A stretch of 64,000 nt of DNA from Microbacteriaceae bacterium (GCA_947373155.1 CANBWO010000004.1:1-64000); one strand, 5' to 3'; positions 1-64,000 are shown, counted from the first letter of the stretch. Numbers and translations are program-made. The notes: a model not told the origin generated them from the sequence alone.

Positions 1-179
1 ATCTGGTGGGCGCGGCCGTTGGCCATGCGCACCACAAAGTGCTCACCGGTGGTTGCTGTCAGCAATGCGCTGTCAAAGTTGCCGTCGTTTTCGCCGCCAA
101 GAGGCAAAACCTGCACGAAATCGAGTGCTGGAACTGCGTCTTTGGCAAGCGCCGCTAAAATCAAGGGAGATCTGCCCAT
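1..179 (-). CDS. Phosphotransferase (aminoglycoside/macrolide kinase-like), 5' part only
   Basis: Reverse-strand reading from ATG at 179 runs open to the window edge (about 59 residues). It begins MGRSPLILAALAKDAVPALD and continues with FDSALLTATTGEHFVVRMAN, which resembles the N-terminal lobe of the APH-type phosphotransferases often found beside nudC and uvrD2 in actinobacteria. The beta-strand pattern fits the start of a kinase-like nucleotide-binding lobe. The catalytic part lies outside the window, so substrate cannot be judged; a resistance role should not be assumed. It diverges from nudC with a gap of 72 bases. Confidence 0.6.
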   Translation of the reverse strand, partial: MGRSPLILAALAKDAVPALDFVQVLPLGGENDGNFDSALLTATTGEHFVVRMANGRAHQ

Positions 180-251
180 GTGTTTAGGGTAGACACCAAA
201 GTGGCAAATGCCGTGGATAGCCACGCTGCCAGCATGCTGAAGGAGGCAAAA

Positions 252-1202
252 GTGAACGCCCCTTTAAACCTGCCACTTGCGCAGAGCGCGATAGACCGCG
301 ACTACCTTGAGCGCGAAAACCCTGAGCTTTTCGACCACCTGTGGGCTAACCCAGCCACTCGAGTTTTGGCAATGTACGAGGGTCAGGTGCTCCTCATGGG
401 AGATGCCGATCACCCGCTGCCGCAACTCAGGCTCCTGCCGGTAGAGGCGGTGCCTAGCGCCCAACTGCGGGTTTACCTTGGCAAGACCACCGAAGGCCAA
501 GCCGGCGAAGCAGTTGGTACTCCAGTGGTCTTGGCTGTACTTGGCACCAACTCTGCCAACCAGGTGGAGCCCACCACCGAAAATTGGCACGGACTAAGAA
601 AAACCGGAGCCGGGCTTTCGGCCAGAGATGCCGGTCTTTATGCGCAGGGTTTGGCCGTTGCCAACTTTCACCTGAGTCACCCTTATTGCCCAAGTTGTGG
701 TCTGCCAACCGCGGTGGCCCAAGGCGGCTGGAGTCGCAAGTGCTTCAAGTGCGACAAGAGCATTTTCCCTCGCACCGATCCGGCGATCATCGTTGCCGTG
801 ACCGACGAACAAGACCGAATCTTGCTGGGTTCTCAGGGAATTTGGGAAGAAAACCGCTGGAGTATTTTGGCCGGTTTTGTGGAATCGGGCGAAAGCCTAA
901 ACGCTGCGGTGATCCGCGAGGTTTACGAAGAAGCCGGAGTTTGGGTTACCGAACCGCACTTTATGGGTAGCCAGGCTTGGCCTTTCCCCTGTTCATTGAT
1001 GGTGGGGTTCACGGCCAAAGTTGATTCCAGCAAGGGGCATCAAGACCTGATCCCCGATGGACTCGAAATCGAAAAGGTGCGTTGGTTTAGCCGCGAGGAA
1101 ATCGCTGCCGAGCGCGACAACCTGCTGCTTCCTGGCAAATTGAGCATTGCCCGCGCTTTGATTGATCACTGGTTTGGTGGCAACATCGATGACCGTGGAT
1201 AG
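252..1202 (+). CDS. nudC: NAD(+)/NADH diphosphatase, Nudix family
   Basis: Hydrolyses NAD(H) to NMN(H) and AMP; the family also removes NAD caps from RNA. From GTG 252 the protein has 316 residues. Four cysteines at about 146, 149, 164 and 167 (CPSC and CFKC) form the zinc ribbon. The Nudix box lies at about 208-230 (GFVESGESLNAAVIREVYEE). The NudC signature SQAWPFPCS follows at about 240. I chose GTG 252 because AGGAGG lies at 241-246, five bases upstream; the open frame extends back to 180 but that part has no ribosome site and would overlap the divergent promoter region. The stop overlaps the start of the helicase gene, so the two are probably co-translated. Confidence 0.93.
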   Translation: MNAPLNLPLAQSAIDRDYLERENPELFDHLWANPATRVLAMYEGQVLLMGDADHPLPQLRLLPVEAVPSAQLRVYLGKTTEGQAGEAVGTPVVLAVLGTNSANQVEPTTENWHGLRKTGAGLSARDAGLYAQGLAVANFHLSHPYCPSCGLPTAVAQGGWSRKCFKCDKSIFPRTDPAIIVAVTDEQDRILLGSQGIWEENRWSILAGFVESGESLNAAVIREVYEEAGVWVTEPHFMGSQAWPFPCSLMVGFTAKVDSSKGHQDLIPDGLEIEKVRWFSREEIAAERDNLLLPGKLSIARALIDHWFGGNIDDRG

Positions 1203-2835
1203 CCTGCTTGCCAAACTTGACCCGGAACAACAGGCCGCAGCACAAAGCCTGATTGGCCCAACCTGCATCATTGCGGGTGCTGGTACCGGCAAAACCCGAA
1301 CCATCACGCACCGAATCGCCTACGGAATCGCCAAGGGTTATTACAGCGCCAATCGCGTGATGGCCTTGACCTACACAAACAAGGCCGCGGCCGAACTGCG
1401 TTCGCGTCTGCGCGCACTTGGCGTTGGCGCCGTTTCCGCCAAGACTTTTCACGCTGCTGCGCTGTCGCAGTTGGAATATTTTTGGCCCCAGTTCACCGGG
1501 GGAGAAGTCCCCAGCATCCTCACCTCTAAGGCCAAGTTGCTTGGCAAACTAGCCGAGGATCGCAAATACCGCATGGATGCGGCGGGCGTGCGCGACTTGG
1601 CGGCGGAGATTGAGTGGCGCAAGTATTCCATGCTCACCATGGAACAATACGCAAATGCGGGGCGCAAGCTGCCTGCCGGCCTGAGCCTGCCAAAGTTGCT
1701 AGACCTTTTGAAGGCATACGAAGATACCAAAACCGCATCGAATCAAATCGACTTTGAAGATGTCTTGATCCTTTGTTTGGGATTACTCAGAGCCGAACCC
1801 CGGGCCTTGGCACACGTTCACCAGCAGTATCGATTTTTCACCGTAGACGAATACCAAGATATTTCGCCTTTGCAGCACGCTTTGCTCGACACCTGGCTTG
1901 GCGATCGCAACGACCTTTGTGTGGTGGGCGACCCTAATCAGACCATTTACTCGTTCACTGGGGCCAGCAGTTCGTTCTTGCAAACTTTTGAGAGTCGATA
2001 CCAAAACGCCACCGTAGTGGAACTCACTCGCAACTACCGAAGCACTCAGCAGATTGTTAGTTATGCCAATAGGCTCAGGGCCGGTCAAAGCGATTTGAGC
2101 CCGCTGGAAAGCCAAGGGCCCATCGGCCTAGCACCCAGAATCCAGGGTTTTGGCAACCCTGCCGAGGAAGCCGCCTACATCGCTCATCAGGTTAAGACTC
2201 TGCTGGCATCCGGGGTCAAGGCCAGTCAGATTGCAGTGCTGTACCGAGTGAACGGTCAGAGCGAACCGCTTGAAGCGGCTCTTACCAGCGCCGGTGTTGG
2301 TTACCAACTCAAGGGTGGAACCCGCTTCTTTAACCGACCCGAGATAGTGGCTGCCATGCGGACTATCCGCGCCGAATTGGTTGGCAAGACCGATAAACCA
2401 ACCCATCACCTATTGGTGGAAATATGTCGCGGGCTCGGATGGACAGCCGACGGCAACCGAGCCGTGGGTGCCACCCGAGAAAAGTGGGAAAGCCTGAACG
2501 CTCTGCTTGAAATCTTGGATGAGATGCCGGAGGGCATTACCCCGGCCGAGTTCTATGCCGAGTTGGAGGAACGCCAACGCAGCCAGCACGAACCAGAAAC
2601 CGTTTGGGTGACCATGGCTACCTTGCACGCTGCCAAGGGTTTGGAATGGGACAACGTCTTTTTGCTTGGGCTAAATGAGGGTTACCTGCCAATCAGTTAT
2701 GCCAAGACCGACGCCGAGATCGCGGAGGAAAACCGCCTGCTCTACGTTGGAATCACGCGAGCCAAAAAATCTTTGATGCTTAGCTACAACGGCCATTCTC
2801 CATCGAGGTTTTTGGCACTGCTGCAAAAGCACTAG
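1189..2835 (+). CDS. uvrD2: UvrD2-like superfamily 1 DNA helicase, short form
   Basis: ATP-dependent 3'-5' DNA helicase of the UvrD/Rep type, 548 residues from ATG 1189. Walker A GAGTGKT is at about 30-36; motif II DEYQDISPLQ, motif IV TRNYRST, motif V LHAAKGLEWDNVFL and motif VI LLYVGITRAKK all follow in order, so the motor core looks complete. The protein ends shortly after motif VI (SPSRFLALLQKH). Longer actinobacterial UvrD2 proteins carry a cysteine-rich segment and an HRDC domain after this point, and both are missing here. The start overlaps the nudC stop by 14 bases; GTG 1195 is an alternative. The stop overlaps the convergent ThiF-like gene by four bases. Confidence 0.88.
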   Translation: MTVDSLLAKLDPEQQAAAQSLIGPTCIIAGAGTGKTRTITHRIAYGIAKGYYSANRVMALTYTNKAAAELRSRLRALGVGAVSAKTFHAAALSQLEYFWPQFTGGEVPSILTSKAKLLGKLAEDRKYRMDAAGVRDLAAEIEWRKYSMLTMEQYANAGRKLPAGLSLPKLLDLLKAYEDTKTASNQIDFEDVLILCLGLLRAEPRALAHVHQQYRFFTVDEYQDISPLQHALLDTWLGDRNDLCVVGDPNQTIYSFTGASSSFLQTFESRYQNATVVELTRNYRSTQQIVSYANRLRAGQSDLSPLESQGPIGLAPRIQGFGNPAEEAAYIAHQVKTLLASGVKASQIAVLYRVNGQSEPLEAALTSAGVGYQLKGGTRFFNRPEIVAAMRTIRAELVGKTDKPTHHLLVEICRGLGWTADGNRAVGATREKWESLNALLEILDEMPEGITPAEFYAELEERQRSQHEPETVWVTMATLHAAKGLEWDNVFLLGLNEGYLPISYAKTDAEIAEENRLLYVGITRAKKSLMLSYNGHSPSRFLALLQKH

Positions 2836-3893
2836 GCGGCGCTCGCCGAGACCAGCGCGCAGGAGCAATCACCGTGCCGCTGCCACGCCAGTTGCTCAAG
2901 TTCACCGGTGTCCAGCTGATATCTGAACCCCGTATCCGTGGCCTTACCAAAACCGCCGATTTGATCCAGCCACCCCAGCAAAACTTGCACGGCCAATCCC
3001 ACGCCAATCAGTTTGTTAGCGGTGTGGTCAAACCGAAGACTGCTGGTGAGCAGCTGCGAACTAACAACTCCCCAGTGGGGCTGGTTTTGCCTTTTATTCA
3101 GGTGTTGACAGTTGAGGCAGGCGGTTTTTCCTGGAACCAAAACGGGACTCAGCTCTACACCGGTGGCGTCGAAGACTAACGTTTGATGTGGGATTCCCCG
3201 AGCTGCCCAGGGCCCATATCTCTTGGGGTCTATGACCTGCTGCGCTAAGAACAAGACCGAATCTACGGTGTCTATTTGGCTGGGTTTCAAGTCCCTAGCT
3301 GACACCAGCCTGGACGCGGGCCAGGTGGCCTGCAGAATCAGGTGAGCCGCTGTCACCCTTTGGTGACCAATCAGTCCCTCCGGATAACCGTTTGGTCCGG
3401 TGTCGGCAGCGGTTACCACGCTCTGGTCCAGGGTTACCAAAGTGCCAACTCCCGCTCCGGCCAAAGCCAACATTGCCAAAAGGCCGCTGGCGTCTAGCTG
3501 ATCAATTTGCACCACCCGTTTGTGCCGCTCGGTCATCACGGCTTGTCCACCGGTGGAGTGTTTGAGGCTAGCCCAAATGGTCTCCGCGAACTGTGGCTGG
3601 GCAGGGTCTGGCGGCAAACCAGCCAAGTCAAAATCTGATTTCCCATTGGCGTGTTTTTGTAGCAATGGTTCAAGTTGCTCTAGCAGCACCTTTGCCTGCT
3701 GTGCGGGCAGTTTGGCCTGTTTGGCCACGGCGGCCAGCTGGTTCGGCGCCACCCCAAAATAGAGAGCATCGATGAATCGCTCTTGCTCCGCCGAAAGCTG
3801 GGGGAGCACGACGCTTCGGGCATCGGTGCCAATTTGAAGGGTGGAGGGACTATGCCACAGCAGTTGGTGATTTGGATTGAGTTTTAGAACCAT
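2832..3893 (-). CDS. ThiF/E1-like protein related to azole cyclodehydratase partner domains
   Basis: 353 residues from ATG 3893. The N-terminus (MVLKLNPNHQLLWHSPSTLQ) matches the pattern of actinobacterial proteins usually labelled bacteriocin cyclodehydratase-like or ThiF-like. A hydrophobic glycine-rich stretch at about 138-155 (LLAMLALAGAGVGTLVTL) looks like a Rossmann fold, though a canonical GxGxxG nucleotide motif is not obvious. CLNC near residue 258 and CSC near the C-terminus could form a zinc site as in E1-like folds. No precursor peptide, YcaO or dehydrogenase gene is nearby, so a peptide-modifying role is not supported. The neighbouring metalloprotease is on the same strand, 80 bases upstream. 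Function unknown. Confidence 0.6.
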   Translation of the reverse strand: MVLKLNPNHQLLWHSPSTLQIGTDARSVVLPQLSAEQERFIDALYFGVAPNQLAAVAKQAKLPAQQAKVLLEQLEPLLQKHANGKSDFDLAGLPPDPAQPQFAETIWASLKHSTGGQAVMTERHKRVVQIDQLDASGLLAMLALAGAGVGTLVTLDQSVVTAADTGPNGYPEGLIGHQRVTAAHLILQATWPASRLVSARDLKPSQIDTVDSVLFLAQQVIDPKRYGPWAARGIPHQTLVFDATGVELSPVLVPGKTACLNCQHLNKRQNQPHWGVVSSQLLTSSLRFDHTANKLIGVGLAVQVLLGWLDQIGGFGKATDTGFRYQLDTGELEQLAWQRHGDCSCALVSASAA

Positions 3894-3973
3894 GCCCAGA
3901 TTGTGCCAAGGGTGGCAGACAAACCCGATTTAGTTATCAACAGGCTTAGAGGGCAAACCCTGAAAGTCTCTGG

Positions 3974-5314
3974 TTAGTTGCCCAGAAGGTTTCTTAACTC
4001 GGCATCAAAGTCATCGCCGCCGCCTTGCAACCGGGTTATCAACAGCGATGGGTTCTCGATGTCGGTGGTGGTTGGAAGCATGTCTGGGTGATCCCAAAGT
4101 TCGTCTCGTTTAGCGTTTCCCAACACCATTCCAAGTTCCAGCCACATGGTGGTTGCCTCGCGCAGTTTGCGGGGTTTAAGTTCCAGCCCAACCAGGGTGC
4201 CAAAAGTGAGTTCCGCAGGGCCACCGGTGGCACGGCGTCTGCGAACTGCCTCGGCAATCGCGGCAGCCTTAGGCAAGAGTTTGGTGGCCTCCTGAGTCAC
4301 GGCATCCACCCAACCCTCAATCAGGGCGAGCATGGTTTCAATTGCCTCAAGGGCACGCTCCTGATCCTGGGTTTTGTCGCCCAAAAGGGCACCGCTTTCC
4401 AACAGGTTCTGCATTTGCGAAGGATTCGAGAGGTCCATGGCGCTCGCCGCTTCTTCAATCTTTTTGTCGTCGATAGAGATATCAGCCGCATAAGAAGAAA
4501 TCTGGGCCACCACGTGGTCGCGCAACCATTTGCTGTGCTTGAACAAGCGGGCGTGGGCTAACTCCCGCACAGCTAGGTAAATCATGGCCTGCTGTGCTTC
4601 AACATCTAGTCCAACAATGAATTCATCGATGTTCTGTGGCACAAAAGCCGCGCGTTGCTCAGTGAAGATAGGCAGGCCAATGTCAGCGCCAGACAGCACC
4701 GTGGAACTGAGTTTTCCGATTGCCGTTCCCAGTTGCATGGCAAACATGGCTCCGCCTGCATTGCGAAGCAGCCTGCCTGCTTCCTGCATAAGGGAAGCAA
4801 GTTCTTCGGGAGTGTTAGACGAAAGATGTTCGCTCAGTGCAACGGCCATTCGGTTGGCAACTGGCTCGCTCATCACCTTGAACAGCGGCATTGCGTCGTC
4901 TACCCAAAGATCGCGGGTGAGTAGTTTGGGTTCGGTAGTCAGATCCGAAACTTCTGTTGCCTGGTCTAGCCAGAGCGTGGCGATACTAACGGCATTGCGC
5001 CAGGCATCGCGCTGGGCCTCGGTTACGCCGTGGTTTGCTTTGCGAGCGGTGGTTTTGGCATGTTGGAGGGCAACGTTCCAGTCAACACCGTCGACTGCGT
5101 TTTGGTTGCCCATGGCCTGGCTAAGCATACCCAGCATTTGCCTCAGTTGCTCAGGGTCCTGGGGTAGCCCCGCCGCCTTGGCAAGCTCGGCAGCATCAAA
5201 GCTGTTCGGGTTGTTCAGGTACCGCTGTAAAAACGCCTGAAAGTCGGCCGGATTGAAATCGCGCGGGTCAGAATCATCGTCTGAACCATCAAAGTTCTCT
5301 GGGTTGTTATTCAT
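3974..5314 (-). CDS. Zinc-dependent metalloprotease, DUF2342 (zincin-like) family
   Basis: 446 residues from ATG 5314, which has GGAAGGA six bases upstream; the frame stays open to 5422 but that extension lacks a ribosome site. The acidic, Asp/Asn-rich N-terminus (FDGSDDDSD) is followed by a helical protein with VRELAHARLF at about residue 250. This matches the actinobacterial family variously named DUF2342, zinicin_2 or 'coenzyme F420 biosynthesis associated', where Glu and His of this motif are taken as the metal site. The motif is ExxH rather than the classic HExxH. The gene lies back to back with the PDZ protease, as in other actinobacteria. The substrate is unknown. Confidence 0.78.
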   Translation of the reverse strand: MNNNPENFDGSDDDSDPRDFNPADFQAFLQRYLNNPNSFDAAELAKAAGLPQDPEQLRQMLGMLSQAMGNQNAVDGVDWNVALQHAKTTARKANHGVTEAQRDAWRNAVSIATLWLDQATEVSDLTTEPKLLTRDLWVDDAMPLFKVMSEPVANRMAVALSEHLSSNTPEELASLMQEAGRLLRNAGGAMFAMQLGTAIGKLSSTVLSGADIGLPIFTEQRAAFVPQNIDEFIVGLDVEAQQAMIYLAVRELAHARLFKHSKWLRDHVVAQISSYAADISIDDKKIEEAASAMDLSNPSQMQNLLESGALLGDKTQDQERALEAIETMLALIEGWVDAVTQEATKLLPKAAAIAEAVRRRRATGGPAELTFGTLVGLELKPRKLREATTMWLELGMVLGNAKRDELWDHPDMLPTTTDIENPSLLITRLQGGGDDFDAELRNLLGN

Positions 5315-5478
5315 GGCGTCCTTCCCAAATTCAACGCTAATGCCCAAAACCAAGGTTTTGCGCGTTGGGAATGTGCCTTTGGGCCTTTGTTCGCCTAAAG
5401 CGTTGCGTTCCTGGCACCACAACTTGTTAGCCCAAAGCCTTGCTCGTCTAGGCTTATTTCATCACCAGAAGGACACCA

Positions 5479-6594
5479 GTGACCTACTTTTCAGATACGC
5501 CACCAGATGCCAACGAGCCATATGCTCCTGGTTCAGGTGGCCACCGCAATCTTGGTCGAACCGTCTTTGGTTACGTGCTTTTAGCTCTGTTGGCCGCCCT
5601 GGTTCTGATTGGTGCGTACCTTCCCGCACCCTACGCAATCGAGCGCCCAGGCCCTGCCTTCAACGTGCTTGGCCAGAACAACAAGACTCCAATCATCACA
5701 GTCAGCGGCGCCCCAACCTACGCCACCGATGGCGCACTTGACTTACTCACCGTCGAGCTGTTGGGCAGCCCCGGCCACGCGCCAACCTGGTTCGATTTAG
5801 CAGGCGCTTATCTAGATAAGTCGCAGAACATTGTTCCCATGGACGAGGCATTCCCACCTAACCAAAGCTCGGTAGACGTGAGCCGGCAAAATGCGCTTAT
5901 GTTCGAGGATTCTCAGCAGCAGGCCACCGCAGTGGCATTGAACGCTCTGGGCTACCGCTACAAAATGCAGCTCTATGTGGACTCGCTGGCCAAGGGCGGC
6001 CCGGCCACTAACAAGTTGCAAAAGGGAGACGTAATTCTCAAGATTGCGGGCAAGACCGTTCAAAGCATCGATGGCCTTCGAGCCATGGTTCAGACCACCA
6101 AGGGCCAGCCTGTGAATGTGGACGCCGAACGCGCTGGCAAGCCATTTACCGTTCAGATCACTCCTGTAAAAAGCCAGGGCAAGTGGCGGGTCGGCATATT
6201 TGCCGGTAGCCGTTTTGATTTCCCCATCGATGTGAAGTTGCAGCTTGCCGACGTTGGCGGCCCTAGCGGCGGAACAATGTTTGCCCTGGGCGTCTACGAC
6301 AAACTCACACCGGGAAGCCTTACCGGTGGGCAAATGATTGCAGGTACCGGAACCATCGACCAATCCGGTGAAGTTGGCCCAATCGGCGGAATCCGCCAAA
6401 AACTTTACGGAGCGGTTCGCGCGGGAGCCACCTGGTTCCTAGCGCCAGAGTCCAACTGCGATGAGGTCGTTGGTCATATTCCAGATGGCATTCAGGTGGT
6501 TAGCATGAAAACCTTCACCGATGCCCTCACCGCAGTAAAGCAAATAGCAGCTAAGAAATCCATTGCCGGCCTGCCAACCTGCAGCGCCAACTAA
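5479..6594 (+). CDS. PDZ domain, Lon-like (S16) serine protease, membrane anchored
   Basis: 371 residues from GTG 5479 with AGAAGGA upstream. A single membrane segment lies at about 29-50 (VFGYVLLALLAALVLIGAYL). A PDZ domain covers about 160-230 (GPATNKLQKGDVILKIAGK). The C-terminal part is a Lon-type protease domain: GGPSGGTMFALGVYD holds the nucleophile serine, and the lysine of the Ser-Lys dyad is in IGGIRQKLYGA. There is no AAA+ ATPase domain, as expected for this family. It probably acts on the outer face of the membrane. UPF0182 starts 16 bases downstream and is likely in the same transcript, the same pairing seen in mycobacteria. Confidence 0.88.
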   Translation: MTYFSDTPPDANEPYAPGSGGHRNLGRTVFGYVLLALLAALVLIGAYLPAPYAIERPGPAFNVLGQNNKTPIITVSGAPTYATDGALDLLTVELLGSPGHAPTWFDLAGAYLDKSQNIVPMDEAFPPNQSSVDVSRQNALMFEDSQQQATAVALNALGYRYKMQLYVDSLAKGGPATNKLQKGDVILKIAGKTVQSIDGLRAMVQTTKGQPVNVDAERAGKPFTVQITPVKSQGKWRVGIFAGSRFDFPIDVKLQLADVGGPSGGTMFALGVYDKLTPGSLTGGQMIAGTGTIDQSGEVGPIGGIRQKLYGAVRAGATWFLAPESNCDEVVGHIPDGIQVVSMKTFTDALTAVKQIAAKKSIAGLPTCSAN

Positions 6595-6609
6595 GAAGAG
6601 GATCCAACT

Positions 6610-9495
6610 TTGAACAAGCGTCGAATCTCACCTGCCGCGATTGCAACTTTGATTGTGGTGGCCATCGTGATTTTGTTGGTCGGCTCAACCGGTTATTACA
6701 CCGATTTCCTGTGGTTCAGCCAACTCGGATTCGCCAAAGTATTCAGCACCAAACTGCTGGCATCCATCGGCCTATTTGTGGTCGGTTTTGTCGGCATGGC
6801 AGTTCCAATCTGGGTCAGCATCTCGTTGGCGTTCCGCAACCGACCAATCTATGCGCAGTTTGCCACCGCGCAGATCCCGGGATTGGCTGCTTACCGCGAC
6901 CTACTTACCCAGATTCGCCGACTAATCACCGTGGTCGTTCCAATTGTTCTTGGTCTTTTCGCCGGTGTTGCCAGCAGCGGGAACTGGGCCAAGGTGCTCG
7001 CGTTCTTTAACCAGTCCAGCTCCGGCATTAAAGACGCGCAGTTCCACCTAGACGTTTCTTTCTACTTCTTTAGCCTTCCTTTCTTGCAGTTGCTGGATGC
7101 CTATTTGAGCGCCGTCCTGTTCATTAGTCTTCTGTTAGCAATAGCAATCCATCTGGTATTCGGTGGTATTCGATTTAGCGGCCGCGCCATTACCTTCACC
7201 CCGGCAGCCAGAACTCAAATCGCAGTTACTGCCGCGCTGTTTGTGGCCCTACAAGCGCTGACTCTGTGGTTGGACCAGTACCAAACCATGACCAGCGCCA
7301 GCGGTCTGTATACCGGTGCCACATACACCGATGTCAACGCTTCAATCCCGGCATTCCAAATCATGGCCGGCATCGCCGCATTGGTTGCGGTGCTGTTTAT
7401 CGTCACTGCAATCGTAGGCAAATGGCGTCTACCGGTTATCGCTACCGGGCTAATGATTGTGGCTTCGTTGCTGTTGGGTGGCCTTTACCCTTGGGCCGTT
7501 CAGACCTTCCAGGTGGTGCCAAATGAGCGCACCTTGGAGAGCGAGTTCATCAATCGCAACATCGCAGCAACCCGCTTTGCATACGGCCTAGACAACATCC
7601 AGACCGTGAACTACGCGGCCAAGACCACGGCTACTCCAGACGCCCTAAAGAACGATTCGCTCACCGCGGCGCAGATTCGAATCATCGATCCTGCCCTGGT
7701 TAGCGCTTCGTTCAAGCAGTTGGAGCAGTTCCGCCAGTACTACGACTTTGTGAACCACCTCGATGTTGACCGCTACACAATCAATGGCAAGACCCAGGAC
7801 ACGGTGGTCGCGGTTCGTGAACTGAACCAGAGCGGCCTTGGTAGTAGCCAAAGTTGGGTAAACAACGTGATTGTTTACACTCACGGCTATGGCGTAGTTG
7901 CTGCCTTTGGAAACCAGCGTTCGGTCGATGGTCAGCCGGTCTTCTTGCAGAGCGGCATTCCAAGCACCGGCCAACTTGGCACCTTTAGGCCGCAGATTTA
8001 CTTTGGTGAGCAGTCGCCAACCTATTCGATTGTTGGCGGTAAAAAGGGCAGCACCAAACTTGAGATGGACTACCCGGGAGGCGCTGGCAACCAGCAGCAG
8101 ACCTACACCACCTTTGAAGGCAACGGCGGCCCAAAGTTGGGCAACCTGCTGAATCGCCTGGCCTACGCCATCAAGTTCCAGAGCGAGCAAATTTTGCTAA
8201 GTAACTCGGTGACCGATTCCAGCCAGATCCTCTACAACCGCAACCCACTAGACCGCGTAAAGGCAGTGGCTCCTTACCTAACCCTCGATAGCGACACCTA
8301 TCCATCGGTGGTTAACGGGCACGTGGTTTGGATTGTGGACGGCTACACCACCAGCAGCCAGTTCCCTTATTCGCGAGCCGAGAACCCCAACTCTGCCATT
8401 GCCGACACCACCGGAACCAACGGCCGATTCGGCGGGAATCTGAACTACATCCGCAACTCGGTGAAAGCCACCGTGGATGCCTACGATGGCTCGGTTCACC
8501 TTTACGAATGGGATTCCAAGGACCCGATTCTGAAGACTTGGGAAAAGATTTTCCCGGGAACCGTGGAGCCGATGAGTCACATGTCTGGTGAGCTAATGAG
8601 CCACATTCGTTACCCAGCCGACCTGTTCAAGATTCAGCGCAACATGCTCGGCGCCTACCACGTGACCGAGGCCGGCGCGTTCTATAGCCAGCAAGACGCA
8701 TGGATGGTGCCGAACGACCCAGTGCCATCGCAAGTGATTGGCTCTGGAAACGCTCAGCCACCTTATTACCTGAGCCTAAAAACCCCGGGTGCCGCTACTC
8801 CCGACTACAGCCTGTACACCACCTTCATTCCAAAATCCACGGGTGCCAGCAGTAGAAACGTCTTGACCGGTTACCTAGTTGCCAACAGCGATGCGGGAAA
8901 CAAGTCGGGCATTCGCGGAAACAGCTACGGCAAGATGCAACTCTTGGTTCTTCCAAGAGCCACCATCGTGCCCGGTCCTGGTCAGGTTCAAAACAACTTC
9001 AATGCCGACAGCGATGTAAGTAAGCTGCTGAACCTGCTTCGTCAGGGCAGCACTGAAGTCTTGAACGGAAACCTACTTACTTTGCCAGTGGGTGGAGGAT
9101 TACTCTACGTGCAGCCGGTTTACATCAAGTCCACTGGTGAGACATCGTTCCCATTGCTAAAGAAAATTTTGGTGGCGTTTGGAGACAAGATCGCTTTCGA
9201 AGACACCCTTGACCAGGCTTTGACCTCCTTGTTCGGCTCTAGCGCTCCAACCGATCCGGGAACAGGCAATGGCACGGGAACGGGAACGGGCACGGGCTCA
9301 GGAACTGGAACAGGAACTGGCGCCGGATCGGCCAACAACACCGCCCTGCAGTTGGCGCTGAACGCTGCCAAGCAGGCTCTGGCCGACAAGGCTGCGGCCA
9401 TGCAGTCCGGAGACTGGACTGCATACGGCAAGGCAGAGGCTGCGCTCACCAAGGCAATCAACCAGGCATTGGCGGCAAGCACTGTAACCAAGTGA
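6610..9495 (+). CDS. UPF0182 family multi-pass membrane protein
   Basis: 961 residues from TTG 6610, with an AGAGGA site upstream. The first third is hydrophobic, with about seven membrane segments (for example AIATLIVVAIVILLVGSTGY near residue 11). A large extracytoplasmic domain follows (about 300-860), rich in Asn, Gly and aromatic residues. Near the C-terminus, about residues 884-910, there is a Gly-Thr repeat coded by a GGNACN hexanucleotide tract, then an Ala/Lys-rich helix. Length and layout fit UPF0182, a family widespread in actinobacteria and of unknown function. Its position after the PDZ protease is conserved, which suggests a shared cell-envelope role, but this is inference. Confidence 0.9.
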   Translation: MNKRRISPAAIATLIVVAIVILLVGSTGYYTDFLWFSQLGFAKVFSTKLLASIGLFVVGFVGMAVPIWVSISLAFRNRPIYAQFATAQIPGLAAYRDLLTQIRRLITVVVPIVLGLFAGVASSGNWAKVLAFFNQSSSGIKDAQFHLDVSFYFFSLPFLQLLDAYLSAVLFISLLLAIAIHLVFGGIRFSGRAITFTPAARTQIAVTAALFVALQALTLWLDQYQTMTSASGLYTGATYTDVNASIPAFQIMAGIAALVAVLFIVTAIVGKWRLPVIATGLMIVASLLLGGLYPWAVQTFQVVPNERTLESEFINRNIAATRFAYGLDNIQTVNYAAKTTATPDALKNDSLTAAQIRIIDPALVSASFKQLEQFRQYYDFVNHLDVDRYTINGKTQDTVVAVRELNQSGLGSSQSWVNNVIVYTHGYGVVAAFGNQRSVDGQPVFLQSGIPSTGQLGTFRPQIYFGEQSPTYSIVGGKKGSTKLEMDYPGGAGNQQQTYTTFEGNGGPKLGNLLNRLAYAIKFQSEQILLSNSVTDSSQILYNRNPLDRVKAVAPYLTLDSDTYPSVVNGHVVWIVDGYTTSSQFPYSRAENPNSAIADTTGTNGRFGGNLNYIRNSVKATVDAYDGSVHLYEWDSKDPILKTWEKIFPGTVEPMSHMSGELMSHIRYPADLFKIQRNMLGAYHVTEAGAFYSQQDAWMVPNDPVPSQVIGSGNAQPPYYLSLKTPGAATPDYSLYTTFIPKSTGASSRNVLTGYLVANSDAGNKSGIRGNSYGKMQLLVLPRATIVPGPGQVQNNFNADSDVSKLLNLLRQGSTEVLNGNLLTLPVGGGLLYVQPVYIKSTGETSFPLLKKILVAFGDKIAFEDTLDQALTSLFGSSAPTDPGTGNGTGTGTGTGSGTGTGTGAGSANNTALQLALNAAKQALADKAAAMQSGDWTAYGKAEAALTKAINQALAASTVTK
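9256..9332 (+). repeat. Degenerate GGNACN hexanucleotide tract inside the UPF0182 gene
   Basis: A run of GGAACA, GGCACG, GGAACG and GGAACT units codes for alternating Gly-Thr with a few Asn, Ser and Ala. It lies in frame, so unit gain or loss would change the linker length without a frameshift. It probably codes for a flexible linker between the extracytoplasmic domain and the C-terminal helix. Confidence 0.8.
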
Positions 9496-9499
9496 CGGT

Positions 9500-9528
9500 T
9501 TGTGGTTGGTTGGCTTTCGTGCTAACAT
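9500..9528 (+). promoter_or_regulatory. Promoter of the initiator tRNA gene
   Basis: TTGTGG at 9500-9505 and TAACAT at 9523-9528 are separated by 17 bases and lie 11 bases before the first base of the mature tRNA. This spacing fits a sigma-A type promoter with a very short 5' leader. The call rests on sequence match only. Confidence 0.5.
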
Positions 9529-9539
9529 TGGAACTTCGC

Positions 9540-9616
9540 CGCGGGGTGGAGCAGTTCGGTAGCTCGCCGGGCTCATAACCCGGAGGTCGTAGGTTCAAAT
9601 CCTGCCCCCGCAACCA
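9540..9616 (+). tRNA. Initiator tRNA-fMet (CAT)
   Basis: A 77-base cloverleaf. The acceptor stem is CGCGGGG against CCCCGCA, leaving the unpaired C1-A72 that marks bacterial initiator tRNAs. Anticodon CAT is at 9574-9576, with the run of G-C pairs in the anticodon stem (CCGGG/CCCGG) also typical of initiators. The T loop GTTCAAATC is present. CCA is encoded (9614-9616). It lies alone between UPF0182 and a hairpin terminator. Confidence 0.96.
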
Positions 9617-9622
9617 ATAGAG

Positions 9623-9648
9623 AACCCCAGTAGAGCACTGGGGTTTTC
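9623..9648 (+). terminator. Intrinsic terminator after tRNA-fMet
   Basis: AACCCCAGT (9623-9631) pairs with ACTGGGGTT (9637-9645) around a five-base loop, followed by TTTT. It lies seven bases after the tRNA. Confidence 0.85.
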
Positions 9649-9767
9649 GCCTTTAACGGGCATTTCACCGCTCGCTGGGCTGCTCTCGCAACTGCCAAGA
9701 TATCAACCGGAACAACTGCTGTTGAAAACTTTGGGCCGAATATTCAGCTCGGCGGTAAGTTTTCCCA

Positions 9768-10568
9768 ATGCTTCGAATCACAAAATCCTTCGCTAGCTGG
9801 GCGATAGCCACCGTAGTTGTTTCCGCATCGTTCTCGGCGCATCCACCAGCACAAGCTCAAGACTGCCGCCATGCCGGGGCCAGCCAAGAACGTTCCGGTT
9901 CCAAACTGACCTTGGGCTCACAAGTAGACGGCGACCTAGTGACCATTTGCCTGAACAAAAAACTGCTCAAGTCGCTTACTCAAACCACGGCACCTAAGCC
10001 TGTGCCAAGGCCCGCGCCTAGGGCAACAGCAAAGTCCACCCCAAAGCCTGCGCCTAAGCCACTGTCCAAAACCACCTCTAAAAAACTAGTTCCATCGGCG
10101 CCAACTCCACGAGCCTCTAAGCCCGCGGTTCGCACCAAAACCAGGGTGCAGGCAAGTTCATCGACCGCTGTATTCAAGGCAATGAAGCCCAACAGTTGGG
10201 TTAGTCCAACGGGCGCTTTGAAACCCGGTCAGTCAGCCACCTTCCAAGTTGAATTTCGCCAACGATTCGGAAAGGCCACACTCTTTGGCAACTCCGTGGT
10301 GGTTCGATTCAAGCCAGAATCTGTGAGTTGGCTCTTTGGTGACGGAGCAGCGGCCGAAACCATCACAGCTAGCCACGATTACCTGCAATCTGGAACCTTT
10401 CTGGCTCTCGCACACGTGAAGTACAGGGTGGATTACCGGCTTGCTTCCGGGGCCTGGCTCAAAGATCCTGACCCGATAGTCCTCGCATCGGTGCCCTTGA
10501 ACATTTCAGTTGCAGCCAACTTGGAACAGCAACCTTCGGGCAACACGGTGCTTATCACTCCACCGTAA
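9768..10568 (+). CDS. Secreted protein with Pro/Lys-rich linker and PKD-like domain
   Basis: 266 residues from ATG 9768. An N-terminal signal peptide ends near AQA (about residue 30). A low-complexity stretch at about 66-125 is made of Pro-Ala-Pro-Lys-Pro units, which would be extended and basic and might span or bind the cell wall. The C-terminal half contains SVSWLFGDGAAAE followed by ASHDYLQSGTFLALAHVKY, the usual pattern of a PKD fold (WxFGDG ... HxYxxxGxY). Two cysteines in the first 60 residues of the mature protein may pair. No enzyme signature is seen. An adhesive or wall-associated role is a guess. Confidence 0.65.
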   Translation: MLRITKSFASWAIATVVVSASFSAHPPAQAQDCRHAGASQERSGSKLTLGSQVDGDLVTICLNKKLLKSLTQTTAPKPVPRPAPRATAKSTPKPAPKPLSKTTSKKLVPSAPTPRASKPAVRTKTRVQASSSTAVFKAMKPNSWVSPTGALKPGQSATFQVEFRQRFGKATLFGNSVVVRFKPESVSWLFGDGAAAETITASHDYLQSGTFLALAHVKYRVDYRLASGAWLKDPDPIVLASVPLNISVAANLEQQPSGNTVLITPP

Positions 10569-10620
10569 ATTCGCCTCTGAGTGAACACTTAGGCTTTTAG
10601 CAGGATTTACTCAGACTCTG

Positions 10621-10635
10621 TTGTGACAATCACAA
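10621..10635. promoter_or_regulatory. Short perfect inverted repeat upstream of the HtrA gene
   Basis: TTGTGA (10621-10626), CAA, TCACAA (10630-10635). The 15-base dyad lies 28 bases before the HtrA start. It may be an operator. The half-sites look like TGTGA/TCACA of CRP but the spacer is only three bases instead of six, so a CRP site is not claimed. Confidence 0.4.
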
Positions 10636-10662
10636 TGCCAAGAGTTTCGAAAGGTATTTATC

Positions 10663-11937
10663 TTGTCTAATAACGTGCCTAACAGTCACTACGACGCGCA
10701 GTTCCTATTCGACGAACCAGCCAAGGTTTCGCCGGTGCCAGCTGCTCCATCTGCTGGAAAGGTGTTGCGCAAAATCAATAGCCGACTTTCCAAGTCAAGC
10801 GCCATCACCGGCATCGTGATCGGTGCCGCAATGGGCGGACTGGTTGGTGCTGGAGCAGGAATCGCCACTCAGGGATTCCTGGCGGCTAACGGCACGATTA
10901 TTGTCAACAACTCAGACCACGTTAACTGGGTCACGGCTGTTGCCAAGGCGGCATCGCCATCGGTGGTAACTATTTCGGTTTCTGGTTCGAACGGTTCCGG
11001 CAGCGGTTCGGGTGTGGTGCTAACCAAGTCTGGCTACATCCTTACCAACACCCACGTGGTGACCCTCGAGGGCTCAACCGCCACTCCGGTGATCGAAGTT
11101 CGCACGGTAGGCGGCAAGGTTTACAGCGCAACTGTGGTGGGCACCGACCCAACCAACGACTTAGCTGTGGTTAAGGTAACCGCCATCACATCGCTTACTC
11201 CGGCTGTATTTGCAGACAGCAGCAAAATCAATGTGGGCGACAACGTGGTTGCCATCGGTTCGCCACTTGGGCTCGACACCACGGTTACGGCGGGTATTGT
11301 TAGCGCCCTCAACCGCACTATTCAGGTGGCAAACAGCGCGGCCCCAGAAAACGGCAGTGGCACCGGAGGTGGACTCCAGTTCTTCAACGGAAACTCCTCG
11401 ACCACGGCCGTACCTATCAACATCAGCGTGATCCAAACCGACGCCGCGATCAACCCGGGAAACTCGGGCGGCGCATTGCTAAATGATCAAGGTCAGGTCC
11501 TTGGAATCAACGTGGCTATCGCATCGGCCGGCAACACAAGCGGTAATGGCCAGACCGGTTCGATTGGTGTGGGCTTCGCCATCCCTGCAAATAATGCCCA
11601 GCGCATTGCAGCCGAACTAATCAAGAGCGGAAAGGCGAGCCACGCAATGCTTGGTGCCTTTATCTCCGATGCCATGAGCTCGAACAGCAACTCTTCGTTC
11701 AGTGTTGGAGCCAAAATTGCCAAGCTAATGCCAAATAGCCCAGCGGGCAAAGCCGGCATCCAGGTGGGCGATGTGGTTGTAAAAATCAACGATGAAGTCA
11801 TCACCTCCGCTTCGGATTTGACTGCCTTGGTGCGTCAGTTGCCTGCCGGCGCCAAAGCCATCTTTGAAGTACAACGGGCAGGAAAAGTCCTAACTATTTC
11901 CGTGACTCTGGGCGATGCTGTTAACCTAGGCAAGTAG
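10663..11937 (+). CDS. HtrA/DegP-type serine protease with one PDZ domain
   Basis: 424 residues from TTG 10663 (GAAAGG upstream). A short cytoplasmic tail of about 45 residues is followed by a Gly/Ala-rich membrane segment (about 47-72), so the protease faces outward. The trypsin-like domain has His131 (TNTHVV), Asp166 (NDLAVV) and Ser268 (NPGNSGG). A glycine-rich insertion (about 228-250, ENGSGTGGGLQF) sits before the catalytic serine. One PDZ domain covers about 335-415 (SPAGKAGIQVGDVVVKINDE). This is the usual actinobacterial HtrA layout for envelope protein quality control. The DUF3039 gene begins 20 bases downstream and may be co-transcribed. Confidence 0.92.
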   Translation: MSNNVPNSHYDAQFLFDEPAKVSPVPAAPSAGKVLRKINSRLSKSSAITGIVIGAAMGGLVGAGAGIATQGFLAANGTIIVNNSDHVNWVTAVAKAASPSVVTISVSGSNGSGSGSGVVLTKSGYILTNTHVVTLEGSTATPVIEVRTVGGKVYSATVVGTDPTNDLAVVKVTAITSLTPAVFADSSKINVGDNVVAIGSPLGLDTTVTAGIVSALNRTIQVANSAAPENGSGTGGGLQFFNGNSSTTAVPINISVIQTDAAINPGNSGGALLNDQGQVLGINVAIASAGNTSGNGQTGSIGVGFAIPANNAQRIAAELIKSGKASHAMLGAFISDAMSSNSNSSFSVGAKIAKLMPNSPAGKAGIQVGDVVVKINDEVITSASDLTALVRQLPAGAKAIFEVQRAGKVLTISVTLGDAVNLGK

Positions 11938-11957
11938 TTCTAGGGCTGGAGGCTAAC

Positions 11958-12260
11958 TTGAGTGATTTGGGTGCATCGGACATCGGTGGTCAGACCGCTG
12001 GATCGACCCTGCTCGAACGCGAAGTTCTAGAAAACCTAGAACCCGGAGACCACGAACGCTACTCGCACTATGTGCGCAAGGAAAAGATTGTGGAAAGCGC
12101 AGTTCTTGGCGTTCCAGTGACCGCGCTCTGTGGCAAGATTTGGGTTCCCGGACGCGACCCGCAAAAGTTCCCGGTTTGCCCAACCTGCAAAGAGATTTAC
12201 CAGGGACTTCGCCCCGAGCCACCAGCCGACAACGGTGGCAAAGTCGGTGGCGGCGAATAA
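11958..12260 (+). CDS. DUF3039 family small zinc-binding-type protein
   Basis: 100 residues from TTG 11958 with GGAGG upstream. Residues about 29-85 ([20 protein letters not shown], then [20 protein letters not shown]) match the actinobacterial DUF3039 family very closely. Cysteines in ALCGK and CPTC could bind zinc. Function is unknown. It is followed 10 bases later by murI, a common pairing in Micrococcales. Confidence 0.85.
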
Positions 12261-12270
12261 ACTCGGTCTT

Positions 12271-13155
12271 GTGAACGACGCACCTATTGGCATTTTTGAC
12301 TCGGGAGTGGGTGGGCTAACTGTAGCCCGCGCAATCATCGATCAACTTCCCAATGAGTCCATCATCTATGTAGGTGACACAGCCAATAGCCCTTACGGTC
12401 CCAAGTCCATTCCTGTTGTGCGAGAACTCGCACTAGAGGTGATGGACCGTTTGGTAGACGAGGGCGTCAAACTTTTAGTGATTGCCTGCAACTCCGCCAG
12501 CGCCGCGGTTCTGCGCGATGCCCGCGAGCGCTACACCGTGGGCCGAGGAATTCCGGTGGTCGAGGTGATTCAACCAGCGGTTCGCCGTGCGGTTGCCGCC
12601 ACCAGAAACCGGCACGTTGGGGTGATTGGCACCAATGCCACCGTTACCTCCCGCGCCTACGACGACGCCTTTGCCGCCGCAGTAGACCTTCAAATAACAA
12701 GCGTTGCCTGCCCAAGTTTTGTTGAATTCGTTGAAAACGGCATCACCAGCGGACCCGAACTCATGGCAGAGGCCGAGCGCTATCTTGCACCCATCAAGGC
12801 TGCCGGAGTAGACACCCTGGTTCTGGGCTGCACCCATTACCCGCTACTTACCGGTGCAATCAGTTACGTGATGGGGGATCAAGTTACTCTGGTCTCCAGC
12901 GCCGAAGAAACCGCCAAAGACGTCTACCGCACCCTTGCGGCTCACGGGTTGATGCGAACCGCTTCCTCGGCTCCAAGCCTGCGGTTCCAAGCCACGGGAG
13001 ACGCAAAACCATTCGGCCGGCTTGCTCGCCGATTCCTCGGTCCGGAGGTCACTCAGGTGGAGCACCTCGATACCGCGAATCCAGCTTCTGTCGGCGAAAA
13101 CACCGCTTACCCGGTCACTCAAACCGTGACCATCCAACAGATTTCCCCAAACTAA
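12271..13155 (+). CDS. murI: Glutamate racemase
   Basis: Makes D-glutamate for peptidoglycan. 294 residues from GTG 12271; the frame is open further back through the DUF3039 gene, but family alignments start at about [15 protein letters not shown]. Asp10 is in FDSGVGG, the two catalytic cysteines are Cys73 (ACNSAS) and Cys187 (GCTHYPL). The ribosome site is weak, so translation may be coupled to the upstream gene. Followed 9 bases later by rph. Confidence 0.95.
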
Positions 13156-13164
13156 GGAACCAAA

Positions 13165-13905
13165 ATGTCTAACCGCGCCGATGGCCGCACCAGCAGCCAG
13201 TTACGTCCTGTCACTATCGAACGCGGCTGGAGCGATCATGCTGAGGGCAGCGCGCTAATCAGTTTTGGCGGCACCAAGGTTCTTTGCACCGCAAGCTTTA
13301 CCGCGGGTGTTCCTCGCTGGAAGGTGGGCAAAGGTGAAGGTTGGGTAACCGCAGAGTACGCCATGCTCCCGCGCGCCACCCACGATCGCAACGACCGCGA
13401 GGCAGTAAAGGGCAAGATCGGTGGCCGCACCCACGAGATCAGCAGGCTCATTGGTCGCAGCTTGCGTGCGGTTGTAGACGTTAAGGCGCTCGGCGAAAAC
13501 ACCATCGTGATCGACTGCGATGTGCTGCAGGCCGATGGCGGAACCAGAACCGCGGCAATCACCGGCGCATTTGTGGCGCTAGCGGATGCCATTGCCTGGG
13601 GCAAGGCCAAGGGGCACATCGCTGCTAAAAGCCAGCCGCTAACCGACTCGGTTTCGGCAATCAGCGTTGGAATCATCGATGGCCTTCCGCTACTTGACCT
13701 GGCCTACGTAGAAGACGTACGAGCCGAGACCGACATGAATGTGGTGGTCACCGGTAGCGGCAAATTCATTGAGGTTCAGGGAACCGCCGAGGGAGCACCT
13801 TTTGACCGCGATGAACTAAACCTGCTACTGGATTTGGCCTTGGAAGGCAACGCCGAGTTGGCTCAGATTCAGAAGAACGCCCTGGCTCAGGCACTAAAGG
13901 GCTAG
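13165..13905 (+). CDS. rph: Ribonuclease PH
   Basis: Phosphorolytic 3' exonuclease that trims tRNA precursors. 246 residues from ATG 13165 with AAGGAA upstream, the usual family length. Typical features are [20 protein letters not shown] near the start, [19 protein letters not shown] at about 88-108, and [20 protein letters not shown]. The murI-rph-rdgB order is widely conserved in actinobacteria; rdgB starts two bases after the stop. Confidence 0.96.
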
Positions 13906-13907
13906 CC

Positions 13908-14489
13908 GTGCAGTTAGTACTTGCCACGCACAACGCTCACAAGGTGCAAGAGGTGGGCCAGATCCTTGGCGCCACCCTGCCAAACCTCACTGTTTTGGGT
14001 TACGACGGCCCGGAACCAGTAGAAGACGGCACCAGTTTTCTGGAGAACGCGCTAATCAAGGCGCGCGCGGCCTTTCAACACACCGGTTTGCCTTCATTTG
14101 CAGACGACAGCGGAATTGCAGTTGAAATCTTGGGTGGGTCACCCGGAATCTTTAGTGCTGGTTGGGGCGGAACCCGCGATTCGGTCGCGAATCGGCAACT
14201 GCTGTTGGCTCAACTTGCAGACGTGCGCCCAGAACACCGAGCCGCATCTTTTGTGTGCACCATTGCTCTGGTAACTGCCGAATCCGAAATCAGCTTCACC
14301 GGAATATGGCCCGGAGAGGTTGCCACGCAAGAGCGGGGCGAACACGGGTTCGGCTACGATCCGGTTTTCATCCCCGAGGGATTCGATTGCACGGCTGCCC
14401 AACTGGAGCCTGAAGTGAAAAATGCGCTGAGTCACAGGGCCATGGCCCTGGAGCAGTTGGCAAGCTACCTAGCGGAAATCGGACTTTAG
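13908..14489 (+). CDS. rdgB: XTP/dITP diphosphatase (non-canonical purine NTPase)
   Basis: Removes deaminated purine nucleotides from the NTP pool. 193 residues from GTG 13908. Family motifs are LATHNAHKVQEV at the N-terminus (T/SxN.K), EDGTSFLENALIKARA, FADDSGI with the metal-binding Asp pair, and FGYDPVF. The stop codon forms the first bases of a sequence that repeats the 3' end of the convergent dedA gene (14489-14516). Confidence 0.95.
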   Translation: MQLVLATHNAHKVQEVGQILGATLPNLTVLGYDGPEPVEDGTSFLENALIKARAAFQHTGLPSFADDSGIAVEILGGSPGIFSAGWGGTRDSVANRQLLLAQLADVRPEHRAASFVCTIALVTAESEISFTGIWPGEVATQERGEHGFGYDPVFIPEGFDCTAAQLEPEVKNALSHRAMALEQLASYLAEIGL

Positions 14490-14570
14490 TTAGTCGTTGC
14501 TAACCACTGTTTGCCCTAGGGCAGATCGCGGGCAGGGCCTCTGTTAGTCATTGCTAACCACGGTTTGCCC
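14489..14570. repeat. Imperfect 28-base direct repeat duplicating the 3' end of dedA
   Basis: 14489-14516 and 14543-14570 match at 26 of 28 bases, 54 bases apart. On the minus strand the copy at 14543-14570 codes for the last residues of DedA (GQTVVSND and stop). The copy at 14489-14516 codes for the same eight residues and stop in the same frame, but lies beyond the DedA stop. A GCCCTAGGGC palindrome (14513-14522) lies between. The extra copy reaches the rdgB stop codon. Confidence 0.85.
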
Positions 14571-15236
14571 GGCATCTTTTAGGGCCTGAGCATTCGTAAG
14601 TGCCTTGTCTTCGCGGCGAGCCTTTAGCGCTTCTAGAGCGATTGGGATGCTGCTCAGCAAAACAAAGCCAATGGTGAAGTACTCGATATTGTGTCGCACG
14701 AACTCGATTGATCCCAAGAAGAATCCCAGAAGCGTGATTCCGGTGCCCCATCCCAAAACACCAAAGATGTTGTAGCGCACGAACTTTCGGTAGGGCATCT
14801 GTCCGATTCCTGCTGCCACCGGAACAAAGGTTCTCATCACTGGCACAAAGTGCGCCAAGACCACGGCACGAGCACCGTAACGCTCAAAAAACGCGTGGGT
14901 ACGTTCCACGTTCTTGTGGCTAAAGAGTTTGGATTCGGGTCGGTTGAAAAGCGACTCTCCGGCTTTACGACCGATAAAGTAGCCGGTCTGATCCCCGGCA
15001 AAGGCGACCACCGAAACCAAGGTGCACATCAGCCAAATCGGCATCGTGAAGTTTCCAAAGTGAACCGCGCCAGTGCTGATCATCAAGCCCACTACGAATA
15101 GCAGCGAGTCGCCAGGCAAAAAGAAGCCCACCAAAAGGCCGGTTTCGATAAAAACCATGGCGAGAACGACAACCACTGCATAGCCACCCATTGAGCTAAT
15201 GAGGGTTTGCGGGTCGAGAGCTGATATTCCAAACAT
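14544..15236 (-). CDS. DedA family inner-membrane protein
   Basis: 230 residues from ATG 15236. DedA proteins are thought to act in membrane lipid carrier transport and pH or envelope homeostasis. Family features are ETGLLVGFFLPGDSLLFVVG, GDQTGYFIGRKAG, FFERYGARAVVLAHFVPVMR (with the conserved Arg) and PVAAGIGQMPYRKFVRYNIF. There are four to five membrane segments. The start codon lies one base after the discriminator base of tRNA-Arg, so the only ribosome-site-like sequence (AGGGG) is inside the tRNA acceptor stem. Translation probably starts either on the unprocessed transcript or as a leaderless mRNA after tRNA 3' cleavage. The C-terminal codons are duplicated downstream. Confidence 0.9.
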   Translation of the reverse strand: MFGISALDPQTLISSMGGYAVVVVLAMVFIETGLLVGFFLPGDSLLFVVGLMISTGAVHFGNFTMPIWLMCTLVSVVAFAGDQTGYFIGRKAGESLFNRPESKLFSHKNVERTHAFFERYGARAVVLAHFVPVMRTFVPVAAGIGQMPYRKFVRYNIFGVLGWGTGITLLGFFLGSIEFVRHNIEYFTIGFVLLSSIPIALEALKARREDKALTNAQALKDAGQTVVSND

Positions 15237-15237
15237 G

Positions 15238-15309
15238 TGCCCCTAGCAGGATTCGAACCTGCGCGCCCGCCTTCGGAGGGCGGCGCTCTATCCCCTGAGC
15301 TATAGGGGC
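15238..15309 (-). tRNA. tRNA-Arg (CCG)
   Basis: A 72-base cloverleaf on the minus strand: acceptor GCCCCTA pairs with TAGGGGC, discriminator A at 15238. The D arm is GCTCAGGGGATAGAGC. The anticodon stem CCGCC/GGCGG holds the loop CTCCGAA, giving anticodon CCG. The T arm is GCAGGTTCGAATCCTGC. CCA is not encoded: the next bases are C then the ATG of dedA. Confidence 0.96.
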
Positions 15310-15384
15310 TTAGGTTGCTATAAGACTAACAGTCAGCCGCCAGGCGCTTCCTAGGTATATTGGCCACTAGATCCAAACAAGTGC

Positions 15385-15398
15385 GCAGCCGTGGCTGC
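15385..15398. promoter_or_regulatory. Short inverted repeat upstream of the glycosidase gene
   Basis: GCAGCC (15385-15390), GT, GGCTGC (15393-15398), 30 bases before the ATG. It may be an operator or a small hairpin in the leader. Nothing else supports a regulator here. Confidence 0.3.
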
Positions 15399-15427
15399 AC
15401 CTACAAAAACCTGAAAGAAGCGCACCG

Positions 15428-16435
15428 ATGGCACTGAGATTAGAAGACAAGTGGATTTGGGATTCCTGGTACGCCTTTGATGGCCAGAACTATCACGCCT
15501 TTTACCTCCACGCCAGCCGAGCGCTCGGTGATCCGGTTCGTCGTCACAGAAACCCCATCGTTGGCCACGCAATCAGCACCGATCTAACTAACTGGACCGT
15601 GGTTCGCGACGCAATTGTGGTTAGTGATTCGCCTGCTTTTGACAGCTGGACCACTTGGACCGGTTCGGTTGTTCAGGCCGAAGACGGTCTGTGGTGGATG
15701 TTTTACACCGGAACCAGTCGTGAAGACGGCGGAGACATTCAAACCGTAGGTGCCGCCACCAGCAAAGACCTATTGGTTTGGGAAAAGGTGTCCAACCGGC
15801 CTTTGGTCACCGCCGACCCGCAGTGGTACGAACTTTTAGACAAAGCAAACTGGCATGACCAGGCTTGGCGCGACCCATGGGTGTTCAAGTTTCCCACTGG
15901 CATAACCACCGGAGCGGCCGCCATCGGTGTTGCTGGCTATCAGCAAACCACCGATATCTGGCACATGCTGGTAACCGCCCGCTCCAACCACGGCGCCTAT
16001 GCAACTAGGGGAGTGCTGGGCCACGCAACAAGCCACAACCTGATGGATTGGACAGTTCAGCCACCGTTGAGCGAGCCGGATCAAGGTTTTGGACAGCTTG
16101 AGGTGTTTCAGTTCGAGGTGGTGGACGGAGTTCCGATTTTGCTTTTCTGCTGTGGCTGGAGGGAGTTATCGGCCGAGCGCGCGCAAAGTTTTGGAAAACG
16201 TGATGCGAGTTACAGCGTTGCCGTGAATGCGGACCTCACCGGAATCGACTTCAATAACGCCAAACCGTTTGAGCACAATTTGGTTTACGCAGGGCGTCTT
16301 GTTCAAGGCCCGGATCAAAAGTGGAACCTGATTGGCTTTGTGAATGAGGTAGACGGCGAGTTTGTTGGCGAACTCAGTGACCCAATTCCGGTGACTGCAA
16401 GCGCTAGTCAAGGATTGATTCCAAGAGCCCTTTAG
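15428..16435 (+). CDS. Glycoside hydrolase of the GH32/GH43/GH68 beta-propeller type
   Basis: 335 residues from ATG 15428 (GAAAGAAG upstream), no signal peptide, so cytoplasmic. The protein has the five-bladed propeller pattern with repeated W..F-YTGTS-type strands. Candidate catalytic residues are Asp in WIWDSWY (about residue 12), Asp in WRDPWVF (the RDP motif of GH32/68) and Glu in GQLEVFQFE. It may be a beta-fructosidase acting on sucrose-like or fructo-oligosaccharides, but GH43 activity is also possible. The sugar ABC transporter genes start 236 bases downstream on the same strand, which supports a role in using the imported sugar. Confidence 0.65.
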   Translation: MALRLEDKWIWDSWYAFDGQNYHAFYLHASRALGDPVRRHRNPIVGHAISTDLTNWTVVRDAIVVSDSPAFDSWTTWTGSVVQAEDGLWWMFYTGTSREDGGDIQTVGAATSKDLLVWEKVSNRPLVTADPQWYELLDKANWHDQAWRDPWVFKFPTGITTGAAAIGVAGYQQTTDIWHMLVTARSNHGAYATRGVLGHATSHNLMDWTVQPPLSEPDQGFGQLEVFQFEVVDGVPILLFCCGWRELSAERAQSFGKRDASYSVAVNADLTGIDFNNAKPFEHNLVYAGRLVQGPDQKWNLIGFVNEVDGEFVGELSDPIPVTASASQGLIPRAL

Positions 16436-16481
16436 TTTGGTGTTTTAGGCAACAAAAAGGGCTTTATAACAAAGAAACAAC

Positions 16482-16492
16482 AAGCGGTTACA
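16482..16492. promoter_or_regulatory. LacI-type operator, copy 1
   Basis: AAGCGGTTACA matches the core of the second copy 64 bases downstream. It is part of a group of four sites around the sugar-binding protein gene. No LacI-family gene lies in the window. Confidence 0.5.
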
Positions 16493-16545
16493 GGCGAGAA
16501 ACTCTTGGTTTATAAGGGTTTTTCTTTTTTAAAGTCAAAAATTCC

Positions 16546-16558
16546 GTAAGCGGTTACA
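16546..16558. promoter_or_regulatory. LacI-type operator, copy 2
   Basis: GTAAGCGGTTACA is a near-palindrome with the central CG pair usual for LacI-family operators. It lies 114 bases before the start of the binding-protein gene. Confidence 0.6.
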
Positions 16559-16565
16559 AAGATTT

Positions 16566-16580
16566 GATAACGCTTGCGTA
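16566..16580. promoter_or_regulatory. LacI-type operator, copy 3 (degenerate)
   Basis: GATAACGCTTGCGTA has arms TAACGC and GCGTA(A) around TT. It lies within a plausible promoter region, so a bound repressor could block transcription. Confidence 0.45.
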
Positions 16581-16671
16581 AATATGCTCCTTTTTTGGTG
16601 GTTTTCGTTCTAATGTTTTCCTCAGACGCTCAGCGGGTTTGGCTGGGTGCTCATAGGAAAGGAAAACCATT

Positions 16672-17979
16672 ATGAAAAAGGGACTCCGCATTGGAGCTGC
16701 AGTAGCAATCGCTGCAATGGCTTCGGCAACCCTAGGTCTAGGTGCAGCACACGCTGCAACTCGCACCGTTACCATCTTCGGTGGATACTCGGCTGCTGAC
16801 GCAGCTGCATTCCAGGACGAACTGGACATTGCGTTCCCAGCTAGCTCGGGCATCAAGGCAAAGTTCACCGCTCTTGCATCGTTCGACACCGACATCACCG
16901 CAAAGATCAAGGCTGGTCAGGCACCGGACATCGCTATGTGGCCACAGCCAGGCGGTCTTCTAGCACAGAAGAAGAACCTAGTTCCTCTTGACCGCGTGCT
17001 AGGCGCAGCAACCCTAAAGAAGATCATCGCAACCGAGGTTCCTGGTTTCGAGCTTCTAGGCAAGTCGGGCTCGACCACTTACGGTCTTCCAGTATCGGCA
17101 AACCTAAAGTCGATCGTGTTCTACAACCCAGCAGTCTTCAAGGCAAATGGCTGGACCACCCCTAAGACTCAGGCTGACCTAGACACTCTTCAGGACAAGA
17201 TCAAGGCTTCGGGCAAGGCTTACCCATGGTGTGCCGGTACCGAGTCTGGTGGCGCAACTGGTTGGTCTTTGACCGACTGGATGGAAGAGCTAGTTCTAAA
17301 GAACGCTGGCGTTGCAACTTACAACGCATGGTGGCAGGGCAAGGTTCACTGGAACGACGCAAAGATTGTGAAGGCTGGAAACGCTCTAGCTTCGACTCTT
17401 CTTGCAGATGGCCAGACTCAGGGTGGTGGCGCAGGTGTTACCAGCCGCTTCTTCGGTCTAGCAACCACTCAGGGCCTATTCGCAAGCAGCAAGGCTGACG
17501 GCGCATGTGCACTTCTAAAGCAGGGTTCGTTCATCACCGGATTCTTCCCAGATGACATCCAGGCTGAGATCAAGAAGGGCGACTACACCCACGTTGGCGT
17601 ATTTGCTTACCCAACCCCAGCTGGTGGCTACAACGCTGTTCTAGGTGGTGGCGACACCGCCGCTGTATTCCACAACAACCCAGCAGTTGCCAAGGTTGCC
17701 GCTTACATCATGAGCGACAAGATGGGAACCCACGGTTACGCAACTAAGGCTTCGGGCTTCCTATCGACCCACAAGACCTTCCCAGCTGCGTACTTCAGTG
17801 GTCTAAACCGCCAGTTCCAGACCATCCTTGGCTCGGCTAAGGGCTTCGGCTTCGACGGTTCGGACCAGGCACCACCAGCTGTAAACGCAGCTGAGTGGAG
17901 CGAGCTAACCAACTGGTTCGCTGGCAAGGAAAGCATGGCAAAGGCGTTCAGCATCATCGACGCTGCTTACAACAACTAG
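16672..17979 (+). CDS. ABC transporter sugar-binding protein (alpha-glucoside type), copy 1
   Basis: 435 residues from ATG 16672, with a strong AGGAAAGGA ribosome site. The Sec signal peptide ends at GAAHA (about residue 29); there is no lipobox cysteine. The mature protein begins TRTVTIFGGYSAADAAAFQD and follows the family 1 solute-binding fold, resembling AglE-like alpha-glucoside receptors. Codon use is strongly biased (CTA and CTT for Leu, CCA for Pro), as in the ATP synthase and rho genes, so it is likely very highly expressed. LacI-type operators lie upstream and one directly downstream. It is paralogous to the protein at 20193-21518: both share the ELDIAFPxSSGIKA and YPWC segments. Confidence 0.88.
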   Translation: MKKGLRIGAAVAIAAMASATLGLGAAHAATRTVTIFGGYSAADAAAFQDELDIAFPASSGIKAKFTALASFDTDITAKIKAGQAPDIAMWPQPGGLLAQKKNLVPLDRVLGAATLKKIIATEVPGFELLGKSGSTTYGLPVSANLKSIVFYNPAVFKANGWTTPKTQADLDTLQDKIKASGKAYPWCAGTESGGATGWSLTDWMEELVLKNAGVATYNAWWQGKVHWNDAKIVKAGNALASTLLADGQTQGGGAGVTSRFFGLATTQGLFASSKADGACALLKQGSFITGFFPDDIQAEIKKGDYTHVGVFAYPTPAGGYNAVLGGGDTAAVFHNNPAVAKVAAYIMSDKMGTHGYATKASGFLSTHKTFPAAYFSGLNRQFQTILGSAKGFGFDGSDQAPPAVNAAEWSELTNWFAGKESMAKAFSIIDAAYNN

Positions 17980-17981
17980 TC

Positions 17982-17993
17982 GTAAGCGCTTAC
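17982..17993. promoter_or_regulatory. LacI-type operator, copy 4 (perfect palindrome)
   Basis: GTAAGCGCTTAC, a perfect 12-base palindrome that begins two bases after the stop codon of the binding-protein gene. Its half-site GTAAGCG is identical to that of copy 2. The position suggests an auxiliary site for looping or a separate promoter for the permeases. Confidence 0.6.
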
Positions 17994-18024
17994 AGATAAT
18001 CGTAAGATTGTCTAAGAAGTAAAA

Positions 18025-18062
18025 AGATTTGGCGGGAAGAGTTCGCTCTTCCCGCCAAATCT
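18025..18062. promoter_or_regulatory. Long intercistronic stem-loop with TTCG loop
   Basis: AGATTTGGCGGGAAGAG (18025-18041) pairs perfectly over 17 bases with 18046-18062, closing the stable tetraloop TTCG. The plus-strand transcript has no U-run after it, so full termination of the operon is unlikely. Read from the minus strand it is followed by TTTT. The likely role is partial termination or 3' end protection of the binding-protein mRNA, so that permeases are made in smaller amounts. Confidence 0.8.
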
Positions 18063-18161
18063 CTTACCCTCCAGTAGCACCAGCAGTATTGTTTCAGCGG
18101 CTCTTTCAGAACCGAAAGCATTAGCAGCAATGCATCACCCCTCTTATGGGAAGGATTTGGG

Positions 18162-19139
18162 ATGAGTGACATCCTGTTCGCCATTTTGGCGGCAATAGTA
18201 GGTCCGGCAGTGACCTTCCTTTTTTACATACTTCTTAACTTCATCGTCAATCGCTTTCCGGAGAAAGCTCAGCGCGTTCTGCGCCCATACGTCTTCATCG
18301 GCCCAGTACTGGTTCTCGTAGGCGGCCTTCTGGTTGGCCCAACGATTCAGACCATGGTCTTTGCCTTCATGAACGAAGACTCCAGCGAGTTCGTTGGTTT
18401 CAAAAACTTTGTAAAGCTGTTTGGCGACAGTCAGTTCATCCTCACCGTTCGCAACAACTTTGAGTGGATCGCCGTAGTGCCACTGGTGACCGTGGTTCTT
18501 GGAATATTTATCGCCACCCTCACCGACAAACTAGGCCCGGTTCGCGAGCGAGTTTTCAAGTCGATTATTTTCATGCCGATGGCAATCTCTTTCGTTGCGG
18601 CTTCGTCAATATGGCGTCTAACTTATTCGTGGAACCCAGGTCACACCCAGATTGGTATGTTGAACGCAATCGTTGAGGCCTTTGGAGGCAAGGCGATTCC
18701 CTGGATCCAAAACGAAGACTTCACTATAAACAACCTCCTACTGATGGTGATTGTGGTTTGGGCAAACGCTGGATTCGCAATGACCCTGCTTTCGGCAGCA
18801 ATCAAGGCGGTACCAGAAGAGACTGTAGAAGCAGCTGCCATCGATGGAGCTAACGCTTTCCAATCGTTCTTCCAGGTGGTCGTTCCTCAGATTTGGGGAA
18901 CCGCGGTTTCGGTGTTCATCACGGTGCTGATTTCAACGATGAAGATCTTCGATGTCATTTGGGGTATGACCGGAGGAAACTTCCACACCAACGTTTTGGG
19001 TGTCGACTTCTTCCGTGAATACTTCGTTTATCAAAACACCGGTCGAGCCGCGGCGGTTGTAATGATTCTGATGATTGCAATCATCCCGATCATGATTTAC
19101 CAGGTTCGCACCTACCGCAAGCAGGAGGAACTCCGATGA
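18162..19139 (+). CDS. Sugar ABC transporter permease (MalF/AglF type)
   Basis: 325 residues from ATG 18162 with GGGAAGG upstream. Several membrane segments are visible, starting at about 5-28 and 46-70. The EAA loop that contacts the ATPase is EAAAIDGANAFQSFFQVVVP at about 223-242. It resembles AglF-type alpha-glucoside permeases, including the long N-terminal segment before the core. The stop overlaps the start of the second permease (ATGA). No ATPase gene lies in the window; a shared MsmK/UgpC-type ATPase coded elsewhere is likely. Confidence 0.88.
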   Translation: MSDILFAILAAIVGPAVTFLFYILLNFIVNRFPEKAQRVLRPYVFIGPVLVLVGGLLVGPTIQTMVFAFMNEDSSEFVGFKNFVKLFGDSQFILTVRNNFEWIAVVPLVTVVLGIFIATLTDKLGPVRERVFKSIIFMPMAISFVAASSIWRLTYSWNPGHTQIGMLNAIVEAFGGKAIPWIQNEDFTINNLLLMVIVVWANAGFAMTLLSAAIKAVPEETVEAAAIDGANAFQSFFQVVVPQIWGTAVSVFITVLISTMKIFDVIWGMTGGNFHTNVLGVDFFREYFVYQNTGRAAAVVMILMIAIIPIMIYQVRTYRKQEELR

Positions 19140-20041
19140 GCAGCATGAATCACTTTGTAGCGCGGGTCCGCAAATTCCGTCCTCTTTCAACCCTCATTAT
19201 GTTGGTTGTGGTGGCCATTTGGGCACTGCCAACTTTGGGTCTTTTGGTAACTGCTTTCCGCACTCAGATGTCGTCGGTTACCACCGGTTGGTGGACTGCT
19301 ATTTTTGACCCATTCCACCAGGACTGGACCACCAAGGCTTTCACTACCGTATTTAGTTCCACTTGGGATTTGGGTCCGGCATTCTTCTCTACCGTTGCAA
19401 TCTCGGTTCCTGCAACAATTTTGCCGATTACCTTCGCGGCTTTTGCTGCCTACGGTTTTACCTTCCTTACCTTCAAGGGTCGCGAAGTTTGGTTCAGCCT
19501 CATCATCGCTTTGATGGTTGTGCCTATGCAGGCGGTTATCGTTGCCATCTTGCAGATGTTCATGGCCTTCGATCAGTGGTTGCTAACAATCCCAGGTAAC
19601 GAATACGGCGACATCAAGTTGTCGGGTGAGTATCCAGCAGCTTGGATCGTTCACAGCGCATTTGCTATGCCATTGGCGGTTTACATTTTGCGTAACTACA
19701 TGATGACTTTGCCCATGGCACTCATTGAGGCGGCCCGCATCGATGGAGCCAGTCACTTCCAGATCTTCTGGCGCCTAATCATTCCGATGTCGGTTCCAGC
19801 TTTGGCGTCGTTTGCTATCTTCCAGTTCCTATGGGTTTGGAACGACTACTTCATCGCCTACCTATTTGCTGGCAATCACACCGTGATGACATACCAGATT
19901 CTGTCTATGCTCGGACAGCACGGTGAGGGCTGGCAGGTTGTTATGGCCGGAAGCCTAATCTCGATCATTGTTCCACTGACTGTGTTCTTTAGCCTTCAGC
20001 GTTACTTTGTGCGTGGCCTTACCGCTGGTTCGGTCAAATAA
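19136..20041 (+). CDS. Sugar ABC transporter permease (MalG/AglG type)
   Basis: 301 residues from ATG 19136, overlapping the previous stop by four bases, so translation is coupled. About six membrane segments. The EAA motif is EAARIDGASHFQIFWRLIIP at about 197-216. It pairs with the upstream permease to form the transmembrane channel. A hairpin lies 30 bases after the stop. Confidence 0.9.
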   Translation: MSSMNHFVARVRKFRPLSTLIMLVVVAIWALPTLGLLVTAFRTQMSSVTTGWWTAIFDPFHQDWTTKAFTTVFSSTWDLGPAFFSTVAISVPATILPITFAAFAAYGFTFLTFKGREVWFSLIIALMVVPMQAVIVAILQMFMAFDQWLLTIPGNEYGDIKLSGEYPAAWIVHSAFAMPLAVYILRNYMMTLPMALIEAARIDGASHFQIFWRLIIPMSVPALASFAIFQFLWVWNDYFIAYLFAGNHTVMTYQILSMLGQHGEGWQVVMAGSLISIIVPLTVFFSLQRYFVRGLTAGSVK

Positions 20042-20071
20042 TAAGCCTGGGCAAACCTTTCCTAGGAAGAG

Positions 20072-20107
20072 ATGGCGGTCACCTTTTGGTGACCGTCATT
20101 TCGCTTT
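20072..20107 (+). terminator. Probable terminator after the permease genes
   Basis: ATGGCGGTCACC (20072-20083) pairs with GGTGACCGTCAT (20088-20099), one G-T pair, TTTT loop, followed by TTTCGCTTT. The U-run is interrupted, so read-through into the second binding-protein gene is possible. Confidence 0.65.
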
Positions 20108-20192
20108 AACGAATCCGTTTGTTGGCAGCCTGATTTATGCTTGACCTAAGATTCGCCGGCGAGCGGACTGTTGAGTACCTAAGGGGTTTTCC

Positions 20193-21518
20193 TTGAAGCC
20201 AAAGTTTTCAAATCGCGTTTTGCGTTGGCTTTCGATTGCCTTGGGCACTTCCCTAGCAACTGTGGTTTTGGCTGGCCCGCCTGCCAGTGCCGCTCCCGCC
20301 ACCACGGTTTCTATTTTTGGAAGCTTCCAGGGCGAGGTTGCGAAGTCTTTGCAGGCTGAACTAGACATTGCCTTCCCTCCAAGCAGCGGCATTAAGGCGG
20401 TTTACACGCCCCTTAGCAACATGGAGGCCTCGATTCACCTGATGGTTGGCCGCAATCAAATGCCAAATATCGTGCTCTGGAATGAACCGTCGGCACTCTT
20501 GGCCTATAAGACCAAGCTGGTTTCTCTAGGAAAACTTTTGGGTGCCTCTAGGCTTGCCAAAATCCAAAACACTTTGGCATCGGGTTGGGTTCCGAGCCTC
20601 AGTGTGGGCAAGGCGCTCTTTGCTCTCCCGATTGATGTCACGCCACGAGATTTGGTGTTTTATAACCGCGACGCCTTCCGCGCAAATAAGTTGCAGGCTC
20701 CGCGCAACGATGGCGAGCTGATTGCGCTGCAGAATCAGATCATTGCTCGGGGGCTTGGTTATCCATGGTGTCTTGGCCTCGAGGCCGGCCCGGCAACGGG
20801 AGCCCCGGCGTTCAACTGGATCAAGGCGTATGCCCTAAAAGAACTGGGCCCGGCGCAGTTCAGCGAGTGGCTCAGCGGCAAAATCAAGTGGAGTTCGACA
20901 CCGATTACCACCGTGGGTAATCGTGTATCCGCAATGCTTACCGGCCCGAATCAAACCCTAGGTGGCTCAGCGGGAGCAGCCGCTAGAAACTTTTCCCAAA
21001 GCACGGCAGCCGGCTTGTATGCCAACGGCAAAGTTGCCGGTCAGTGCTTCATGATGCTTGGCAGCGTCGCCTCAACCAGCTACCTTCCGCCCACGGTGCA
21101 GAGCGAAATCGCTGCGGGAAATTACACCCACCTTGGCGTCTTCGAACTTCCAACTCCCAACACCTATCAGCCTTCCCAATTGCTAGGCGGCGACTATGCC
21201 AGTACCTTCCAAAACGATCCGGCCACTGCCAAGGTCATTGAATACTTGGTTGGAGATCAGTTTGGATCCAAGGGTCTGATTAGTCACGGGTACTTCTACA
21301 GTGCGCACAAGAACGTCCCCCTCACCCAGTACGGTTCGGGTTTCCGTCGTCAGATTGCCACCATGATTCAAAACAACGGGTCCATCGGCGTTGATCGCCA
21401 ACTGGTTTCAAACGGCGTGAACACAAGCTTGATTTGGACTAACCTCACCGGATGGTTCGCGGGAAAAACAACCATGGCTAAGGCTTTTGCCGCCATCGAC
21501 ACCGGATTCAAAAAATAA
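20193..21518 (+). CDS. ABC transporter sugar-binding protein, copy 2 (paralogue)
   Basis: 441 residues from TTG 20193 with AAGGGG upstream. The signal peptide ends near PASAAPA (about residue 34) and again has no lipobox cysteine. The mature part aligns along its length with the 16672 protein: VSIFGSFQGEVAKSLQAELD, IAFPPSSGIKA, GYPWCLG, GWFAGKTTMAKAF. Codon use is ordinary (more CTG, GGC and AAC than copy 1), so it is probably expressed at a lower level. It follows the permeases after a terminator-like hairpin, so it may be a differently regulated receptor with other sugar specificity for the same channel. Confidence 0.85.
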   Translation: MKPKFSNRVLRWLSIALGTSLATVVLAGPPASAAPATTVSIFGSFQGEVAKSLQAELDIAFPPSSGIKAVYTPLSNMEASIHLMVGRNQMPNIVLWNEPSALLAYKTKLVSLGKLLGASRLAKIQNTLASGWVPSLSVGKALFALPIDVTPRDLVFYNRDAFRANKLQAPRNDGELIALQNQIIARGLGYPWCLGLEAGPATGAPAFNWIKAYALKELGPAQFSEWLSGKIKWSSTPITTVGNRVSAMLTGPNQTLGGSAGAAARNFSQSTAAGLYANGKVAGQCFMMLGSVASTSYLPPTVQSEIAAGNYTHLGVFELPTPNTYQPSQLLGGDYASTFQNDPATAKVIEYLVGDQFGSKGLISHGYFYSAHKNVPLTQYGSGFRRQIATMIQNNGSIGVDRQLVSNGVNTSLIWTNLTGWFAGKTTMAKAFAAIDTGFKK

Positions 21519-21673
21519 CTTAGTTTCGTTTTATTGCTTGCCAGCAAAAGCAGCGACCTGCGCCAGTAGGCAGGCTTTAGGTATGATTTTAGGTAGTTGA
21601 AGCTTTTGTGTGCGGCCAACGTTGTGCCCCCAAAACTTCTGCCCAAGACTTCAAATCCGTTAGGAAAATCAAC

Positions 21674-23332
21674 TTGACTCCAGCAGACCTATCTGCCGCC
21701 ATTGTGCGCATCCTGAACGGCCTGCAGGCCTTGGGTGCACTTGGCGCTGGGCAACTGCCGGCCGACGTTGTAATCGAACGACCAAAAAATCGCGAGCACG
21801 GTGACTGGGCTACCAACACCGCGCTTCAGCTTGCCAAGAACTTCGGTACCAACCCGCGCGCTCTAGCCGAGTTGCTGGCTGCAGAACTTAGCCAAGTCCA
21901 AGGCGTTACCAAGGTCGAGATTGCCGGTCCTGGTTTCTTGAACATCACCCTAGATGCGGCGGCGGCGGGTGAACTTGCCAAGTTGATCGTGGAGGCTGGC
22001 GCAAACTACGGTAGGTCGAGCGAACTCGCCGGATCCAAGATCAACCTTGAGTTTGTTTCTGCCAACCCAACCGGACCAATGCACCTTGGTGGAGCCCGAT
22101 GGGCTGCGGTTGGCGACAGCCTGGCACGAGTCCTAGAAGCTCAGGGTGCGGCGGTAACTCGCGAGTATTACTTCAATGACCACGGTGCCCAGATCGACAG
22201 ATTCGCTCGCAGTCTTTTGGCTCGAGCTCGTGGTCTCGAAGCTCCGGAGGACGGCTACGGCGGTACCTACATCCAGGACATCGCTGATCGGGTTCTTGCG
22301 GGAACCGCGCAAGACATTCTGGCTCTGCCAGACCATGAAGCCCAAGAGCAGTTTCGAGCCCTAGGTGTTGATCTGATGTTCGGCGAGATTCGCACCAGCC
22401 TGCATGACTTTGGCGTGGACTTCGATGTCTATTTCCACGAGAACTCACTTTACGAATCTGGCGCAGTTCAAAAATCCATCGCCCGCCTAAGCGAACTCGG
22501 TCACATGTTCGAACAAGACGGCGCAATGTGGCTGAGAACCACCACATTTGGCGATGACCGCGACCGAGTTGTCCTAAAAAGCGACGGCGACTACGCCTAC
22601 ATCGCTGGAGACATTGCCTACTACCTAGACAAGCGCGAACGCGGTTTCGACCAGTGCATCTACCTGCTGGGCGCAGACCACCACGGTTATATTCAGCGAA
22701 TGATGGCCCTATGTGCAGCGTTTGGTGACCAGCCTGGTTTCAATCTTGAGATTTTGATCGGCCAAATGGTGAACCTACTTCGCGATGGCGAGCCGGTTCG
22801 AATGAGCAAGCGTGCCGGAACCGTAGTAACCATGGAAGACCTGGTTGACGCGGTTGGCACCGATGCAGCGCGTTACGCGCTGGCTCGCTCTAGCGCTAAC
22901 TCGCAGCTAGATATCGACCTAGAGCAGCTATCTAAGAAGACCAACGACAACCCGGTTTTCTACGTGCAATACGCCCAGGCCCGTACCCGCCAGGTGGCTA
23001 ACAACGCGGCATCGCTTGGCGTTGATCACAGCGAGTTCCTGCCTGCACTTTTGGAACATCCCGCCGAAGGCGAGCTGCTGGCAAAGTTGAGCGAACTTCC
23101 AAGGGTGGTGGCTCAAGCCGCCGAGTATCGCGAACCACACCGCGTGGCCCGCTACCTGGAGGAAGTTGCCGGTACATACCATCGCTGGTACGACAACTGC
23201 CGAGTTACACCGCTAAGCGGGGGTTCGGTTGAGTCGGTTCACCGCACCAGGCTTTGGTTGAACGACGCAGCCGGAACCGTTCTAAGAAATGGTCTTGCGC
23301 TGCTAGGCGTCTCGGCTCCGGAGCGGATGTAA
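21674..23332 (+). CDS. argS: Arginyl-tRNA synthetase
   Basis: Charges tRNA-Arg. 552 residues from TTG 21674; the open frame begins at 21608 but family proteins start near [13 protein letters not shown], and AGGAA lies upstream of 21674. The class I HIGH signature appears as [19 protein letters not shown], and the KMSKS loop as [11 protein letters not shown]. The N-terminal Add-1 domain and C-terminal DALR anticodon domain (ending [14 protein letters not shown]) are present, normal length. A possible -10 (TATGAT, 21582-21587) lies upstream. lysA starts five bases after the stop, so an argS-lysA-hom-thrC-thrB operon is likely. Confidence 0.96.
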
Positions 23333-23337
23333 GTCTT

Positions 23338-24777
23338 ATGGCAAACAAGCTGAGCCCAATCGCACCAGAATGGCTAAAGGTACCGGGGGATATCAATTCC
23401 ATCGATGCCAAGGTTTGGCCTGCCAACGTAAAACGCGATTCCAACGGCGAGCTCTTGGTTGCCGGAGTAACCGTTGATGAACTCGCAAACCAGTTCGGTA
23501 CTCCGCTATACGTTTACGATCAAGACGATTTCATGGCTCGTGCCGAGGGCATCAAGATTGCCTTGCAAGACGCTGCGGCCCGAATCGGCACCACCGCAAA
23601 GGTCTACTACGCAAGCAAGGCGTTTTTGTGCACCGAAATCGTCAGCTGGGTAGATCAGTTGGGGCTTTCCATCGATGTGGCATCTGGCGGCGAATTGGCG
23701 GCCGCTTTGGCCGGTGGCATTGACCCAGCCAGAATCGGTTTGCACGGTAACAACAAGAGCCTCACCGAAATCGGTCGCGCTGTGGCCGCTGGAGTTGGCG
23801 CCATAGTTGTGGACTCCGAAATCGAGATTGAGCGAATCGCGAGTGTTGCGGGCGCTCAAGACAAGGTGCAGGCGGTTCGTCTGCGAATCAACACGGGTGT
23901 TCACGCCAACACTCACGACTTTTTGGCTACCGCCCGCGAAGACCAAAAGTTTGGTATCCCAATAGCGGATGCACCTGCGCTGGTTGCCAAGATTCGCGCT
24001 GATCGCCACCTAAAGTTCCTGGGGTTGCACCAGCACGTGGGTAGCCAGATTTTTAGCTCCGATGGTTTCATTGAAAGCACCCGTCGACTAATTGCTCTTC
24101 ACGCTCAGTTGCTTAGCGGGGGAGACATCCCTGAACTTAACATCGGTGGCGGTTTTGGCATTAATTACAAGCCAGCCGACAACGCTCCCTCGGTGGCCAA
24201 GGTTGCCTTTGCAATCACCGATGCGGTTGCCGCGGAATGCTCAAGACTTGGCATCAAGGTTCCGGCGTTGGCATTTGAACCGGGACGTGCCCTGGTTGGA
24301 AACGCTGGAATCACCATTTACAACGTGGGCACCATCAAAGATGTAAAAATCACCGATGGCGCCGAGCCGGCGACCCGTAAGTATGTTTCGGTGGATGGCG
24401 GCATGAGTGATAACGCCCGCCCGGCTCTTTACGAGGCCGAGTACCACACGGTGCTTGCCTCCCGCACCTCGAAGGCGGTTCCTTCGCTTTCTCGCGTAGT
24501 TGGTAAGCATTGCGAAAGCGGCGACATCGTGGTGCTACACGACTACCTGCCTGCCGATGTGTCTCCAAATGATCTTTTGGCGGTGGCGGCCACCGGCGCC
24601 TATTGCTATTCCCTAAGCAGCAACTACAACTGGCTAACTCGCCCTCCCGTGGTGGCAGTGCAAAACGGCCAGGCCAGATTAATCGTTCGCGGTGAAACCG
24701 AGGCAGACTTGTTTGCGAGAGATGTGCGGTACCAAGCCGCTCACGCGGGCAGTGCCTCCAGAAATGAAAAGGGTTAG
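23338..24777 (+). CDS. lysA: Diaminopimelate decarboxylase
   Basis: Final step of lysine synthesis, meso-DAP to lysine, PLP dependent. 479 residues from ATG 23338; the frame extends upstream into argS but the gene order and family length favour this start. The PLP lysine is in VYYASKAF. Other family motifs: HQHVGSQIF, LNIGGGFGINY, AFEPGRALVG, HCESGD and GAYCYSLSSNYNW. Followed three bases later by hom. Confidence 0.96.
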   Translation: MANKLSPIAPEWLKVPGDINSIDAKVWPANVKRDSNGELLVAGVTVDELANQFGTPLYVYDQDDFMARAEGIKIALQDAAARIGTTAKVYYASKAFLCTEIVSWVDQLGLSIDVASGGELAAALAGGIDPARIGLHGNNKSLTEIGRAVAAGVGAIVVDSEIEIERIASVAGAQDKVQAVRLRINTGVHANTHDFLATAREDQKFGIPIADAPALVAKIRADRHLKFLGLHQHVGSQIFSSDGFIESTRRLIALHAQLLSGGDIPELNIGGGFGINYKPADNAPSVAKVAFAITDAVAAECSRLGIKVPALAFEPGRALVGNAGITIYNVGTIKDVKITDGAEPATRKYVSVDGGMSDNARPALYEAEYHTVLASRTSKAVPSLSRVVGKHCESGDIVVLHDYLPADVSPNDLLAVAATGAYCYSLSSNYNWLTRPPVVAVQNGQARLIVRGETEADLFARDVRYQAAHAGSASRNEKG

Positions 24778-24780
24778 ACC

Positions 24781-26097
24781 TTGATCGAATACCGTCCATT
24801 GCGCATCGCGCTGCTGGGTGCCGGCAGCGTTGGCGCCCAGGTTGCCCGCTTGCTAACCGAGAACAAAGCCGAACTTGCCGCCCGTGTGGGTGCCGAACTT
24901 GAGCTGATTGGAATCGCGGTTCGCGATACCTCGGTGGAACGCCCAGGCGTTCCAGCTCACCTACTAACCACCGATGCCGAATCGCTGATTCTTGGGGCCG
25001 ACATCGTGATTGAGGTAATGGGCGGCATCGAGCCAGCTCGTACCTATGTGCTGCAGGCGCTCACCTCCGGAGCCGACGTAATCACCGCCAACAAGGCGCT
25101 GCTGGCAACCCACGGCCCGGAGATCTTCGACCTAGCGGAGCAGGTTGGCGCCCAGCTTTACTTTGAGGCCTCGGTTGGTGGAGCTATTCCTATCATTCGT
25201 CCTTTGCGCGAGAGCTTGGCCGGCGACAAGGTGAACCGCATCATGGGCATCGTGAACGGAACCACCAACTACATCCTCGACCGCATGAACTCAACCGGTG
25301 CCACCTTTGCGGCCGCACTCAAAGAGGCTCAGGACCTGGGCTATGCAGAGGCCGACCCAACCGCCGACATCGAGGCCTACGACGCTGCTCAAAAGGCCGC
25401 GATTCTGGCATCGCTGGCTTTCCACACCGAGGTTCCGCTAGAGAAGGTTTACCGCGAGGGCATCACCAAGATCACACAGGCACAGATGGAAGCGGCCCGC
25501 CGCGACGGCCTCGTAATCAAGCTCCTTGCCATCTGTGAAAAAATTGCCGCTACCGAAACCGAACCAGAGGGCATCTCGGTTCGCGTTTACCCAGCCTTGA
25601 TTCCTTTGGAGCACCCGCTGGGTTCGGTTCGTGGAGCCTACAACGCCGTGTTCGTTGAGGCCGAGGCCGCTGGGCAGCTCATGTTCTATGGAGCAGGCGC
25701 CGGTGGCATTCAGACCGCATCAGCGATCCTGGGAGACCTGGTTTCGGCTGCCAAGCGACACGTTGCCGGTGGTCCTGGTTTGGCAGACTCGGCTCACGCC
25801 GAGTTTGAGACCTTGGGAATCGATCGCGTCTTCACCCAATACCAGATCACCATCGAGGTCACTGACCAGCCGGGTGTGCTAGCTCAAATCGCAAACATTT
25901 TCTCCGCTCACGGGGTTTCTATCGAAACTGTTGAGCAGATGGCGCGTGTTCGCGACGGCAAGCGCACCGGCACCGCTACCCTCGAGGTAGGAACTCACCG
26001 CGCCACCGATGCCGCTTTGTCCACTGTTGTCGAGGTTCTACGCGCTACCGATGCCGTAGAGGAAATCACCTCTGTAATCCGAGTAGAAGGAGTCTAA
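24781..26097 (+). CDS. hom: Homoserine dehydrogenase
   Basis: Reduces aspartate semialdehyde to homoserine. 438 residues from TTG 24781. The nucleotide-binding motif is LLGAGSVGAQVARLL at about 11-25. The conserved ITANKALLATHGP and VNGTTNYILDRM segments are present, with the catalytic lysine region near KEAQDLGYAEADPTADIEA. The C-terminal ACT domain (about 355-430, ITIEVTDQPGVLAQIANIFS) points to feedback control by threonine. thrC follows after one base, with its ribosome site AGAAGGAG inside the end of hom. Confidence 0.96.
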   Translation: MIEYRPLRIALLGAGSVGAQVARLLTENKAELAARVGAELELIGIAVRDTSVERPGVPAHLLTTDAESLILGADIVIEVMGGIEPARTYVLQALTSGADVITANKALLATHGPEIFDLAEQVGAQLYFEASVGGAIPIIRPLRESLAGDKVNRIMGIVNGTTNYILDRMNSTGATFAAALKEAQDLGYAEADPTADIEAYDAAQKAAILASLAFHTEVPLEKVYREGITKITQAQMEAARRDGLVIKLLAICEKIAATETEPEGISVRVYPALIPLEHPLGSVRGAYNAVFVEAEAAGQLMFYGAGAGGIQTASAILGDLVSAAKRHVAGGPGLADSAHAEFETLGIDRVFTQYQITIEVTDQPGVLAQIANIFSAHGVSIETVEQMARVRDGKRTGTATLEVGTHRATDAALSTVVEVLRATDAVEEITSVIRVEGV

Positions 26098-26098
26098 G

Positions 26099-27172
26099 TT
26101 GGCTCACCAATGGCGCGGCGTTATCCGCGAATACTTTGACCGCCTAGATGTCACCTCAGACACCCCAATCATTACCCTGGGCGAGGGTGGCACTCCGCTG
26201 GTACCAGCTCAGGCACTTGCCAATCTTTTGGGCGCCGAGGCAGCTTGGCTAAAGTTCGAGGGCATGAACCCAACCGGTTCGTTCAAGGACCGCGGTATGA
26301 CCATGGCGGTTTCCAAGGCCGTTGGCCACGGAGCAAAAGCTGTTATTTGTGCTTCCACCGGAAACACCTCGGCTTCGGCGGCTGCTTACGCAGCACAGGC
26401 CGGAATCAAGAGTGTTGTTCTGATTCCAGAGGGCAAGATTTCTTTGGGTAAGCTCAGCCAGGCCGTGGCTCACAAGGCAGAGATCCTGCAGGTTCAGGGT
26501 AACTTCGACGACTGCCTAATCTTGGCGCGCGACCTAGCCGAGAACTACGCGGTGCACCTTGTGAACTCGGTCAACCCAGACCGCATCGAAGGCCAGAAAA
26601 CCGGAGCATTCGAAGTTGTAGAGGCACTTGGCTTTGCGCCTGACATCCACGCGCTTCCGGTTGGAAACGCCGGAAACTACTCCGCTTACTTCAAGGGTTA
26701 CTCGGAAGACCGCGCTGCTGGCACCATTAAGCACCTGCCACAGATGTGGGGCTTCCAGGCCGAGGGCTCAGCTCCGTTCACCGTTGGACACCCGGTTGCA
26801 AACCCAGAGACCATCGCAACCGCGATCCGCATCGGAAACCCAGCATCCTGGGACTTGGCGCTAAACGCACGCGAGGTTTCGGGCGGTCGCTTCGGCGCCG
26901 TCTCAGATGCCGACATCCTTTGGATGCACCGCTTCCTTTCGCAGGAAATCGGCGTATTCGTAGAGCCGTCTTCGGCTACCGGTGCAGCTGGTCTTTACAA
27001 GAGCAAGCGCCAGGGCGAAAACTTTGCCGGCAAGAAGATCGTGATTACCGTTACCGGTCACGGACTAAAGGACCCGATGTGGGCCCTAAAGGATGTAAAC
27101 GGAAACGACATCCAACCGCAAAGCGTCTCCAAGAATGCAGCCGAAGTGGCAGAGCGCCTAGGTCTTGCCTAA
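26099..27172 (+). CDS. thrC: Threonine synthase
   Basis: Converts O-phosphohomoserine to threonine, PLP dependent. 357 residues from TTG 26099, the shorter class of threonine synthase usual in actinobacteria. The PLP lysine is in GSFKDRGMTMAVS; the phosphate-binding loop and SxTGN motif appear as CASTGNTSASAAAYAA. LPVGNAGNYSAYFKGY is a family signature. The end of the gene meets the start region of thrB. Confidence 0.96.
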   Translation: MAHQWRGVIREYFDRLDVTSDTPIITLGEGGTPLVPAQALANLLGAEAAWLKFEGMNPTGSFKDRGMTMAVSKAVGHGAKAVICASTGNTSASAAAYAAQAGIKSVVLIPEGKISLGKLSQAVAHKAEILQVQGNFDDCLILARDLAENYAVHLVNSVNPDRIEGQKTGAFEVVEALGFAPDIHALPVGNAGNYSAYFKGYSEDRAAGTIKHLPQMWGFQAEGSAPFTVGHPVANPETIATAIRIGNPASWDLALNAREVSGGRFGAVSDADILWMHRFLSQEIGVFVEPSSATGAAGLYKSKRQGENFAGKKIVITVTGHGLKDPMWALKDVNGNDIQPQSVSKNAAEVAERLGLA

Positions 27173-27179
27173 GAAACAA

Positions 27180-28154
27180 ATGTCTGACTCCCACATGTCT
27201 AACTCAGTAAACGCGACCTCGAACCTGGTTGGCCGCAAAGTTGTGGTGCACGTGCCAGCCACCAGTGCCAACCTTGGCCCGGGTTTTGACACCTTGGGAA
27301 TGGCACTATCTTTCTACGATGAACTAATCGTGGAGGCGGTTGCGGGCAACGATGTAGTGGTAGACGTTCGTGGCGAAGGTGCGGGAGAGGTCCCGACCAA
27401 CCAGGACAACCTGGTTGTCAAGTGCATCGCCTACACCTTTAAGCACTATGGCCAGATCATGCCTGGCCTAAAACTAACCGCACACAATCGGATTCCACAT
27501 GGTCGCGGAATGGGATCAAGCGGCGCAGCCGTGGTCTCCGGAATCATGGCGGCTAAGGGACTACTCGATGGCATCGTTGTTATGACGCCTAGCGACTTGC
27601 TTCAGATTGCCACCGAGCTGGAGGGTCACCCAGATAATGTGGCGCCGGCTCTATTCGGCGGACTTACCATCGCCTGGGAAGACGCCACCGGCCCGCGTCA
27701 CAAGAAGCTTTTTGTGCATCGCGGAGTATCACCTTTGGTTTTGGTTCCAAGCTTTCAGGTAAGCACCAAGTTGGCCAGATCGCTTCAACCAGATGCTGTG
27801 CCTCACGAAGACGCTGTATTTAACGTTTCAAGATCAGCGCTGCTGATCGCCGCTCTGACTCAGAGCCCAGAACTTCTGCTAGACGCTACCGAGGACAGGT
27901 TGCACCAAAACTACCGAGCCTCGGCAATGCCAAAAACCGATCAGTTGGTTCAGGCGCTCAGGGAACAGGGCCACGCGGCCGTGGTTTCCGGCGCAGGTCC
28001 ATCGGTGCTGGTTTTGGCTAGCGATCCGGCAGAACGCCTCGAAGCCGCTGCGTATGTGTGCGACCATTTCCCAGAGTGGAAAGCGTTGCCATTGGCAGTT
28101 GACTTTAAAGGTGCTACAGTGGGGGTACACCACAAAGACAACGCGATTTCTTAG
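27180..28154 (+). CDS. thrB: Homoserine kinase
   Basis: GHMP-family kinase that phosphorylates homoserine. 324 residues from ATG 27180; TTG 27165 and ATG 27195 are alternatives, and the ribosome site is weak in each case. ATSANLGPGFDTLGMALS at the N-terminus and the phosphate loop PHGRGMGSSGAAVVSG (about 99-114) are diagnostic. Its 3' end contains the promoter for rho. Confidence 0.95.
   Translation: MSDSHMSNSVNATSNLVGRKVVVHVPATSANLGPGFDTLGMALSFYDELIVEAVAGNDVVVDVRGEGAGEVPTNQDNLVVKCIAYTFKHYGQIMPGLKLTAHNRIPHGRGMGSSGAAVVSGIMAAKGLLDGIVVMTPSDLLQIATELEGHPDNVAPALFGGLTIAWEDATGPRHKKLFVHRGVSPLVLVPSFQVSTKLARSLQPDAVPHEDAVFNVSRSALLIAALTQSPELLLDATEDRLHQNYRASAMPKTDQLVQALREQGHAAVVSGAGPSVLVLASDPAERLEAAAYVCDHFPEWKALPLAVDFKGATVGVHHKDNAIS
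28093..28121 (+). promoter_or_regulatory. Promoter for rho
   Basis: TTGGCA (28093-28098) and TACAGT (28116-28121) are 17 bases apart, inside the 3' end of thrB. The predicted start near 28128 gives a leader of about 180 bases before rho. Confidence 0.55.
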
Positions 28155-28306
28155 CGTTCGGTAGAAGTTTTACCGCTGATTCTTTGCAAACGGTGGAATC
28201 CTCGCAAAAACATTGCGATTCCGCGCGACAAAAGTCGTGTTAGCGGCGGTATCCAAAAGGAATAAAACCGCCTCAGAAAAACTCCGGAAGAGAGTAATCA
28301 AACAAA
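28155..28306 (+). promoter_or_regulatory. Structured 5' leader of rho
   Basis: No gene is seen in these 152 bases. Two hairpins can form: GGAATC..CGCAA with TTGCGATTCC (28195-28223, small bulge) and GGCGGT with ACCGCC (about 28244-28273) around GTATCCAAAAGGAAT. A long structured leader fits the known autoregulation of rho by attenuation in other bacteria, but the mechanism here is inference. Confidence 0.45.
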
Positions 28307-30109
28307 ATGGACGAGATCCAGACCGAAAAGCCGGTGCGCCGTAGCCGCCGCGTTACTTCAGACTCCGCTGCAGCCGCAGCACCAACCACCTCAGCTCCAG
28401 CTAGCGCAAGCGGCAACGACTCAGGCGAGGCGACCGCTGCAAAGCGCACCCGCAAGCCAAAGGCCGAGTCCGCAGGCGACTCCGCTCCAGCAGCTGCTTC
28501 GGCGCCTGCAGAGCGTGCCGAGCGCGCACCTCGCGCCGAAGGCGAAGAGCGTGCCCCACGCGCAGAGCGCACCGAGGGCGGCGAAGGCCGTACCGAAGGC
28601 GAAGGCCAGCCTCGCGGCGACCGCCCAGAGCGCAGCAACAACAACCGCAACCGCAATCGCAACGGACGCAACCGCAACAACGGTGAGCGTGGCGAGCGTG
28701 GCGAAGGCAACCAGAACAATAGCGAGCAGGGCGAGCGCCCAGAGCGCAACAATGATGTAGAGCGCGAAGAGCGTCAGGACAACGACCGCCCGCCGCGCAA
28801 CGGTAACAACGGTGGCAACCGCGACCGCAACGACCGCGACTTCGACGACCGTGGCGGCCGCAACCGTAACCGCAACCGTTACCGTGATCGCGACCGTCGT
28901 CGCGGTGGCAACGGTGGCAATGGCTACGACGAAGCCGAGCCAGAGATTTCGCCAGACGACGTACTAGTTCCGGTAGCCGGAATCCTAGACGTGCTAGACA
29001 ACTACGCATTCGTTCGCACTAGCGGTTACCTGCCTGGTCCTAACGACGTTTATGTATCGCTTAGCCAGGTCAAGAAGTACTCGCTGCGCAAGGGAGACGC
29101 CGTTGTTGGCGCTATCCGTCAGCCACGCGAGAACGGCGACCAGAGCCGTCAGAAGTTCAACGCGATTGTTCGCATTGACAGCATCAATGGTCTAACTCAG
29201 GAGCAGGCAGCCGCCCGCGTTGAGTTTGGCAAGCTAACCCCGCTATACCCACAGACCCGCCTGCGTCTAGAGACCGAGCCAAACAAGCTCAGCACTCGAA
29301 TCATCGACCTAGTGGCTCCGATTGGTAAGGGTCAGCGCGGACTCATCGTTTCGCCTCCTAAGGCCGGTAAGACCCTGGTGCTTCAGGCAATCGCAAACTC
29401 GATCGCTAAAAACAACCCAGAGGTTCACCTAATGGTTGTTTTGGTAGACGAGCGCCCAGAAGAAGTTACCGACATGCAGCGCACCGTAAAGGGCGAGGTT
29501 ATTGCCTCTACCTTCGACCGCCCAGCAGAGGATCACACTACCGTTGCAGAGCTCGCTATCGAGCGCGCAAAGCGTTTGGTTGAGCTTGGCCACGATGTGG
29601 TTGTGCTTCTTGACTCAATCACTCGTCTAGGCCGTGCCTACAACCTGAGCGCACCAGCCTCGGGTCGAATCCTTTCGGGTGGTGTCGACTCGTCGGCTCT
29701 TTACCCACCTAAGCGCTTCTTTGGAGCAGCTCGTAACATCGAGGATGGCGGCTCGCTCACCATCCTGGCAACCGCACTGGTAGAGACCGGCTCCAAGATG
29801 GACGAGGTTATCTTTGAGGAGTTCAAGGGAACCGGAAACATGGAGCTTCGTTTGAGCCGCAACCTGGCAGACAAGCGCATCTTCCCAGCCGTAGACGTGA
29901 ACGCATCGGGTACCCGCCGCGAAGAAATGCTAATGAGCCCAGACGAGACCAAGATCATTTGGAAGCTACGTCGTGCTCTTGCAGGTCTGGAGCAGCAGCA
30001 GGCACTTGAGCTAGTACTTAGCCGCCTAAAGGAAACCAGCAGCAACGTTGAGTTCCTAATGCAGGTTCAGAAGAGCATGCCGGTTCCTTCCGGCAGCGAC
30101 TCCGAATAA
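28307..30109 (+). CDS. rho: Transcription termination factor Rho with long disordered N-terminus
   Basis: Hexameric RNA helicase ending untranslated transcripts. 600 residues from ATG 28307. Residues 1 to about 210 are low complexity: an Ala/Glu-rich part, then blocks of Asn-Arg, Gly-Glu-Arg and Asp-Arg. The conserved core starts at DDVLVPVAGILDVLDNYAFV with the RNA-binding domain. Walker A is PPKAGKT, Walker B region VVLLDSITRLGRAYN, and the Q and R loops follow. An N-terminal insertion of this type is usual in actinobacterial Rho proteins. Codon use is biased, suggesting high expression. prfA begins 35 bases downstream; there is no rpmE gene between, unlike in mycobacteria. Confidence 0.96.
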   Translation: MDEIQTEKPVRRSRRVTSDSAAAAAPTTSAPASASGNDSGEATAAKRTRKPKAESAGDSAPAAASAPAERAERAPRAEGEERAPRAERTEGGEGRTEGEGQPRGDRPERSNNNRNRNRNGRNRNNGERGERGEGNQNNSEQGERPERNNDVEREERQDNDRPPRNGNNGGNRDRNDRDFDDRGGRNRNRNRYRDRDRRRGGNGGNGYDEAEPEISPDDVLVPVAGILDVLDNYAFVRTSGYLPGPNDVYVSLSQVKKYSLRKGDAVVGAIRQPRENGDQSRQKFNAIVRIDSINGLTQEQAAARVEFGKLTPLYPQTRLRLETEPNKLSTRIIDLVAPIGKGQRGLIVSPPKAGKTLVLQAIANSIAKNNPEVHLMVVLVDERPEEVTDMQRTVKGEVIASTFDRPAEDHTTVAELAIERAKRLVELGHDVVVLLDSITRLGRAYNLSAPASGRILSGGVDSSALYPPKRFFGAARNIEDGGSLTILATALVETGSKMDEVIFEEFKGTGNMELRLSRNLADKRIFPAVDVNASGTRREEMLMSPDETKIIWKLRRALAGLEQQQALELVLSRLKETSSNVEFLMQVQKSMPVPSGSDSE

Positions 30110-30144
30110 TCTAGGCAAACCCCACCGAATAGGTAGTTCTAAAC

Positions 30145-31224
30145 ATGCTCGAATCCGTAAAGCCGCTGGCCGCTGAACACGCGCAGCTTCAGGAGCAACT
30201 CTCCGAAGCCGCTGTTCACACCAACCCGCAGCTAGCCAAGAAGCTCAATCGCCGTTACTCGGAATTGAGCGCAATCCTGGCCGCGGCAGACTCATTGGTG
30301 GCACTCACCGATGACCTAGCCGCTGCCAAGGAATTGGCTAAGGAAGACGAGATGTTCGCCGAGGAAGTCCCGGCAATCGAGGAAAAGCTGCACATCGCAA
30401 ACGAAAAGCTGCGACGCCTGCTAATCCCTCGTGACCCAGACGACGGACGCGATGTAATCATGGAAATCAAGGCCGGTGAAGGTGGTGCGGAATCCGCACT
30501 CTTTGCCGCAGACCTGCTGCGCATGTACCTTCAGTACGCAAACAGCAAGGGCTGGAAGACCGAAATCCTTGACAAGAACGAATCCGACCTCGGTGGTTAC
30601 AAGGATGTTCAGGTTGCCATCAAGGGCAACAGCTCGGACCCATCGCAGGGTGTATACGCTCACCTCAAGTACGAGGGTGGCGTTCACCGAGTTCAGCGCG
30701 TTCCGGTAACCGAAACTCAGGGTCGAATCCACACCTCGGCCGCCGGAGTTTTGGTTTTCCCAGAAGTCGACGCACCAGAAGAAGTTGAGATCAGCCAGAA
30801 CGATCTGCGCATCGATGTTTTCCGTTCATCGGGTCCTGGTGGTCAGAGCGTTAACACCACCGACTCCGCTGTTCGAATCACCCACCTCCCAACCGGAATC
30901 GTGGTTTCCATGCAGAACGAGAAATCCCAGCTGCAGAACCGTGAAGCCGGTATGCGCGTTCTTCGTGCCCGTATTTTGGCCGCACAGCAGGAGGCCCTCG
31001 AGGCCGAGCAGAGCGCAGCGCGTAAGAGCCAGGTTAAGAGCGTGGACCGCTCCGAGCGAATCCGCACTTACAACTTCCCGGAGAATCGCATCGCTGATCA
31101 CCGCACTGGTTACAAGGCTTACAACCTAGACGCAGTCATGGATGGAGCCCTCGAGCCAGTGGTTCAGAGCGCAATCCAGGTGGACGAAGAATCGCGTCTG
31201 GCAGCCCTAACCGCCGAGAAATAG
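30145..31224 (+). CDS. prfA: Peptide chain release factor 1
   Basis: Recognises UAA and UAG stop codons. 359 residues from ATG 30145, the usual length. The GGQ loop is [20 protein letters not shown] at about 228-247, and the region of the codon-recognition loop reads [18 protein letters not shown]. prmC, which methylates the GGQ glutamine, starts four bases after the stop, so enzyme and substrate are co-expressed. Confidence 0.97.
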
Positions 31225-31228
31225 CCTC

Positions 31229-32089
31229 GTGCAGCTCGCACAGGTTTTAGCGGCACTGGCTCAGCAGTTTGCGGAGGCCGGAATCGAATCTGCCCGTGCC
31301 GATGCCGAAGTATTGGTTTCAGAAATCCTCCAGCTTGGCCGCGGCGAACTTTCGGCACAGGCCATCATTGGTCGCCAAATCGAACCCAACGAACTTGAGC
31401 GCATCAGCACCCAGGCCAATAAACGCGCCCAGCGGGTTCCTCTTCAGCATCTAACCGGCAAGGCGTACTTTAGGAACCTCGAACTTTCGGTTGGTCCCGG
31501 GGTTTTTGTCCCTCGTCCAGAGACCGAACTCCTGGCTCAAATCGGCATCGATGCCCTGAACGCAGCAATTGCCGCGGGCAACTCCAAGCCGTTGGCCGCC
31601 GACCTTGGTACCGGCAGCGGAGCCATCGCCTTGAGCCTTGCCACCGAGGTTCCTCAAGCCTTTGTTTATGCGGTGGAACTCAGCGATGACGCCATGCCTT
31701 GGACCACCAGAAATTTTGAGCGTTACGGTGCCAATGCCCAGTTGCGGCAGGGCGATTTGGCCGATGCTTTTGAGGACCTGAATGGTCAGCTGGCCGTGGT
31801 GGTCAGCAACCCGCCCTACATCCCAGATGACATGGTGCCCATTTATCCAGAGGTGCATCTGCACGACCCAGCCCTGGCTCTCTATGGTGGCGCCGATGGC
31901 CTAGATCTAATCCGCAAAGTCAGCAAAACCGCTTTGCGCCTTCTGGTTAGCGGGGGAGTGCTGGCGCTAGAACACGCCGACATCCAGAGCCACAGCGTGG
32001 TTCAACTACTATTGGCTGATGGATGGCGTGAGGTTACCGCGCATCAGGATTTGAACCAACGAGACCGCGTGGTCTCCGCCATCAAATAG
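31229..32089 (+). CDS. prmC: Release factor glutamine N5-methyltransferase
   Basis: SAM-dependent enzyme that methylates the GGQ glutamine of RF1/RF2. 286 residues from GTG 31229. Motif I is ADLGTGSGAIALSLA, and the catalytic NPPY is in VVSNPPYIPDDM. The N-terminal helical domain (about 1-75) is present. Clustered with prfA and sua5 as in most actinobacteria. Confidence 0.95.
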   Translation: MQLAQVLAALAQQFAEAGIESARADAEVLVSEILQLGRGELSAQAIIGRQIEPNELERISTQANKRAQRVPLQHLTGKAYFRNLELSVGPGVFVPRPETELLAQIGIDALNAAIAAGNSKPLAADLGTGSGAIALSLATEVPQAFVYAVELSDDAMPWTTRNFERYGANAQLRQGDLADAFEDLNGQLAVVVSNPPYIPDDMVPIYPEVHLHDPALALYGGADGLDLIRKVSKTALRLLVSGGVLALEHADIQSHSVVQLLLADGWREVTAHQDLNQRDRVVSAIK

Positions 32090-32146
32090 CGGAAACCATT
32101 GGCTAAATTAGCCTTTAGGTAATGGCATGGCAGATAGGAGCAAGGC

Positions 32147-32902
32147 ATGGAGAGACTCTTTGATTGCTCGGTCGATACCGACCTGCTAACCGGCATGCGC
32201 CTGGCCAAAATCGCACTGCAGCGCGAGCAACTGGTAGTTTTGCCCACCGACACCGTTTATGGCATTGCCGCCGACGCCTTCAGTGCGGCTGCCGTAGCCA
32301 ATCTTTTGGCCGCCAAAGGCCGCGATCGCCAGTCCCCTCCGCCAGTTCTGATTTCCAAGGCAGCCACCATGGCCGCGCTTGCGGAGTCGGTTCCCGCGGT
32401 TGCAAACAAACTTGCCCAGGCCTTCTGGCCGGGAGCGCTCACCATGATTCTTCGGGCCCAGGCATCTTTGCACTGGGACCTGGGCGAAACCAAGGGAACT
32501 GTTGCGCTCCGGGTACCGGATCACAAAATTGCTATCGCGCTGCTGGAAGAAACCGGTCCGCTGGCGGTCTCTAGCGCCAACCTAACGGGGCAACCGGCGG
32601 CTACCAATTGCCAAGGCGCTGCCGATTACCTGGGAAAAAGCGTTGAGGTTTACCTGGATGCTGGCGACAGCCCAAAGGGTGAGTCCAGCACCATTTTGGA
32701 CCTAACCGGAATTCAAGAATCCTTAGATACCGATGGCAACCCGGTAGTCACCGGCAAGATTCGTTTGGTTCGCCTCGGCGCCCTGAGCCTGGAGCAAATC
32801 GCACTCGTTGCGGGAGACCTGCTTGCCGGTCCGGATGAGGTCAGTGCCAATAACTCAGCCACCAATTACCCAGTCGCCGGCACCGATGAGGCTGCTAACT
32901 AG
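32147..32902 (+). CDS. sua5: L-threonylcarbamoyladenylate synthase
   Basis: Makes threonylcarbamoyl-AMP for the t6A37 modification of tRNA. 251 residues from ATG 32147 with TAGGAG upstream. The YrdC/Sua5 core shows VVLPTDTVYGIAADAF, the lysine-rich AAKGRDRQSPPPVLIS (KxR motif) and PLAVSSANLTGQPAA. A C-terminal tail of about 40 residues is unlike the core. It belongs to the shorter YrdC/YwlC form without a full Sua5 domain. The stop overlaps the next start (TAGTG). Confidence 0.9.
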   Translation: MERLFDCSVDTDLLTGMRLAKIALQREQLVVLPTDTVYGIAADAFSAAAVANLLAAKGRDRQSPPPVLISKAATMAALAESVPAVANKLAQAFWPGALTMILRAQASLHWDLGETKGTVALRVPDHKIAIALLEETGPLAVSSANLTGQPAATNCQGAADYLGKSVEVYLDAGDSPKGESSTILDLTGIQESLDTDGNPVVTGKIRLVRLGALSLEQIALVAGDLLAGPDEVSANNSATNYPVAGTDEAAN

Positions 32903-34005
32903 TGCGCGCCTATTTACTGATTGCGCTTATAGCCGCAGTGGTGACTTTCTTTGCCACCTGGGCAGTTCTAAAACTGGCTCACAAATACAAGATTTACCCT
33001 GCCATTCGCTCGCGCGATGCCCACTCCAAGCCAACCCCTCGTCTGGGCGGTATTGCAATGACGGTGGGTTTCGCCAGCGCCATGGGCGCCGCGGCTCTCT
33101 TGGGATGGTTCCACTCGGTGTTTATCGATCCCACCAAGGTGCTAACCATCTTGGGTTGCGCGGTAGCCATCAGTTTGCTGGGTTTCCTAGACGACCTCTA
33201 CGACCTCGACTGGACCCTGAAACTTGCCGGGCAATTTTTGGTGGCAGGGGTCTTGGCTTGGCAGGGCGTTCAGATTGTTTCGCTGCCCATATTTGGCCTC
33301 ACCATCGGCAGTTTCGGCACCAGCTTGGTGGTCACGGTTTTCATCACGGTTTTGGTAATGAACGCGGTCAATTTCATCGATGGCCTAGACGGCCTGGTGG
33401 CGGGCGTGGTTCTGATTGGAACCACAGTGTTCTTTGCCTATGCCTACCTGCTGACTCAGCGCACCAACCCGACCAACTACTTCAACATCGCCACTTTGCT
33501 AAGTGCCGGAGTCATTGGCATTTGCGTTGGCTTCCTGCCGTTCAACTGGCGCCCGGCCAAAATTTTCATGGGCGATGGGGGAGCGTTGCTACTCGGTTTG
33601 CTCATGAGCGCAAGTGCGCTAACAGTGACCGGCCAGATCGACCCGCAGCTCACCACCAACACCAATGCGGTGCCGGCGTTTTTGCCACTGATTTTGCCGC
33701 TGTCCATTTTGGTTCTGCCGCTACTGGATTTCACGTTGGCAGTGTTACGGCGCTTGCAAGCCGGTAAGTCGCCGTTCGCAGCCGACCGCCAGCACATTCA
33801 TCACAGGTTGCAAGATTTTGGCCACAGCCACTTGGGATCGGTGCTGGTTTTCTACCTGTGGACAGCGCTGGTTTCCATTAGTTGTTTGTTGCTGTTCCTG
33901 ATTCCAACCGCGATGGTGGGTTGGTTCTTTGTGCCAGGGCTAATCGCCACCCTCACCTTTACCGTTTGGCCCGTTTTCACCGCTCCTAAGGAGACCGCAG
34001 AATGA
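32902..34005 (+). CDS. wecA: Undecaprenyl-phosphate GlcNAc-1-phosphate transferase (WecA/Rfe type)
   Basis: Transfers a sugar-1-phosphate to the lipid carrier, the first step of wall polysaccharide synthesis. 367 residues from GTG 32902, overlapping the sua5 stop. About ten membrane segments. Family motifs: LGFLDDLYDLDWTLKLAGQF (DDxxD region), NFIDGLDGLVAGV, MGDGGALLLG and ADRQHIHHRLQDFG, the HIHHRL motif being typical of WecA/TagO rather than MraY. It precedes the atp operon, as in mycobacteria, and overlaps atpI by four bases. Confidence 0.92.
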   Translation: MRAYLLIALIAAVVTFFATWAVLKLAHKYKIYPAIRSRDAHSKPTPRLGGIAMTVGFASAMGAAALLGWFHSVFIDPTKVLTILGCAVAISLLGFLDDLYDLDWTLKLAGQFLVAGVLAWQGVQIVSLPIFGLTIGSFGTSLVVTVFITVLVMNAVNFIDGLDGLVAGVVLIGTTVFFAYAYLLTQRTNPTNYFNIATLLSAGVIGICVGFLPFNWRPAKIFMGDGGALLLGLLMSASALTVTGQIDPQLTTNTNAVPAFLPLILPLSILVLPLLDFTLAVLRRLQAGKSPFAADRQHIHHRLQDFGHSHLGSVLVFYLWTALVSISCLLLFLIPTAMVGWFFVPGLIATLTFTVWPVFTAPKETAE

Positions 34006-34415
34006 CACAGCACACACTTGGTTCCAGCCAACTCTTCAAGCGGGTTTTGGGCTGGGGTGCCATTCTGATCGGGGCAATCGCAGTTGTGGCATCGCTGCTC
34101 GGCTACCTGTTGGTCGGGCAAAAAGGCCTGGTCAGTGCGCTAATCGGGGCATCGATGGCCCTTATTTTTGTTTCCCTCACCGCATTGAGCGTGTGGATCG
34201 GCGGCAAATTTAGCCTGGGCGGTTTCTTTGGCATGGTGATGGGTGGCTGGTTGCTGAAGCTGGTGCTTTTTCTGGTGCTAGTTGCCGTTCTCAAGCGAGC
34301 AACTTTCATCAATGGACCCACGCTATTTTTGACCCTGGTTGCCAGCATTTTGGGTTCATTGGCCATAGACAGCTTGGTGTTTTTCCGCGCCCGTCTGCCA
34401 ATGGGTGAACAGTAG
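34002..34415 (+). CDS. atpI: AtpI-like membrane protein
   Basis: 137 residues from ATG 34002, start overlapping the wecA stop (ATGA). Four membrane segments at about 14-37, 42-64, 73-93 and 99-121. Sequence is poorly conserved in this family, but size, topology and position directly before atpB support AtpI, an assembly helper for the c-ring. It is separated from atpB by a 150-base gap holding the atp promoter. Confidence 0.8.
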   Translation: MTQHTLGSSQLFKRVLGWGAILIGAIAVVASLLGYLLVGQKGLVSALIGASMALIFVSLTALSVWIGGKFSLGGFFGMVMGGWLLKLVLFLVLVAVLKRATFINGPTLFLTLVASILGSLAIDSLVFFRARLPMGEQ

Positions 34416-34449
34416 GAAAAAAAGTTGCCCTCGGGGGCAAGAAACTGGG

Positions 34450-34477
34450 TTAACAACCTCAAGTTTCCCTGTAAACT
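34450..34477 (+). promoter_or_regulatory. Promoter of the ATP synthase operon
   Basis: TTAACA (34450-34455) and TAAACT (34472-34477) lie 16 bases apart, giving a predicted leader of about 80 bases before atpB. A hairpin TTGCCC/GGGCAA (34425-34440) lies just upstream; its A-run is on the 5' side, so it does not read as a plus-strand terminator. Confidence 0.6.
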
Positions 34478-34565
34478 AAACGCATTAGCCATGGACTCTC
34501 ACGGCTAAAGCACGCCGTAAATCGCCTCGCGATTTCCCCATGCCCAGACACAGGAGTACTCGCCC

Positions 34566-35405
34566 TTGGTACACGCACTAGACCTGCTGAACGTAGTGGT
34601 TGCACACCAGGCGTCTGGAAGCGACTTCGAGTCGCCTAGCATCAACGAGTTCTACCCACAGGTTGTGCTTTTCGAAGGTACCCCATTTGCCCTGAACCGA
34701 ATCATGATGATTCGCCTTTTGGTTACCGTGCTTTTGATCGGTGTCTTCTGGCTCTGGTCCAGCAAGTTCAAGTCTTCTACCAAGCAGGGCAAGCTAGTTC
34801 CAGGCAAGTTCCAGCTAATGGGCGAGATCTCGCTCAACTTTGTTCGCAAGTCGATCGCTCACGAACAGCTCGGCAAAGTAGACGGCGACCGCTTCCTGCC
34901 GCTACTGACCACCATCTTCTTTATCGTCTTGGGCATGAACGTCACCGGCATCATTCCTAGCCTTAACATCTCGAGCACCGCTCTCATCGGACTTCCTCTG
35001 GTGCTAGCGCTCGCAGCGTACGTCACCTTCATCTATGCCGGTATCAAGAAGCACGGCATGGGCTTTTTCAAGTCAAGTCTTTTCCCTTCTGGTGTGCCAC
35101 CGGTGTTCTACATCCTGGTGACCCCTATCGAGTTCCTCTCGACCTTCATTCTTCGTCCGGTCACTCTGGCTCTTCGTTTGACCATGAACATGATTGCTGG
35201 CCACTTGTTGCTAGTGCTCTGTTTTGGAGCCACCTCGTTCTTCTTGTTCCAAGCCGATGGTTTCTTCAAGGCTTTTGGAGCGGGAACCTTCCTGTTCGGA
35301 TTCGTCTTCACGCTCTTTGAGATGCTGGTGGCTTTCCTACAGGCGTATGTATTTACTCTTCTGACCACTGTCTACATTCAGTTGGCATTGGCAGACGAGC
35401 ACTAA
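34566..35405 (+). CDS. atpB: ATP synthase F0 subunit a
   Basis: Proton channel subunit. 279 residues from TTG 34566 with GGAG 12 bases upstream. Five or six membrane segments. The essential arginine is in FILRPVTLALRLTMNMIAGHLL (given here in part: RLTMNMIAGH). The start codon and spacing are not ideal, but no better start lies nearby. Confidence 0.94.
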   Translation: MVHALDLLNVVVAHQASGSDFESPSINEFYPQVVLFEGTPFALNRIMMIRLLVTVLLIGVFWLWSSKFKSSTKQGKLVPGKFQLMGEISLNFVRKSIAHEQLGKVDGDRFLPLLTTIFFIVLGMNVTGIIPSLNISSTALIGLPLVLALAAYVTFIYAGIKKHGMGFFKSSLFPSGVPPVFYILVTPIEFLSTFILRPVTLALRLTMNMIAGHLLLVLCFGATSFFLFQADGFFKAFGAGTFLFGFVFTLFEMLVAFLQAYVFTLLTTVYIQLALADEH

Positions 35406-35429
35406 AGATCTGGTAAAAACCAGGTTTAA

Positions 35430-35687
<258 letters not shown>

Positions 35688-35706
35688 TTAGTCAGGACTC
35701 AAAATC

Positions 35707-36261
35707 ATGATGATTTCTAGAATCGTCGCGGCTGCGGCAGAAGCGGACCCAAATCCGCTGCTACCTAGCACCCCCGACCTCGTCTGGTCATCGGTGGTTT
35801 TTGCTGTTCTGCTGGTTTTCTTCTGGACTCGAGTTCTACCGAACTTCAAGAAGAACCTAGATGCCCGCACCGAAGCAATCGAAGGCCGCCTAGAGGCAGC
35901 CGAGAAGGCTCAGGCTGAGGCAGCCGCCAAGACCGCAAACATTGAGGCAGAGCAGGCAGCGGCTCGCGCCGAGGCTTCGCAGATCCGCGAAAGCGCACGC
36001 GCCGAGGGTGCAGCCATTCTGGCTGAGCTCAAGGAGCAGGCTTCCGCTGAGGCTGCTCGACTCACCGCCACCGCAAAGGCTCAGATTGAAGCCGAGCGTC
36101 AGGCAGCACTAATTTCGCTTCGTGCCGAGGTTGGCTCTCTAGCCATCGACCTGGCATCTAGCGTGGTTGGCGCCAGCCTTCAGAACGACAAGATTGCAGC
36201 CGGCGTGGTTGACCAGTTCCTGGCCAGCCTAGAAGCCGACAACAAGGCAGGCAAGAAGTAA
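35707..36261 (+). CDS. atpF: ATP synthase F0 subunit b
   Basis: Peripheral stalk, 184 residues from ATG 35707 (ATG 35710 is equally possible). One membrane segment at about 26-45 (VWSSVVFAVLLVFFWTRVLP), then a long Ala/Glu-rich coiled coil. It is not fused to the delta subunit, unlike in mycobacteria. Confidence 0.95.
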   Translation: MMISRIVAAAAEADPNPLLPSTPDLVWSSVVFAVLLVFFWTRVLPNFKKNLDARTEAIEGRLEAAEKAQAEAAAKTANIEAEQAAARAEASQIRESARAEGAAILAELKEQASAEAARLTATAKAQIEAERQAALISLRAEVGSLAIDLASSVVGASLQNDKIAAGVVDQFLASLEADNKAGKK

Positions 36262-36264
36262 GCA

Positions 36265-37068
36265 ATGGCAAGTTCAACCAGGCAGTCACTCGCAAGCGCT
36301 AAGGCGGCTCTCCAGCCGTTGCTTGCCAAGGCAGATCTAAGCTTCGCAGCGGAACTGTTCGCAGTTTCGGCTGCGGTAGCTAGTTCCGCTCAGCTGCGCA
36401 ACCTCCTCTCGGACCCTTCCGCCGAGGTAAAGGCAAAGTCGGGTGCGGTAGCCGCAGTATTCGCCAAAGGCGTTTCGGCTACTGTCCTTGAATTCGTGAC
36501 CAGCCTGGTTGCACTCCGTTGGTCCAAGGGATCAGACCTGGTGTCTGCCCTAGAGCAACTGGGTGTGCACGTTGTTGCAACCATCTCCGCCAAGAACGCA
36601 AACATTCAGCAGGTTTCCGACGAACTGTTCATCTTTGAGCAGGCAATCGAAGGCGACAGCGACCTACAGTTTGCGTTAGCTTCCAAGTCGGCAACCAGCG
36701 AGGCTCGCCTCGCACTGGTTGAAAAACTTCTTGGCAAGCAGGCTTCGGCCGAAGGCACCCTGTTGATTCGCCAGGCAGTAGCCGCAGCTGGCAAGCGTCG
36801 CGCATCGTTGGTTTTGGCCAGCTTTGGCAAGCTTGTAGCTTTGGTTGCTAGCCAGCTGGTAGCCACCATTTCGGTGGCCCAAGAGCTAAGTGCTGCACAG
36901 CTAGAGCGCCTTGGCGCCGCGTTGGCAGCACAGTACGGCACCGCAATCAAGCTAAACGTCGAGCTCGACCCATCGGTAATCGGTGGCGTTCGAGTTCAGA
37001 TCGCAGACCAAATCATCGATGGCAGCGTTGCTAGCCGTTTGAACCAAGCAAGACTTTCGCTGGCCTAA
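36265..37068 (+). CDS. atpH: ATP synthase F1 subunit delta
   Basis: 267 residues from ATG 36265, three bases after atpF. Helical N-terminal domain, and the C-terminal family signature SVIGGVRVQIADQIIDGSVA. Longer than the roughly 180 residues of E. coli but typical for actinobacteria. Confidence 0.93.
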   Translation: MASSTRQSLASAKAALQPLLAKADLSFAAELFAVSAAVASSAQLRNLLSDPSAEVKAKSGAVAAVFAKGVSATVLEFVTSLVALRWSKGSDLVSALEQLGVHVVATISAKNANIQQVSDELFIFEQAIEGDSDLQFALASKSATSEARLALVEKLLGKQASAEGTLLIRQAVAAAGKRRASLVLASFGKLVALVASQLVATISVAQELSAAQLERLGAALAAQYGTAIKLNVELDPSVIGGVRVQIADQIIDGSVASRLNQARLSLA

Positions 37069-37128
37069 AGCCAGTAGAGACCAACCGGAACCTTAGTTTC
37101 TAACTAGGCCCAGAAGAAGAGGAACGAG

Positions 37129-38754
<1,626 letters not shown>

Positions 38755-38801
38755 TAGCGATTCAAAACGACCTTTACTAACCTCAAGAAACTAGGAGAGA
38801 C

Positions 38802-39704
38802 ATGGGAGCGCAACTTCGGGTCTATAGGCAGAAGATCAAGTCTGCCAAGACGACCAAGAAGATCACTCGCGCCATGGAGTTGATCTCGGCCTCGCGTATT
38901 TACAAGGCCCAGCAGCGTGTGGCCGCTTCGGCGCCTTACGCTCGTGCGGTGACTCGCGCGGTTTCTGCGGTTGCAACCTACAGCAATGTAGACCACCCGC
39001 TTACTACCGAGCCTTCGACTATCGAACGTGCCGCTGTTATCGTATTCACCTCCGACCGCGGTCTTGCTGGTGCTTTTTCGTCCAGCGTTCTAAAGGAAGC
39101 CGAGCAGCTGGAAAAGCTTCTGGTTTCCCAGGGCAAGGAAGTTGTTTACTACCTAGTTGGCCGTAAGGCAGTTAGTTACTTCAACTTCCGTCGTCGCGAG
39201 GCCAACCAGGTTTGGACCGGTGGAACCGACCTTCCAACCGTTGAAACCGCCCAGGCTATTGCCGAATCGGTTTTGGCTGCCTTCAAGCATGAAATCGCCG
39301 ATGGCGGAGTAGACGAAATTCACTTCATCTACAACCGTTTTGTAAGCATGATTGCTCAAGTTCCAGAGGTTGTTCGTTTGCTTCCGCTAGAAATCGTAGA
39401 AGCAGAAGAGCCTGCAACCGCCGAGGTATTCCCGCTTTACGAGTTTGAACCAGATGCAACCAAGGTGCTAGACGCGTTGCTTCCGGTTTACGTTGAGACC
39501 CGTATTTTCAACGCCATGTTGCAGTCCGCTGCAAGCGAGCACGCTGCTCGCCAAAAGGCAATGAAGAGCGCAACCGACAACGCTGAAAAGCTAATCAACA
39601 CCTACACCCGCCTTAGCAACTCGGCTCGACAGGCCGAAATTACCCAGCAGATTTCCGAAATCGTTGGTGGTGCCGACGCACTGGCAACCATCAGTGAAGA
39701 CTAA
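38802..39704 (+). CDS. atpG: ATP synthase F1 subunit gamma
   Basis: Central rotor shaft, 300 residues from ATG 38802 with AGGAGA upstream. N-terminal helix [20 protein letters not shown] and the C-terminal helix with [18 protein letters not shown] are diagnostic. Confidence 0.96.
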
Positions 39705-39714
39705 GAGAAAGTAA

Positions 39715-41151
<1,437 letters not shown>

Positions 41152-41153
41152 TC

Positions 41154-41417
41154 GTGTCCAACAATCTTCGTGTTGAGCTAGTTTCTGCCGAAAAGGCAGT
41201 TTGGTCGGGTGAGGCCAAGATGGTCGTTGCCAAGACCGTAGAAGGCGAGATTGGTCTGCTTGCAGGCCACGAGCCGATGCTAGCGATTCTGGCTTCGGGC
41301 GAGGTTCGCATCACCCTGCCAGAAGGCGAAAAGATTTTGGCAAACGCTGCAGATGGTTTCTTGTCGGTTGAGAACAACGTGGTCACTATTGTGGCTCGTA
41401 ACGCTCAACTGGTTTAG
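41154..41417 (+). CDS. atpC: ATP synthase F1 subunit epsilon, short form
   Basis: 87 residues from GTG 41154, two bases after atpD. Contains only the N-terminal beta-sandwich (EIGLLAGHEPMLAILASGEV). The C-terminal two-helix domain, which inhibits ATP hydrolysis in the longer forms, is missing. Short epsilon subunits occur in related Micrococcales, so this is unlikely to be a truncation artefact; a terminator follows directly. Confidence 0.93.
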   Translation: MSNNLRVELVSAEKAVWSGEAKMVVAKTVEGEIGLLAGHEPMLAILASGEVRITLPEGEKILANAADGFLSVENNVVTIVARNAQLV

Positions 41418-41427
41418 TCCGCAAAGT

Positions 41428-41466
41428 AAAAAGAAGACCCCCACCAATCGGTGGGGGTCTTCTTTT
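41428..41466. terminator. Bidirectional terminator between atpC and the adenosyltransferase gene
   Basis: AAGAAGACCCCCACC (41431-41445) pairs over 15 bases with 41450-41464, AATC loop. An A-run on the left and T-run on the right make it work in both directions, matching the convergent genes. Confidence 0.92.
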
Positions 41467-41474
41467 ATGTCTGG

Positions 41475-42134
41475 TTACTCCAGGCGCTTGGCCTTGGCGT
41501 CTTTGCGGGTCTCCGGTGCCTCGCGGCGGTTAGCGGCAGGAACCCACTTCACGTCGCCGCCGTGCTTTACGTTTGCGTAGCGGGCCATCACGAACAATAG
41601 GTCGCTTAGGCGATTGAGGTAACGAACCGCAGCGATGTTCACGCCGCCGTTTGGCTGACCCTTCTTTGCTGGCTCAGTGCCATAAGCCTCGATAGCGTGC
41701 CAGGCGGCGCGCTCAGCTCGGCGCACCACGGTGCGGGCAAGGTGCAGGCCGGCTGCCAGTCCCGAGCCGCCAGGAAGGATGAACGAGTCTAGGTTTGGTA
41801 GGTCTTTGTTGTAGTGGTCGATTGCCGATTCAAGAGCGTCAATCCATTCGTCTCCAACACGCAGTGGCTCATACTCGTAGTACTCGTTGAGTGGGTTCGA
41901 TAGGTCTGCGCCAAGGTCGAATAGGTCGTTTTGAATCTGGCTTAGCAGGTGCAGGGTGTCGGCATCGAATTCGTTCAGCGCCAGTGAAACTGCCACACCA
42001 ATCGCCGAGTTCGCCTCGTCTACGTCGGCGTAGGCTTCGATGCGAGGATCGGTTTTGCGGGTGCGAGTGAAATCGCTGAGCCCAGTCATGCCTTCGTCGC
42101 CGGTACGGGTGTAAATCTTAGTTAGGTTGACCAT
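41475..42134 (-). CDS. Cob(I)alamin adenosyltransferase, PduO type
   Basis: Makes adenosylcobalamin. 219 residues from ATG 42134. Motifs: KIYTRTGDEGMTGLSD (ATP-binding loop), RIEAYADVDEANSAIGVA, FILPGGSGLAAGLHLARTVVRRAER, and YLNRLSDLLFVMARY, all typical of the PduO family. A lysine-rich tail is added at the C-terminus. Neighbour of the atp operon also in mycobacteria. Divergent from yaaA with 22 bases between the start codons. Confidence 0.93.
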   Translation of the reverse strand: MVNLTKIYTRTGDEGMTGLSDFTRTRKTDPRIEAYADVDEANSAIGVAVSLALNEFDADTLHLLSQIQNDLFDLGADLSNPLNEYYEYEPLRVGDEWIDALESAIDHYNKDLPNLDSFILPGGSGLAAGLHLARTVVRRAERAAWHAIEAYGTEPAKKGQPNGGVNIAAVRYLNRLSDLLFVMARYANVKHGGDVKWVPAANRREAPETRKDAKAKRLE

Positions 42135-42156
42135 GTTTCAAGTCTAGGCTTGGAAC
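42135..42156. promoter_or_regulatory. Shared, symmetrical divergent promoter
   Basis: AGTCTAGGCT (42141-42150) gives TAGGCT on the plus strand and TAGACT on the minus strand, so the two -10 elements overlap. Each lies about six bases from its ATG, so both mRNAs would be leaderless or nearly so. A plus-strand -35 candidate is TTAGGT (42122-42127), 17 bases away. Confidence 0.5.
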
Positions 42157-42933
42157 ATGCTCTTTCTTCTCCCGCCAAGCGAAACCAAGGCAATTGGTGG
42201 AGGAAGCCTCACCATTGCGCAGGCTGCCCTCACTTTTGGGGGTTTGAATCCTGCCAGAGATAAGGTTTTGGCCGAGCTGCTTCGAGTTTGCAAGAAACCC
42301 GCTCTGGCCGCACAAATTCTCAAACTTAGCCCGAAACAACTTGGCGCCATCGATGTAAACCTGCAAGTGTGTAACGGGCCAACTATGCGGGCGCTGGAGC
42401 GCTACACGGGAACATTGTTCGATGCGATTGAGGCGAGTTCGCTAAGTTCGTCGGCTTGGCTGCGGGCAAAACAAACCGTGCTGATTCAGTCGCCACTTTT
42501 TGGTTTGATTCCAGCTACCGATCTGATTCCCAACTATCGGCTTTCTGGTACCACGGTTCTGCCCAAAGTTGCCCTAAAGAAGGTTTGGTCGGCAGCCCAC
42601 GCACCTATTTTTAGCCGCTTGGCTCAGGGCCTACTGGTGGACTTGCGTTCCAAAACTTACGTGGATTTGGCGCCTATCCCAGATGCCGTACCCAGCGTTT
42701 GGGTTGAGGTAGTAAGCCGAGAAAGCAACGGGCAGTTGCGCGCCTTAAACCATTTCAACAAGCTAGCCAAGGGCCTTCTGGTTCGAGCGATCCTGGATGC
42801 GCCTGTAGCCCCGGAAACCATTGCTGATCTGGCCGCCATAGCCCAGGGCATAGGTATGGAACTTTACCTAGACGAAGCCAAGAACCAGTTGGTGTTGGTG
42901 ACCGATCAGATTGTGAAGTCCAAGAGGGTTTAA
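42157..42933 (+). CDS. yaaA: YaaA family peroxide stress protein (UPF0246)
   Basis: 258 residues from ATG 42157. The start MLFLLPPSETKAIGGG is the family hallmark, with PLFGLIPATDLIPNYRLS and the late segment FNKLAKGLLVRAIL also conserved. In E. coli YaaA lowers free iron and oxidative DNA damage; a DNA-binding fold is reported for the family. The gene ends 17 bases from the convergent anti-sigma-type gene without a terminator. Confidence 0.88.
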   Translation: MLFLLPPSETKAIGGGSLTIAQAALTFGGLNPARDKVLAELLRVCKKPALAAQILKLSPKQLGAIDVNLQVCNGPTMRALERYTGTLFDAIEASSLSSSAWLRAKQTVLIQSPLFGLIPATDLIPNYRLSGTTVLPKVALKKVWSAAHAPIFSRLAQGLLVDLRSKTYVDLAPIPDAVPSVWVEVVSRESNGQLRALNHFNKLAKGLLVRAILDAPVAPETIADLAAIAQGIGMELYLDEAKNQLVLVTDQIVKSKRV

Positions 42934-42950
42934 CCGAGCCGAAACTTTGC

Positions 42951-44414
42951 TTACTTGCTGGTCAGATGTAGTCCGTCATAAGAAGCAAAATCCGGCTCAC
43001 GCATAGCAATTGCCCCGCCAAGATACCCGCCCGCATCTCGAAACGCCAGACTGGGAACTAACCATTTTGTTCCGTCTATTCCATTTACTGGCGAGCTGAA
43101 CCTGCTAACTGCCGTTACATAAATAACCTTGGTTTTAGTCTTGCCGCCCGAGGAATCCGGCGTCCCTGCTGGGGCTTTGGTGAACGTGTCGCTGTACTTG
43201 GGATATCCCCAACTCACTGGATTAGATGCGAAGAATGGAGTTGCCGACAATGCTCCGCCATCGTACTGGCTGATCCGCTTAGCTGCCTGAGCCACTGGAA
43301 TCGTTTTCACTGTCAACCATTTAACTGGTTTTCCGCCGAATCCTGAAGCGTTAAGAATCCTTTGCGAACTGTTGCTCCAGGTTATTTGCTGACAAAGCTT
43401 TGTTACCTGGCCGTTGGCCACGAGGTACCCGTAAACCTGCGCGTTTGACCACTCGTAACTTTTTAGGTTTGGGTTGCTCTTGCCCGAGCCAAATTGGTTT
43501 GCAACAACATAAAGCTGTCCGTCTCTAATCTTTGTGATGTCGGTTGTGCTTTGGTAGCCGAGTTGGGTAAAAATACGCCTAGCTGCTGCAATTGCCTGAT
43601 TCTTGGTCGGCCCCAATCCCGAAGGCAGCACCTCGCACTTATTGTGACCCTTGCCATCCCCGGAGTGGGAGATGATGTCGATTCCCTTGGCGCCTAATAA
43701 ATCGCCTTTTCGACATGGGCGAAAAGCAGTTGCGCTGCCGTCCCCGTAGCTCCAGTTTTGGAACTTTTGTCCGCCTTCAACAGTCAGCCCAATCCGCTTC
43801 GATTGGTGTTTTGAAGTTATGGTTCCCCCTGTAACAGTGGTTAGGTTCGTGCCATCAGAATTGGTGATGGCGGTTAGGGGGTAGGGCAAAGCCAGAGCCT
43901 TGGCTAGGCGGTTGGCAAACGAGAGGGTGTTTTCGGTTGGAACTATTTTGTAAAGTTCTTGATCATTGCCTCGCATCGAGGCAATGGAGCCTGCCGTACG
44001 ATACGTCACGTTTTTGCTCATCATTGCAATGCCGCTCATGGCTGTTCCTGCTCCAGTGAGCACCTGCCATGTGTCGAAAGTCTTGGTATTACTAGGGAAC
44101 TGGTCTTGTTCCACGATCGGCTGCTTGGTGGCGTTACTGGCCTGAGCTACCGGGTTTGTAACTGAGTCAGACGGAACTCCCGGCCGGTTTATCAATGGAA
44201 TTGCGATTGCAAGAGCCATGGCTGTTACCAAGCCGAGAGCCGGAAATAACCGCGGCCTACGGAGAGCAAATCGTTTCGGCTTTGTTGCTTTGTTTAAGCC
44301 CGACAAAATAACTTCTTCGCTCAAGGTTGAGGTGCCAATGGCTGGATCGGCTTGCTTGATTCTGGCGTCTAGTTCCATATCTTGGTTCTGTCGCGATGGA
44401 GTCAAATCTTTCAT
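42951..44414 (-). CDS. Single-pass membrane protein paired with an ECF sigma factor, module 1
   Basis: 487 residues from ATG 44414, start overlapping the sigma gene stop (ATGA), so translation is coupled. A cytoplasmic N-terminus of about 55 residues is followed by one membrane segment (about 56-75) and an extracytoplasmic domain of about 410 residues. No zinc anti-sigma motif (HxxxCxxC) is present. The external part is paralogous to the 44977-46704 protein: both have IFxQLGYQ followed by a Thr-rich turn, a VNGxxT...W.I.W..S segment and a KAAxR pattern. By position it is a candidate anti-sigma factor or sensor, but the domain is not one I recognise. Confidence 0.6.
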   Translation of the reverse strand: MKDLTPSRQNQDMELDARIKQADPAIGTSTLSEEVILSGLNKATKPKRFALRRPRLFPALGLVTAMALAIAIPLINRPGVPSDSVTNPVAQASNATKQPIVEQDQFPSNTKTFDTWQVLTGAGTAMSGIAMMSKNVTYRTAGSIASMRGNDQELYKIVPTENTLSFANRLAKALALPYPLTAITNSDGTNLTTVTGGTITSKHQSKRIGLTVEGGQKFQNWSYGDGSATAFRPCRKGDLLGAKGIDIISHSGDGKGHNKCEVLPSGLGPTKNQAIAAARRIFTQLGYQSTTDITKIRDGQLYVVANQFGSGKSNPNLKSYEWSNAQVYGYLVANGQVTKLCQQITWSNSSQRILNASGFGGKPVKWLTVKTIPVAQAAKRISQYDGGALSATPFFASNPVSWGYPKYSDTFTKAPAGTPDSSGGKTKTKVIYVTAVSRFSSPVNGIDGTKWLVPSLAFRDAGGYLGGAIAMREPDFASYDGLHLTSK

Positions 44415-44890
44415 TCGTTCACCTCAAGCAACTTCGCAAGGCGGGCACGCACGCGGTTCAGACGCACGCTGGCGGCGTTTGGAGATATCCCCAGTGCGCG
44501 TGCCGCTTGAGAAACTGGAAGGCCTTCAAGGGCAACCAAACTCAGCAGTGTTTGTTCCGCTGGTTTCAGCTTGGCCCAGGCAGCGCCAAGGGCAATGTCC
44601 GCAATCGCCAACGATTCGGCCGATGGCGCAAACGTTGGTATCGCTAGCGCTGCAATCAATTTGGCAGTGGTGTTTTGTTTGCGCCGATGGTTGGATATCA
44701 GGTGGCCACCGATGGAGTAGAGCCAGGCGAGTTCAAAGCCAACTGGCGCTTGCTCGCGCTTTTGCCAGGCCTTCATGAACAAGTCCGAGCAGAGGTCTTC
44801 TACGTGGTCAGGCTCCACCCTTCGAGCTAGAAATCGGGTGATTGCCGGCAAATGTTGACGGTAATGTGAAACGAACTCTTCCGGTGTCAA
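44411..44890 (-). CDS. ECF-type RNA polymerase sigma factor, module 1
   Basis: 159 residues from TTG 44890. Region 2 is ITRFLARRVEPDHVEDLCSD with LFMKAWQKR and WLYSIGGHLISNHRRK; region 4 is LLSLVALEGLPVSQAARALG then ISPNAASVRLNRVRARL. Group-4 (ECF) size and layout. It shares most of these segments with the sigma factor at 46743-47228. A 32-base dyad (44915-44946) lies upstream. Confidence 0.9.
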   Translation of the reverse strand: MTPEEFVSHYRQHLPAITRFLARRVEPDHVEDLCSDLFMKAWQKREQAPVGFELAWLYSIGGHLISNHRRKQNTTAKLIAALAIPTFAPSAESLAIADIALGAAWAKLKPAEQTLLSLVALEGLPVSQAARALGISPNAASVRLNRVRARLAKLLEVNE

Positions 44891-44914
44891 ACCGCCCCCA
44901 AATCTGGACTCTCA

Positions 44915-44946
44915 TAAGGTCTATGTTGACTGAACAACAAACCTTA
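44915..44946. promoter_or_regulatory. Nested inverted repeat between the two sigma modules
   Basis: TAAGGT (44915-44920) with ACCTTA (44941-44946) and inside it GTTG (44925-44928) with CAAC (44935-44938). It lies between the stop of the second membrane protein and the start of the module 1 sigma gene. It may be a terminator for one transcript or an operator for the next; no U-run is seen. Confidence 0.45.
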
Positions 44947-44976
44947 CAAAGTAGTTTCTGGGTTTAAACGCATTTG

Positions 44977-46704
44977 CTAGTAAACAATGATTGGTGCGTT
45001 TTCGGGAAGCTTGATCACGCCGTCTGGCAGCGCAATGGCGCTCTGCACGTAGCCGTAGTCATCGAAGTATAGGTAACCGGGAACCAGCCAAATGTTCTGG
45101 TCTGCATCCAGAATCTGCATCAATGTGGATTGACTTGAAGTCATTGAAATCAGATTGGTTGAAGGCTCTTGAACACATGGTTCAGGATCTGGTATTGCGA
45201 TTGGCGGCTCAGGCTTGATTGGCGAATCCGTTGCAGGGTCTCCCGTGTTTGGGTCAATTACAACTGGTTCGGGAGTCGGATACACGGCTGAGCAAAGCGG
45301 AGGGAAACTTGGGTATGGGCGGTTGTTGCCCCAGTTGAAGTCGTTGCTGGTGTAGAAAGCGCCCGACCACTGCCAGCTGCCAACCCGCTCGGCTGCCTTA
45401 GTAGCCGAAAGCGTGTCGAATAATCCTGCGTCTTTAGCGACCGAGTTAATGCCGGACATATTTACGACCTGGCCAGATAGCCCGTTCCAGTAGATGTACC
45501 AAGAAACCGTGGTTGGTTCACCATTTACAACTAGGTTCGCCATGACGGTAGAGCCCCACACATCGCTTTGGTAGCTAAGTAGAACTGAGTTGTCTTTTGC
45601 GTGTTTTAGCGAGGTTACAGTCTGGTATCCCAGCTGGTCGAATATCTTGTGTGCAAAGCCGAAGGCGTCTTCTTGGTTGGGTGCCTTGGACGACGTTGGT
45701 GGCAGGTACTCGCAAGGAACCGGGTCTACTGTCACATCAGTTGTGGCAGATGCGTCGCTCGGCTGAGCGACCTTAACGCAATCCACATAAATGGCCGCTG
45801 CTTGGTTGTAGTAGTACCAGTAGTTACTGTTTCCACCCTGATAAATGACAACGCCTGCCGAGTTGTTGGTCCAGGCATCGGTGCTGGTTGGGTCTGTGCC
45901 AACAAAGTAGTTAGTTTGACCTGAGTACTGATCAACCCATGAGTGCACCGAATCGTTCAGGCCAAAAGCCGAGGCAATTGTGGTGCCAAGTTCTTTTGGC
46001 GATTGATTGCTGACAAGTTGGTAGACGTGACCGGTGGTTGGCTTGGAAGAAATTGATTCCGATGCCACGTACTTTGTGATTACCGAACCGCACCAGCCGC
46101 GCCATATTCCAAGGCAGCTCATTTTCATGTCTGCAACGGCGCCGGGGGCTGCAATAGAGGCTGAACTGGAAGCGCCAGCTGGCGCTGAAGCGGAAGTCTG
46201 CGAACCAAGGCCTTGGTTGTTAGACATAACGATGTTCAGCTTTGGGTTCTTCTTGACGGTTGGCTTTGAAGGCTTGTTGTGCTTGCCGCTTTTGGCGTGG
46301 TTTGGAACTTTGACCACAACTTTGCCGCCTGGCTGGATTTGCACGGTTCCGCTCGGTTGATTGGGTTGGCTACTGGCGCCATCCAAGTTCTGGTTGGTAG
46401 TCTGGCCGCCATTGGCAAGGGTGGCGGGGTCTGAGATCTGGTGTGAAGTGAGTCCGAAGCTTAGGAAAGCTGCAGCGGAACATGCCATCGCGGCGCCAAT
46501 GAATGCCGTGCGGCGAACGCGAAATCCCTGCCAGGCCCGCTTGGCGCGAACCGGCGCCAAAGTAGACTCTGCTCTTACGGCGCGGAAAACCAGGCTCTGG
46601 TGCGGCGCTTCGAAGTCTTGAGGGAGGGTGTCTAGCGATTTAAGGTTCTGATCGAGTTTGTCGCTCTGAGCCTTGGAAACTTTGGATGCATTCTTTTTTG
46701 CCAT
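44977..46704 (-). CDS. Single-pass membrane protein paired with an ECF sigma factor, module 2
   Basis: 575 residues from ATG 46704. Basic cytoplasmic N-terminus of about 65 residues, one membrane segment (about 66-85, AFIGAAMACSAAAFLSFGLT), a Gln/Asn/Pro/Lys/Ser linker (about 90-200, low complexity) and an extracytoplasmic domain. The C-terminal region has a proline-rich segment (PTPEPVVIDPNTGDPATDSP) and ends with an acidic and hydrophobic tail. Paralogous to the module 1 protein in its external part. Begins 38 bases after its sigma gene. Likely an anti-sigma or sensor for that factor; function inferred from position. Confidence 0.6.
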   Translation of the reverse strand: MAKKNASKVSKAQSDKLDQNLKSLDTLPQDFEAPHQSLVFRAVRAESTLAPVRAKRAWQGFRVRRTAFIGAAMACSAAAFLSFGLTSHQISDPATLANGGQTTNQNLDGASSQPNQPSGTVQIQPGGKVVVKVPNHAKSGKHNKPSKPTVKKNPKLNIVMSNNQGLGSQTSASAPAGASSSASIAAPGAVADMKMSCLGIWRGWCGSVITKYVASESISSKPTTGHVYQLVSNQSPKELGTTIASAFGLNDSVHSWVDQYSGQTNYFVGTDPTSTDAWTNNSAGVVIYQGGNSNYWYYYNQAAAIYVDCVKVAQPSDASATTDVTVDPVPCEYLPPTSSKAPNQEDAFGFAHKIFDQLGYQTVTSLKHAKDNSVLLSYQSDVWGSTVMANLVVNGEPTTVSWYIYWNGLSGQVVNMSGINSVAKDAGLFDTLSATKAAERVGSWQWSGAFYTSNDFNWGNNRPYPSFPPLCSAVYPTPEPVVIDPNTGDPATDSPIKPEPPIAIPDPEPCVQEPSTNLISMTSSQSTLMQILDADQNIWLVPGYLYFDDYGYVQSAIALPDGVIKLPENAPIIVY

Positions 46705-46742
46705 ATCAAGTAGGTGTTGGCATGGGCAGTTTTATTACAAAA

Positions 46743-47228
46743 CTAAACTTTCACTTTCAGCAAACCCGCATAGGCTTCGCGTGCACGATTCAGCCTCACT
46801 GTTGCAGCGTTTTTAGTAATCCCAAGTACCACTGATACCTCAGTGATGCTCAGACCATCGAAGGCAATCATTGCAAGTATCTGCTGCTGCTTAGGTTTTA
46901 GCTTGTTCCAGGCTTCTCGTAGGTGAAGGTCTGCAACCACCAGCGATTCTGCCGAGGGGCTCGAAACCGGCACGGATAGCGCCACCACGAGCTTCTTAGA
47001 GGTAACTGTGCGTCTGCGCAGGTTGTTGATGAGGTTTTGGGCAATTTGGCAAAGCCAGGCAAACTCCCGGTCCGGTTCAGTGGGTGCTTCGGCTCGCTTG
47101 CGATAAGCAACCTCGAACACATCGGAGCATATATCTTCCACCTGGTCGCGCTCGACTCGTCTGGCAACGAATCCTGCGATTCGAGGCAGATTTGCCTCAT
47201 AGTGCTCTGCGAACTGGTCTGGTGTCAC
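46743..47228 (-). CDS. ECF-type RNA polymerase sigma factor, module 2
   Basis: 161 residues from GTG 47228. This start aligns with module 1 (VTPDQFAEHYEANLPRIAGF against TPEEFVSHYRQHLPAITRF); the frame stays open nine more codons. The GTG overlaps the stop of tag (TAGTG), so it can be coupled. A TACACT (47240-47235 on the minus strand) lies six bases upstream and could be a -10 for a leaderless transcript. Region 2: RRVERDQVEDICSDVFEVAY and WLCQIAQNLINNLRRR. Region 4: LAMIAFDGLSITEVSVVLG then ITKNAATVRLNRARE. Confidence 0.9.
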   Translation of the reverse strand: MTPDQFAEHYEANLPRIAGFVARRVERDQVEDICSDVFEVAYRKRAEAPTEPDREFAWLCQIAQNLINNLRRRTVTSKKLVVALSVPVSSPSAESLVVADLHLREAWNKLKPKQQQILAMIAFDGLSITEVSVVLGITKNAATVRLNRAREAYAGLLKVKV

Positions 47229-47809
47229 TAGGACAGTGTATTTCGCCGAAAGCAATCGGGGGCATGGTCGTTGAGCATTCCAGTTGCCTGCATAAGGGCA
47301 TACATGGTGGTAGGCCCCACAAAACCAAAGCCAATTTTTCTCAATGCCTTGCTCATGGCCTCGGATTCGGGGCTGCTGGCTTTGAATTCAAAGTTCTGCA
47401 CCGACGTACTGTGCTGACCGCGTGGGGGAGCGAACTGCCAAACGAAATCGCTGATGCCGCTAGGCACTTGGAGGGCCAACTGGGCATTTTTGATTGTGGC
47501 CAAGATCTTGGCCCGGTTTCGTATGATCCCCGAATCTTGCATGAGGCGCTCGACATCTGCCGCGGTGAGCTCGGCCACTTTTGTCATTTCAAAGTTATGA
47601 AAGGCAGATCTAAAGCCTTCGCGGCGCTTCAAGATTGTGATCCAACTCAAACCCGCTTGAAAGCCCTCTAGGGCAATCCGCTCAAACATGTCGTCGTCTC
47701 CGGTGAGAGGCACGCCCCACTCGGTGTCGTGATAGTGGGTATAAAGTTCGTCTCCGTGCGGCCAAGCGCAGCGTTCAACGCCATCGGGGTAAATGAGACT
47801 GTGTGCCAC
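47228..47809 (-). CDS. tag: DNA-3-methyladenine glycosylase I
   Basis: Excises 3-methyladenine from DNA. 193 residues from GTG 47809. Features: RCAWPHGDELYTHYHDTEWG at the N-terminus with the zinc-binding Cys and the conserved Glu/Trp, GLSWITILKRREGFRSAFH, and FGFVGPTTMYALMQATGMLN. The C-terminal His/Cys of the zinc site are in NDHAPDCFR. Follows ogt with no gap, making a small alkylation-repair pair, and overlaps the next sigma gene by one base. Confidence 0.93.
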   Translation of the reverse strand: MAHSLIYPDGVERCAWPHGDELYTHYHDTEWGVPLTGDDDMFERIALEGFQAGLSWITILKRREGFRSAFHNFEMTKVAELTAADVERLMQDSGIIRNRAKILATIKNAQLALQVPSGISDFVWQFAPPRGQHSTSVQNFEFKASSPESEAMSKALRKIGFGFVGPTTMYALMQATGMLNDHAPDCFRRNTLS

Positions 47810-48346
47810 CTAGTCGGCGCTCGCTATGCCCTCAAGGGCAAGTAACCAGCGTTTGGTTGGAATGCCGTCTCCACCCGAATAGCCGGTGATCTTTCCGGAA
47901 GCGCCCATGACTCGATGGCACGGAATCAGTAGGGCAACTGGATTACTGCCTACTGCTCCACCAACTGCGCGCGAGGCCAATGGCTTGCCCAGCGCCTGGG
48001 CGATATTTGCATAGCTAACAGTCTGTCCGTAGGGGATGAGCTTGATTTGATCCCAAACCGCGCGTTGGAAGTCGGTTCCGCCGGTGGTCAGTGGTAAATC
48101 GAAGTCGCGGCGCTCGCCGGATACGTATTCCGTGATTTGGCGAAGGGCAATGCCGACAATGGGCGAGTTGCCGTAATCCGGGGCAACCGGCTGCCCCATG
48201 TGCACATAGACAATGGAATCGTTTTTTACGTAAACAGAGATCGCACCGATTGGTGTGGCAACGTGACCGCAGGAGTCAAAATCGAGATTTAGGTTCATGT
48301 TCAAAAAATACTTTCCGCCACCAACAAAATACCCAGAGGTGGTCAC
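47810..48346 (-). CDS. ogt: Methylated-DNA--protein-cysteine methyltransferase
   Basis: Removes O6-alkyl groups from guanine by transfer to its own cysteine. 178 residues from GTG 48346, which overlaps the P450 stop (GTGA); ATG 48298 (MNLNLDFDSCGHVATP) is a good alternative giving 162 residues. The acceptor site is IPCHRVMGASGKITGYSGG, and the DNA-binding helix contains YGQTVSYANIAQALGKP. An 18-base inverted repeat spans the junction with the P450 gene. Confidence 0.93.
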   Translation of the reverse strand: MTTSGYFVGGGKYFLNMNLNLDFDSCGHVATPIGAISVYVKNDSIVYVHMGQPVAPDYGNSPIVGIALRQITEYVSGERRDFDLPLTTGGTDFQRAVWDQIKLIPYGQTVSYANIAQALGKPLASRAVGGAVGSNPVALLIPCHRVMGASGKITGYSGGDGIPTKRWLLALEGIASAD

Positions 48347-49437
48347 CTCTGTTTAGAACTTGAGGTTACTGTAACTGTGAGGAACTTGGACAGGTAGCGA
48401 ATGTCGCCATCCATGACCCAGTGAATATTTGGTTCCTCCACCAGGTTCCAGCCCGCCCAGGATTCCAACAACACATCCAAAAAGGCGCCAACTTCGTTCT
48501 CGGTCACGTTTCTACCCATGCAGGAATGACGCCCTAGTCCGAAACCAAGATGCGGTGTTCGCCCACGTTGCAAGTCAATCTGATCGGGGTTTGGGAAGGC
48601 AGTTTCATCGTAGTTCGCCGACAAAAAACTCACGTTTACCGCGGCGCCATCGCTGGTTCTAATGCGTTCCATTTTGGGAAGCGGGCTTAGGTACCGAACG
48701 AATTCGCTAATTGCATTCGCGCGTTGGTCTGGGTTGGCCGCGAGGTATTCGCGGTCCTCGGCGGACCGACATAAATGCCACATCAGACCCGTTACCACCT
48801 TGATAACGGTGTCTCTGCCGCCAGCCAGCAGAACGTTGGCAATTCCCTGCATCTCACTTCTGGTTATCACTTGGCCGTCAACCTGAATCTGGCTGACAAA
48901 ATCCCAGATGTCCCCGCCATCGGTGCCATCCACGGCAACAGGATTCGCCTCGGCGGCATCAAAGACGCGGTCTAGGTAGGCCTGCAACTCCGCGCCGGAA
49001 CGGGGGCCTTCAACATGGATGGTCTCGCCCTCGCGATTTTGATATGCTCCTGCGGTCCAGACATCTGGTCCCCAGGAAAGCCATTCTTGAAAGTCTTGCG
49101 GGCGCTTGTAAACGATGGTCAGGCACCCGATCACATAGGGCAGCGCCAGGTCGCGACCGACTTCGAATTCTTTGCGGGCAGCAACATCGCGCAAAAGCAA
49201 AATAGCCAACTCGCGAAACGATGGAGCCAGGCTCGCTAAGTATTCACTGTGGAAATAAGGCTGGGCGGCATCGCGAAAAAGTGTGTGTCTGGGAGGGTCA
49301 ACCTCTAATGGCAGCTGCTTGTAGTCGCGCACATCGCGATCGCCCTGCAGATCGCTCGAATAAGCCGCGTAATCCTTCAGTGCGTTTCTAACCGCAGTGA
49401 AGCCACGGATTTCTGAGTTGTCTACCGGCGCTGGCAT
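48343..49437 (-). CDS. Cytochrome P450, short form, with own redox partners in the operon
   Basis: Heme monooxygenase, 364 residues from ATG 49437. I-helix oxygen-activation motif is LLAGGRDTVIK (about 208-218), K-helix ExxR is EFVRY, and the heme loop is FGLGRHSCMG with the Cys ligand. It starts about 35 residues later than most bacterial P450s, lacking the usual first strand and helix; no better upstream start is visible. Ferredoxin and reductase genes are in the same operon upstream, so it is probably a three-component class I system. The substrate is unknown. Confidence 0.9.
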   Translation of the reverse strand: MPAPVDNSEIRGFTAVRNALKDYAAYSSDLQGDRDVRDYKQLPLEVDPPRHTLFRDAAQPYFHSEYLASLAPSFRELAILLLRDVAARKEFEVGRDLALPYVIGCLTIVYKRPQDFQEWLSWGPDVWTAGAYQNREGETIHVEGPRSGAELQAYLDRVFDAAEANPVAVDGTDGGDIWDFVSQIQVDGQVITRSEMQGIANVLLAGGRDTVIKVVTGLMWHLCRSAEDREYLAANPDQRANAISEFVRYLSPLPKMERIRTSDGAAVNVSFLSANYDETAFPNPDQIDLQRGRTPHLGFGLGRHSCMGRNVTENEVGAFLDVLLESWAGWNLVEEPNIHWVMDGDIRYLSKFLTVTVTSSSKQR

Positions 49438-49464
49438 AGCCTGATTCTATTGCTCGGCGAATGT

Positions 49465-49722
49465 CTAGGACATAGGCTTATTCAAAACCGCAGCGATGGC
49501 CACCTTGGCGCGATGCAGGCGGGTAACCAATTCGGCTTGGCGAATTCCCAGCGCCTGGGAAACATCGCTCATGGTTCGATTCTCAATCAATATGCCTAGA
49601 GCAACGCCTGCCAGGGCAATCGGTAAAGTCTCAATCGCAGCAGCTAGTTGCTCCTTGGTGAAAGAGCTCAAATCCGGAGCGGGCTGGTCTTCGAAACTGA
49701 CATCGAGGTCGAAATCTGACAT
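49465..49722 (-). CDS. Small protein resembling sigma factor region 4 (helix-turn-helix)
   Basis: 85 residues from ATG 49722; the start overlaps the reductase stop (TAATG). Residues about 24-80 follow the region 4 pattern of ECF sigma factors: LPIALAGVALGILIENRTMS then DVSQALGIRQAELVTRLHRA. There is no region 2, so it cannot act as a sigma factor on its own. It might be a DNA-binding regulator or a remnant of a larger sigma gene, but its clean start, stop and operon fit suggest that it is functional. Confidence 0.55.
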   Translation of the reverse strand: MSDFDLDVSFEDQPAPDLSSFTKEQLAAAIETLPIALAGVALGILIENRTMSDVSQALGIRQAELVTRLHRAKVAIAAVLNKPMS

Positions 49723-50963
49723 TACTGGGTGCCTTCCAAGGTGAATACGGATCGGTATTTTTGCACCACGCTGCGAAGTCCAATGCCACAGACCCCCACC
49801 ATTTTGCCCCCGCGGTAATAGCCGAAAACGCAGTCTCCGCTGATCTCACCATCGATGAGTTTTATGTCATCGGCTAAGGCAAGCAATCCGTAGGCCAAGA
49901 TGTGCATTTCGTACTGGTCGCTCCAGAAAGACGGAATCGGAGCGAAACCCTCCGCCAAAACCGCATTAAACGATTCGGAATCGGCCGGCGAACCACCGAT
50001 ACCATCGCCCAGCATGGTTGCAACCACTTTTCCCACGCGCTTTGCCGAGTCGGTTGGAATGTTCCAGTGCTCAACTCGCCGTGGAACTTCGTCGAAGATT
50101 GGATTTACAAATCTGGCCACGTCTCCAATAGCAAAAACGTTGTTCCAAACACCATCGCCGCTTGCCTTCACCGCGCGCAAGGCATCATCGGTTAGCACGC
50201 CCGCAGAAACATCGATGTCATTTCCTTCGAGCCACTCAGTGTTCTCGTGGGAGCCAATTGCCTCCACCAGCACGTCGCAGTCCAGCTCTGTGCCATCGTC
50301 CAGGATTGCGCCCGTTACATGGCTGGTTCCAGCCAGATCAACTATCTTGCGCTTCATAAAGAATTCCACGCCCATGGCCTCGTGGCGTCGTTGCAACTCG
50401 CTGGCCAGCTCAACACCCAACGGTCGAACAATCGGATGTGTTCCCGGACCGATTACCTTTACATCGCAGCCCAATTTTCGGGCGGTAGCGGCTACCTCGC
50501 AGCCGATAAAACCCGAACCCATGATCACAACGCGTGCACCCGGCTGAAGAGAAGCGCGTAGGCCAATCGCGTCGTCGAGTGTGCGAACAGCATGGCGTCC
50601 TGCCAGCATTCCGTTGGGCACCTCTAGTCGCCTCGGCCTGAGCCCAGTAGCCACAATCAAGACGCCGTAGGGGTAAACCTCGCCGTTGGCATCTGTCACG
50701 GTCTGGTGTTCCAGGTCCGCGGCCACAATGCGGGTTCCCAGCACCCAGTTCACGTCTTGTGTGGCGGTGCGTTGTAAAAACGCCACGGCTTCGTGGCTCA
50801 CTTGGGTGGCCAAAACCTCTTTGCTGAGCGGTGGGCGGTTATACGGCGCGTAGGGTTCGTCGCCAATTGCGGTTATGGGCCCAAGGTAGCCAAATCGGCG
50901 CAGTGCCTCGGCGGCCCGCAGGCCACCCATCGATGCGCCAACAATAACTACCGGATGAATCAC
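49722..50963 (-). CDS. FAD-dependent ferredoxin reductase (rhodocoxin/putidaredoxin reductase type)
   Basis: Passes electrons from NAD(P)H to ferredoxin. 413 residues from GTG 50963 with GGCGGGA upstream. FAD motif VIVGASMGGLRAAEALRRFG at the N-terminus, NAD motif VIMGSGFIGCEVAATARKLG at about 148-167, and the second FAD motif VFAIGDVARFVNP. Adjacent ferredoxin and P450 genes define its partners. Confidence 0.93.
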   Translation of the reverse strand: MIHPVVIVGASMGGLRAAEALRRFGYLGPITAIGDEPYAPYNRPPLSKEVLATQVSHEAVAFLQRTATQDVNWVLGTRIVAADLEHQTVTDANGEVYPYGVLIVATGLRPRRLEVPNGMLAGRHAVRTLDDAIGLRASLQPGARVVIMGSGFIGCEVAATARKLGCDVKVIGPGTHPIVRPLGVELASELQRRHEAMGVEFFMKRKIVDLAGTSHVTGAILDDGTELDCDVLVEAIGSHENTEWLEGNDIDVSAGVLTDDALRAVKASGDGVWNNVFAIGDVARFVNPIFDEVPRRVEHWNIPTDSAKRVGKVVATMLGDGIGGSPADSESFNAVLAEGFAPIPSFWSDQYEMHILAYGLLALADDIKLIDGEISGDCVFGYYRGGKMVGVCGIGLRSVVQKYRSVFTLEGTQ

Positions 50964-50993
50964 AGAATCCCGCCCAAAACCTAGCTAGAGGCG

Positions 50994-51185
50994 TTAGTCA
51001 ACCAAAAAGATTGCCTGCATAGGGCAGACATCAATAGCGGCCTCAATGTTGCCGCGCTCAGAGTCATCGGCGGTGGCCGTGTACTCAAGTTTGTCATCGC
51101 TGTTTAGACGGAAAATATCCGGCGCCTCAAACACGCACTGGCCGTAGTGCTGGCATTTTTCCATGTCTACATAGATCTTTAGCAT
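50994..51185 (-). CDS. [3Fe-4S] ferredoxin of P450 systems
   Basis: 63 residues from ATG 51185. The motif is CQHYGQC with a later CP, so three cysteine ligands plus a non-cysteine at the fourth place, which is usual for P450-linked [3Fe-4S] ferredoxins. The stop of the upstream gene touches its start (TAAATG). Confidence 0.92.
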   Translation of the reverse strand: MLKIYVDMEKCQHYGQCVFEAPDIFRLNSDDKLEYTATADDSERGNIEAAIDVCPMQAIFLVD

Positions 51186-52061
51186 TTACTTCTCCTCGAC
51201 GGTTGATGGGTAAAGGTCTTTGCTCGGGGTGCGAATTCCGCGGAACTCCCAATCGCCACCTAGCGCTGTGGAAACTACTTCTTCAGACGAAGTCGGTTGG
51301 GCACCCACATCGGTGCGAATCGGGGTAGGGCCTTCGACAATGTGGTTGGTTAGACGACCTAAGCCCTCAACCTCTACCTCAACCACGTCGCCGGGTTGAA
51401 CCGGGCGGCTGAACGCCGGGGTGCCGCTGAACAGCATGTCGCCTGGAACCAAAGTGATGGTGCGGGCGATGTCGGCCACCAGGTAATGCATGTCCCATTC
51501 CATGTTGTCGGTGTTGTCGTCTTGAACAACTTTTCCGTTCACAATGGTCTGGATTCGCTTGTTGCGGAAATCCCAATCGGTGACCATGCCAGGGCCAACC
51601 GGCGCCAGGGTATCTGAGCCCTTAACGCGCAACATGGAACCCGCATCGGTGTCTCTGAAATCATGCAGGCCGTAGTCGTTTCCAACCGTGTAACCAGCGA
51701 TGTACTCGCCGGCTTCCTCTGGGGAAATATTGCGCGCTGTCTTGCCAATGATGATCACAATCTCGCCCTCATAGTTCAGCCACTTGCAGCCGGCTGGGCG
51801 AACCACGGCACCCTTGTGGGTGTTCAAAGCGGTGATTGGCTTGTGAAAGTAGGTAGGTGCCGCCGGCAGCTTGGTCATGAACTCCTGAGTGCGGCTGTCG
51901 TAGTTCAGGTGAACGGCAATGATCTTGGTTGGTTCGCTCGGTGCGAGGTGAACCGCATCATCGATGGCTATAACGCGACCGTCGGGGGCAACCAGGTTTT
52001 CTCCCTGGCGCAATACCTGCACCGGGTAGCCATCAAGCAGAATTCGACGGTATTCAGTCAC
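51186..52061 (-). CDS. Fumarylacetoacetate hydrolase family protein, probable HpaG-type isomerase/decarboxylase
   Basis: 291 residues from GTG 52061, overlapping the dioxygenase stop by eight bases; the longer frame to 52169 runs through that gene. Contains the FAH metal site KWLNYEGEIVIIIGK (ExE), GYTVGNDYGLHDFR, and GDMLFSGTPAF. In the homoprotocatechuate pathway HpaG decarboxylates and isomerises the ring-cleavage acid after HpaE. Context with hpaD and hpaE supports that role; fumarylpyruvate hydrolase is the main alternative. Confidence 0.82.
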   Translation of the reverse strand: MTEYRRILLDGYPVQVLRQGENLVAPDGRVIAIDDAVHLAPSEPTKIIAVHLNYDSRTQEFMTKLPAAPTYFHKPITALNTHKGAVVRPAGCKWLNYEGEIVIIIGKTARNISPEEAGEYIAGYTVGNDYGLHDFRDTDAGSMLRVKGSDTLAPVGPGMVTDWDFRNKRIQTIVNGKVVQDDNTDNMEWDMHYLVADIARTITLVPGDMLFSGTPAFSRPVQPGDVVEVEVEGLGRLTNHIVEGPTPIRTDVGAQPTSSEEVVSTALGGDWEFRGIRTPSKDLYPSTVEEK

Positions 52062-52965
52062 GGGAAAGCACCAGATCCTTAGGCTTTGGGAAACCACCCT
52101 CTGGACGAGGGAAGTAGACGTGCACCTGACCGGTGCCAATCGAGTTTTCGTATTCAGAGTACATAACACCCTTGGCGGTGTTGGCCTCTTCGCCGGTGGC
52201 GCCGGCCATGGCTAGCCAGTGATAGAAATTGGCCTCCGGTTTGACCTTCTTGAACTCTGGCATGTTGTCCAAAATGGCGCCGTGATCGCCAGCCATCATC
52301 CAGTCCAAGACCTGGTAGTCGGCTTCACGCGCCTCGGCGCTAAAGATGTGGCTGGGGTCGCTGGCTTCGTGCTTGCGTAGGTCGCGAAGCTTGTGGAAGG
52401 TGTGACTTAGTGCGCCGGAGGCAAGCAGCAAAACCTTGCTGTCGCTGTCGCGAATGGCCTCGCCAAGGGCTCGTCCGGCACGGATGAAGTCCTCGTGGGT
52501 GCCGGTCTGGCAAACCGACATACTTACCCATTTTTTGTCATCTAGGCCGCGACCCAGATAGTGCCAAAGGTTCACGGTGGCGTAGAAGATTGGCAGGTGC
52601 GGGTCGGCGATGGGGGTAACCCACGTGCCGTTCTTTTCGTCGTAGTTGGCAACTGCCTTAGCCAACTCGGGATTGCCCTTCATGGAATAAGGGATTTGGC
52701 TCATGCCGCGGGGGAGTTCCTCCGAGGTAAATAGGCCCGAACGCTCGGCGGCACTGGTGATCACAAATTCCACGGTGGTAGCCCAGTGGCTGTCGAGGAC
52801 AACCACGGTGTCGTAATCCAGGGTCTCCATTACCTCGGTACGGAAACGCTTTAACCCTGGAACCAGGCTGATTTCTTTGCCCTCGTTTAGGTCGTAACGC
52901 ACCGCCTGCGGGAGCATGATGGTTGGTACGTGAGCCAGGATTGCGGCTCCTACTACTTCGCCCAT
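52054..52965 (-). CDS. hpaD: 3,4-dihydroxyphenylacetate 2,3-dioxygenase (class III, LigB type)
   Basis: Extradiol cleavage of homoprotocatechuate. 303 residues from ATG 52965. It matches the E. coli HpaD/HpcB pattern well: ILAHVPTIML at the N-terminus, VVLDSHWATTVEF, IPYSMKGNPELAKAV and LLLASGALSHTFHKLRD, with the histidines of the iron site. An unusual feature is the clear retention of this ring-cleavage enzyme without hydroxylase HpaBC nearby; the P450 system may supply the catechol. Confidence 0.85.
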   Translation of the reverse strand: MGEVVGAAILAHVPTIMLPQAVRYDLNEGKEISLVPGLKRFRTEVMETLDYDTVVVLDSHWATTVEFVITSAAERSGLFTSEELPRGMSQIPYSMKGNPELAKAVANYDEKNGTWVTPIADPHLPIFYATVNLWHYLGRGLDDKKWVSMSVCQTGTHEDFIRAGRALGEAIRDSDSKVLLLASGALSHTFHKLRDLRKHEASDPSHIFSAEAREADYQVLDWMMAGDHGAILDNMPEFKKVKPEANFYHWLAMAGATGEEANTAKGVMYSEYENSIGTGQVHVYFPRPEGGFPKPKDLVLSRD

Positions 52966-52969
52966 TTGG

Positions 52970-54433
52970 TTATTCCTTCCATCCGTTTGGAGAAACCACA
53001 GTGTTTTTTACATCGGCGTAAAAATCGAAACTCCAGGTTCCGCCTTCGCGCCCAACTCCACTCTTTTTGCTACCGCCGAAAGGTGCTTTGAGGTCTCGTA
53101 CAAAGAAGCAGTTGACCCAAATCGTTCCGGCGACGAGATGTTTGGTAATGGCGTCGGCATGGGCTCGATTGCCACTAACCACAACCGCTGCCAGTCCGAA
53201 TTCGGTGCCATTTGCCATGGCAATCGCCTCTTCATCGGTGCTAAAGGTCTGCATTGTCAGAACTGGGCCAAATACTTCCGCGGTCACAATCTCGGATCCT
53301 GGAGCTGGGTTCTTGATCAGGGTTGGGTTGAAGTACAAGCCACCAAGATTGGTATTTGGCGAACCGCCCATGATGATGTTGGCGCCTTCGTCTTTTGCCC
53401 GCTGCACAAAACCACTGATGCGGTCAAAGTGCACCTGGTGAATCTGCGGTCCGATGTCGGTCTCCGGGTCGCGAGGATCGCCCTGTTTGATCTTGGACGC
53501 GCGCTCTATGAACTTGGCGGCGAAGGCATCGGCGATGTCCTCGTGCACCAAAATCCTGGTGCCGGATAGGCAAACCTGACCCGCGTTGTCGTATTGCTCC
53601 ACGGTGAGTTCAGCCGCTAGGTCTAGGTCTGCGTCCGCCAGAACAATGGCGGGGCTCTTGCCGCCAAGCTCGAAGCTGCATGGGGTTAGGTTGTCGGCTG
53701 CGGCATGGGCAATAACCTTGGCCGTTGGAACCGAACCGGTGAATGAGATTCGGGCAATGTCAGGGTGTGCGGTCAGCGCAGCCCCCGCCTCGCGTCCAAA
53801 TCCCTGCACCACGTTGAATACGCCGTTTGGGAGCCCGGCTTGAGTGCAGAGGTCGGCAAAGTAGCTGGCCGAGAGCGGAGTCCATTCCGCTGGCTTTAGC
53901 ACCACGGTATCTCCTGCGGCCAAAGCCGGGCCGATCTTCCAGGTGGCAAGCATGAGGGGAGCGTTCCAGGGGGTGATCAGGGCCGCCACACCCGATGGGT
54001 CCCAAGAAATATTGTTGCTGTGGCCGCGAGTCTCGAATACCTCGTGGTGTAGTTCGTTTATGGCCCAATCGGCAAAAAAGCGCAGGTTGTGAGCCACGCG
54101 CGGCATGACCCCGCGGCGATGCGATCGAAGCAGCGAACCGTTGTCCATGGTTTCAAGGTTTGCCAGGGTTTCAATGTTCGCCTCGACCAAATCTGCGATG
54201 CGGTGCAGGATTTCACCACGACCTTGCGGACCCAACGCGCTCCACTGCGGGAAAGCGGCCTTAGCGGCAGCCACCGCCTGGTCTACCTCTGCCTTGCCAC
54301 CGCGCGCGATTTCGCCCAGAAAAGTGCCATCGATGGGCGAAGTGTTGATGAAAGTTTGCTCGGAGGAGACCCGCGTGCCGTTGATGAAATGGCGGGTATC
54401 GATATCCGCGCCGGCAACGTGAATTGTGGTCAT
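52970..54433 (-). CDS. hpaE: Aldehyde dehydrogenase, probable 5-carboxymethyl-2-hydroxymuconate semialdehyde dehydrogenase
   Basis: 487 residues from ATG 54433. NAD-binding and catalytic motifs: ITPWNAPLMLATWKIGPALA, catalytic Glu in FELGGKSPA, catalytic Cys in NAGQVCLSGTRI. Its position four bases before hpaD supports HpaE, oxidising the ring-cleavage semialdehyde. It could also oxidise an amine-derived aldehyde. First gene of the minus-strand operon that runs through hpaD, hpaG-like, ferredoxin and reductase to the P450. Confidence 0.82.
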   Translation of the reverse strand: MTTIHVAGADIDTRHFINGTRVSSEQTFINTSPIDGTFLGEIARGGKAEVDQAVAAAKAAFPQWSALGPQGRGEILHRIADLVEANIETLANLETMDNGSLLRSHRRGVMPRVAHNLRFFADWAINELHHEVFETRGHSNNISWDPSGVAALITPWNAPLMLATWKIGPALAAGDTVVLKPAEWTPLSASYFADLCTQAGLPNGVFNVVQGFGREAGAALTAHPDIARISFTGSVPTAKVIAHAAADNLTPCSFELGGKSPAIVLADADLDLAAELTVEQYDNAGQVCLSGTRILVHEDIADAFAAKFIERASKIKQGDPRDPETDIGPQIHQVHFDRISGFVQRAKDEGANIIMGGSPNTNLGGLYFNPTLIKNPAPGSEIVTAEVFGPVLTMQTFSTDEEAIAMANGTEFGLAAVVVSGNRAHADAITKHLVAGTIWVNCFFVRDLKAPFGGSKKSGVGREGGTWSFDFYADVKNTVVSPNGWKE

Positions 54434-54490
54434 CGCGCTTGGCCTATCCTCTCGTTTTGCACCCCGCCTGATAAGCGTTTCATTCGGATG

Positions 54491-54507
54491 CTAATGATTT
54501 AGATTAG
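54491..54507. promoter_or_regulatory. Candidate MarR-type operator, hpaE/puuD-like gap
   Basis: CTAATGATTTAGATTAG has arms CTAAT and ATTAG and contains AGATTA. The same half-site recurs in three further divergent gaps of the island. Confidence 0.45.
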
Positions 54508-54514
54508 AGCATAC

Positions 54515-54544
54515 TTGCTTACGGAAAGTAACCTTATTTATAAC
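54515..54544 (+). promoter_or_regulatory. Promoter of the C26 hydrolase gene
   Basis: TTGCTT (54515-54520) and TATAAC (54539-54544), 18 bases apart, 20 bases before the start codon. The -10 lies in a 13-base sequence (TTATAACGATTTC) found again at 60763-60775. Confidence 0.5.
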
Positions 54545-54564
54545 GATTTCGAAAGGTTTGGCCC

Positions 54565-55254
54565 ATGAGCAGACCACGCATTGCGATTTTGAGCCGGCTT
54601 GCCGAGAGCACCTCGGTAACCCGCCACGAGGCAGCTGTGACTGCGCTGCGTTTGGCCGAGGCGGTTTGGGCTGCCGGTGGAGAGCCAATCAGTTTTTTGC
54701 CCGTGGCTAATAGCAACTTGGCAGAGCGCCTAGAGGGAATCCACGGGGTCTTGATGCCAGGTGGCGGCGACGTTAACCCAAGCCGTTACGGCCAGGAACT
54801 TACCACGGCAGCCATCTACGGCGTGAACGATCTGCAGGATCAAACCGACCTAGAAATCTATGAATACGCAAAGCGAGTGGGCTTGCCGCTGCTAGCGATT
54901 TGCCGCGGTCTTCAGGTGGTAAACGTGGCACAGGGTGGAACCCTGGTGCAGGACATGCCGAACCGGCACCAAAATTTTGTGCACAAGATTACTGTGAATG
55001 ACCCATCGGTTCTGGGTATGACTGTTCCAGTTGCAATGGCAAGTTGCTTCCACCATCAATGCATCGATGAATTAGGCGCTGGGTTAACTGTTTTGGCCAC
55101 GGCAGAAGCCGGCCACGTGGAGGCTTTCCAGGTTGAGGCTAAGGCGTGGACCGTGGGGTTGCAGTGGCACCCGGAGGACAACTATCTGGAGTTCCCAGAG
55201 AACTTGAGCATCTTTGAAAAGTTTGTTTCCGAGGCGGCTAAAACTCAGCTATAG
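54565..55254 (+). CDS. Gamma-glutamyl-gamma-aminobutyrate hydrolase family (PuuD-like, peptidase C26)
   Basis: 229 residues from ATG 54565 with GAAAGG upstream. Class I amidotransferase fold: nucleophile Cys in LAICRGLQVVNVAQGG (about 112), His and Glu in LQWHPEDNY. PGGGDVNPSRYG near residue 67 is typical of C26 enzymes. In E. coli PuuD hydrolyses gamma-glutamyl-GABA, the last step of the gamma-glutamyl putrescine route. A glutamine-synthetase-like ligase, permease and aminotransferase nearby complete such a set. Confidence 0.85.
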   Translation: MSRPRIAILSRLAESTSVTRHEAAVTALRLAEAVWAAGGEPISFLPVANSNLAERLEGIHGVLMPGGGDVNPSRYGQELTTAAIYGVNDLQDQTDLEIYEYAKRVGLPLLAICRGLQVVNVAQGGTLVQDMPNRHQNFVHKITVNDPSVLGMTVPVAMASCFHHQCIDELGAGLTVLATAEAGHVEAFQVEAKAWTVGLQWHPEDNYLEFPENLSIFEKFVSEAAKTQL

Positions 55255-55290
55255 AACGCGTCGGCTAGGCTCAAAGCACTGACTAAAGGC

Positions 55291-55497
55291 CTATAGTCCG
55301 TGCTCAGAGCGGAAAACGTGAACAATAGCGTTGGCGTGACCCTGACCCATTCCGTGCTCCTGAAGCGCAGCCACCATCTCCATGTGCTTTTTGCCAATGT
55401 GTGGTTCTAGTGCGTCCATCCAGTGTTGGATAGGCTGCCCATACTTCTTTTCAATCGAAGGAAAATAGCTTTTCGGGCCTTTTACTTTTTCTTCCAT
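55291..55497 (-). CDS. DUF4287 family small protein
   Basis: 68 residues from ATG 55497, directly after the MarR gene stop. The segment YFPSIEKKYGQPIQHWMDAL, with GMGQGHANAIVHVF, matches the DUF4287 pattern (KxG...W...GxGxGHAxAxV). Function unknown; members are often next to regulators. Probably in one transcript with the MarR gene. Confidence 0.75.
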   Translation of the reverse strand: MEEKVKGPKSYFPSIEKKYGQPIQHWMDALEPHIGKKHMEMVAALQEHGMGQGHANAIVHVFRSEHGL

Positions 55498-56001
55498 CTA
55501 TTCCTCGGTTGCCTCGGTAAATGCGGTCATAGAACGAAGCATGTCAGCAAGGCTGGCTCGCTGTTCCTCGGTCAGCATTGCTGAAACCTGCGCCTCTTGC
55601 TTATTGAAGGCTGGAAATAGGTCTGCCATAAGTTTGCGACCGGACTTGGTGAGGTTAACCAACACCAGACGGCCATCGGTGTCGCTCTTGACGCGTTGAA
55701 CCAGCCCTCTTGATTCAAGTGTGCTGAGAACACCGGTGAGTGTCGCCTTGCTAAAGCCGCCTTCGGCAGCGATCTGGCGGGTTTCGATTGGTTCCCAGAT
55801 CCAGGTGACCCAGAGCACCACGAACGCGGTCCAGCTCAGATCCGCCTTAGACAGCACGTTTCTCTCAAAGTGATTTCGCACCGCGTTGGCTGCGCGGAAC
55901 AGGTTGCTGGTGACAGCCATGGCGGCAAAGTCGAGTTCCATGCCCGCGAGACGAGTTTGTACCTGACGCTCGGTCTCGGCAAGGGTGTGTGAACCAGCCA
56001 T
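55498..56001 (-). CDS. MarR family transcriptional regulator
   Basis: 167 residues from ATG 56001. Winged helix: AAEGGFSKATLTGVLSTLES is the recognition helix region, followed by the wing with RVKSDTDGRLVLVNLTKSGR. Length and layout are normal. It sits in the middle of the island and diverges from a P450 gene; a palindrome TAATCTGTAGATTA lies in the gap between them. It is the only transcription regulator of the classical type in the island, so it is the likely controller. Confidence 0.9.
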   Translation of the reverse strand: MAGSHTLAETERQVQTRLAGMELDFAAMAVTSNLFRAANAVRNHFERNVLSKADLSWTAFVVLWVTWIWEPIETRQIAAEGGFSKATLTGVLSTLESRGLVQRVKSDTDGRLVLVNLTKSGRKLMADLFPAFNKQEAQVSAMLTEEQRASLADMLRSMTAFTEATEE

Positions 56002-56126
56002 TTGAATCCTGCTTTCTTTCCAACAACAGTAAACAAGTGGCCTCGGTTATTTCCAATCTTTCGGCAACGAATGATAACTTTTTGGAATATTTCCGCGGTT
56101 TAATTTGCTCCGTAGCCACGATTCGC

Positions 56127-56140
56127 TAATCTGTAGATTA
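56127..56140. promoter_or_regulatory. Candidate MarR operator, perfect palindrome
   Basis: TAATCT (56127-56132), GT, AGATTA (56135-56140), flanked on both sides by TTCGC. It lies between the divergent MarR and P450 genes, the usual place for an autoregulatory MarR site. Confidence 0.6.
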
Positions 56141-56199
56141 TTCGCATCCAAACAATCGAGCGGAAGCGGGCCTCGGTCCGCGTTTGCTGAGGAGATCAA

Positions 56200-57447
56200 A
56201 TGTCCCAAATCCAAGACGTGACCCTTGCCGATCTTGACCTTTTTGCCGACGGCGCACCCTGGGTGGTTTTCGATCGACTCCGCGCTGAGGATCCGATTCA
56301 CTGGAACGAAGAAGAAAAGCCCAACTCAGGTTTCTGGTCTGCCACCAAATACCACGACATCGTAAAAATTCTGCGTGACCCAGACACCTTCACTAGCACG
56401 CACTTCACCAATCTGGAAGAAGTGGACGCCGAGCAGGAAGAAGCTCGTCGTTCGCTACTAGAGACCGATGGCTCTCGCCACCGCGCCCTTCGCAGGCTGA
56501 TGCAGGGTGAGTTCACCCCGAGCGCGGTAGCCGGCTACGAAACTTTCTTGCGTGGACTTACCGCAACTACGTTGGACAACGCCTTTGCTAAGGGCACCTT
56601 TGATTTCGTCGAGGAAGTGGCAGCCGATTTCCCTATCCGCGTTTTGGCAAGGATGTTGGATGTTCCAGACACCGACACCGGCAAGCTGATCGACTGGGGT
56701 AACCGCATGATCGGTAACACCGATCCAGAGCACGGCGACATCATGATCGATGACCCAGAGAGCGAAAAGTATCGCTTGGTGCCATTCCGCTCACCGGCTG
56801 CGCTGGAGGTTTTTGAGTATGGTCAGAACTTGGCCAACTCACGCCGCGGCAAAGACGGAAAAGACCTGGTTAGCACCATGGTCAACACCGTTCCAGGCGA
56901 CGGCATCCCGCTAACTGAACGCGACTTCAACACCTACTTCTTGCTTTTGGTGGTAGCCGGAAACGAGACCACGCGTCACACCATCAGCCACACCATGGAC
57001 TACCTGATCAGCAACCCAGATCAGTTGGCTCTGCTGCAAGAGCGACCAGATCTGATTCCTTGGGCGGTAGAAGAGTTCCTTCGCATGGCGAGCCCGGTGT
57101 ATCACTTCCGTCGCACTGCAACCAAGGATGTGGAGTTTGGCGGCAAGCTGATTAAAGCCGGCCAAAAGATTGTCCCTTGGTTTGCCAGCGGAAACCGCGA
57201 TGAAGCAATCTTTGACGATGCCTACAAGATGGATGTGACTCGCAATCCAAACGAACACATGACTTTCGGCCGCGGTGGTCCTCACCTCTGCCTTGGTAAC
57301 TCGCTGGCTCGTCTAGAAATCCGAGTGATGTTTGAAGACCTAATCTCGCGTGTGGACAAGGTGGAAAAGGTTGGCCAAATTGACCACCTTCGATCCAACT
57401 TTGTGAATGGAATCAAGCGATTCCCAGTGAAAGTTACTTTGCGCTAG
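56200..57447 (+). CDS. Cytochrome P450, full length
   Basis: 415 residues from ATG 56200 with GAGGAG upstream. I-helix VVAGNETTRHTISH (about 250), ExxR EEFLRMASPVYHFRR, heme loop FGRGGPHLCLGNSLAR. The GNETTR form and HLCLG ending resemble the CYP125/CYP142/CYP108 group, which act on terpenoid, sterol or alkyl side chains; a specific assignment is not justified. It has no redox partner beside it and may use the ferredoxin of the hpa operon. Ends in a terminator shared with the convergent gene. Confidence 0.92.
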   Translation: MSQIQDVTLADLDLFADGAPWVVFDRLRAEDPIHWNEEEKPNSGFWSATKYHDIVKILRDPDTFTSTHFTNLEEVDAEQEEARRSLLETDGSRHRALRRLMQGEFTPSAVAGYETFLRGLTATTLDNAFAKGTFDFVEEVAADFPIRVLARMLDVPDTDTGKLIDWGNRMIGNTDPEHGDIMIDDPESEKYRLVPFRSPAALEVFEYGQNLANSRRGKDGKDLVSTMVNTVPGDGIPLTERDFNTYFLLLVVAGNETTRHTISHTMDYLISNPDQLALLQERPDLIPWAVEEFLRMASPVYHFRRTATKDVEFGGKLIKAGQKIVPWFASGNRDEAIFDDAYKMDVTRNPNEHMTFGRGGPHLCLGNSLARLEIRVMFEDLISRVDKVEKVGQIDHLRSNFVNGIKRFPVKVTLR

Positions 57448-57461
57448 GGGCGCAAGCAAAG

Positions 57462-57502
57462 AAACGGCCTCAACCCTTGCGGAGTTGAGGTCGTTTTCTT
57501 TT
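57462..57502. terminator. Terminator between P450 and amidotransferase genes
   Basis: AAACGGCCTCAAC (57462-57474) pairs with GTTGAGGTCGTTT (57484-57496), one G-T pair, then TTCTTTT. The loop can form extra CC/GG pairs. Confidence 0.82.
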
Positions 57503-57509
57503 CTCTAAA

Positions 57510-58214
57510 TCAAATGAGCCCAGCAAACTTCAAGAAGTTGTCCACTAGGTCGAAGGTTCGTAAACGAGCAGCTGCCTGCTCGTGACCCGCCTGCCAAAGC
57601 ATGATTTTTGGATCTTGACCATCGCGCTCCACCGCATTCACGCCTTCCCACTCCAGCCAGCCGGCGAGTGTTGCTCCGTCCATCTCAGGGTGAAACTGCA
57701 TAGCCAGCGCCTTGTTAATAACGAAGGCTTGTGAAGCCACCGGGGTACGAGCAATTTCTAGAGCGCCTGCGGGCAGAGTCCACCGGTCATAATGGAACTG
57801 AAACCATGGCCCGCTTCCCACGAAATCCGGCTGCTCGGTAGAAATCCAAGTCCAACCGATTTCGGCCTTCGGACCAGGAGCAACCTGCCCTCCCATGGCG
57901 CGCGCAATCAACTGGCCGCCAAAGCAGATTCCAAAAACCGGCTTGTCGGCCAAAATGGCGTCGCGAATCCATTCCACCTCGGGTACCACCCAGTTGCCAA
58001 TGCATTCGTCATCCCACACGCCCCAGGGCGAACCCATAGGGATAATCAGGTCGTAGTCGGCCGCATCGGGGAAATCAAAGTGCACGTTGGGTGAGTAGTA
58101 GTTCTCCTGAGTTACCACCAGGCGTTCTTCAATCTCAAAACCGTGATGGCGTAGCCGTTCGGAAACCGGGCCGGTGGGGCTCACGTGATCGTGCTGAATG
58201 AAGAGGGCTTTCAT
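57510..58214 (-). CDS. Class I glutamine amidotransferase-like hydrolase
   Basis: 234 residues from ATG 58214 (AAAGG upstream); the frame extends to 58262 without a ribosome site. Cys nucleophile in FGICFGGQLIARAMGG (about 93), His-Glu in MQFHPEMDGATL. No partner synthase is attached. Pairing with a glutamine-synthetase-like gene, which diverges 133 bases away, recalls the aniline pathway, where a ligase makes a gamma-glutamylated amine and an amidotransferase-like enzyme removes the glutamyl group. A second possible substrate is a gamma-glutamyl intermediate of polyamine use. Confidence 0.85.
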   Translation of the reverse strand: MKALFIQHDHVSPTGPVSERLRHHGFEIEERLVVTQENYYSPNVHFDFPDAADYDLIIPMGSPWGVWDDECIGNWVVPEVEWIRDAILADKPVFGICFGGQLIARAMGGQVAPGPKAEIGWTWISTEQPDFVGSGPWFQFHYDRWTLPAGALEIARTPVASQAFVINKALAMQFHPEMDGATLAGWLEWEGVNAVERDGQDPKIMLWQAGHEQAAARLRTFDLVDNFLKFAGLI

Positions 58215-58281
58215 CGGTGCAGGCCTTTCCAAAAAATTCTGCTTGTAACAGTTTGATTTCACAGGGCATTTACTAGTAACC

Positions 58282-58322
58282 AGATTAGTATCATCAAATA
58301 ATCGTTAGTTCCCTAATAATCT
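58282..58322. promoter_or_regulatory. Candidate MarR half-sites, amidotransferase/ligase gap
   Basis: AGATTAG at 58282-58288 and its reverse complement core TAATCT at 58317-58322, between the divergent genes. An internal GATTA/TAATC pair (58283-58303) is also visible. Confidence 0.4.
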
Positions 58323-58347
58323 TTTGAAAACCAACGCGGGAGTTGCA

Positions 58348-59700
58348 ATGAAGCAAGATCTAATAGCACTGAAAGCCGATCTGCAAAGTCGCGGTATCGA
58401 TGTGCTTCGCCTGATTTACGCGGATGTTCTGGGCATCACTCGATCCAAAGACCTGCTGGTGTCTCAGCTCGAGCGCGGAGCTCACAATGGCCCAGCCTTT
58501 TGTCAAGGTGTCTGGGTAACCACCACTCAGGGCGGCGTGCTAGATGCCAACAACATTGCCAGCGATGGCCTCACCGACCTGGTCTCGCAGCTAGATGCCA
58601 ACACCATCACGCCGATGCCGTGGGAGCCGGGCGTTGCATATGTAATCGCCGATGCCTTCAACCCGGATGAGTCGGCCAACCTGATGGCTCCGCGAACCGT
58701 CTTGAAGCACGTGATGGATGAATACGCCAAGCTTGGCCTAGTGCCGGTGGTTGGCCCGGAACTAGAGTTTTACATCGCTGATCGCGTGGAAGGCGGTGGC
58801 TTCAAGCGGTCTTTGGACCTAACCGGACAGGTTTACACCACGGGCGCTCGGGTCGACCCAAAGGGCACCTTCCTAGGCCTCATGCGAGCTCTGGACAAAA
58901 TGGACATTGGCGTTTTTGCTGGCAACCACGAGTTCAGCCCGAGTCAGTACGAAATCAACCTTTGGCACTCCGAGGCCATGGATGCCGCCGACCGCACCTT
59001 CTTGTTCAAGACAGCCATCAAGGACTATGTTTCTCGAACCGGTCAGCACGCTACCTTTTTGGGTAAGCCGTGGTCCGACGAGGGTGGAAGCGGTTTCCAC
59101 CTTCACTTCTCGGTGGTTACGCCCGACGGCACCAATCAAATGCACGATGGCTCGGGAAATCTAAGCCACACCGCCGAACGCATGATTGCGGGAATCACCT
59201 CGCACGCCCACGCCGTTACCGCTTTTAGTAACCCAACGGTTAACGCTTTCAAGCGATTGGGCCCAGATACCCTTGCTCCATACCGAGCAAACTGGGGATT
59301 CGATAACCGTAGCTGCATGGTGCGCATCCCGCCAGAGCGTGGTCAGGGAACTCGTCTCGAGGTTCGTGTGGGCGATGGCGCTGCTAACCCTTATCTGTTG
59401 ATTGCTGCCGTACTGGCCGCTGCGCTGGATGGAATCAGAAACGAACTGCCTTGTCCAGAGCCTGCAGAGGGTATGGCATATGACAACGAAGGCGCAGCTA
59501 TTTTGCCAGCGACTCTCAGTGAGGCGCTTGACAATCTTGACGCCGATCTAACGCTCAAATCGTTGCTAGCCGAGCAAATGGTAAACGTCTTTACGGTTAT
59601 GAAGAGAGACGAAGTTGCTCGTTACGAGGCGGCCGTTGCAGATTCGGGAACCCGCGAGGTAACTCAGTGGGAAATCGACGAGTACCTGGAGAACTACTAG
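58348..59700 (+). CDS. Glutamine synthetase-like gamma-glutamyl amine ligase (PuuA/GlnA3-like)
   Basis: 450 residues from ATG 58348, five bases after GGGAG; TTG 58324 is less likely. The catalytic core is present: GPELEFYI, NHEFSPSQYEINLWHSEA (metal-binding Glu residues), GGSGFHLHFSV (His), and PPERGQGTRLEVRVGDGAAN. The adenylylation-type Tyr loop of true GlnA is not seen. The protein most likely joins glutamate to an amine, as in polyamine, ethanolamine or isopropylamine use. Followed by a strong terminator. Confidence 0.85.
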   Translation: MKQDLIALKADLQSRGIDVLRLIYADVLGITRSKDLLVSQLERGAHNGPAFCQGVWVTTTQGGVLDANNIASDGLTDLVSQLDANTITPMPWEPGVAYVIADAFNPDESANLMAPRTVLKHVMDEYAKLGLVPVVGPELEFYIADRVEGGGFKRSLDLTGQVYTTGARVDPKGTFLGLMRALDKMDIGVFAGNHEFSPSQYEINLWHSEAMDAADRTFLFKTAIKDYVSRTGQHATFLGKPWSDEGGSGFHLHFSVVTPDGTNQMHDGSGNLSHTAERMIAGITSHAHAVTAFSNPTVNAFKRLGPDTLAPYRANWGFDNRSCMVRIPPERGQGTRLEVRVGDGAANPYLLIAAVLAAALDGIRNELPCPEPAEGMAYDNEGAAILPATLSEALDNLDADLTLKSLLAEQMVNVFTVMKRDEVARYEAAVADSGTREVTQWEIDEYLENY

Positions 59701-59761
59701 GCAAAACCAGGAGAGTGGGCACAGGGCCGTTCAACCAGACTTGCCCCAGCCAAGTAAGTAA

Positions 59762-59790
59762 AAAACCCCGCCCTAGGGCGGGGTTTTGCT
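59762..59790 (+). terminator. Terminator after the ligase gene
   Basis: AAAACCCCGCCC (59762-59773), TA, GGGCGGGGTTTT (59776-59787), a perfect palindrome with T-run. Beyond it, to 59897, I see no gene. Confidence 0.88.
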
Positions 59791-59897
59791 TTGGAGCTTG
59801 GTTTTCCAAAGCTGGTTCGTTTTTCACACTATCTAAAGATTGTTAACTTTGTGTGACATAACAAAAACTGACAACAAACTCGAAAGAAAACGTAAAA

Positions 59898-60710
59898 CTA
59901 GACGGCTGGGTTGGAGTTATCCGCAACTAGGGTTCCGCCGTTGAAAGTCACGCCAACTTCTCGGTAATAGCCGCCCAAGATCTGTTGAACGGGTAGCAAA
60001 CTTGCCAGTTCATCCCACTGCGAGTCGGCCAGTTCCAACTCGGCGTCGCCGCCCCAGGCTTGACCCAGGTCCGCATCGGTGCCGCCCATGGTAATCAGCT
60101 GGTCAAGCGAGTTTCCGGCACCCGGGGTAATAGATGGCATCCAGCGACTGTGCAGCATTTTGTGGCCGTTGACAAAACCGTTCTGGTCAACTGGTTCACG
60201 CAGGGTCACCACTGCGGATGCCAAACGGTGATCGTAAGCCGAGAGGCTCGCGCCGAGCTTGGCGCCGGCTTCTAGTTTTGGGGTGGCTTGACCGCGGTTG
60301 AAAATGCGGGTGACGTGTGCCGATCCAAGTTTCTTGGGGTATCCCTGGAACCAGCCGCGGGCAATGGCGAAGTCTTTGGTTACCCAAATGGCAACGCAAC
60401 GGCTGTAAGTCACACCTTGATATTTGCAACGGACCACCACGAACGCTTCTAGGTATTGCGATCGAATCGGATCGAGCAACTCGGCCTTGCTTCCGCTGCA
60501 AGATTGCCAGTCTGCCCAAATGAATGCCACTGCTCCAGGCTGTTCATCGGCTAGTTCCAACTCGGCTGGCAAAATAGCTCGCACGTTGGCCGGATCGGTT
60601 AGGTATTCCACTGTGAGTAGAGTGCCGCTGTAGTACCAGGGCATTTCAGGAATAATCGCGCTTGCGCCACTTGGAGTGCGTGGAGCCATAAAACCTTTAA
60701 GTTCGCTCAT
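59898..60710 (-). CDS. Acetoacetate decarboxylase family protein
   Basis: 270 residues from ATG 60710. The catalytic lysine motif of the family appears as GYPKKLGSA (about 124-132), with Arg-rich VVVRCKYQGVTYSRCVAIWV before it. Many members of this superfamily are not decarboxylases but aldolase-dehydratases or other Schiff-base enzymes. It stands alone on the minus strand, divergent from the permease, and its role in the island is unknown; acting on a keto acid from ring cleavage is a possibility. Confidence 0.8.
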   Translation of the reverse strand: MSELKGFMAPRTPSGASAIIPEMPWYYSGTLLTVEYLTDPANVRAILPAELELADEQPGAVAFIWADWQSCSGSKAELLDPIRSQYLEAFVVVRCKYQGVTYSRCVAIWVTKDFAIARGWFQGYPKKLGSAHVTRIFNRGQATPKLEAGAKLGASLSAYDHRLASAVVTLREPVDQNGFVNGHKMLHSRWMPSITPGAGNSLDQLITMGGTDADLGQAWGGDAELELADSQWDELASLLPVQQILGGYYREVGVTFNGGTLVADNSNPAV

Positions 60711-60716
60711 TGTTTC

Positions 60717-60728
60717 AGATTACCCAAT
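60717..60728. promoter_or_regulatory. Candidate MarR half-site, decarboxylase/permease gap
   Basis: AGATTA (60717-60722) continues as GATT-ACCC-AATC, a short dyad, seven bases upstream of the decarboxylase-like start. The gap (189 bases) also holds the 13-base repeat TTATAACGATTTC at 60763-60775. Confidence 0.35.
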
Positions 60729-60899
60729 CATTTGTGTCCAAACAAAGCCCACTGTTTCCGACTTATAACGATTTCACTACATCGATGACGTTTCTGTTTC
60801 AAACGGCATCTAGACGCCTGTTTTTCAGCCATTCTATGAAGTAGGTCGTTTGGATGTGAACGACTTTTCTGAAGTACCACTCAATGAGGAGATCAGTAC

Positions 60900-62405
60900 A
60901 TGTCTGATGGCACTAAAACAGATACCTCGCTTGCAAAAGGCAAGCTTGGAGTTCTGGGAATCGTTTTCTTTGTAGTAGCCGCCGCCGCTCCACTCGTTGG
61001 CATGACGGGCGCTGTTCCCGTGGCTATGTTGGCCGGAAACATGGCAGCCGCCCCTGGCGCTTACCTTGCAGTTGGAATCACCCTGCTTATTTTTAGTGTT
61101 GGATTCAGCACAATGAGCAACCAGGTAACCAACGCGGGTGCGTTCTTTGCCTACGTTGGTCGCGGTCTTGGCAAGCACGCAGGTGTTGGCTCGGCGTTCA
61201 TCTCCATTGTGGGATACGTGACCATTCAGCTGGCTATCTACGGCTTCTTTGGTGGTCTGGCAGCTGGTCAGTTCGCCAGCCTCGGTGTAGATCTACCTTG
61301 GTATGTCTGGTGTTTGATCGCTTGGGTGCTGGTTACTGGCCTTTCACTGCTAAGCGTGGATGTGGGTGCCAAGGTGCTTGGAACCCTCATGATTTTGGAA
61401 CTAACCTCTCTGGTGATTACAGGCGTATCGATTCTTGCCAACGGAGGACCTGAAGGGCTCAACTTTGGAGCCTCATTTAGCCTCGAGAACATCTTTGTGG
61501 GTGGCTTCGGTGGCGGCGCCGGTATCGCAATCGCTTTCGCATTCGCATCATTTATCGGCTTCGAAGCAACCGCAATTTACGGCGAGGAATCCAAAGACCC
61601 AAAGCGCACCGTGCCTCGCGCTACCTACTGGGCTATTGGAATCATCACAGCGCTGTTTGCAATGGTTTCGTTCTCCATGGTTACCGGAATGGGTGCTAGC
61701 AAAGTCGCCGACTACATCGTTGCCAACTCGGGTGGCCCAGACGCAATTTTGTCTAACCCAGCAGGCGTGCTGTTCGCTCTTGCGGACCAGTATGTCGGGC
61801 CATGGATGTCTCAGGTAATGAGCTGGTTGGTTATCTCCAGCCTGTTTGCCGGACTTCTGGCATTCCAGAACGCAGCTAGCCGTTACTTCTTTGCCATGGG
61901 TCGAGGCGGCGTTCTACCAGCCTCGTTTGGCAAGGTAAACGGCCGCGGCGCACCTCAGGCCGGTTCAATCCTCACCTCTGTAATCGCCGCACTCGTGATC
62001 ATCGTGTTTGCTGTTGCTGGTCTAGACCCAGTGTTGAATCTGTTCTTCTGGATGTCCGCTGTTACCGCAATCGCCATCATCCTGGTAGAGATTCTGGTGA
62101 GCATCGCAGTGGTTGTCTACTTCATGAAGAACAAGGGCGCCAACGTTTGGCAGGGCAAGGTAGCGCCAATAGCGGCAGCTATTGGGCTCGCTCTGGGTGA
62201 GTACCTTTTGATGAGTCGTTTCAACCTCTTGGCCGGTACAGTTGCCGACGGGGTTGACCCAACCGCACCGGGCAGCGCTTGGCTCATGAGCCCGCTCGGC
62301 TGGGTCTTGGTTCTTTCACCATTTGCTGCGCTTGTTGTGGGCTATGTGCTTTCGATCTTCCAGAAGAACGAAAACGACCAGATGGCCAAGGACATCCTGT
62401 CGTAA
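60900..62405 (+). CDS. APC superfamily amino acid/amine permease
   Basis: 501 residues from ATG 60900 with GAGGAG upstream. Twelve predicted membrane segments. TM1 region VAAAAPLVGMTGAVPVAML has the unwound glycine motif; FIGFEATAIYGEESKDPKRT is the TM6/loop motif of the family. It probably imports the amine or amino acid used by the island, as PuuP does for putrescine; the substrate cannot be read from sequence. Confidence 0.9.
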   Translation: MSDGTKTDTSLAKGKLGVLGIVFFVVAAAAPLVGMTGAVPVAMLAGNMAAAPGAYLAVGITLLIFSVGFSTMSNQVTNAGAFFAYVGRGLGKHAGVGSAFISIVGYVTIQLAIYGFFGGLAAGQFASLGVDLPWYVWCLIAWVLVTGLSLLSVDVGAKVLGTLMILELTSLVITGVSILANGGPEGLNFGASFSLENIFVGGFGGGAGIAIAFAFASFIGFEATAIYGEESKDPKRTVPRATYWAIGIITALFAMVSFSMVTGMGASKVADYIVANSGGPDAILSNPAGVLFALADQYVGPWMSQVMSWLVISSLFAGLLAFQNAASRYFFAMGRGGVLPASFGKVNGRGAPQAGSILTSVIAALVIIVFAVAGLDPVLNLFFWMSAVTAIAIILVEILVSIAVVVYFMKNKGANVWQGKVAPIAAAIGLALGEYLLMSRFNLLAGTVADGVDPTAPGSAWLMSPLGWVLVLSPFAALVVGYVLSIFQKNENDQMAKDILS

Positions 62406-62416
62406 CCAAGAACAAC

Positions 62417-62456
62417 AAAAAAGTTGCCCCCACCAAACGGTGGGGGCAACTTTTTT
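62417..62456. terminator. Bidirectional terminator between permease and aminotransferase
   Basis: An 18-base perfect stem: 62417-62434 with 62439-62456, AAAC loop, A-run on one side and T-run on the other. It serves both convergent genes. Confidence 0.94.
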
Positions 62457-62471
62457 GCCTTGCAAAGATAA

Positions 62472-63968
62472 CTACATCTCGCGGTGAGCCTCAATCAGAC
62501 AACCGCGAAGAATCTGCTCGATCTCGTTGAACTGGTCTGGCCCAATGGTCAACGGTGGAGCCAGCTGAACCACAGGGTCGCCACGGTCGTCGGAACGGCA
62601 GTAGAGGCCCTCTTCGAACATGCGGTGACTCAAAATGCCACGTAGTAGGCGGTCGGCTTCCTTGTCGTTGAAGGTCTCCTTGGTCTGCTTGTTTTTGACA
62701 AGCTCGATTGCCCAGAAATAACCCGCACCGCGAACATCGCCAACAATCGGCAGGTCGCGCAACTTGTCCAAGGTAGCTTTGAAAGCGCCTTCATTGCGGC
62801 GCACATTGCCAACCAGGTCCTCTTCATCAAAGATGTTGAGGTTCTCCAGAGCAACAGCACAACTCACAGGGTGGCCACCGTAGGTGTAACCGTGTGGGAA
62901 TAGGGCACCGTTTTTGAATGGCTCGAACAGTTTCTCGGCTAGCAACAGCGCACCCAATGGGGCGTAGGCGCTAGTAAGACCCTTGGCACAAACCAACATG
63001 TCTGGTTCGATCTCGTAGCGCTCGCTAGCAAACATGGTTCCGGTGCGTCCAAAACCATCGATGGTCTCGTCGGCAATCATCAGCACGTCGTACTTGTCGC
63101 AGATCTCGCGGATTCGCTTGAAGTAACTGTTAGGAGCGGTAAAGCAACCGCCAGAGTTCTGAACCGGTTCAAAGATGAACGCGGCAACAGTGTCTGGGTC
63201 TTCGAACAGAATCATTTCTTCAACGCGGTCTGCTGCCCAGTTGGTGAAGGCTTCCTCGGTCTCGAACTCTTCGGGAGCACGGTACCAGTTGGTGTTAGGC
63301 ACACGGAAGGTGCTTGGTACCAGTGGCTCAAACTGCTTCTTCATGGCCGGAATTCCGGTCATCGAAAGGGCTCCGTGGGAGGTTCCGTGGTAGGCCACGG
63401 CTCGGCTAATTACCTTGTGCTTGGTTGGTTTGCCCATCAGTTTGAAGTACTGCTTGGCTAATTTCCACGCGGTCTCGTTTGCCTCGCCACCACCAGTGGT
63501 GAAAAAGACGCGAGTCAGGTTCTTAGGTGCATACGACAAAACACGTTCACTCAACTCGATTGAAGTTGGGTGGGCGTGCGACCAAATAGGGAAGTAGTCC
63601 AGCTGCTTCATCTGCTTAGCGGCGGCTTCGGCAAGGCGTTCGCGGCCGTGTCCAATGTTTACGCTAAATAGGCTGCTGATTCCGTCAAAGTACTTGTTGC
63701 CATCGATGTCCCAGAAGTGGTGACCCTCGGCCTTAACAATGATTGGAACTTTTCCCTTTGGGAAGTGCGCATGATTGGTGAAGTGCAAGAAGAGGTTGTC
63801 TTTTGCTGCTTTCTCCATCATCGCTGTGGTTACTTCGCGTCCTGCCTTCCGGGCGTCCGCGATTGGGGTGGCGCGGTCTGCTGCTGCGACGGCCGGTTTT
63901 ACCGGAGCCTTGAGCTTGGACGCTAGTCCTCGCACAAGCTTTCCTGCTTGGCTTTCCTTGGTTGCCAT
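62472..63968 (-). CDS. Class III PLP aminotransferase (putrescine/omega-amino acid:pyruvate type)
   Basis: 498 residues from ATG 63968; GTG 63977 adds three residues. A basic Lys/Ala-rich N-terminus of about 45 residues precedes the core. Motifs: FTTGGGEANETAWKLAKQYF, YHGTSHGALSMTGIP, FEPVQNSGGC, Asp in LMIADETIDGFGRTG, PLP lysine in VCAKGLTSAYAPLGALL. It probably moves an amino group from a diamine, gamma-glutamyl amine or omega-amino acid to pyruvate. It is part of the amine set here; the window ends 32 bases upstream. Confidence 0.88.
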   Translation of the reverse strand: MATKESQAGKLVRGLASKLKAPVKPAVAAADRATPIADARKAGREVTTAMMEKAAKDNLFLHFTNHAHFPKGKVPIIVKAEGHHFWDIDGNKYFDGISSLFSVNIGHGRERLAEAAAKQMKQLDYFPIWSHAHPTSIELSERVLSYAPKNLTRVFFTTGGGEANETAWKLAKQYFKLMGKPTKHKVISRAVAYHGTSHGALSMTGIPAMKKQFEPLVPSTFRVPNTNWYRAPEEFETEEAFTNWAADRVEEMILFEDPDTVAAFIFEPVQNSGGCFTAPNSYFKRIREICDKYDVLMIADETIDGFGRTGTMFASERYEIEPDMLVCAKGLTSAYAPLGALLLAEKLFEPFKNGALFPHGYTYGGHPVSCAVALENLNIFDEEDLVGNVRRNEGAFKATLDKLRDLPIVGDVRGAGYFWAIELVKNKQTKETFNDKEADRLLRGILSHRMFEEGLYCRSDDRGDPVVQLAPPLTIGPDQFNEIEQILRGCLIEAHREM

Positions 63969-64000
63969 TGGTATCACTCTTTACTTTGATTGTTTTTGGG

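Follow-up and report, generated by a model that had tools for sequence, protein, structure and literature searches.

A conserved actinobacterial gene block and a possible gamma-glutamyl-masked route for the degradation of aromatic ethylamines

In a 64,000-nucleotide stretch of the genome of a Microbacteriaceae bacterium (the window), we found a block of 13 genes, running from a sigma-region-4-like gene at one end to an APC permease gene at the other (Table 1), that is kept together across many actinobacteria. On the sequence evidence, we consider it somewhat probable that the block encodes one catabolic pathway for a 2-phenylethylamine, most likely tyramine, which would remain masked by a gamma-glutamyl tag until after the aromatic ring has been opened.

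Table 1. Features of the conserved block and its neighbours, in window coordinates (scores in bits; cut-offs are those of the models)
Feature	Position	Strand	Named loci (of 45)	Family evidence or remark
13-gene block	49465-62405	both		conserved unit, synteny across relatives
P450a, second short P450	48343..49437	-	0	neighbour, outside the conserved island
Sigma-region-4-like helix-turn-helix protein, stand-alone, 85 aa	49465..49722	-		last gene of the hpaEDG-ferredoxin-reductase run
Ferredoxin reductase, FAD/NAD(P), presumed P450 redox partner	49722..50963	-	45	Pyr_redox_2 184
Ferredoxin, 63 aa, three cysteines	50994..51185	-	44	Fer4_15 43
HpaG-like FAA-family isomerase/decarboxylase	51186..52061	-	45	FAA_hydrolase 183; start inferred
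HpaD-like class III extradiol dioxygenase	52054..52965	-	45	LigB 87; TIGR02298 127.5, cut-off 315.95
HpaE-like semialdehyde dehydrogenase	52970..54433	-	45	TIGR02299 518, cut-off 638.35
Peptidase C26 / PuuD-like gamma-glutamyl hydrolase	54565..55254	+	26	Peptidase_C26 144
HpaR-like MarR regulator	55498..56001	-	45	TIGR02337 64.5, cut-off 121
P450b, presumed ring hydroxylase	56200..57447	+	45	p450 77
Class I glutamine amidotransferase-like protein (GAT)	57510..58262	-	43	GATase 42.5
Glutamine-synthetase-like ligase, presumed gamma-glutamyl aryl-alkylamine synthetase	58324..59700	+	45	Gln-synt_C 304
ADC-superfamily protein, presumed hydratase / retro-aldolase	59898..60710	-	44	PF06314 197
APC-family amine/amino acid permease	60900..62405	+	42	AA_permease 92
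Class III aminotransferase, PRK06541 family	62472..63977	-	0	709, cut-off 574; neighbour

Conservation was assessed in named loci taken from the best 80 of 396 relatives, of which 35 were dropped for short flanking sequence (n = 45). All the genes named in the initial annotation were found where it had placed them, most with Pfam or NCBIfam family support. The conserved unit is smaller than the island it had drawn (48343-63968), the genes at both ends of which were absent from every named locus. The class III aminotransferase is thus a neighbour and not a member, and the P450 of the minus-strand operon (P450a), which had been taken as the island's own, gives way to P450b as the conserved P450. 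Among the genus genomes, P450a adjoins the island only in the window's genome and in one other (G044), and it lies on a different contig from HpaD in the nine further genomes that have both at length. The aminotransferase adjoins a polyamine/GABA-like gene set beyond the window, its neighbours being read from their translations.

P450b, the ligase and the HpaD/E/G genes occurred together in all 45 named loci, which supports, at the level of sequence, the tie between ligase and meta-cleavage genes proposed earlier; a check for synteny that splits the two halves gave the opposite, since the halves were joined in every locus. Because synteny joins them, one pathway appears likelier than two. Within Microbacteriaceae, HpaD was present in 43 of 349 genomes and 11 of 85 genera. 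In the loci fetched at the phylum level (n=21), HpaD was found in 21, HpaE in 16, a P450b-like protein in 15, the ligase in 14, the ADC-superfamily protein in 12 and an HpaG-like protein in 12 (10 at 65-78% identity, the other two at 33% and 51%), and in other classes P450b, the ligase and HpaD/E/G co-occurred in different gene orders.

The reactions, their order and the substrate are proposed here from gene content, synteny, the lack of HpaB matches in the genus, fold class and conserved residues. The amine would be imported by the APC permease and converted by the ligase to gamma-glutamyl-tyramine, the ring of which P450b, with the ferredoxin and its reductase, would hydroxylate to give gamma-glutamyl-dopamine. 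The HpaD-like dioxygenase would cleave the ring of the still-tagged compound, the HpaE-like dehydrogenase would oxidise the semialdehyde, and the HpaG-like protein would isomerise and decarboxylate the product to a 2-oxo-3-enoate. The ADC-superfamily protein would hydrate and split this compound into pyruvate and gamma-glutamyl-4-aminobutyraldehyde, thereby running its relatives' aldolase-dehydratase reaction backwards. Gamma-glutamyl-4-aminobutyraldehyde also arises as an intermediate when putrescine is degraded by the Puu route; a PuuC-like aldehyde dehydrogenase would oxidise it to gamma-glutamyl-GABA, from which the C26 hydrolase would free glutamate and GABA. With the tag kept through ring cleavage, all of the genes would therefore share one outlet, and masking would prevent the cleavage product from cyclising through its own amine; passages of PMC12311729 describe such cyclisation for the products formed from L-DOPA by L-DOPA 2,3-dioxygenase. 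That P450, ligase and meta-cleavage genes serve one route had been suggested, as one of two options, in the initial annotation, and the sequence evidence supports this link; that the tag may stay on through ring cleavage was missed there.

The best NCBIfam model was HpaE for the aldehyde dehydrogenase of the block and HpaR for the MarR protein, and the HpaG-like protein scored 194.7 bits against the HpaG-C-term model (cut-off 276.4). HpaD, HpaE and HpaG fall short of the canonical Hpa equivalog level; since these three and HpaR score below the curated cut-offs, they are named "-like". The hpaG start is probably near 52061, rather than at 52169 where the longest ORF begins, because the ORFs of five relatives in the genus are 291-292 aa long. 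His12, His60, Tyr128, His188 and Glu244 of the HpaD-like protein were invariant in 15 diverse copies and correspond to the class III extradiol 2-His-1-Glu iron site with second-sphere Tyr and His named in passages of PMC5291488; in the alignments, Glu244 matches Glu251, a ligand in the aminophenol dioxygenase, but is one column off against 8iq8. The block has neither HpaH nor HpaI. Other parts of the genome encode one HpcH/HpaI-family protein (PF03328) and a further FAA-family protein (PF01557; best model HpaG-C-term, 168 bits, cut-off 276), which may have conventional HpaI/HpaH roles. The second PF01557 gene adjoins an ilvE-like gene, identified by reading.

No match to HpaB_N (PF11794) was found in the window's genome or in any of 67 genus genomes, in a search that matched 6 of 14 control genomes, including the positive control E. 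coli; the lack of HpaBC noted earlier for the window thus extends, for HpaB_N, to the whole genome and the genus. A three-component P450 gene set lies in one locus (P450b and the reductase in 45/45 named loci, the ferredoxin in 44/45). The cysteine pattern of the ferredoxin was kept in 15 genus copies; at the phylum level, ferredoxin and reductase were found in only 2 of 21 loci. The best PDB sequence match of P450b was CYP125MRCA (416 bits), followed by CYP268, CYP124 and CYP125 (256-271 bits). As far as sequence goes, these results support the earlier suggestions of a P450 in place of HpaBC, with P450b and not the operon P450 in that role, and of an aromatic monoamine, for example tyramine, as the substrate. 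The sigma-region-4-like protein had no match in a Pfam search, and its 13 genus copies share 52-69% identity. Its AlphaFold model (mean pLDDT 83.9) has four helices, and its Foldseek hits, to KorA and sigma region 4, were weak (best E 0.02, with none reaching 0.001), so that the likeness, read from sequence and a weak fold match, is tentative.

Cys60 of the ligase aligns with the position where glutamine synthetases have the Asp of their "MFDGSS" segment, and it is invariant across 16 copies from the genus and nearly so across 12 diverse ones. We take that Asp to be Asp50' of the criterion for glutamyl organic amide synthetases (GoaS). GoaS are described, in passages of PMC11335346, as lacking Asp50', the ammonium-site Asp; the ligase combines the glutamine-synthetase fold with loss of this residue. 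Another GoaS trait is loss of the Glu-flap glutamate, numbered Glu357 in PMC11335346; the Glu of "YEAP" in glutamine synthetases, which may or may not be that residue, aligns with Leu317 of the ligase, and Glu346 of RLEVR is kept. The ligase is presumed from these features to be a candidate ATP-dependent gamma-glutamylating enzyme for an organic amine, and the same source describes glutamine-synthetase-like ligases that open aniline and 1-naphthylamine degradation. Neither the ligase against the PuuA model (234.5 bits, cut-off 650) nor the C26 hydrolase against the PuuD model (67.3 bits, cut-off 266) reached equivalog level. The GAT is a possible second gamma-glutamyl hydrolase; C26 is missing from 19 of the 45 named loci, and both are missing from L112 and L138.

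By sequence profile and by predicted fold, the ADC-superfamily protein is nearer to MppR, the S. bingchenggensis protein and the Swit protein than to decarboxylases. A PDB profile search matched it to MppR and to the protein of S. bingchenggensis at E 2e-46 to 3e-46, and up to E 0.01 it gave aldolase-dehydratase relatives and no decarboxylases. The predicted fold gave Z 32.5 with MppR, 32.0 with the aldolase-dehydratase 6eej and 29.7 with Swit_4259, against 26.7, 26.1, 25.2 and 20.9 with acetoacetate decarboxylases. Lys126, invariant in 14 copies, aligns with MppR Lys156, presumably the Schiff-base lysine; the score against the MppR equivalog (174.5 bits) is below its cut-off of 380. The protein likely replaces HpaH and HpaI, a role that the initial annotation, although right about its presence, did not see. 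ADC proteins are proposed, in passages of PMC7820114, as aldolases in archaeal phenol meta-cleavage.

Some related clusters carry additional genes. An in-cluster aldehyde dehydrogenase had PuuC as its best NCBIfam model in four scanned loci (557-575 bits in three of the scanned dehydrogenases, cut-off 850). PuuC-like dehydrogenases were found in 5 of 21 phylum-level loci (51-60% identity to the L143 query) and, at 45% or more, in 5 of 45 named loci; GABA-transaminase-like proteins were found in 2 and a decarboxylase in 11 of the 45, the query's own locus being counted each time. In 13 loci a PLP group II decarboxylase gene shares its strand with P450b at a distance of 12-102 bp, and in 5 phylum-level loci such a gene is 48-75 bp away from hpaR; its top-scoring NCBIfam model is that for diaminobutyrate decarboxylase, with a score far under the cut-off. 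The genus decarboxylase hardly follows the island (28/30 genomes with it, 28/37 without). In the window's genome, no decarboxylase matched at 1e-25 and the nine aldehyde dehydrogenases are at most 42% identical to the PuuC-like proteins of the related clusters, so here the amine would be imported and another dehydrogenase would act; the stand-in may be an aminobutyraldehyde dehydrogenase encoded 0.6 kb outside the window. The "GABA transaminase" matches in 6 of 21 phylum loci have 37-41% identity to a query named by reading; that of L181 is best matched by another aminotransferase model, and its neighbouring dehydrogenase by lactaldehyde dehydrogenase. The flank of L112 has a class III aminotransferase and a dehydrogenase of the methylmalonate-semialdehyde type (679 over 448 bits); the latter would be a better match for beta-alanine. 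None of the 13 island proteins is an amine oxidase. A search of 67 genus genomes for copper amine oxidase gave no match, a weak negative, since the control matched only 1 of 14 genomes and not E. coli.

Removal of the tag before ring cleavage, with ligase and P450 still working on the gamma-glutamyl amine but one of the two hydrolases then freeing dopamine or another catechol and HpaD/E/G acting on the free compound, would suit the two hydrolase-like genes of the block and the aniline and 1-naphthylamine precedents (PMC11335346, in part). We consider it unlikely, because the free L-DOPA cleavage product cyclises on its amine (passages of PMC12311729), the block has no amine oxidase to make homoprotocatechuate first, and the PuuC-like dehydrogenase of related clusters is best explained by a late gamma-glutamyl aldehyde. 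The same precedents would favour a ring-bound amine such as 4-aminophenylacetate, which would be gamma-glutamylated before the P450 replaced its nitrogen to give homoprotocatechuate for HpaD/E/G as usual; this is improbable, as it leaves the decarboxylase and the PuuC-like dehydrogenase unexplained, and HpaD, HpaE and HpaG all score under the homoprotocatechuate-enzyme cut-offs.

The flank of L112 would fit a benzylamine-type substrate, whose one-carbon side chain would yield gamma-glutamyl-beta-alanine by the same masked chemistry. We give this just as little credence, since the PuuC models point to a four-carbon product, and a two-carbon side chain is what tyrosine or DOPA would have after decarboxylation. 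Two independent modules, one for homoprotocatechuate (P450, HpaD/E/G) and one for gamma-glutamyl polyamine/GABA metabolism (ligase, hydrolases, permease), would accord with the polyamine/GABA-like genes next door in this genome; the odds are nonetheless long, given the constant company of P450b, ligase and HpaD/E/G, also in other orders in other classes, the lack of a Puu-type amine oxidase in the block, and an adjacent aminotransferase that does not travel with it. Biosynthesis, in which a gamma-glutamylated catechol would be the precursor of a small secondary metabolite in the manner of L-DOPA dioxygenase in lincomycin-type pathways, is suggested by the biosynthetic role of L-DOPA 2,3-dioxygenase (PMC12311729, in part) and of MppR (from the titles of the structure matches). 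It seems very improbable, because the combination of HpaE-, HpaG- and C26-type genes, a permease and an HpaR-like regulator amounts to a degradative sequence, and the host genus assemblies are 0.8-1.6 Mb.

If the masked tyramine pathway is correct, a recurrent, loosely annotated set of glutamine-synthetase-like, ADC-like, HpaD/E/G-like and P450 genes becomes one readable biogenic-amine pathway in freshwater and marine actinobacteria. The tag would have a chemical reason, blocking cyclisation of the ring-cleavage product, the little-understood ADC superfamily would gain a degradative role, and the substrate range of gamma-glutamylating ligases would extend to aryl-ethylamines; growth, metabolite and enzyme tests would be directly possible in cultured strains. 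With rather less confidence, at a little under even chances, we suggest a general actinobacterial aromatic-ethylamine route in which the gamma-glutamyl amide is kept through hydroxylation, extradiol cleavage and decarboxylation, the side chain emerges as gamma-glutamyl-GABA, and one ADC-superfamily protein serves as hydratase/aldolase. Tyramine or phenethylamine would then yield pyruvate, GABA and recycled glutamate directly, with no need for amine oxidase, arylacetaldehyde or free catecholamine.

Compared with Hpa/Hpc meta-cleavage of 4-hydroxyphenylacetate and homoprotocatechuate, the block has HpaD-, HpaE-, HpaG- and HpaR-like proteins in the expected chemical order, but all four are under cut-off, HpaBC, HpaH and HpaI are lacking, and a P450 system, a gamma-glutamyl ligase and an ADC-like protein are added. 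With the Puu putrescine pathway (PuuA, B, C, D) it shares the ligase type and the C26 hydrolase, and some related clusters a PuuC-like protein, whereas it lacks an amine oxidase, scores far under the PuuA and PuuD cut-offs and has aromatic ring enzymes inserted. As in the gamma-glutamylation of aniline and 1-naphthylamine (TdnQ, AtdA1, NpaA1), a ligase without the ammonium-site Asp would act on an aromatic amine, and an amidotransferase-like gene is present, as it is in those clusters. The block's oxygenase is a P450, whereas that for aniline is a Rieske dioxygenase, and its proposed substrate has a side-chain amine, with the tag kept through ring cleavage. The ADC-like protein resembles the aldolase-dehydratases of its superfamily in fold (Z 29.7-32.5), sequence profile and the lysine aligned with MppR Lys156 (by structure alignment, 31-34% identity to MppR and the S. 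bingchenggensis protein, 24% to Swit_4259); unlike them, it is proposed to work in the cleavage direction, within a ring-degradation operon.

Contig C4 carries the island, a 13-gene block; the genome measures 1.57 Mb and is 91% complete. ORF reading and profile scans identified its named genes as real ORFs, all but the sigma4-like gene with family matches, and in this respect the initial annotation, which had recognized these genes and the island, was correct. An Hpa model was the best NCBIfam model for the HpaD-, HpaE- and HpaR-like proteins and the second-best for the HpaG-like protein, all four scoring under the curated cut-offs. The glutamine-synthetase-like (GS) subfamily was little resolved by NCBIfam models or PDB profile search. 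The gene order sig4s (sigma4-like protein)-FdR (ferredoxin reductase)-Fd (ferredoxin)-hpaG-hpaD-hpaE / C26 (PuuD-like hydrolase) / hpaR / P450b / GAT (class I amidotransferase) / GS / ADC (acetoacetate-decarboxylase-superfamily protein) / APC (permease) recurs in 17 genus loci, many truncated by contig ends, and the outer neighbours vary between these loci. One exception (L034) has no C26 match and carries its sig4s match beyond APC, and sig4s is without a match in two others (L028 and L032). The last gene of the FdR operon, sig4s, encodes a stand-alone protein resembling sigma region 4, possibly a small co-regulator; it has no Pfam match, and its predicted structure gave only weak fold matches. 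In several Microcella-type loci, sig4s-matching stretches lie beyond APC instead.

Locations of the island, its neighbours and features of related loci
Feature	Position	Strand	Remark
Island	49465-62405		13 genes
P450a	48343-49437	-	364 aa
sig4s	49465-49722	-	85 aa
P450b	56200-57447		
ADC-like protein	59898-60710		
Class III aminotransferase	62472-63977		
Stretch with two sigma-factor-like genes	42951-47255	-	
Sigma-factor-like gene	44411-44890	-	
Sigma-factor-like gene	46743-47255	-	
Aldehyde dehydrogenase past the window	C4:64639-66075		
Polyamine/GABA-like set past the window	L024 4005-12983 (C4 ~64.0-73.0 kb)		
Luciferase-like monooxygenase	L191 6328-7677		Adjoins distant cluster
Luciferase-like monooxygenase	L195 11976-12980		Adjoins distant cluster
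Blastococcus stretch	L145 1-10000		P450b-like matches at 64%, 52% and 34%

HpaD was found in 30/67 genus, 43/349 family and 36/396 phylum genomes, counts that include the own genome. Scanning named genomes yielded 396 confirmed relatives; the 80 best, retained for the comparison, are mainly Microbacteriaceae (Rhodoluna, Microcella, Aurantimicrobium, Alpinimonas, Salinibacterium), with one Blastococcus. After 35 loci had been dropped, the count covered the 45 that had at least 8.7 kb of flank towards P450/GS and 2.6 kb in the opposite direction. Identity limits were 35% in general, 40% when the query was P450a or the aminotransferase, and 45% with three extra queries (decarboxylase, PuuC-like, GABA-transaminase-like), whose counts include the queries' own loci. 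Among these loci from the best 80 of 396, FdR, HpaG, HpaD, HpaE, HpaR, P450b and GS were present in 45/45, Fd and ADC in 44/45, GAT in 43/45, APC in 42/45, C26 in 26/45, sig4s in 25/45, the decarboxylase in 11/45, the PuuC-like protein in 5/45, the GABA-transaminase-like protein in 2/45, and P450a and the aminotransferase in 0/45. The 45 records are mutually related and the counts are therefore not independent events.

The island thus forms one conserved unit, more coherent than initially thought, and two genes formerly assigned to it are only neighbours because they occur in none of the 45 named loci: the operon P450 (P450a), proposed as the pathway hydroxylase, and the aminotransferase, taken as a member. 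P450a represents a separate short-P450 family: a further 21 genomes of the genus have long matches at ≥43% identity, most of them on contigs that lack HpaD, and the gene adjoins the island only here and in genome G044. By reading, its product appears to be missing the N-terminal portion that other P450s have. The aminotransferase probably belongs to the set just past the window, which comprises an Lrp-type regulator, an aminobutyraldehyde dehydrogenase, an FtsK/SpoIIIE-like ATPase, and polyamine ABC transporter-like and GABA-transaminase-like genes (assigned by reading; the dehydrogenase alone was profile-scanned). On the other side of P450a, two sigma-factor-like genes look, in their translations, like members of two ECF sigma/partner pairs: behind each lies a gene whose larger product contains a hydrophobic stretch.

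From the phylum search, which reached other actinobacterial classes, 21 of 35 loci other than the window's own were fetched in stretches of ≤20 kb. Matches in this set (n=21) were: HpaD, 21; HpaE, 16; P450b-like, 15 (three at only 26-27% identity); GS, 14; ADC, 12; HpaG, 12; APC, 10; decarboxylase, 9 (29-34% identity); PuuC query, 9 (five at 51-60%, four at 36-37%); HpaR, 8; GABA-transaminase query, 6 (37-41%); C26, 4; GAT, 4; Fd, 2; FdR, 2; and sig4s, P450a and the aminotransferase, 0 each. Two same-class genomes of ~9-10 Mb hold P450, GS, Fd, FdR, ADC, HpaE, HpaD, HpaG, APC, PuuC-like and C26 genes within 20 kb. The gene set recurs between groups despite differing gene orders, and this recurrence is the main evidence, from gene content, for one pathway. 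We consider a single pathway for the conserved island likely; two modules serving separate substrates, which the initial annotation had offered as an alternative, are less likely in view of the synteny. Luciferase-like monooxygenases adjoin two of the distant clusters. The Blastococcus stretch holds three P450b-like matches, perhaps for additional hydroxylation, and no ADC match.

The chemistry can be drawn from a known route, in which homoprotocatechuate is converted to pyruvate and succinic semialdehyde by a dioxygenase, a dehydrogenase, isomerases, a decarboxylase, a hydratase and an aldolase (as outlined in PMC12718150). The acetate side chain becomes the carboxyl end of succinic semialdehyde. 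On a ring carrying CH2-CH2-NH-gamma-Glu, the same steps would yield pyruvate and gamma-glutamyl-4-aminobutyraldehyde. The latter is a Puu intermediate, and PuuC- and PuuD-like enzymes would convert it to glutamate and GABA. We infer that a single scheme accounts for a block with a ligase and a C26 hydrolase but no amine oxidase, and for the PuuC-like dehydrogenase that some relatives carry. The tag can be given a purpose because the L-DOPA cleavage product is described as cyclising on its free amine (PMC12311729): it would block closure of the cleavage product on its amine. The Asp of the glutamine synthetase motif MFDGSS aligns with Cys60 in the ligase, a residue that does not vary among 16 genus copies and hardly varies among 12 diverse ones; glutamyl organic amide synthetases are described as having lost the catalytic Asp50' (PMC11335346). 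The alignment gives no amine specificity.

HpaH and HpaI are missing from the block, and the ADC-like protein is a candidate for the step after HpaG. Assignment as acetoacetate decarboxylase proper was rejected (NCBIfam score 39 of 150 bits; predicted fold nearer aldolase-dehydratases). Searched against PDB sequences, it matched MppR and an S. bingchenggensis protein (E 2e-46 to 3e-46) and Swit_4259 (1e-22), with no further sequences at E ≤ 0.01. The predicted model (pLDDT 83.0, pTM 0.84) aligned to MppR with Z 32.5 (253 residues, 2.5 A), to the aldolase-dehydratase 6eej with 32.0 and to Swit_4259 with 29.7; entries titled acetoacetate decarboxylase reached Z ≤ 26.7, save S. bingchenggensis 4zbo at 31.9. 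Lys126 aligns with MppR Lys156 and is conserved in all 14 sequences compared, the most divergent at 34% identity, and PDB entry titles of the relatives name pyruvate Schiff-base and condensation complexes. The ADC-like protein would run the reverse of this condensation. One PF03328 protein and one further FAA protein are encoded elsewhere in the own genome, which leaves room for a conventional HpaI and HpaH.

Clues to the substrate come from additional genes in some clusters. One of these is a PLP group II decarboxylase gene that shares a strand with its neighbour: in 13 loci (L134-L140 and L203-L208, where L206 and L207 belong to a single genome) it lies 12-102 bp from P450b, and in five loci from another class (L186, L191, L193, L194, L196) 48-75 bp from hpaR; elsewhere it is more distant or on the opposite strand. 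Loci L200-L210 were used for gene maps and decarboxylase placement only. L206 and L207 are two island copies with decarboxylase in genome G401. Relatives of the decarboxylase at similar scores include DOPA-, aromatic-, desferrioxamine- and diaminobutyrate-type enzymes, which does not separate substrates, and the name of its best PDB match (4obu) carries no substrate. The decarboxylase is a poor predictor of the island in the genus (by eye, 28/30 genomes with the island and 28/37 without), and the own genome has no match at 1e-25.

For the aldehyde dehydrogenase inside the cluster, PuuC was the best NCBIfam model in three distant loci (557-575 bits; cut-off 850) and in L143 (533 bits, same cut-off); the L181 dehydrogenase adjoining HpaD differs, its best model being lactaldehyde dehydrogenase. 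Class III aminotransferases adjoin HpaD in several loci; the "GABA transaminase" query was named by reading, and the GABA transaminase model ranked third in L181. An aldehyde dehydrogenase adjoins sig4s in three genus loci (L033, L037, L041), and the one in L037 shares 70% identity with the dehydrogenase that the window genome encodes just past the window; the latter exceeds the aminobutyraldehyde dehydrogenase cut-off (673 vs 615). The own genome's nine aldehyde dehydrogenases are ≤42% identical, over partial length, to the in-cluster PuuC-like proteins.

Besides the decarboxylase distribution in the genus and the decarboxylase and aldehyde dehydrogenase results from the own genome, counting against the scheme are the absence of C26 from 19/45 loci, the absence of both C26 and GAT from two, and a methylmalonate-semialdehyde-type dehydrogenase in L112. 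HpaB, searched via its N-terminal Pfam family only, had no match in 67 genus genomes, with controls positive in 6/14, E. coli included. Copper amine oxidase was found in 0/67 genus genomes, an absence that says little because the control was positive in only 1/14 (E. coli negative).

A literature search of titles and abstract openings, in a library without most subscription papers and thus no proof of novelty, found no published description of such an island, and the main text of the Luna-1 cluster paper (PMC12422013) contains none of the terms aromatic, P450, putrescine, tyramine or polyamine. In the boldest reading, the ring may be cleaved while the gamma-glutamyl mask is still on, with GABA as an end product; this is testable in cultured carriers of the island such as Salinibacterium amurskyense DSM 16400 (L136) and Microcella alkaliphila AC4r (L079). 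The aldolase step assigned to the ADC-like protein has a precedent, as a proposal only, in Saccharolobus phenol meta-cleavage, for which ADC-superfamily proteins are put forward as aldolases (PMC7820114). The elements of the scheme are known and are here recombined.
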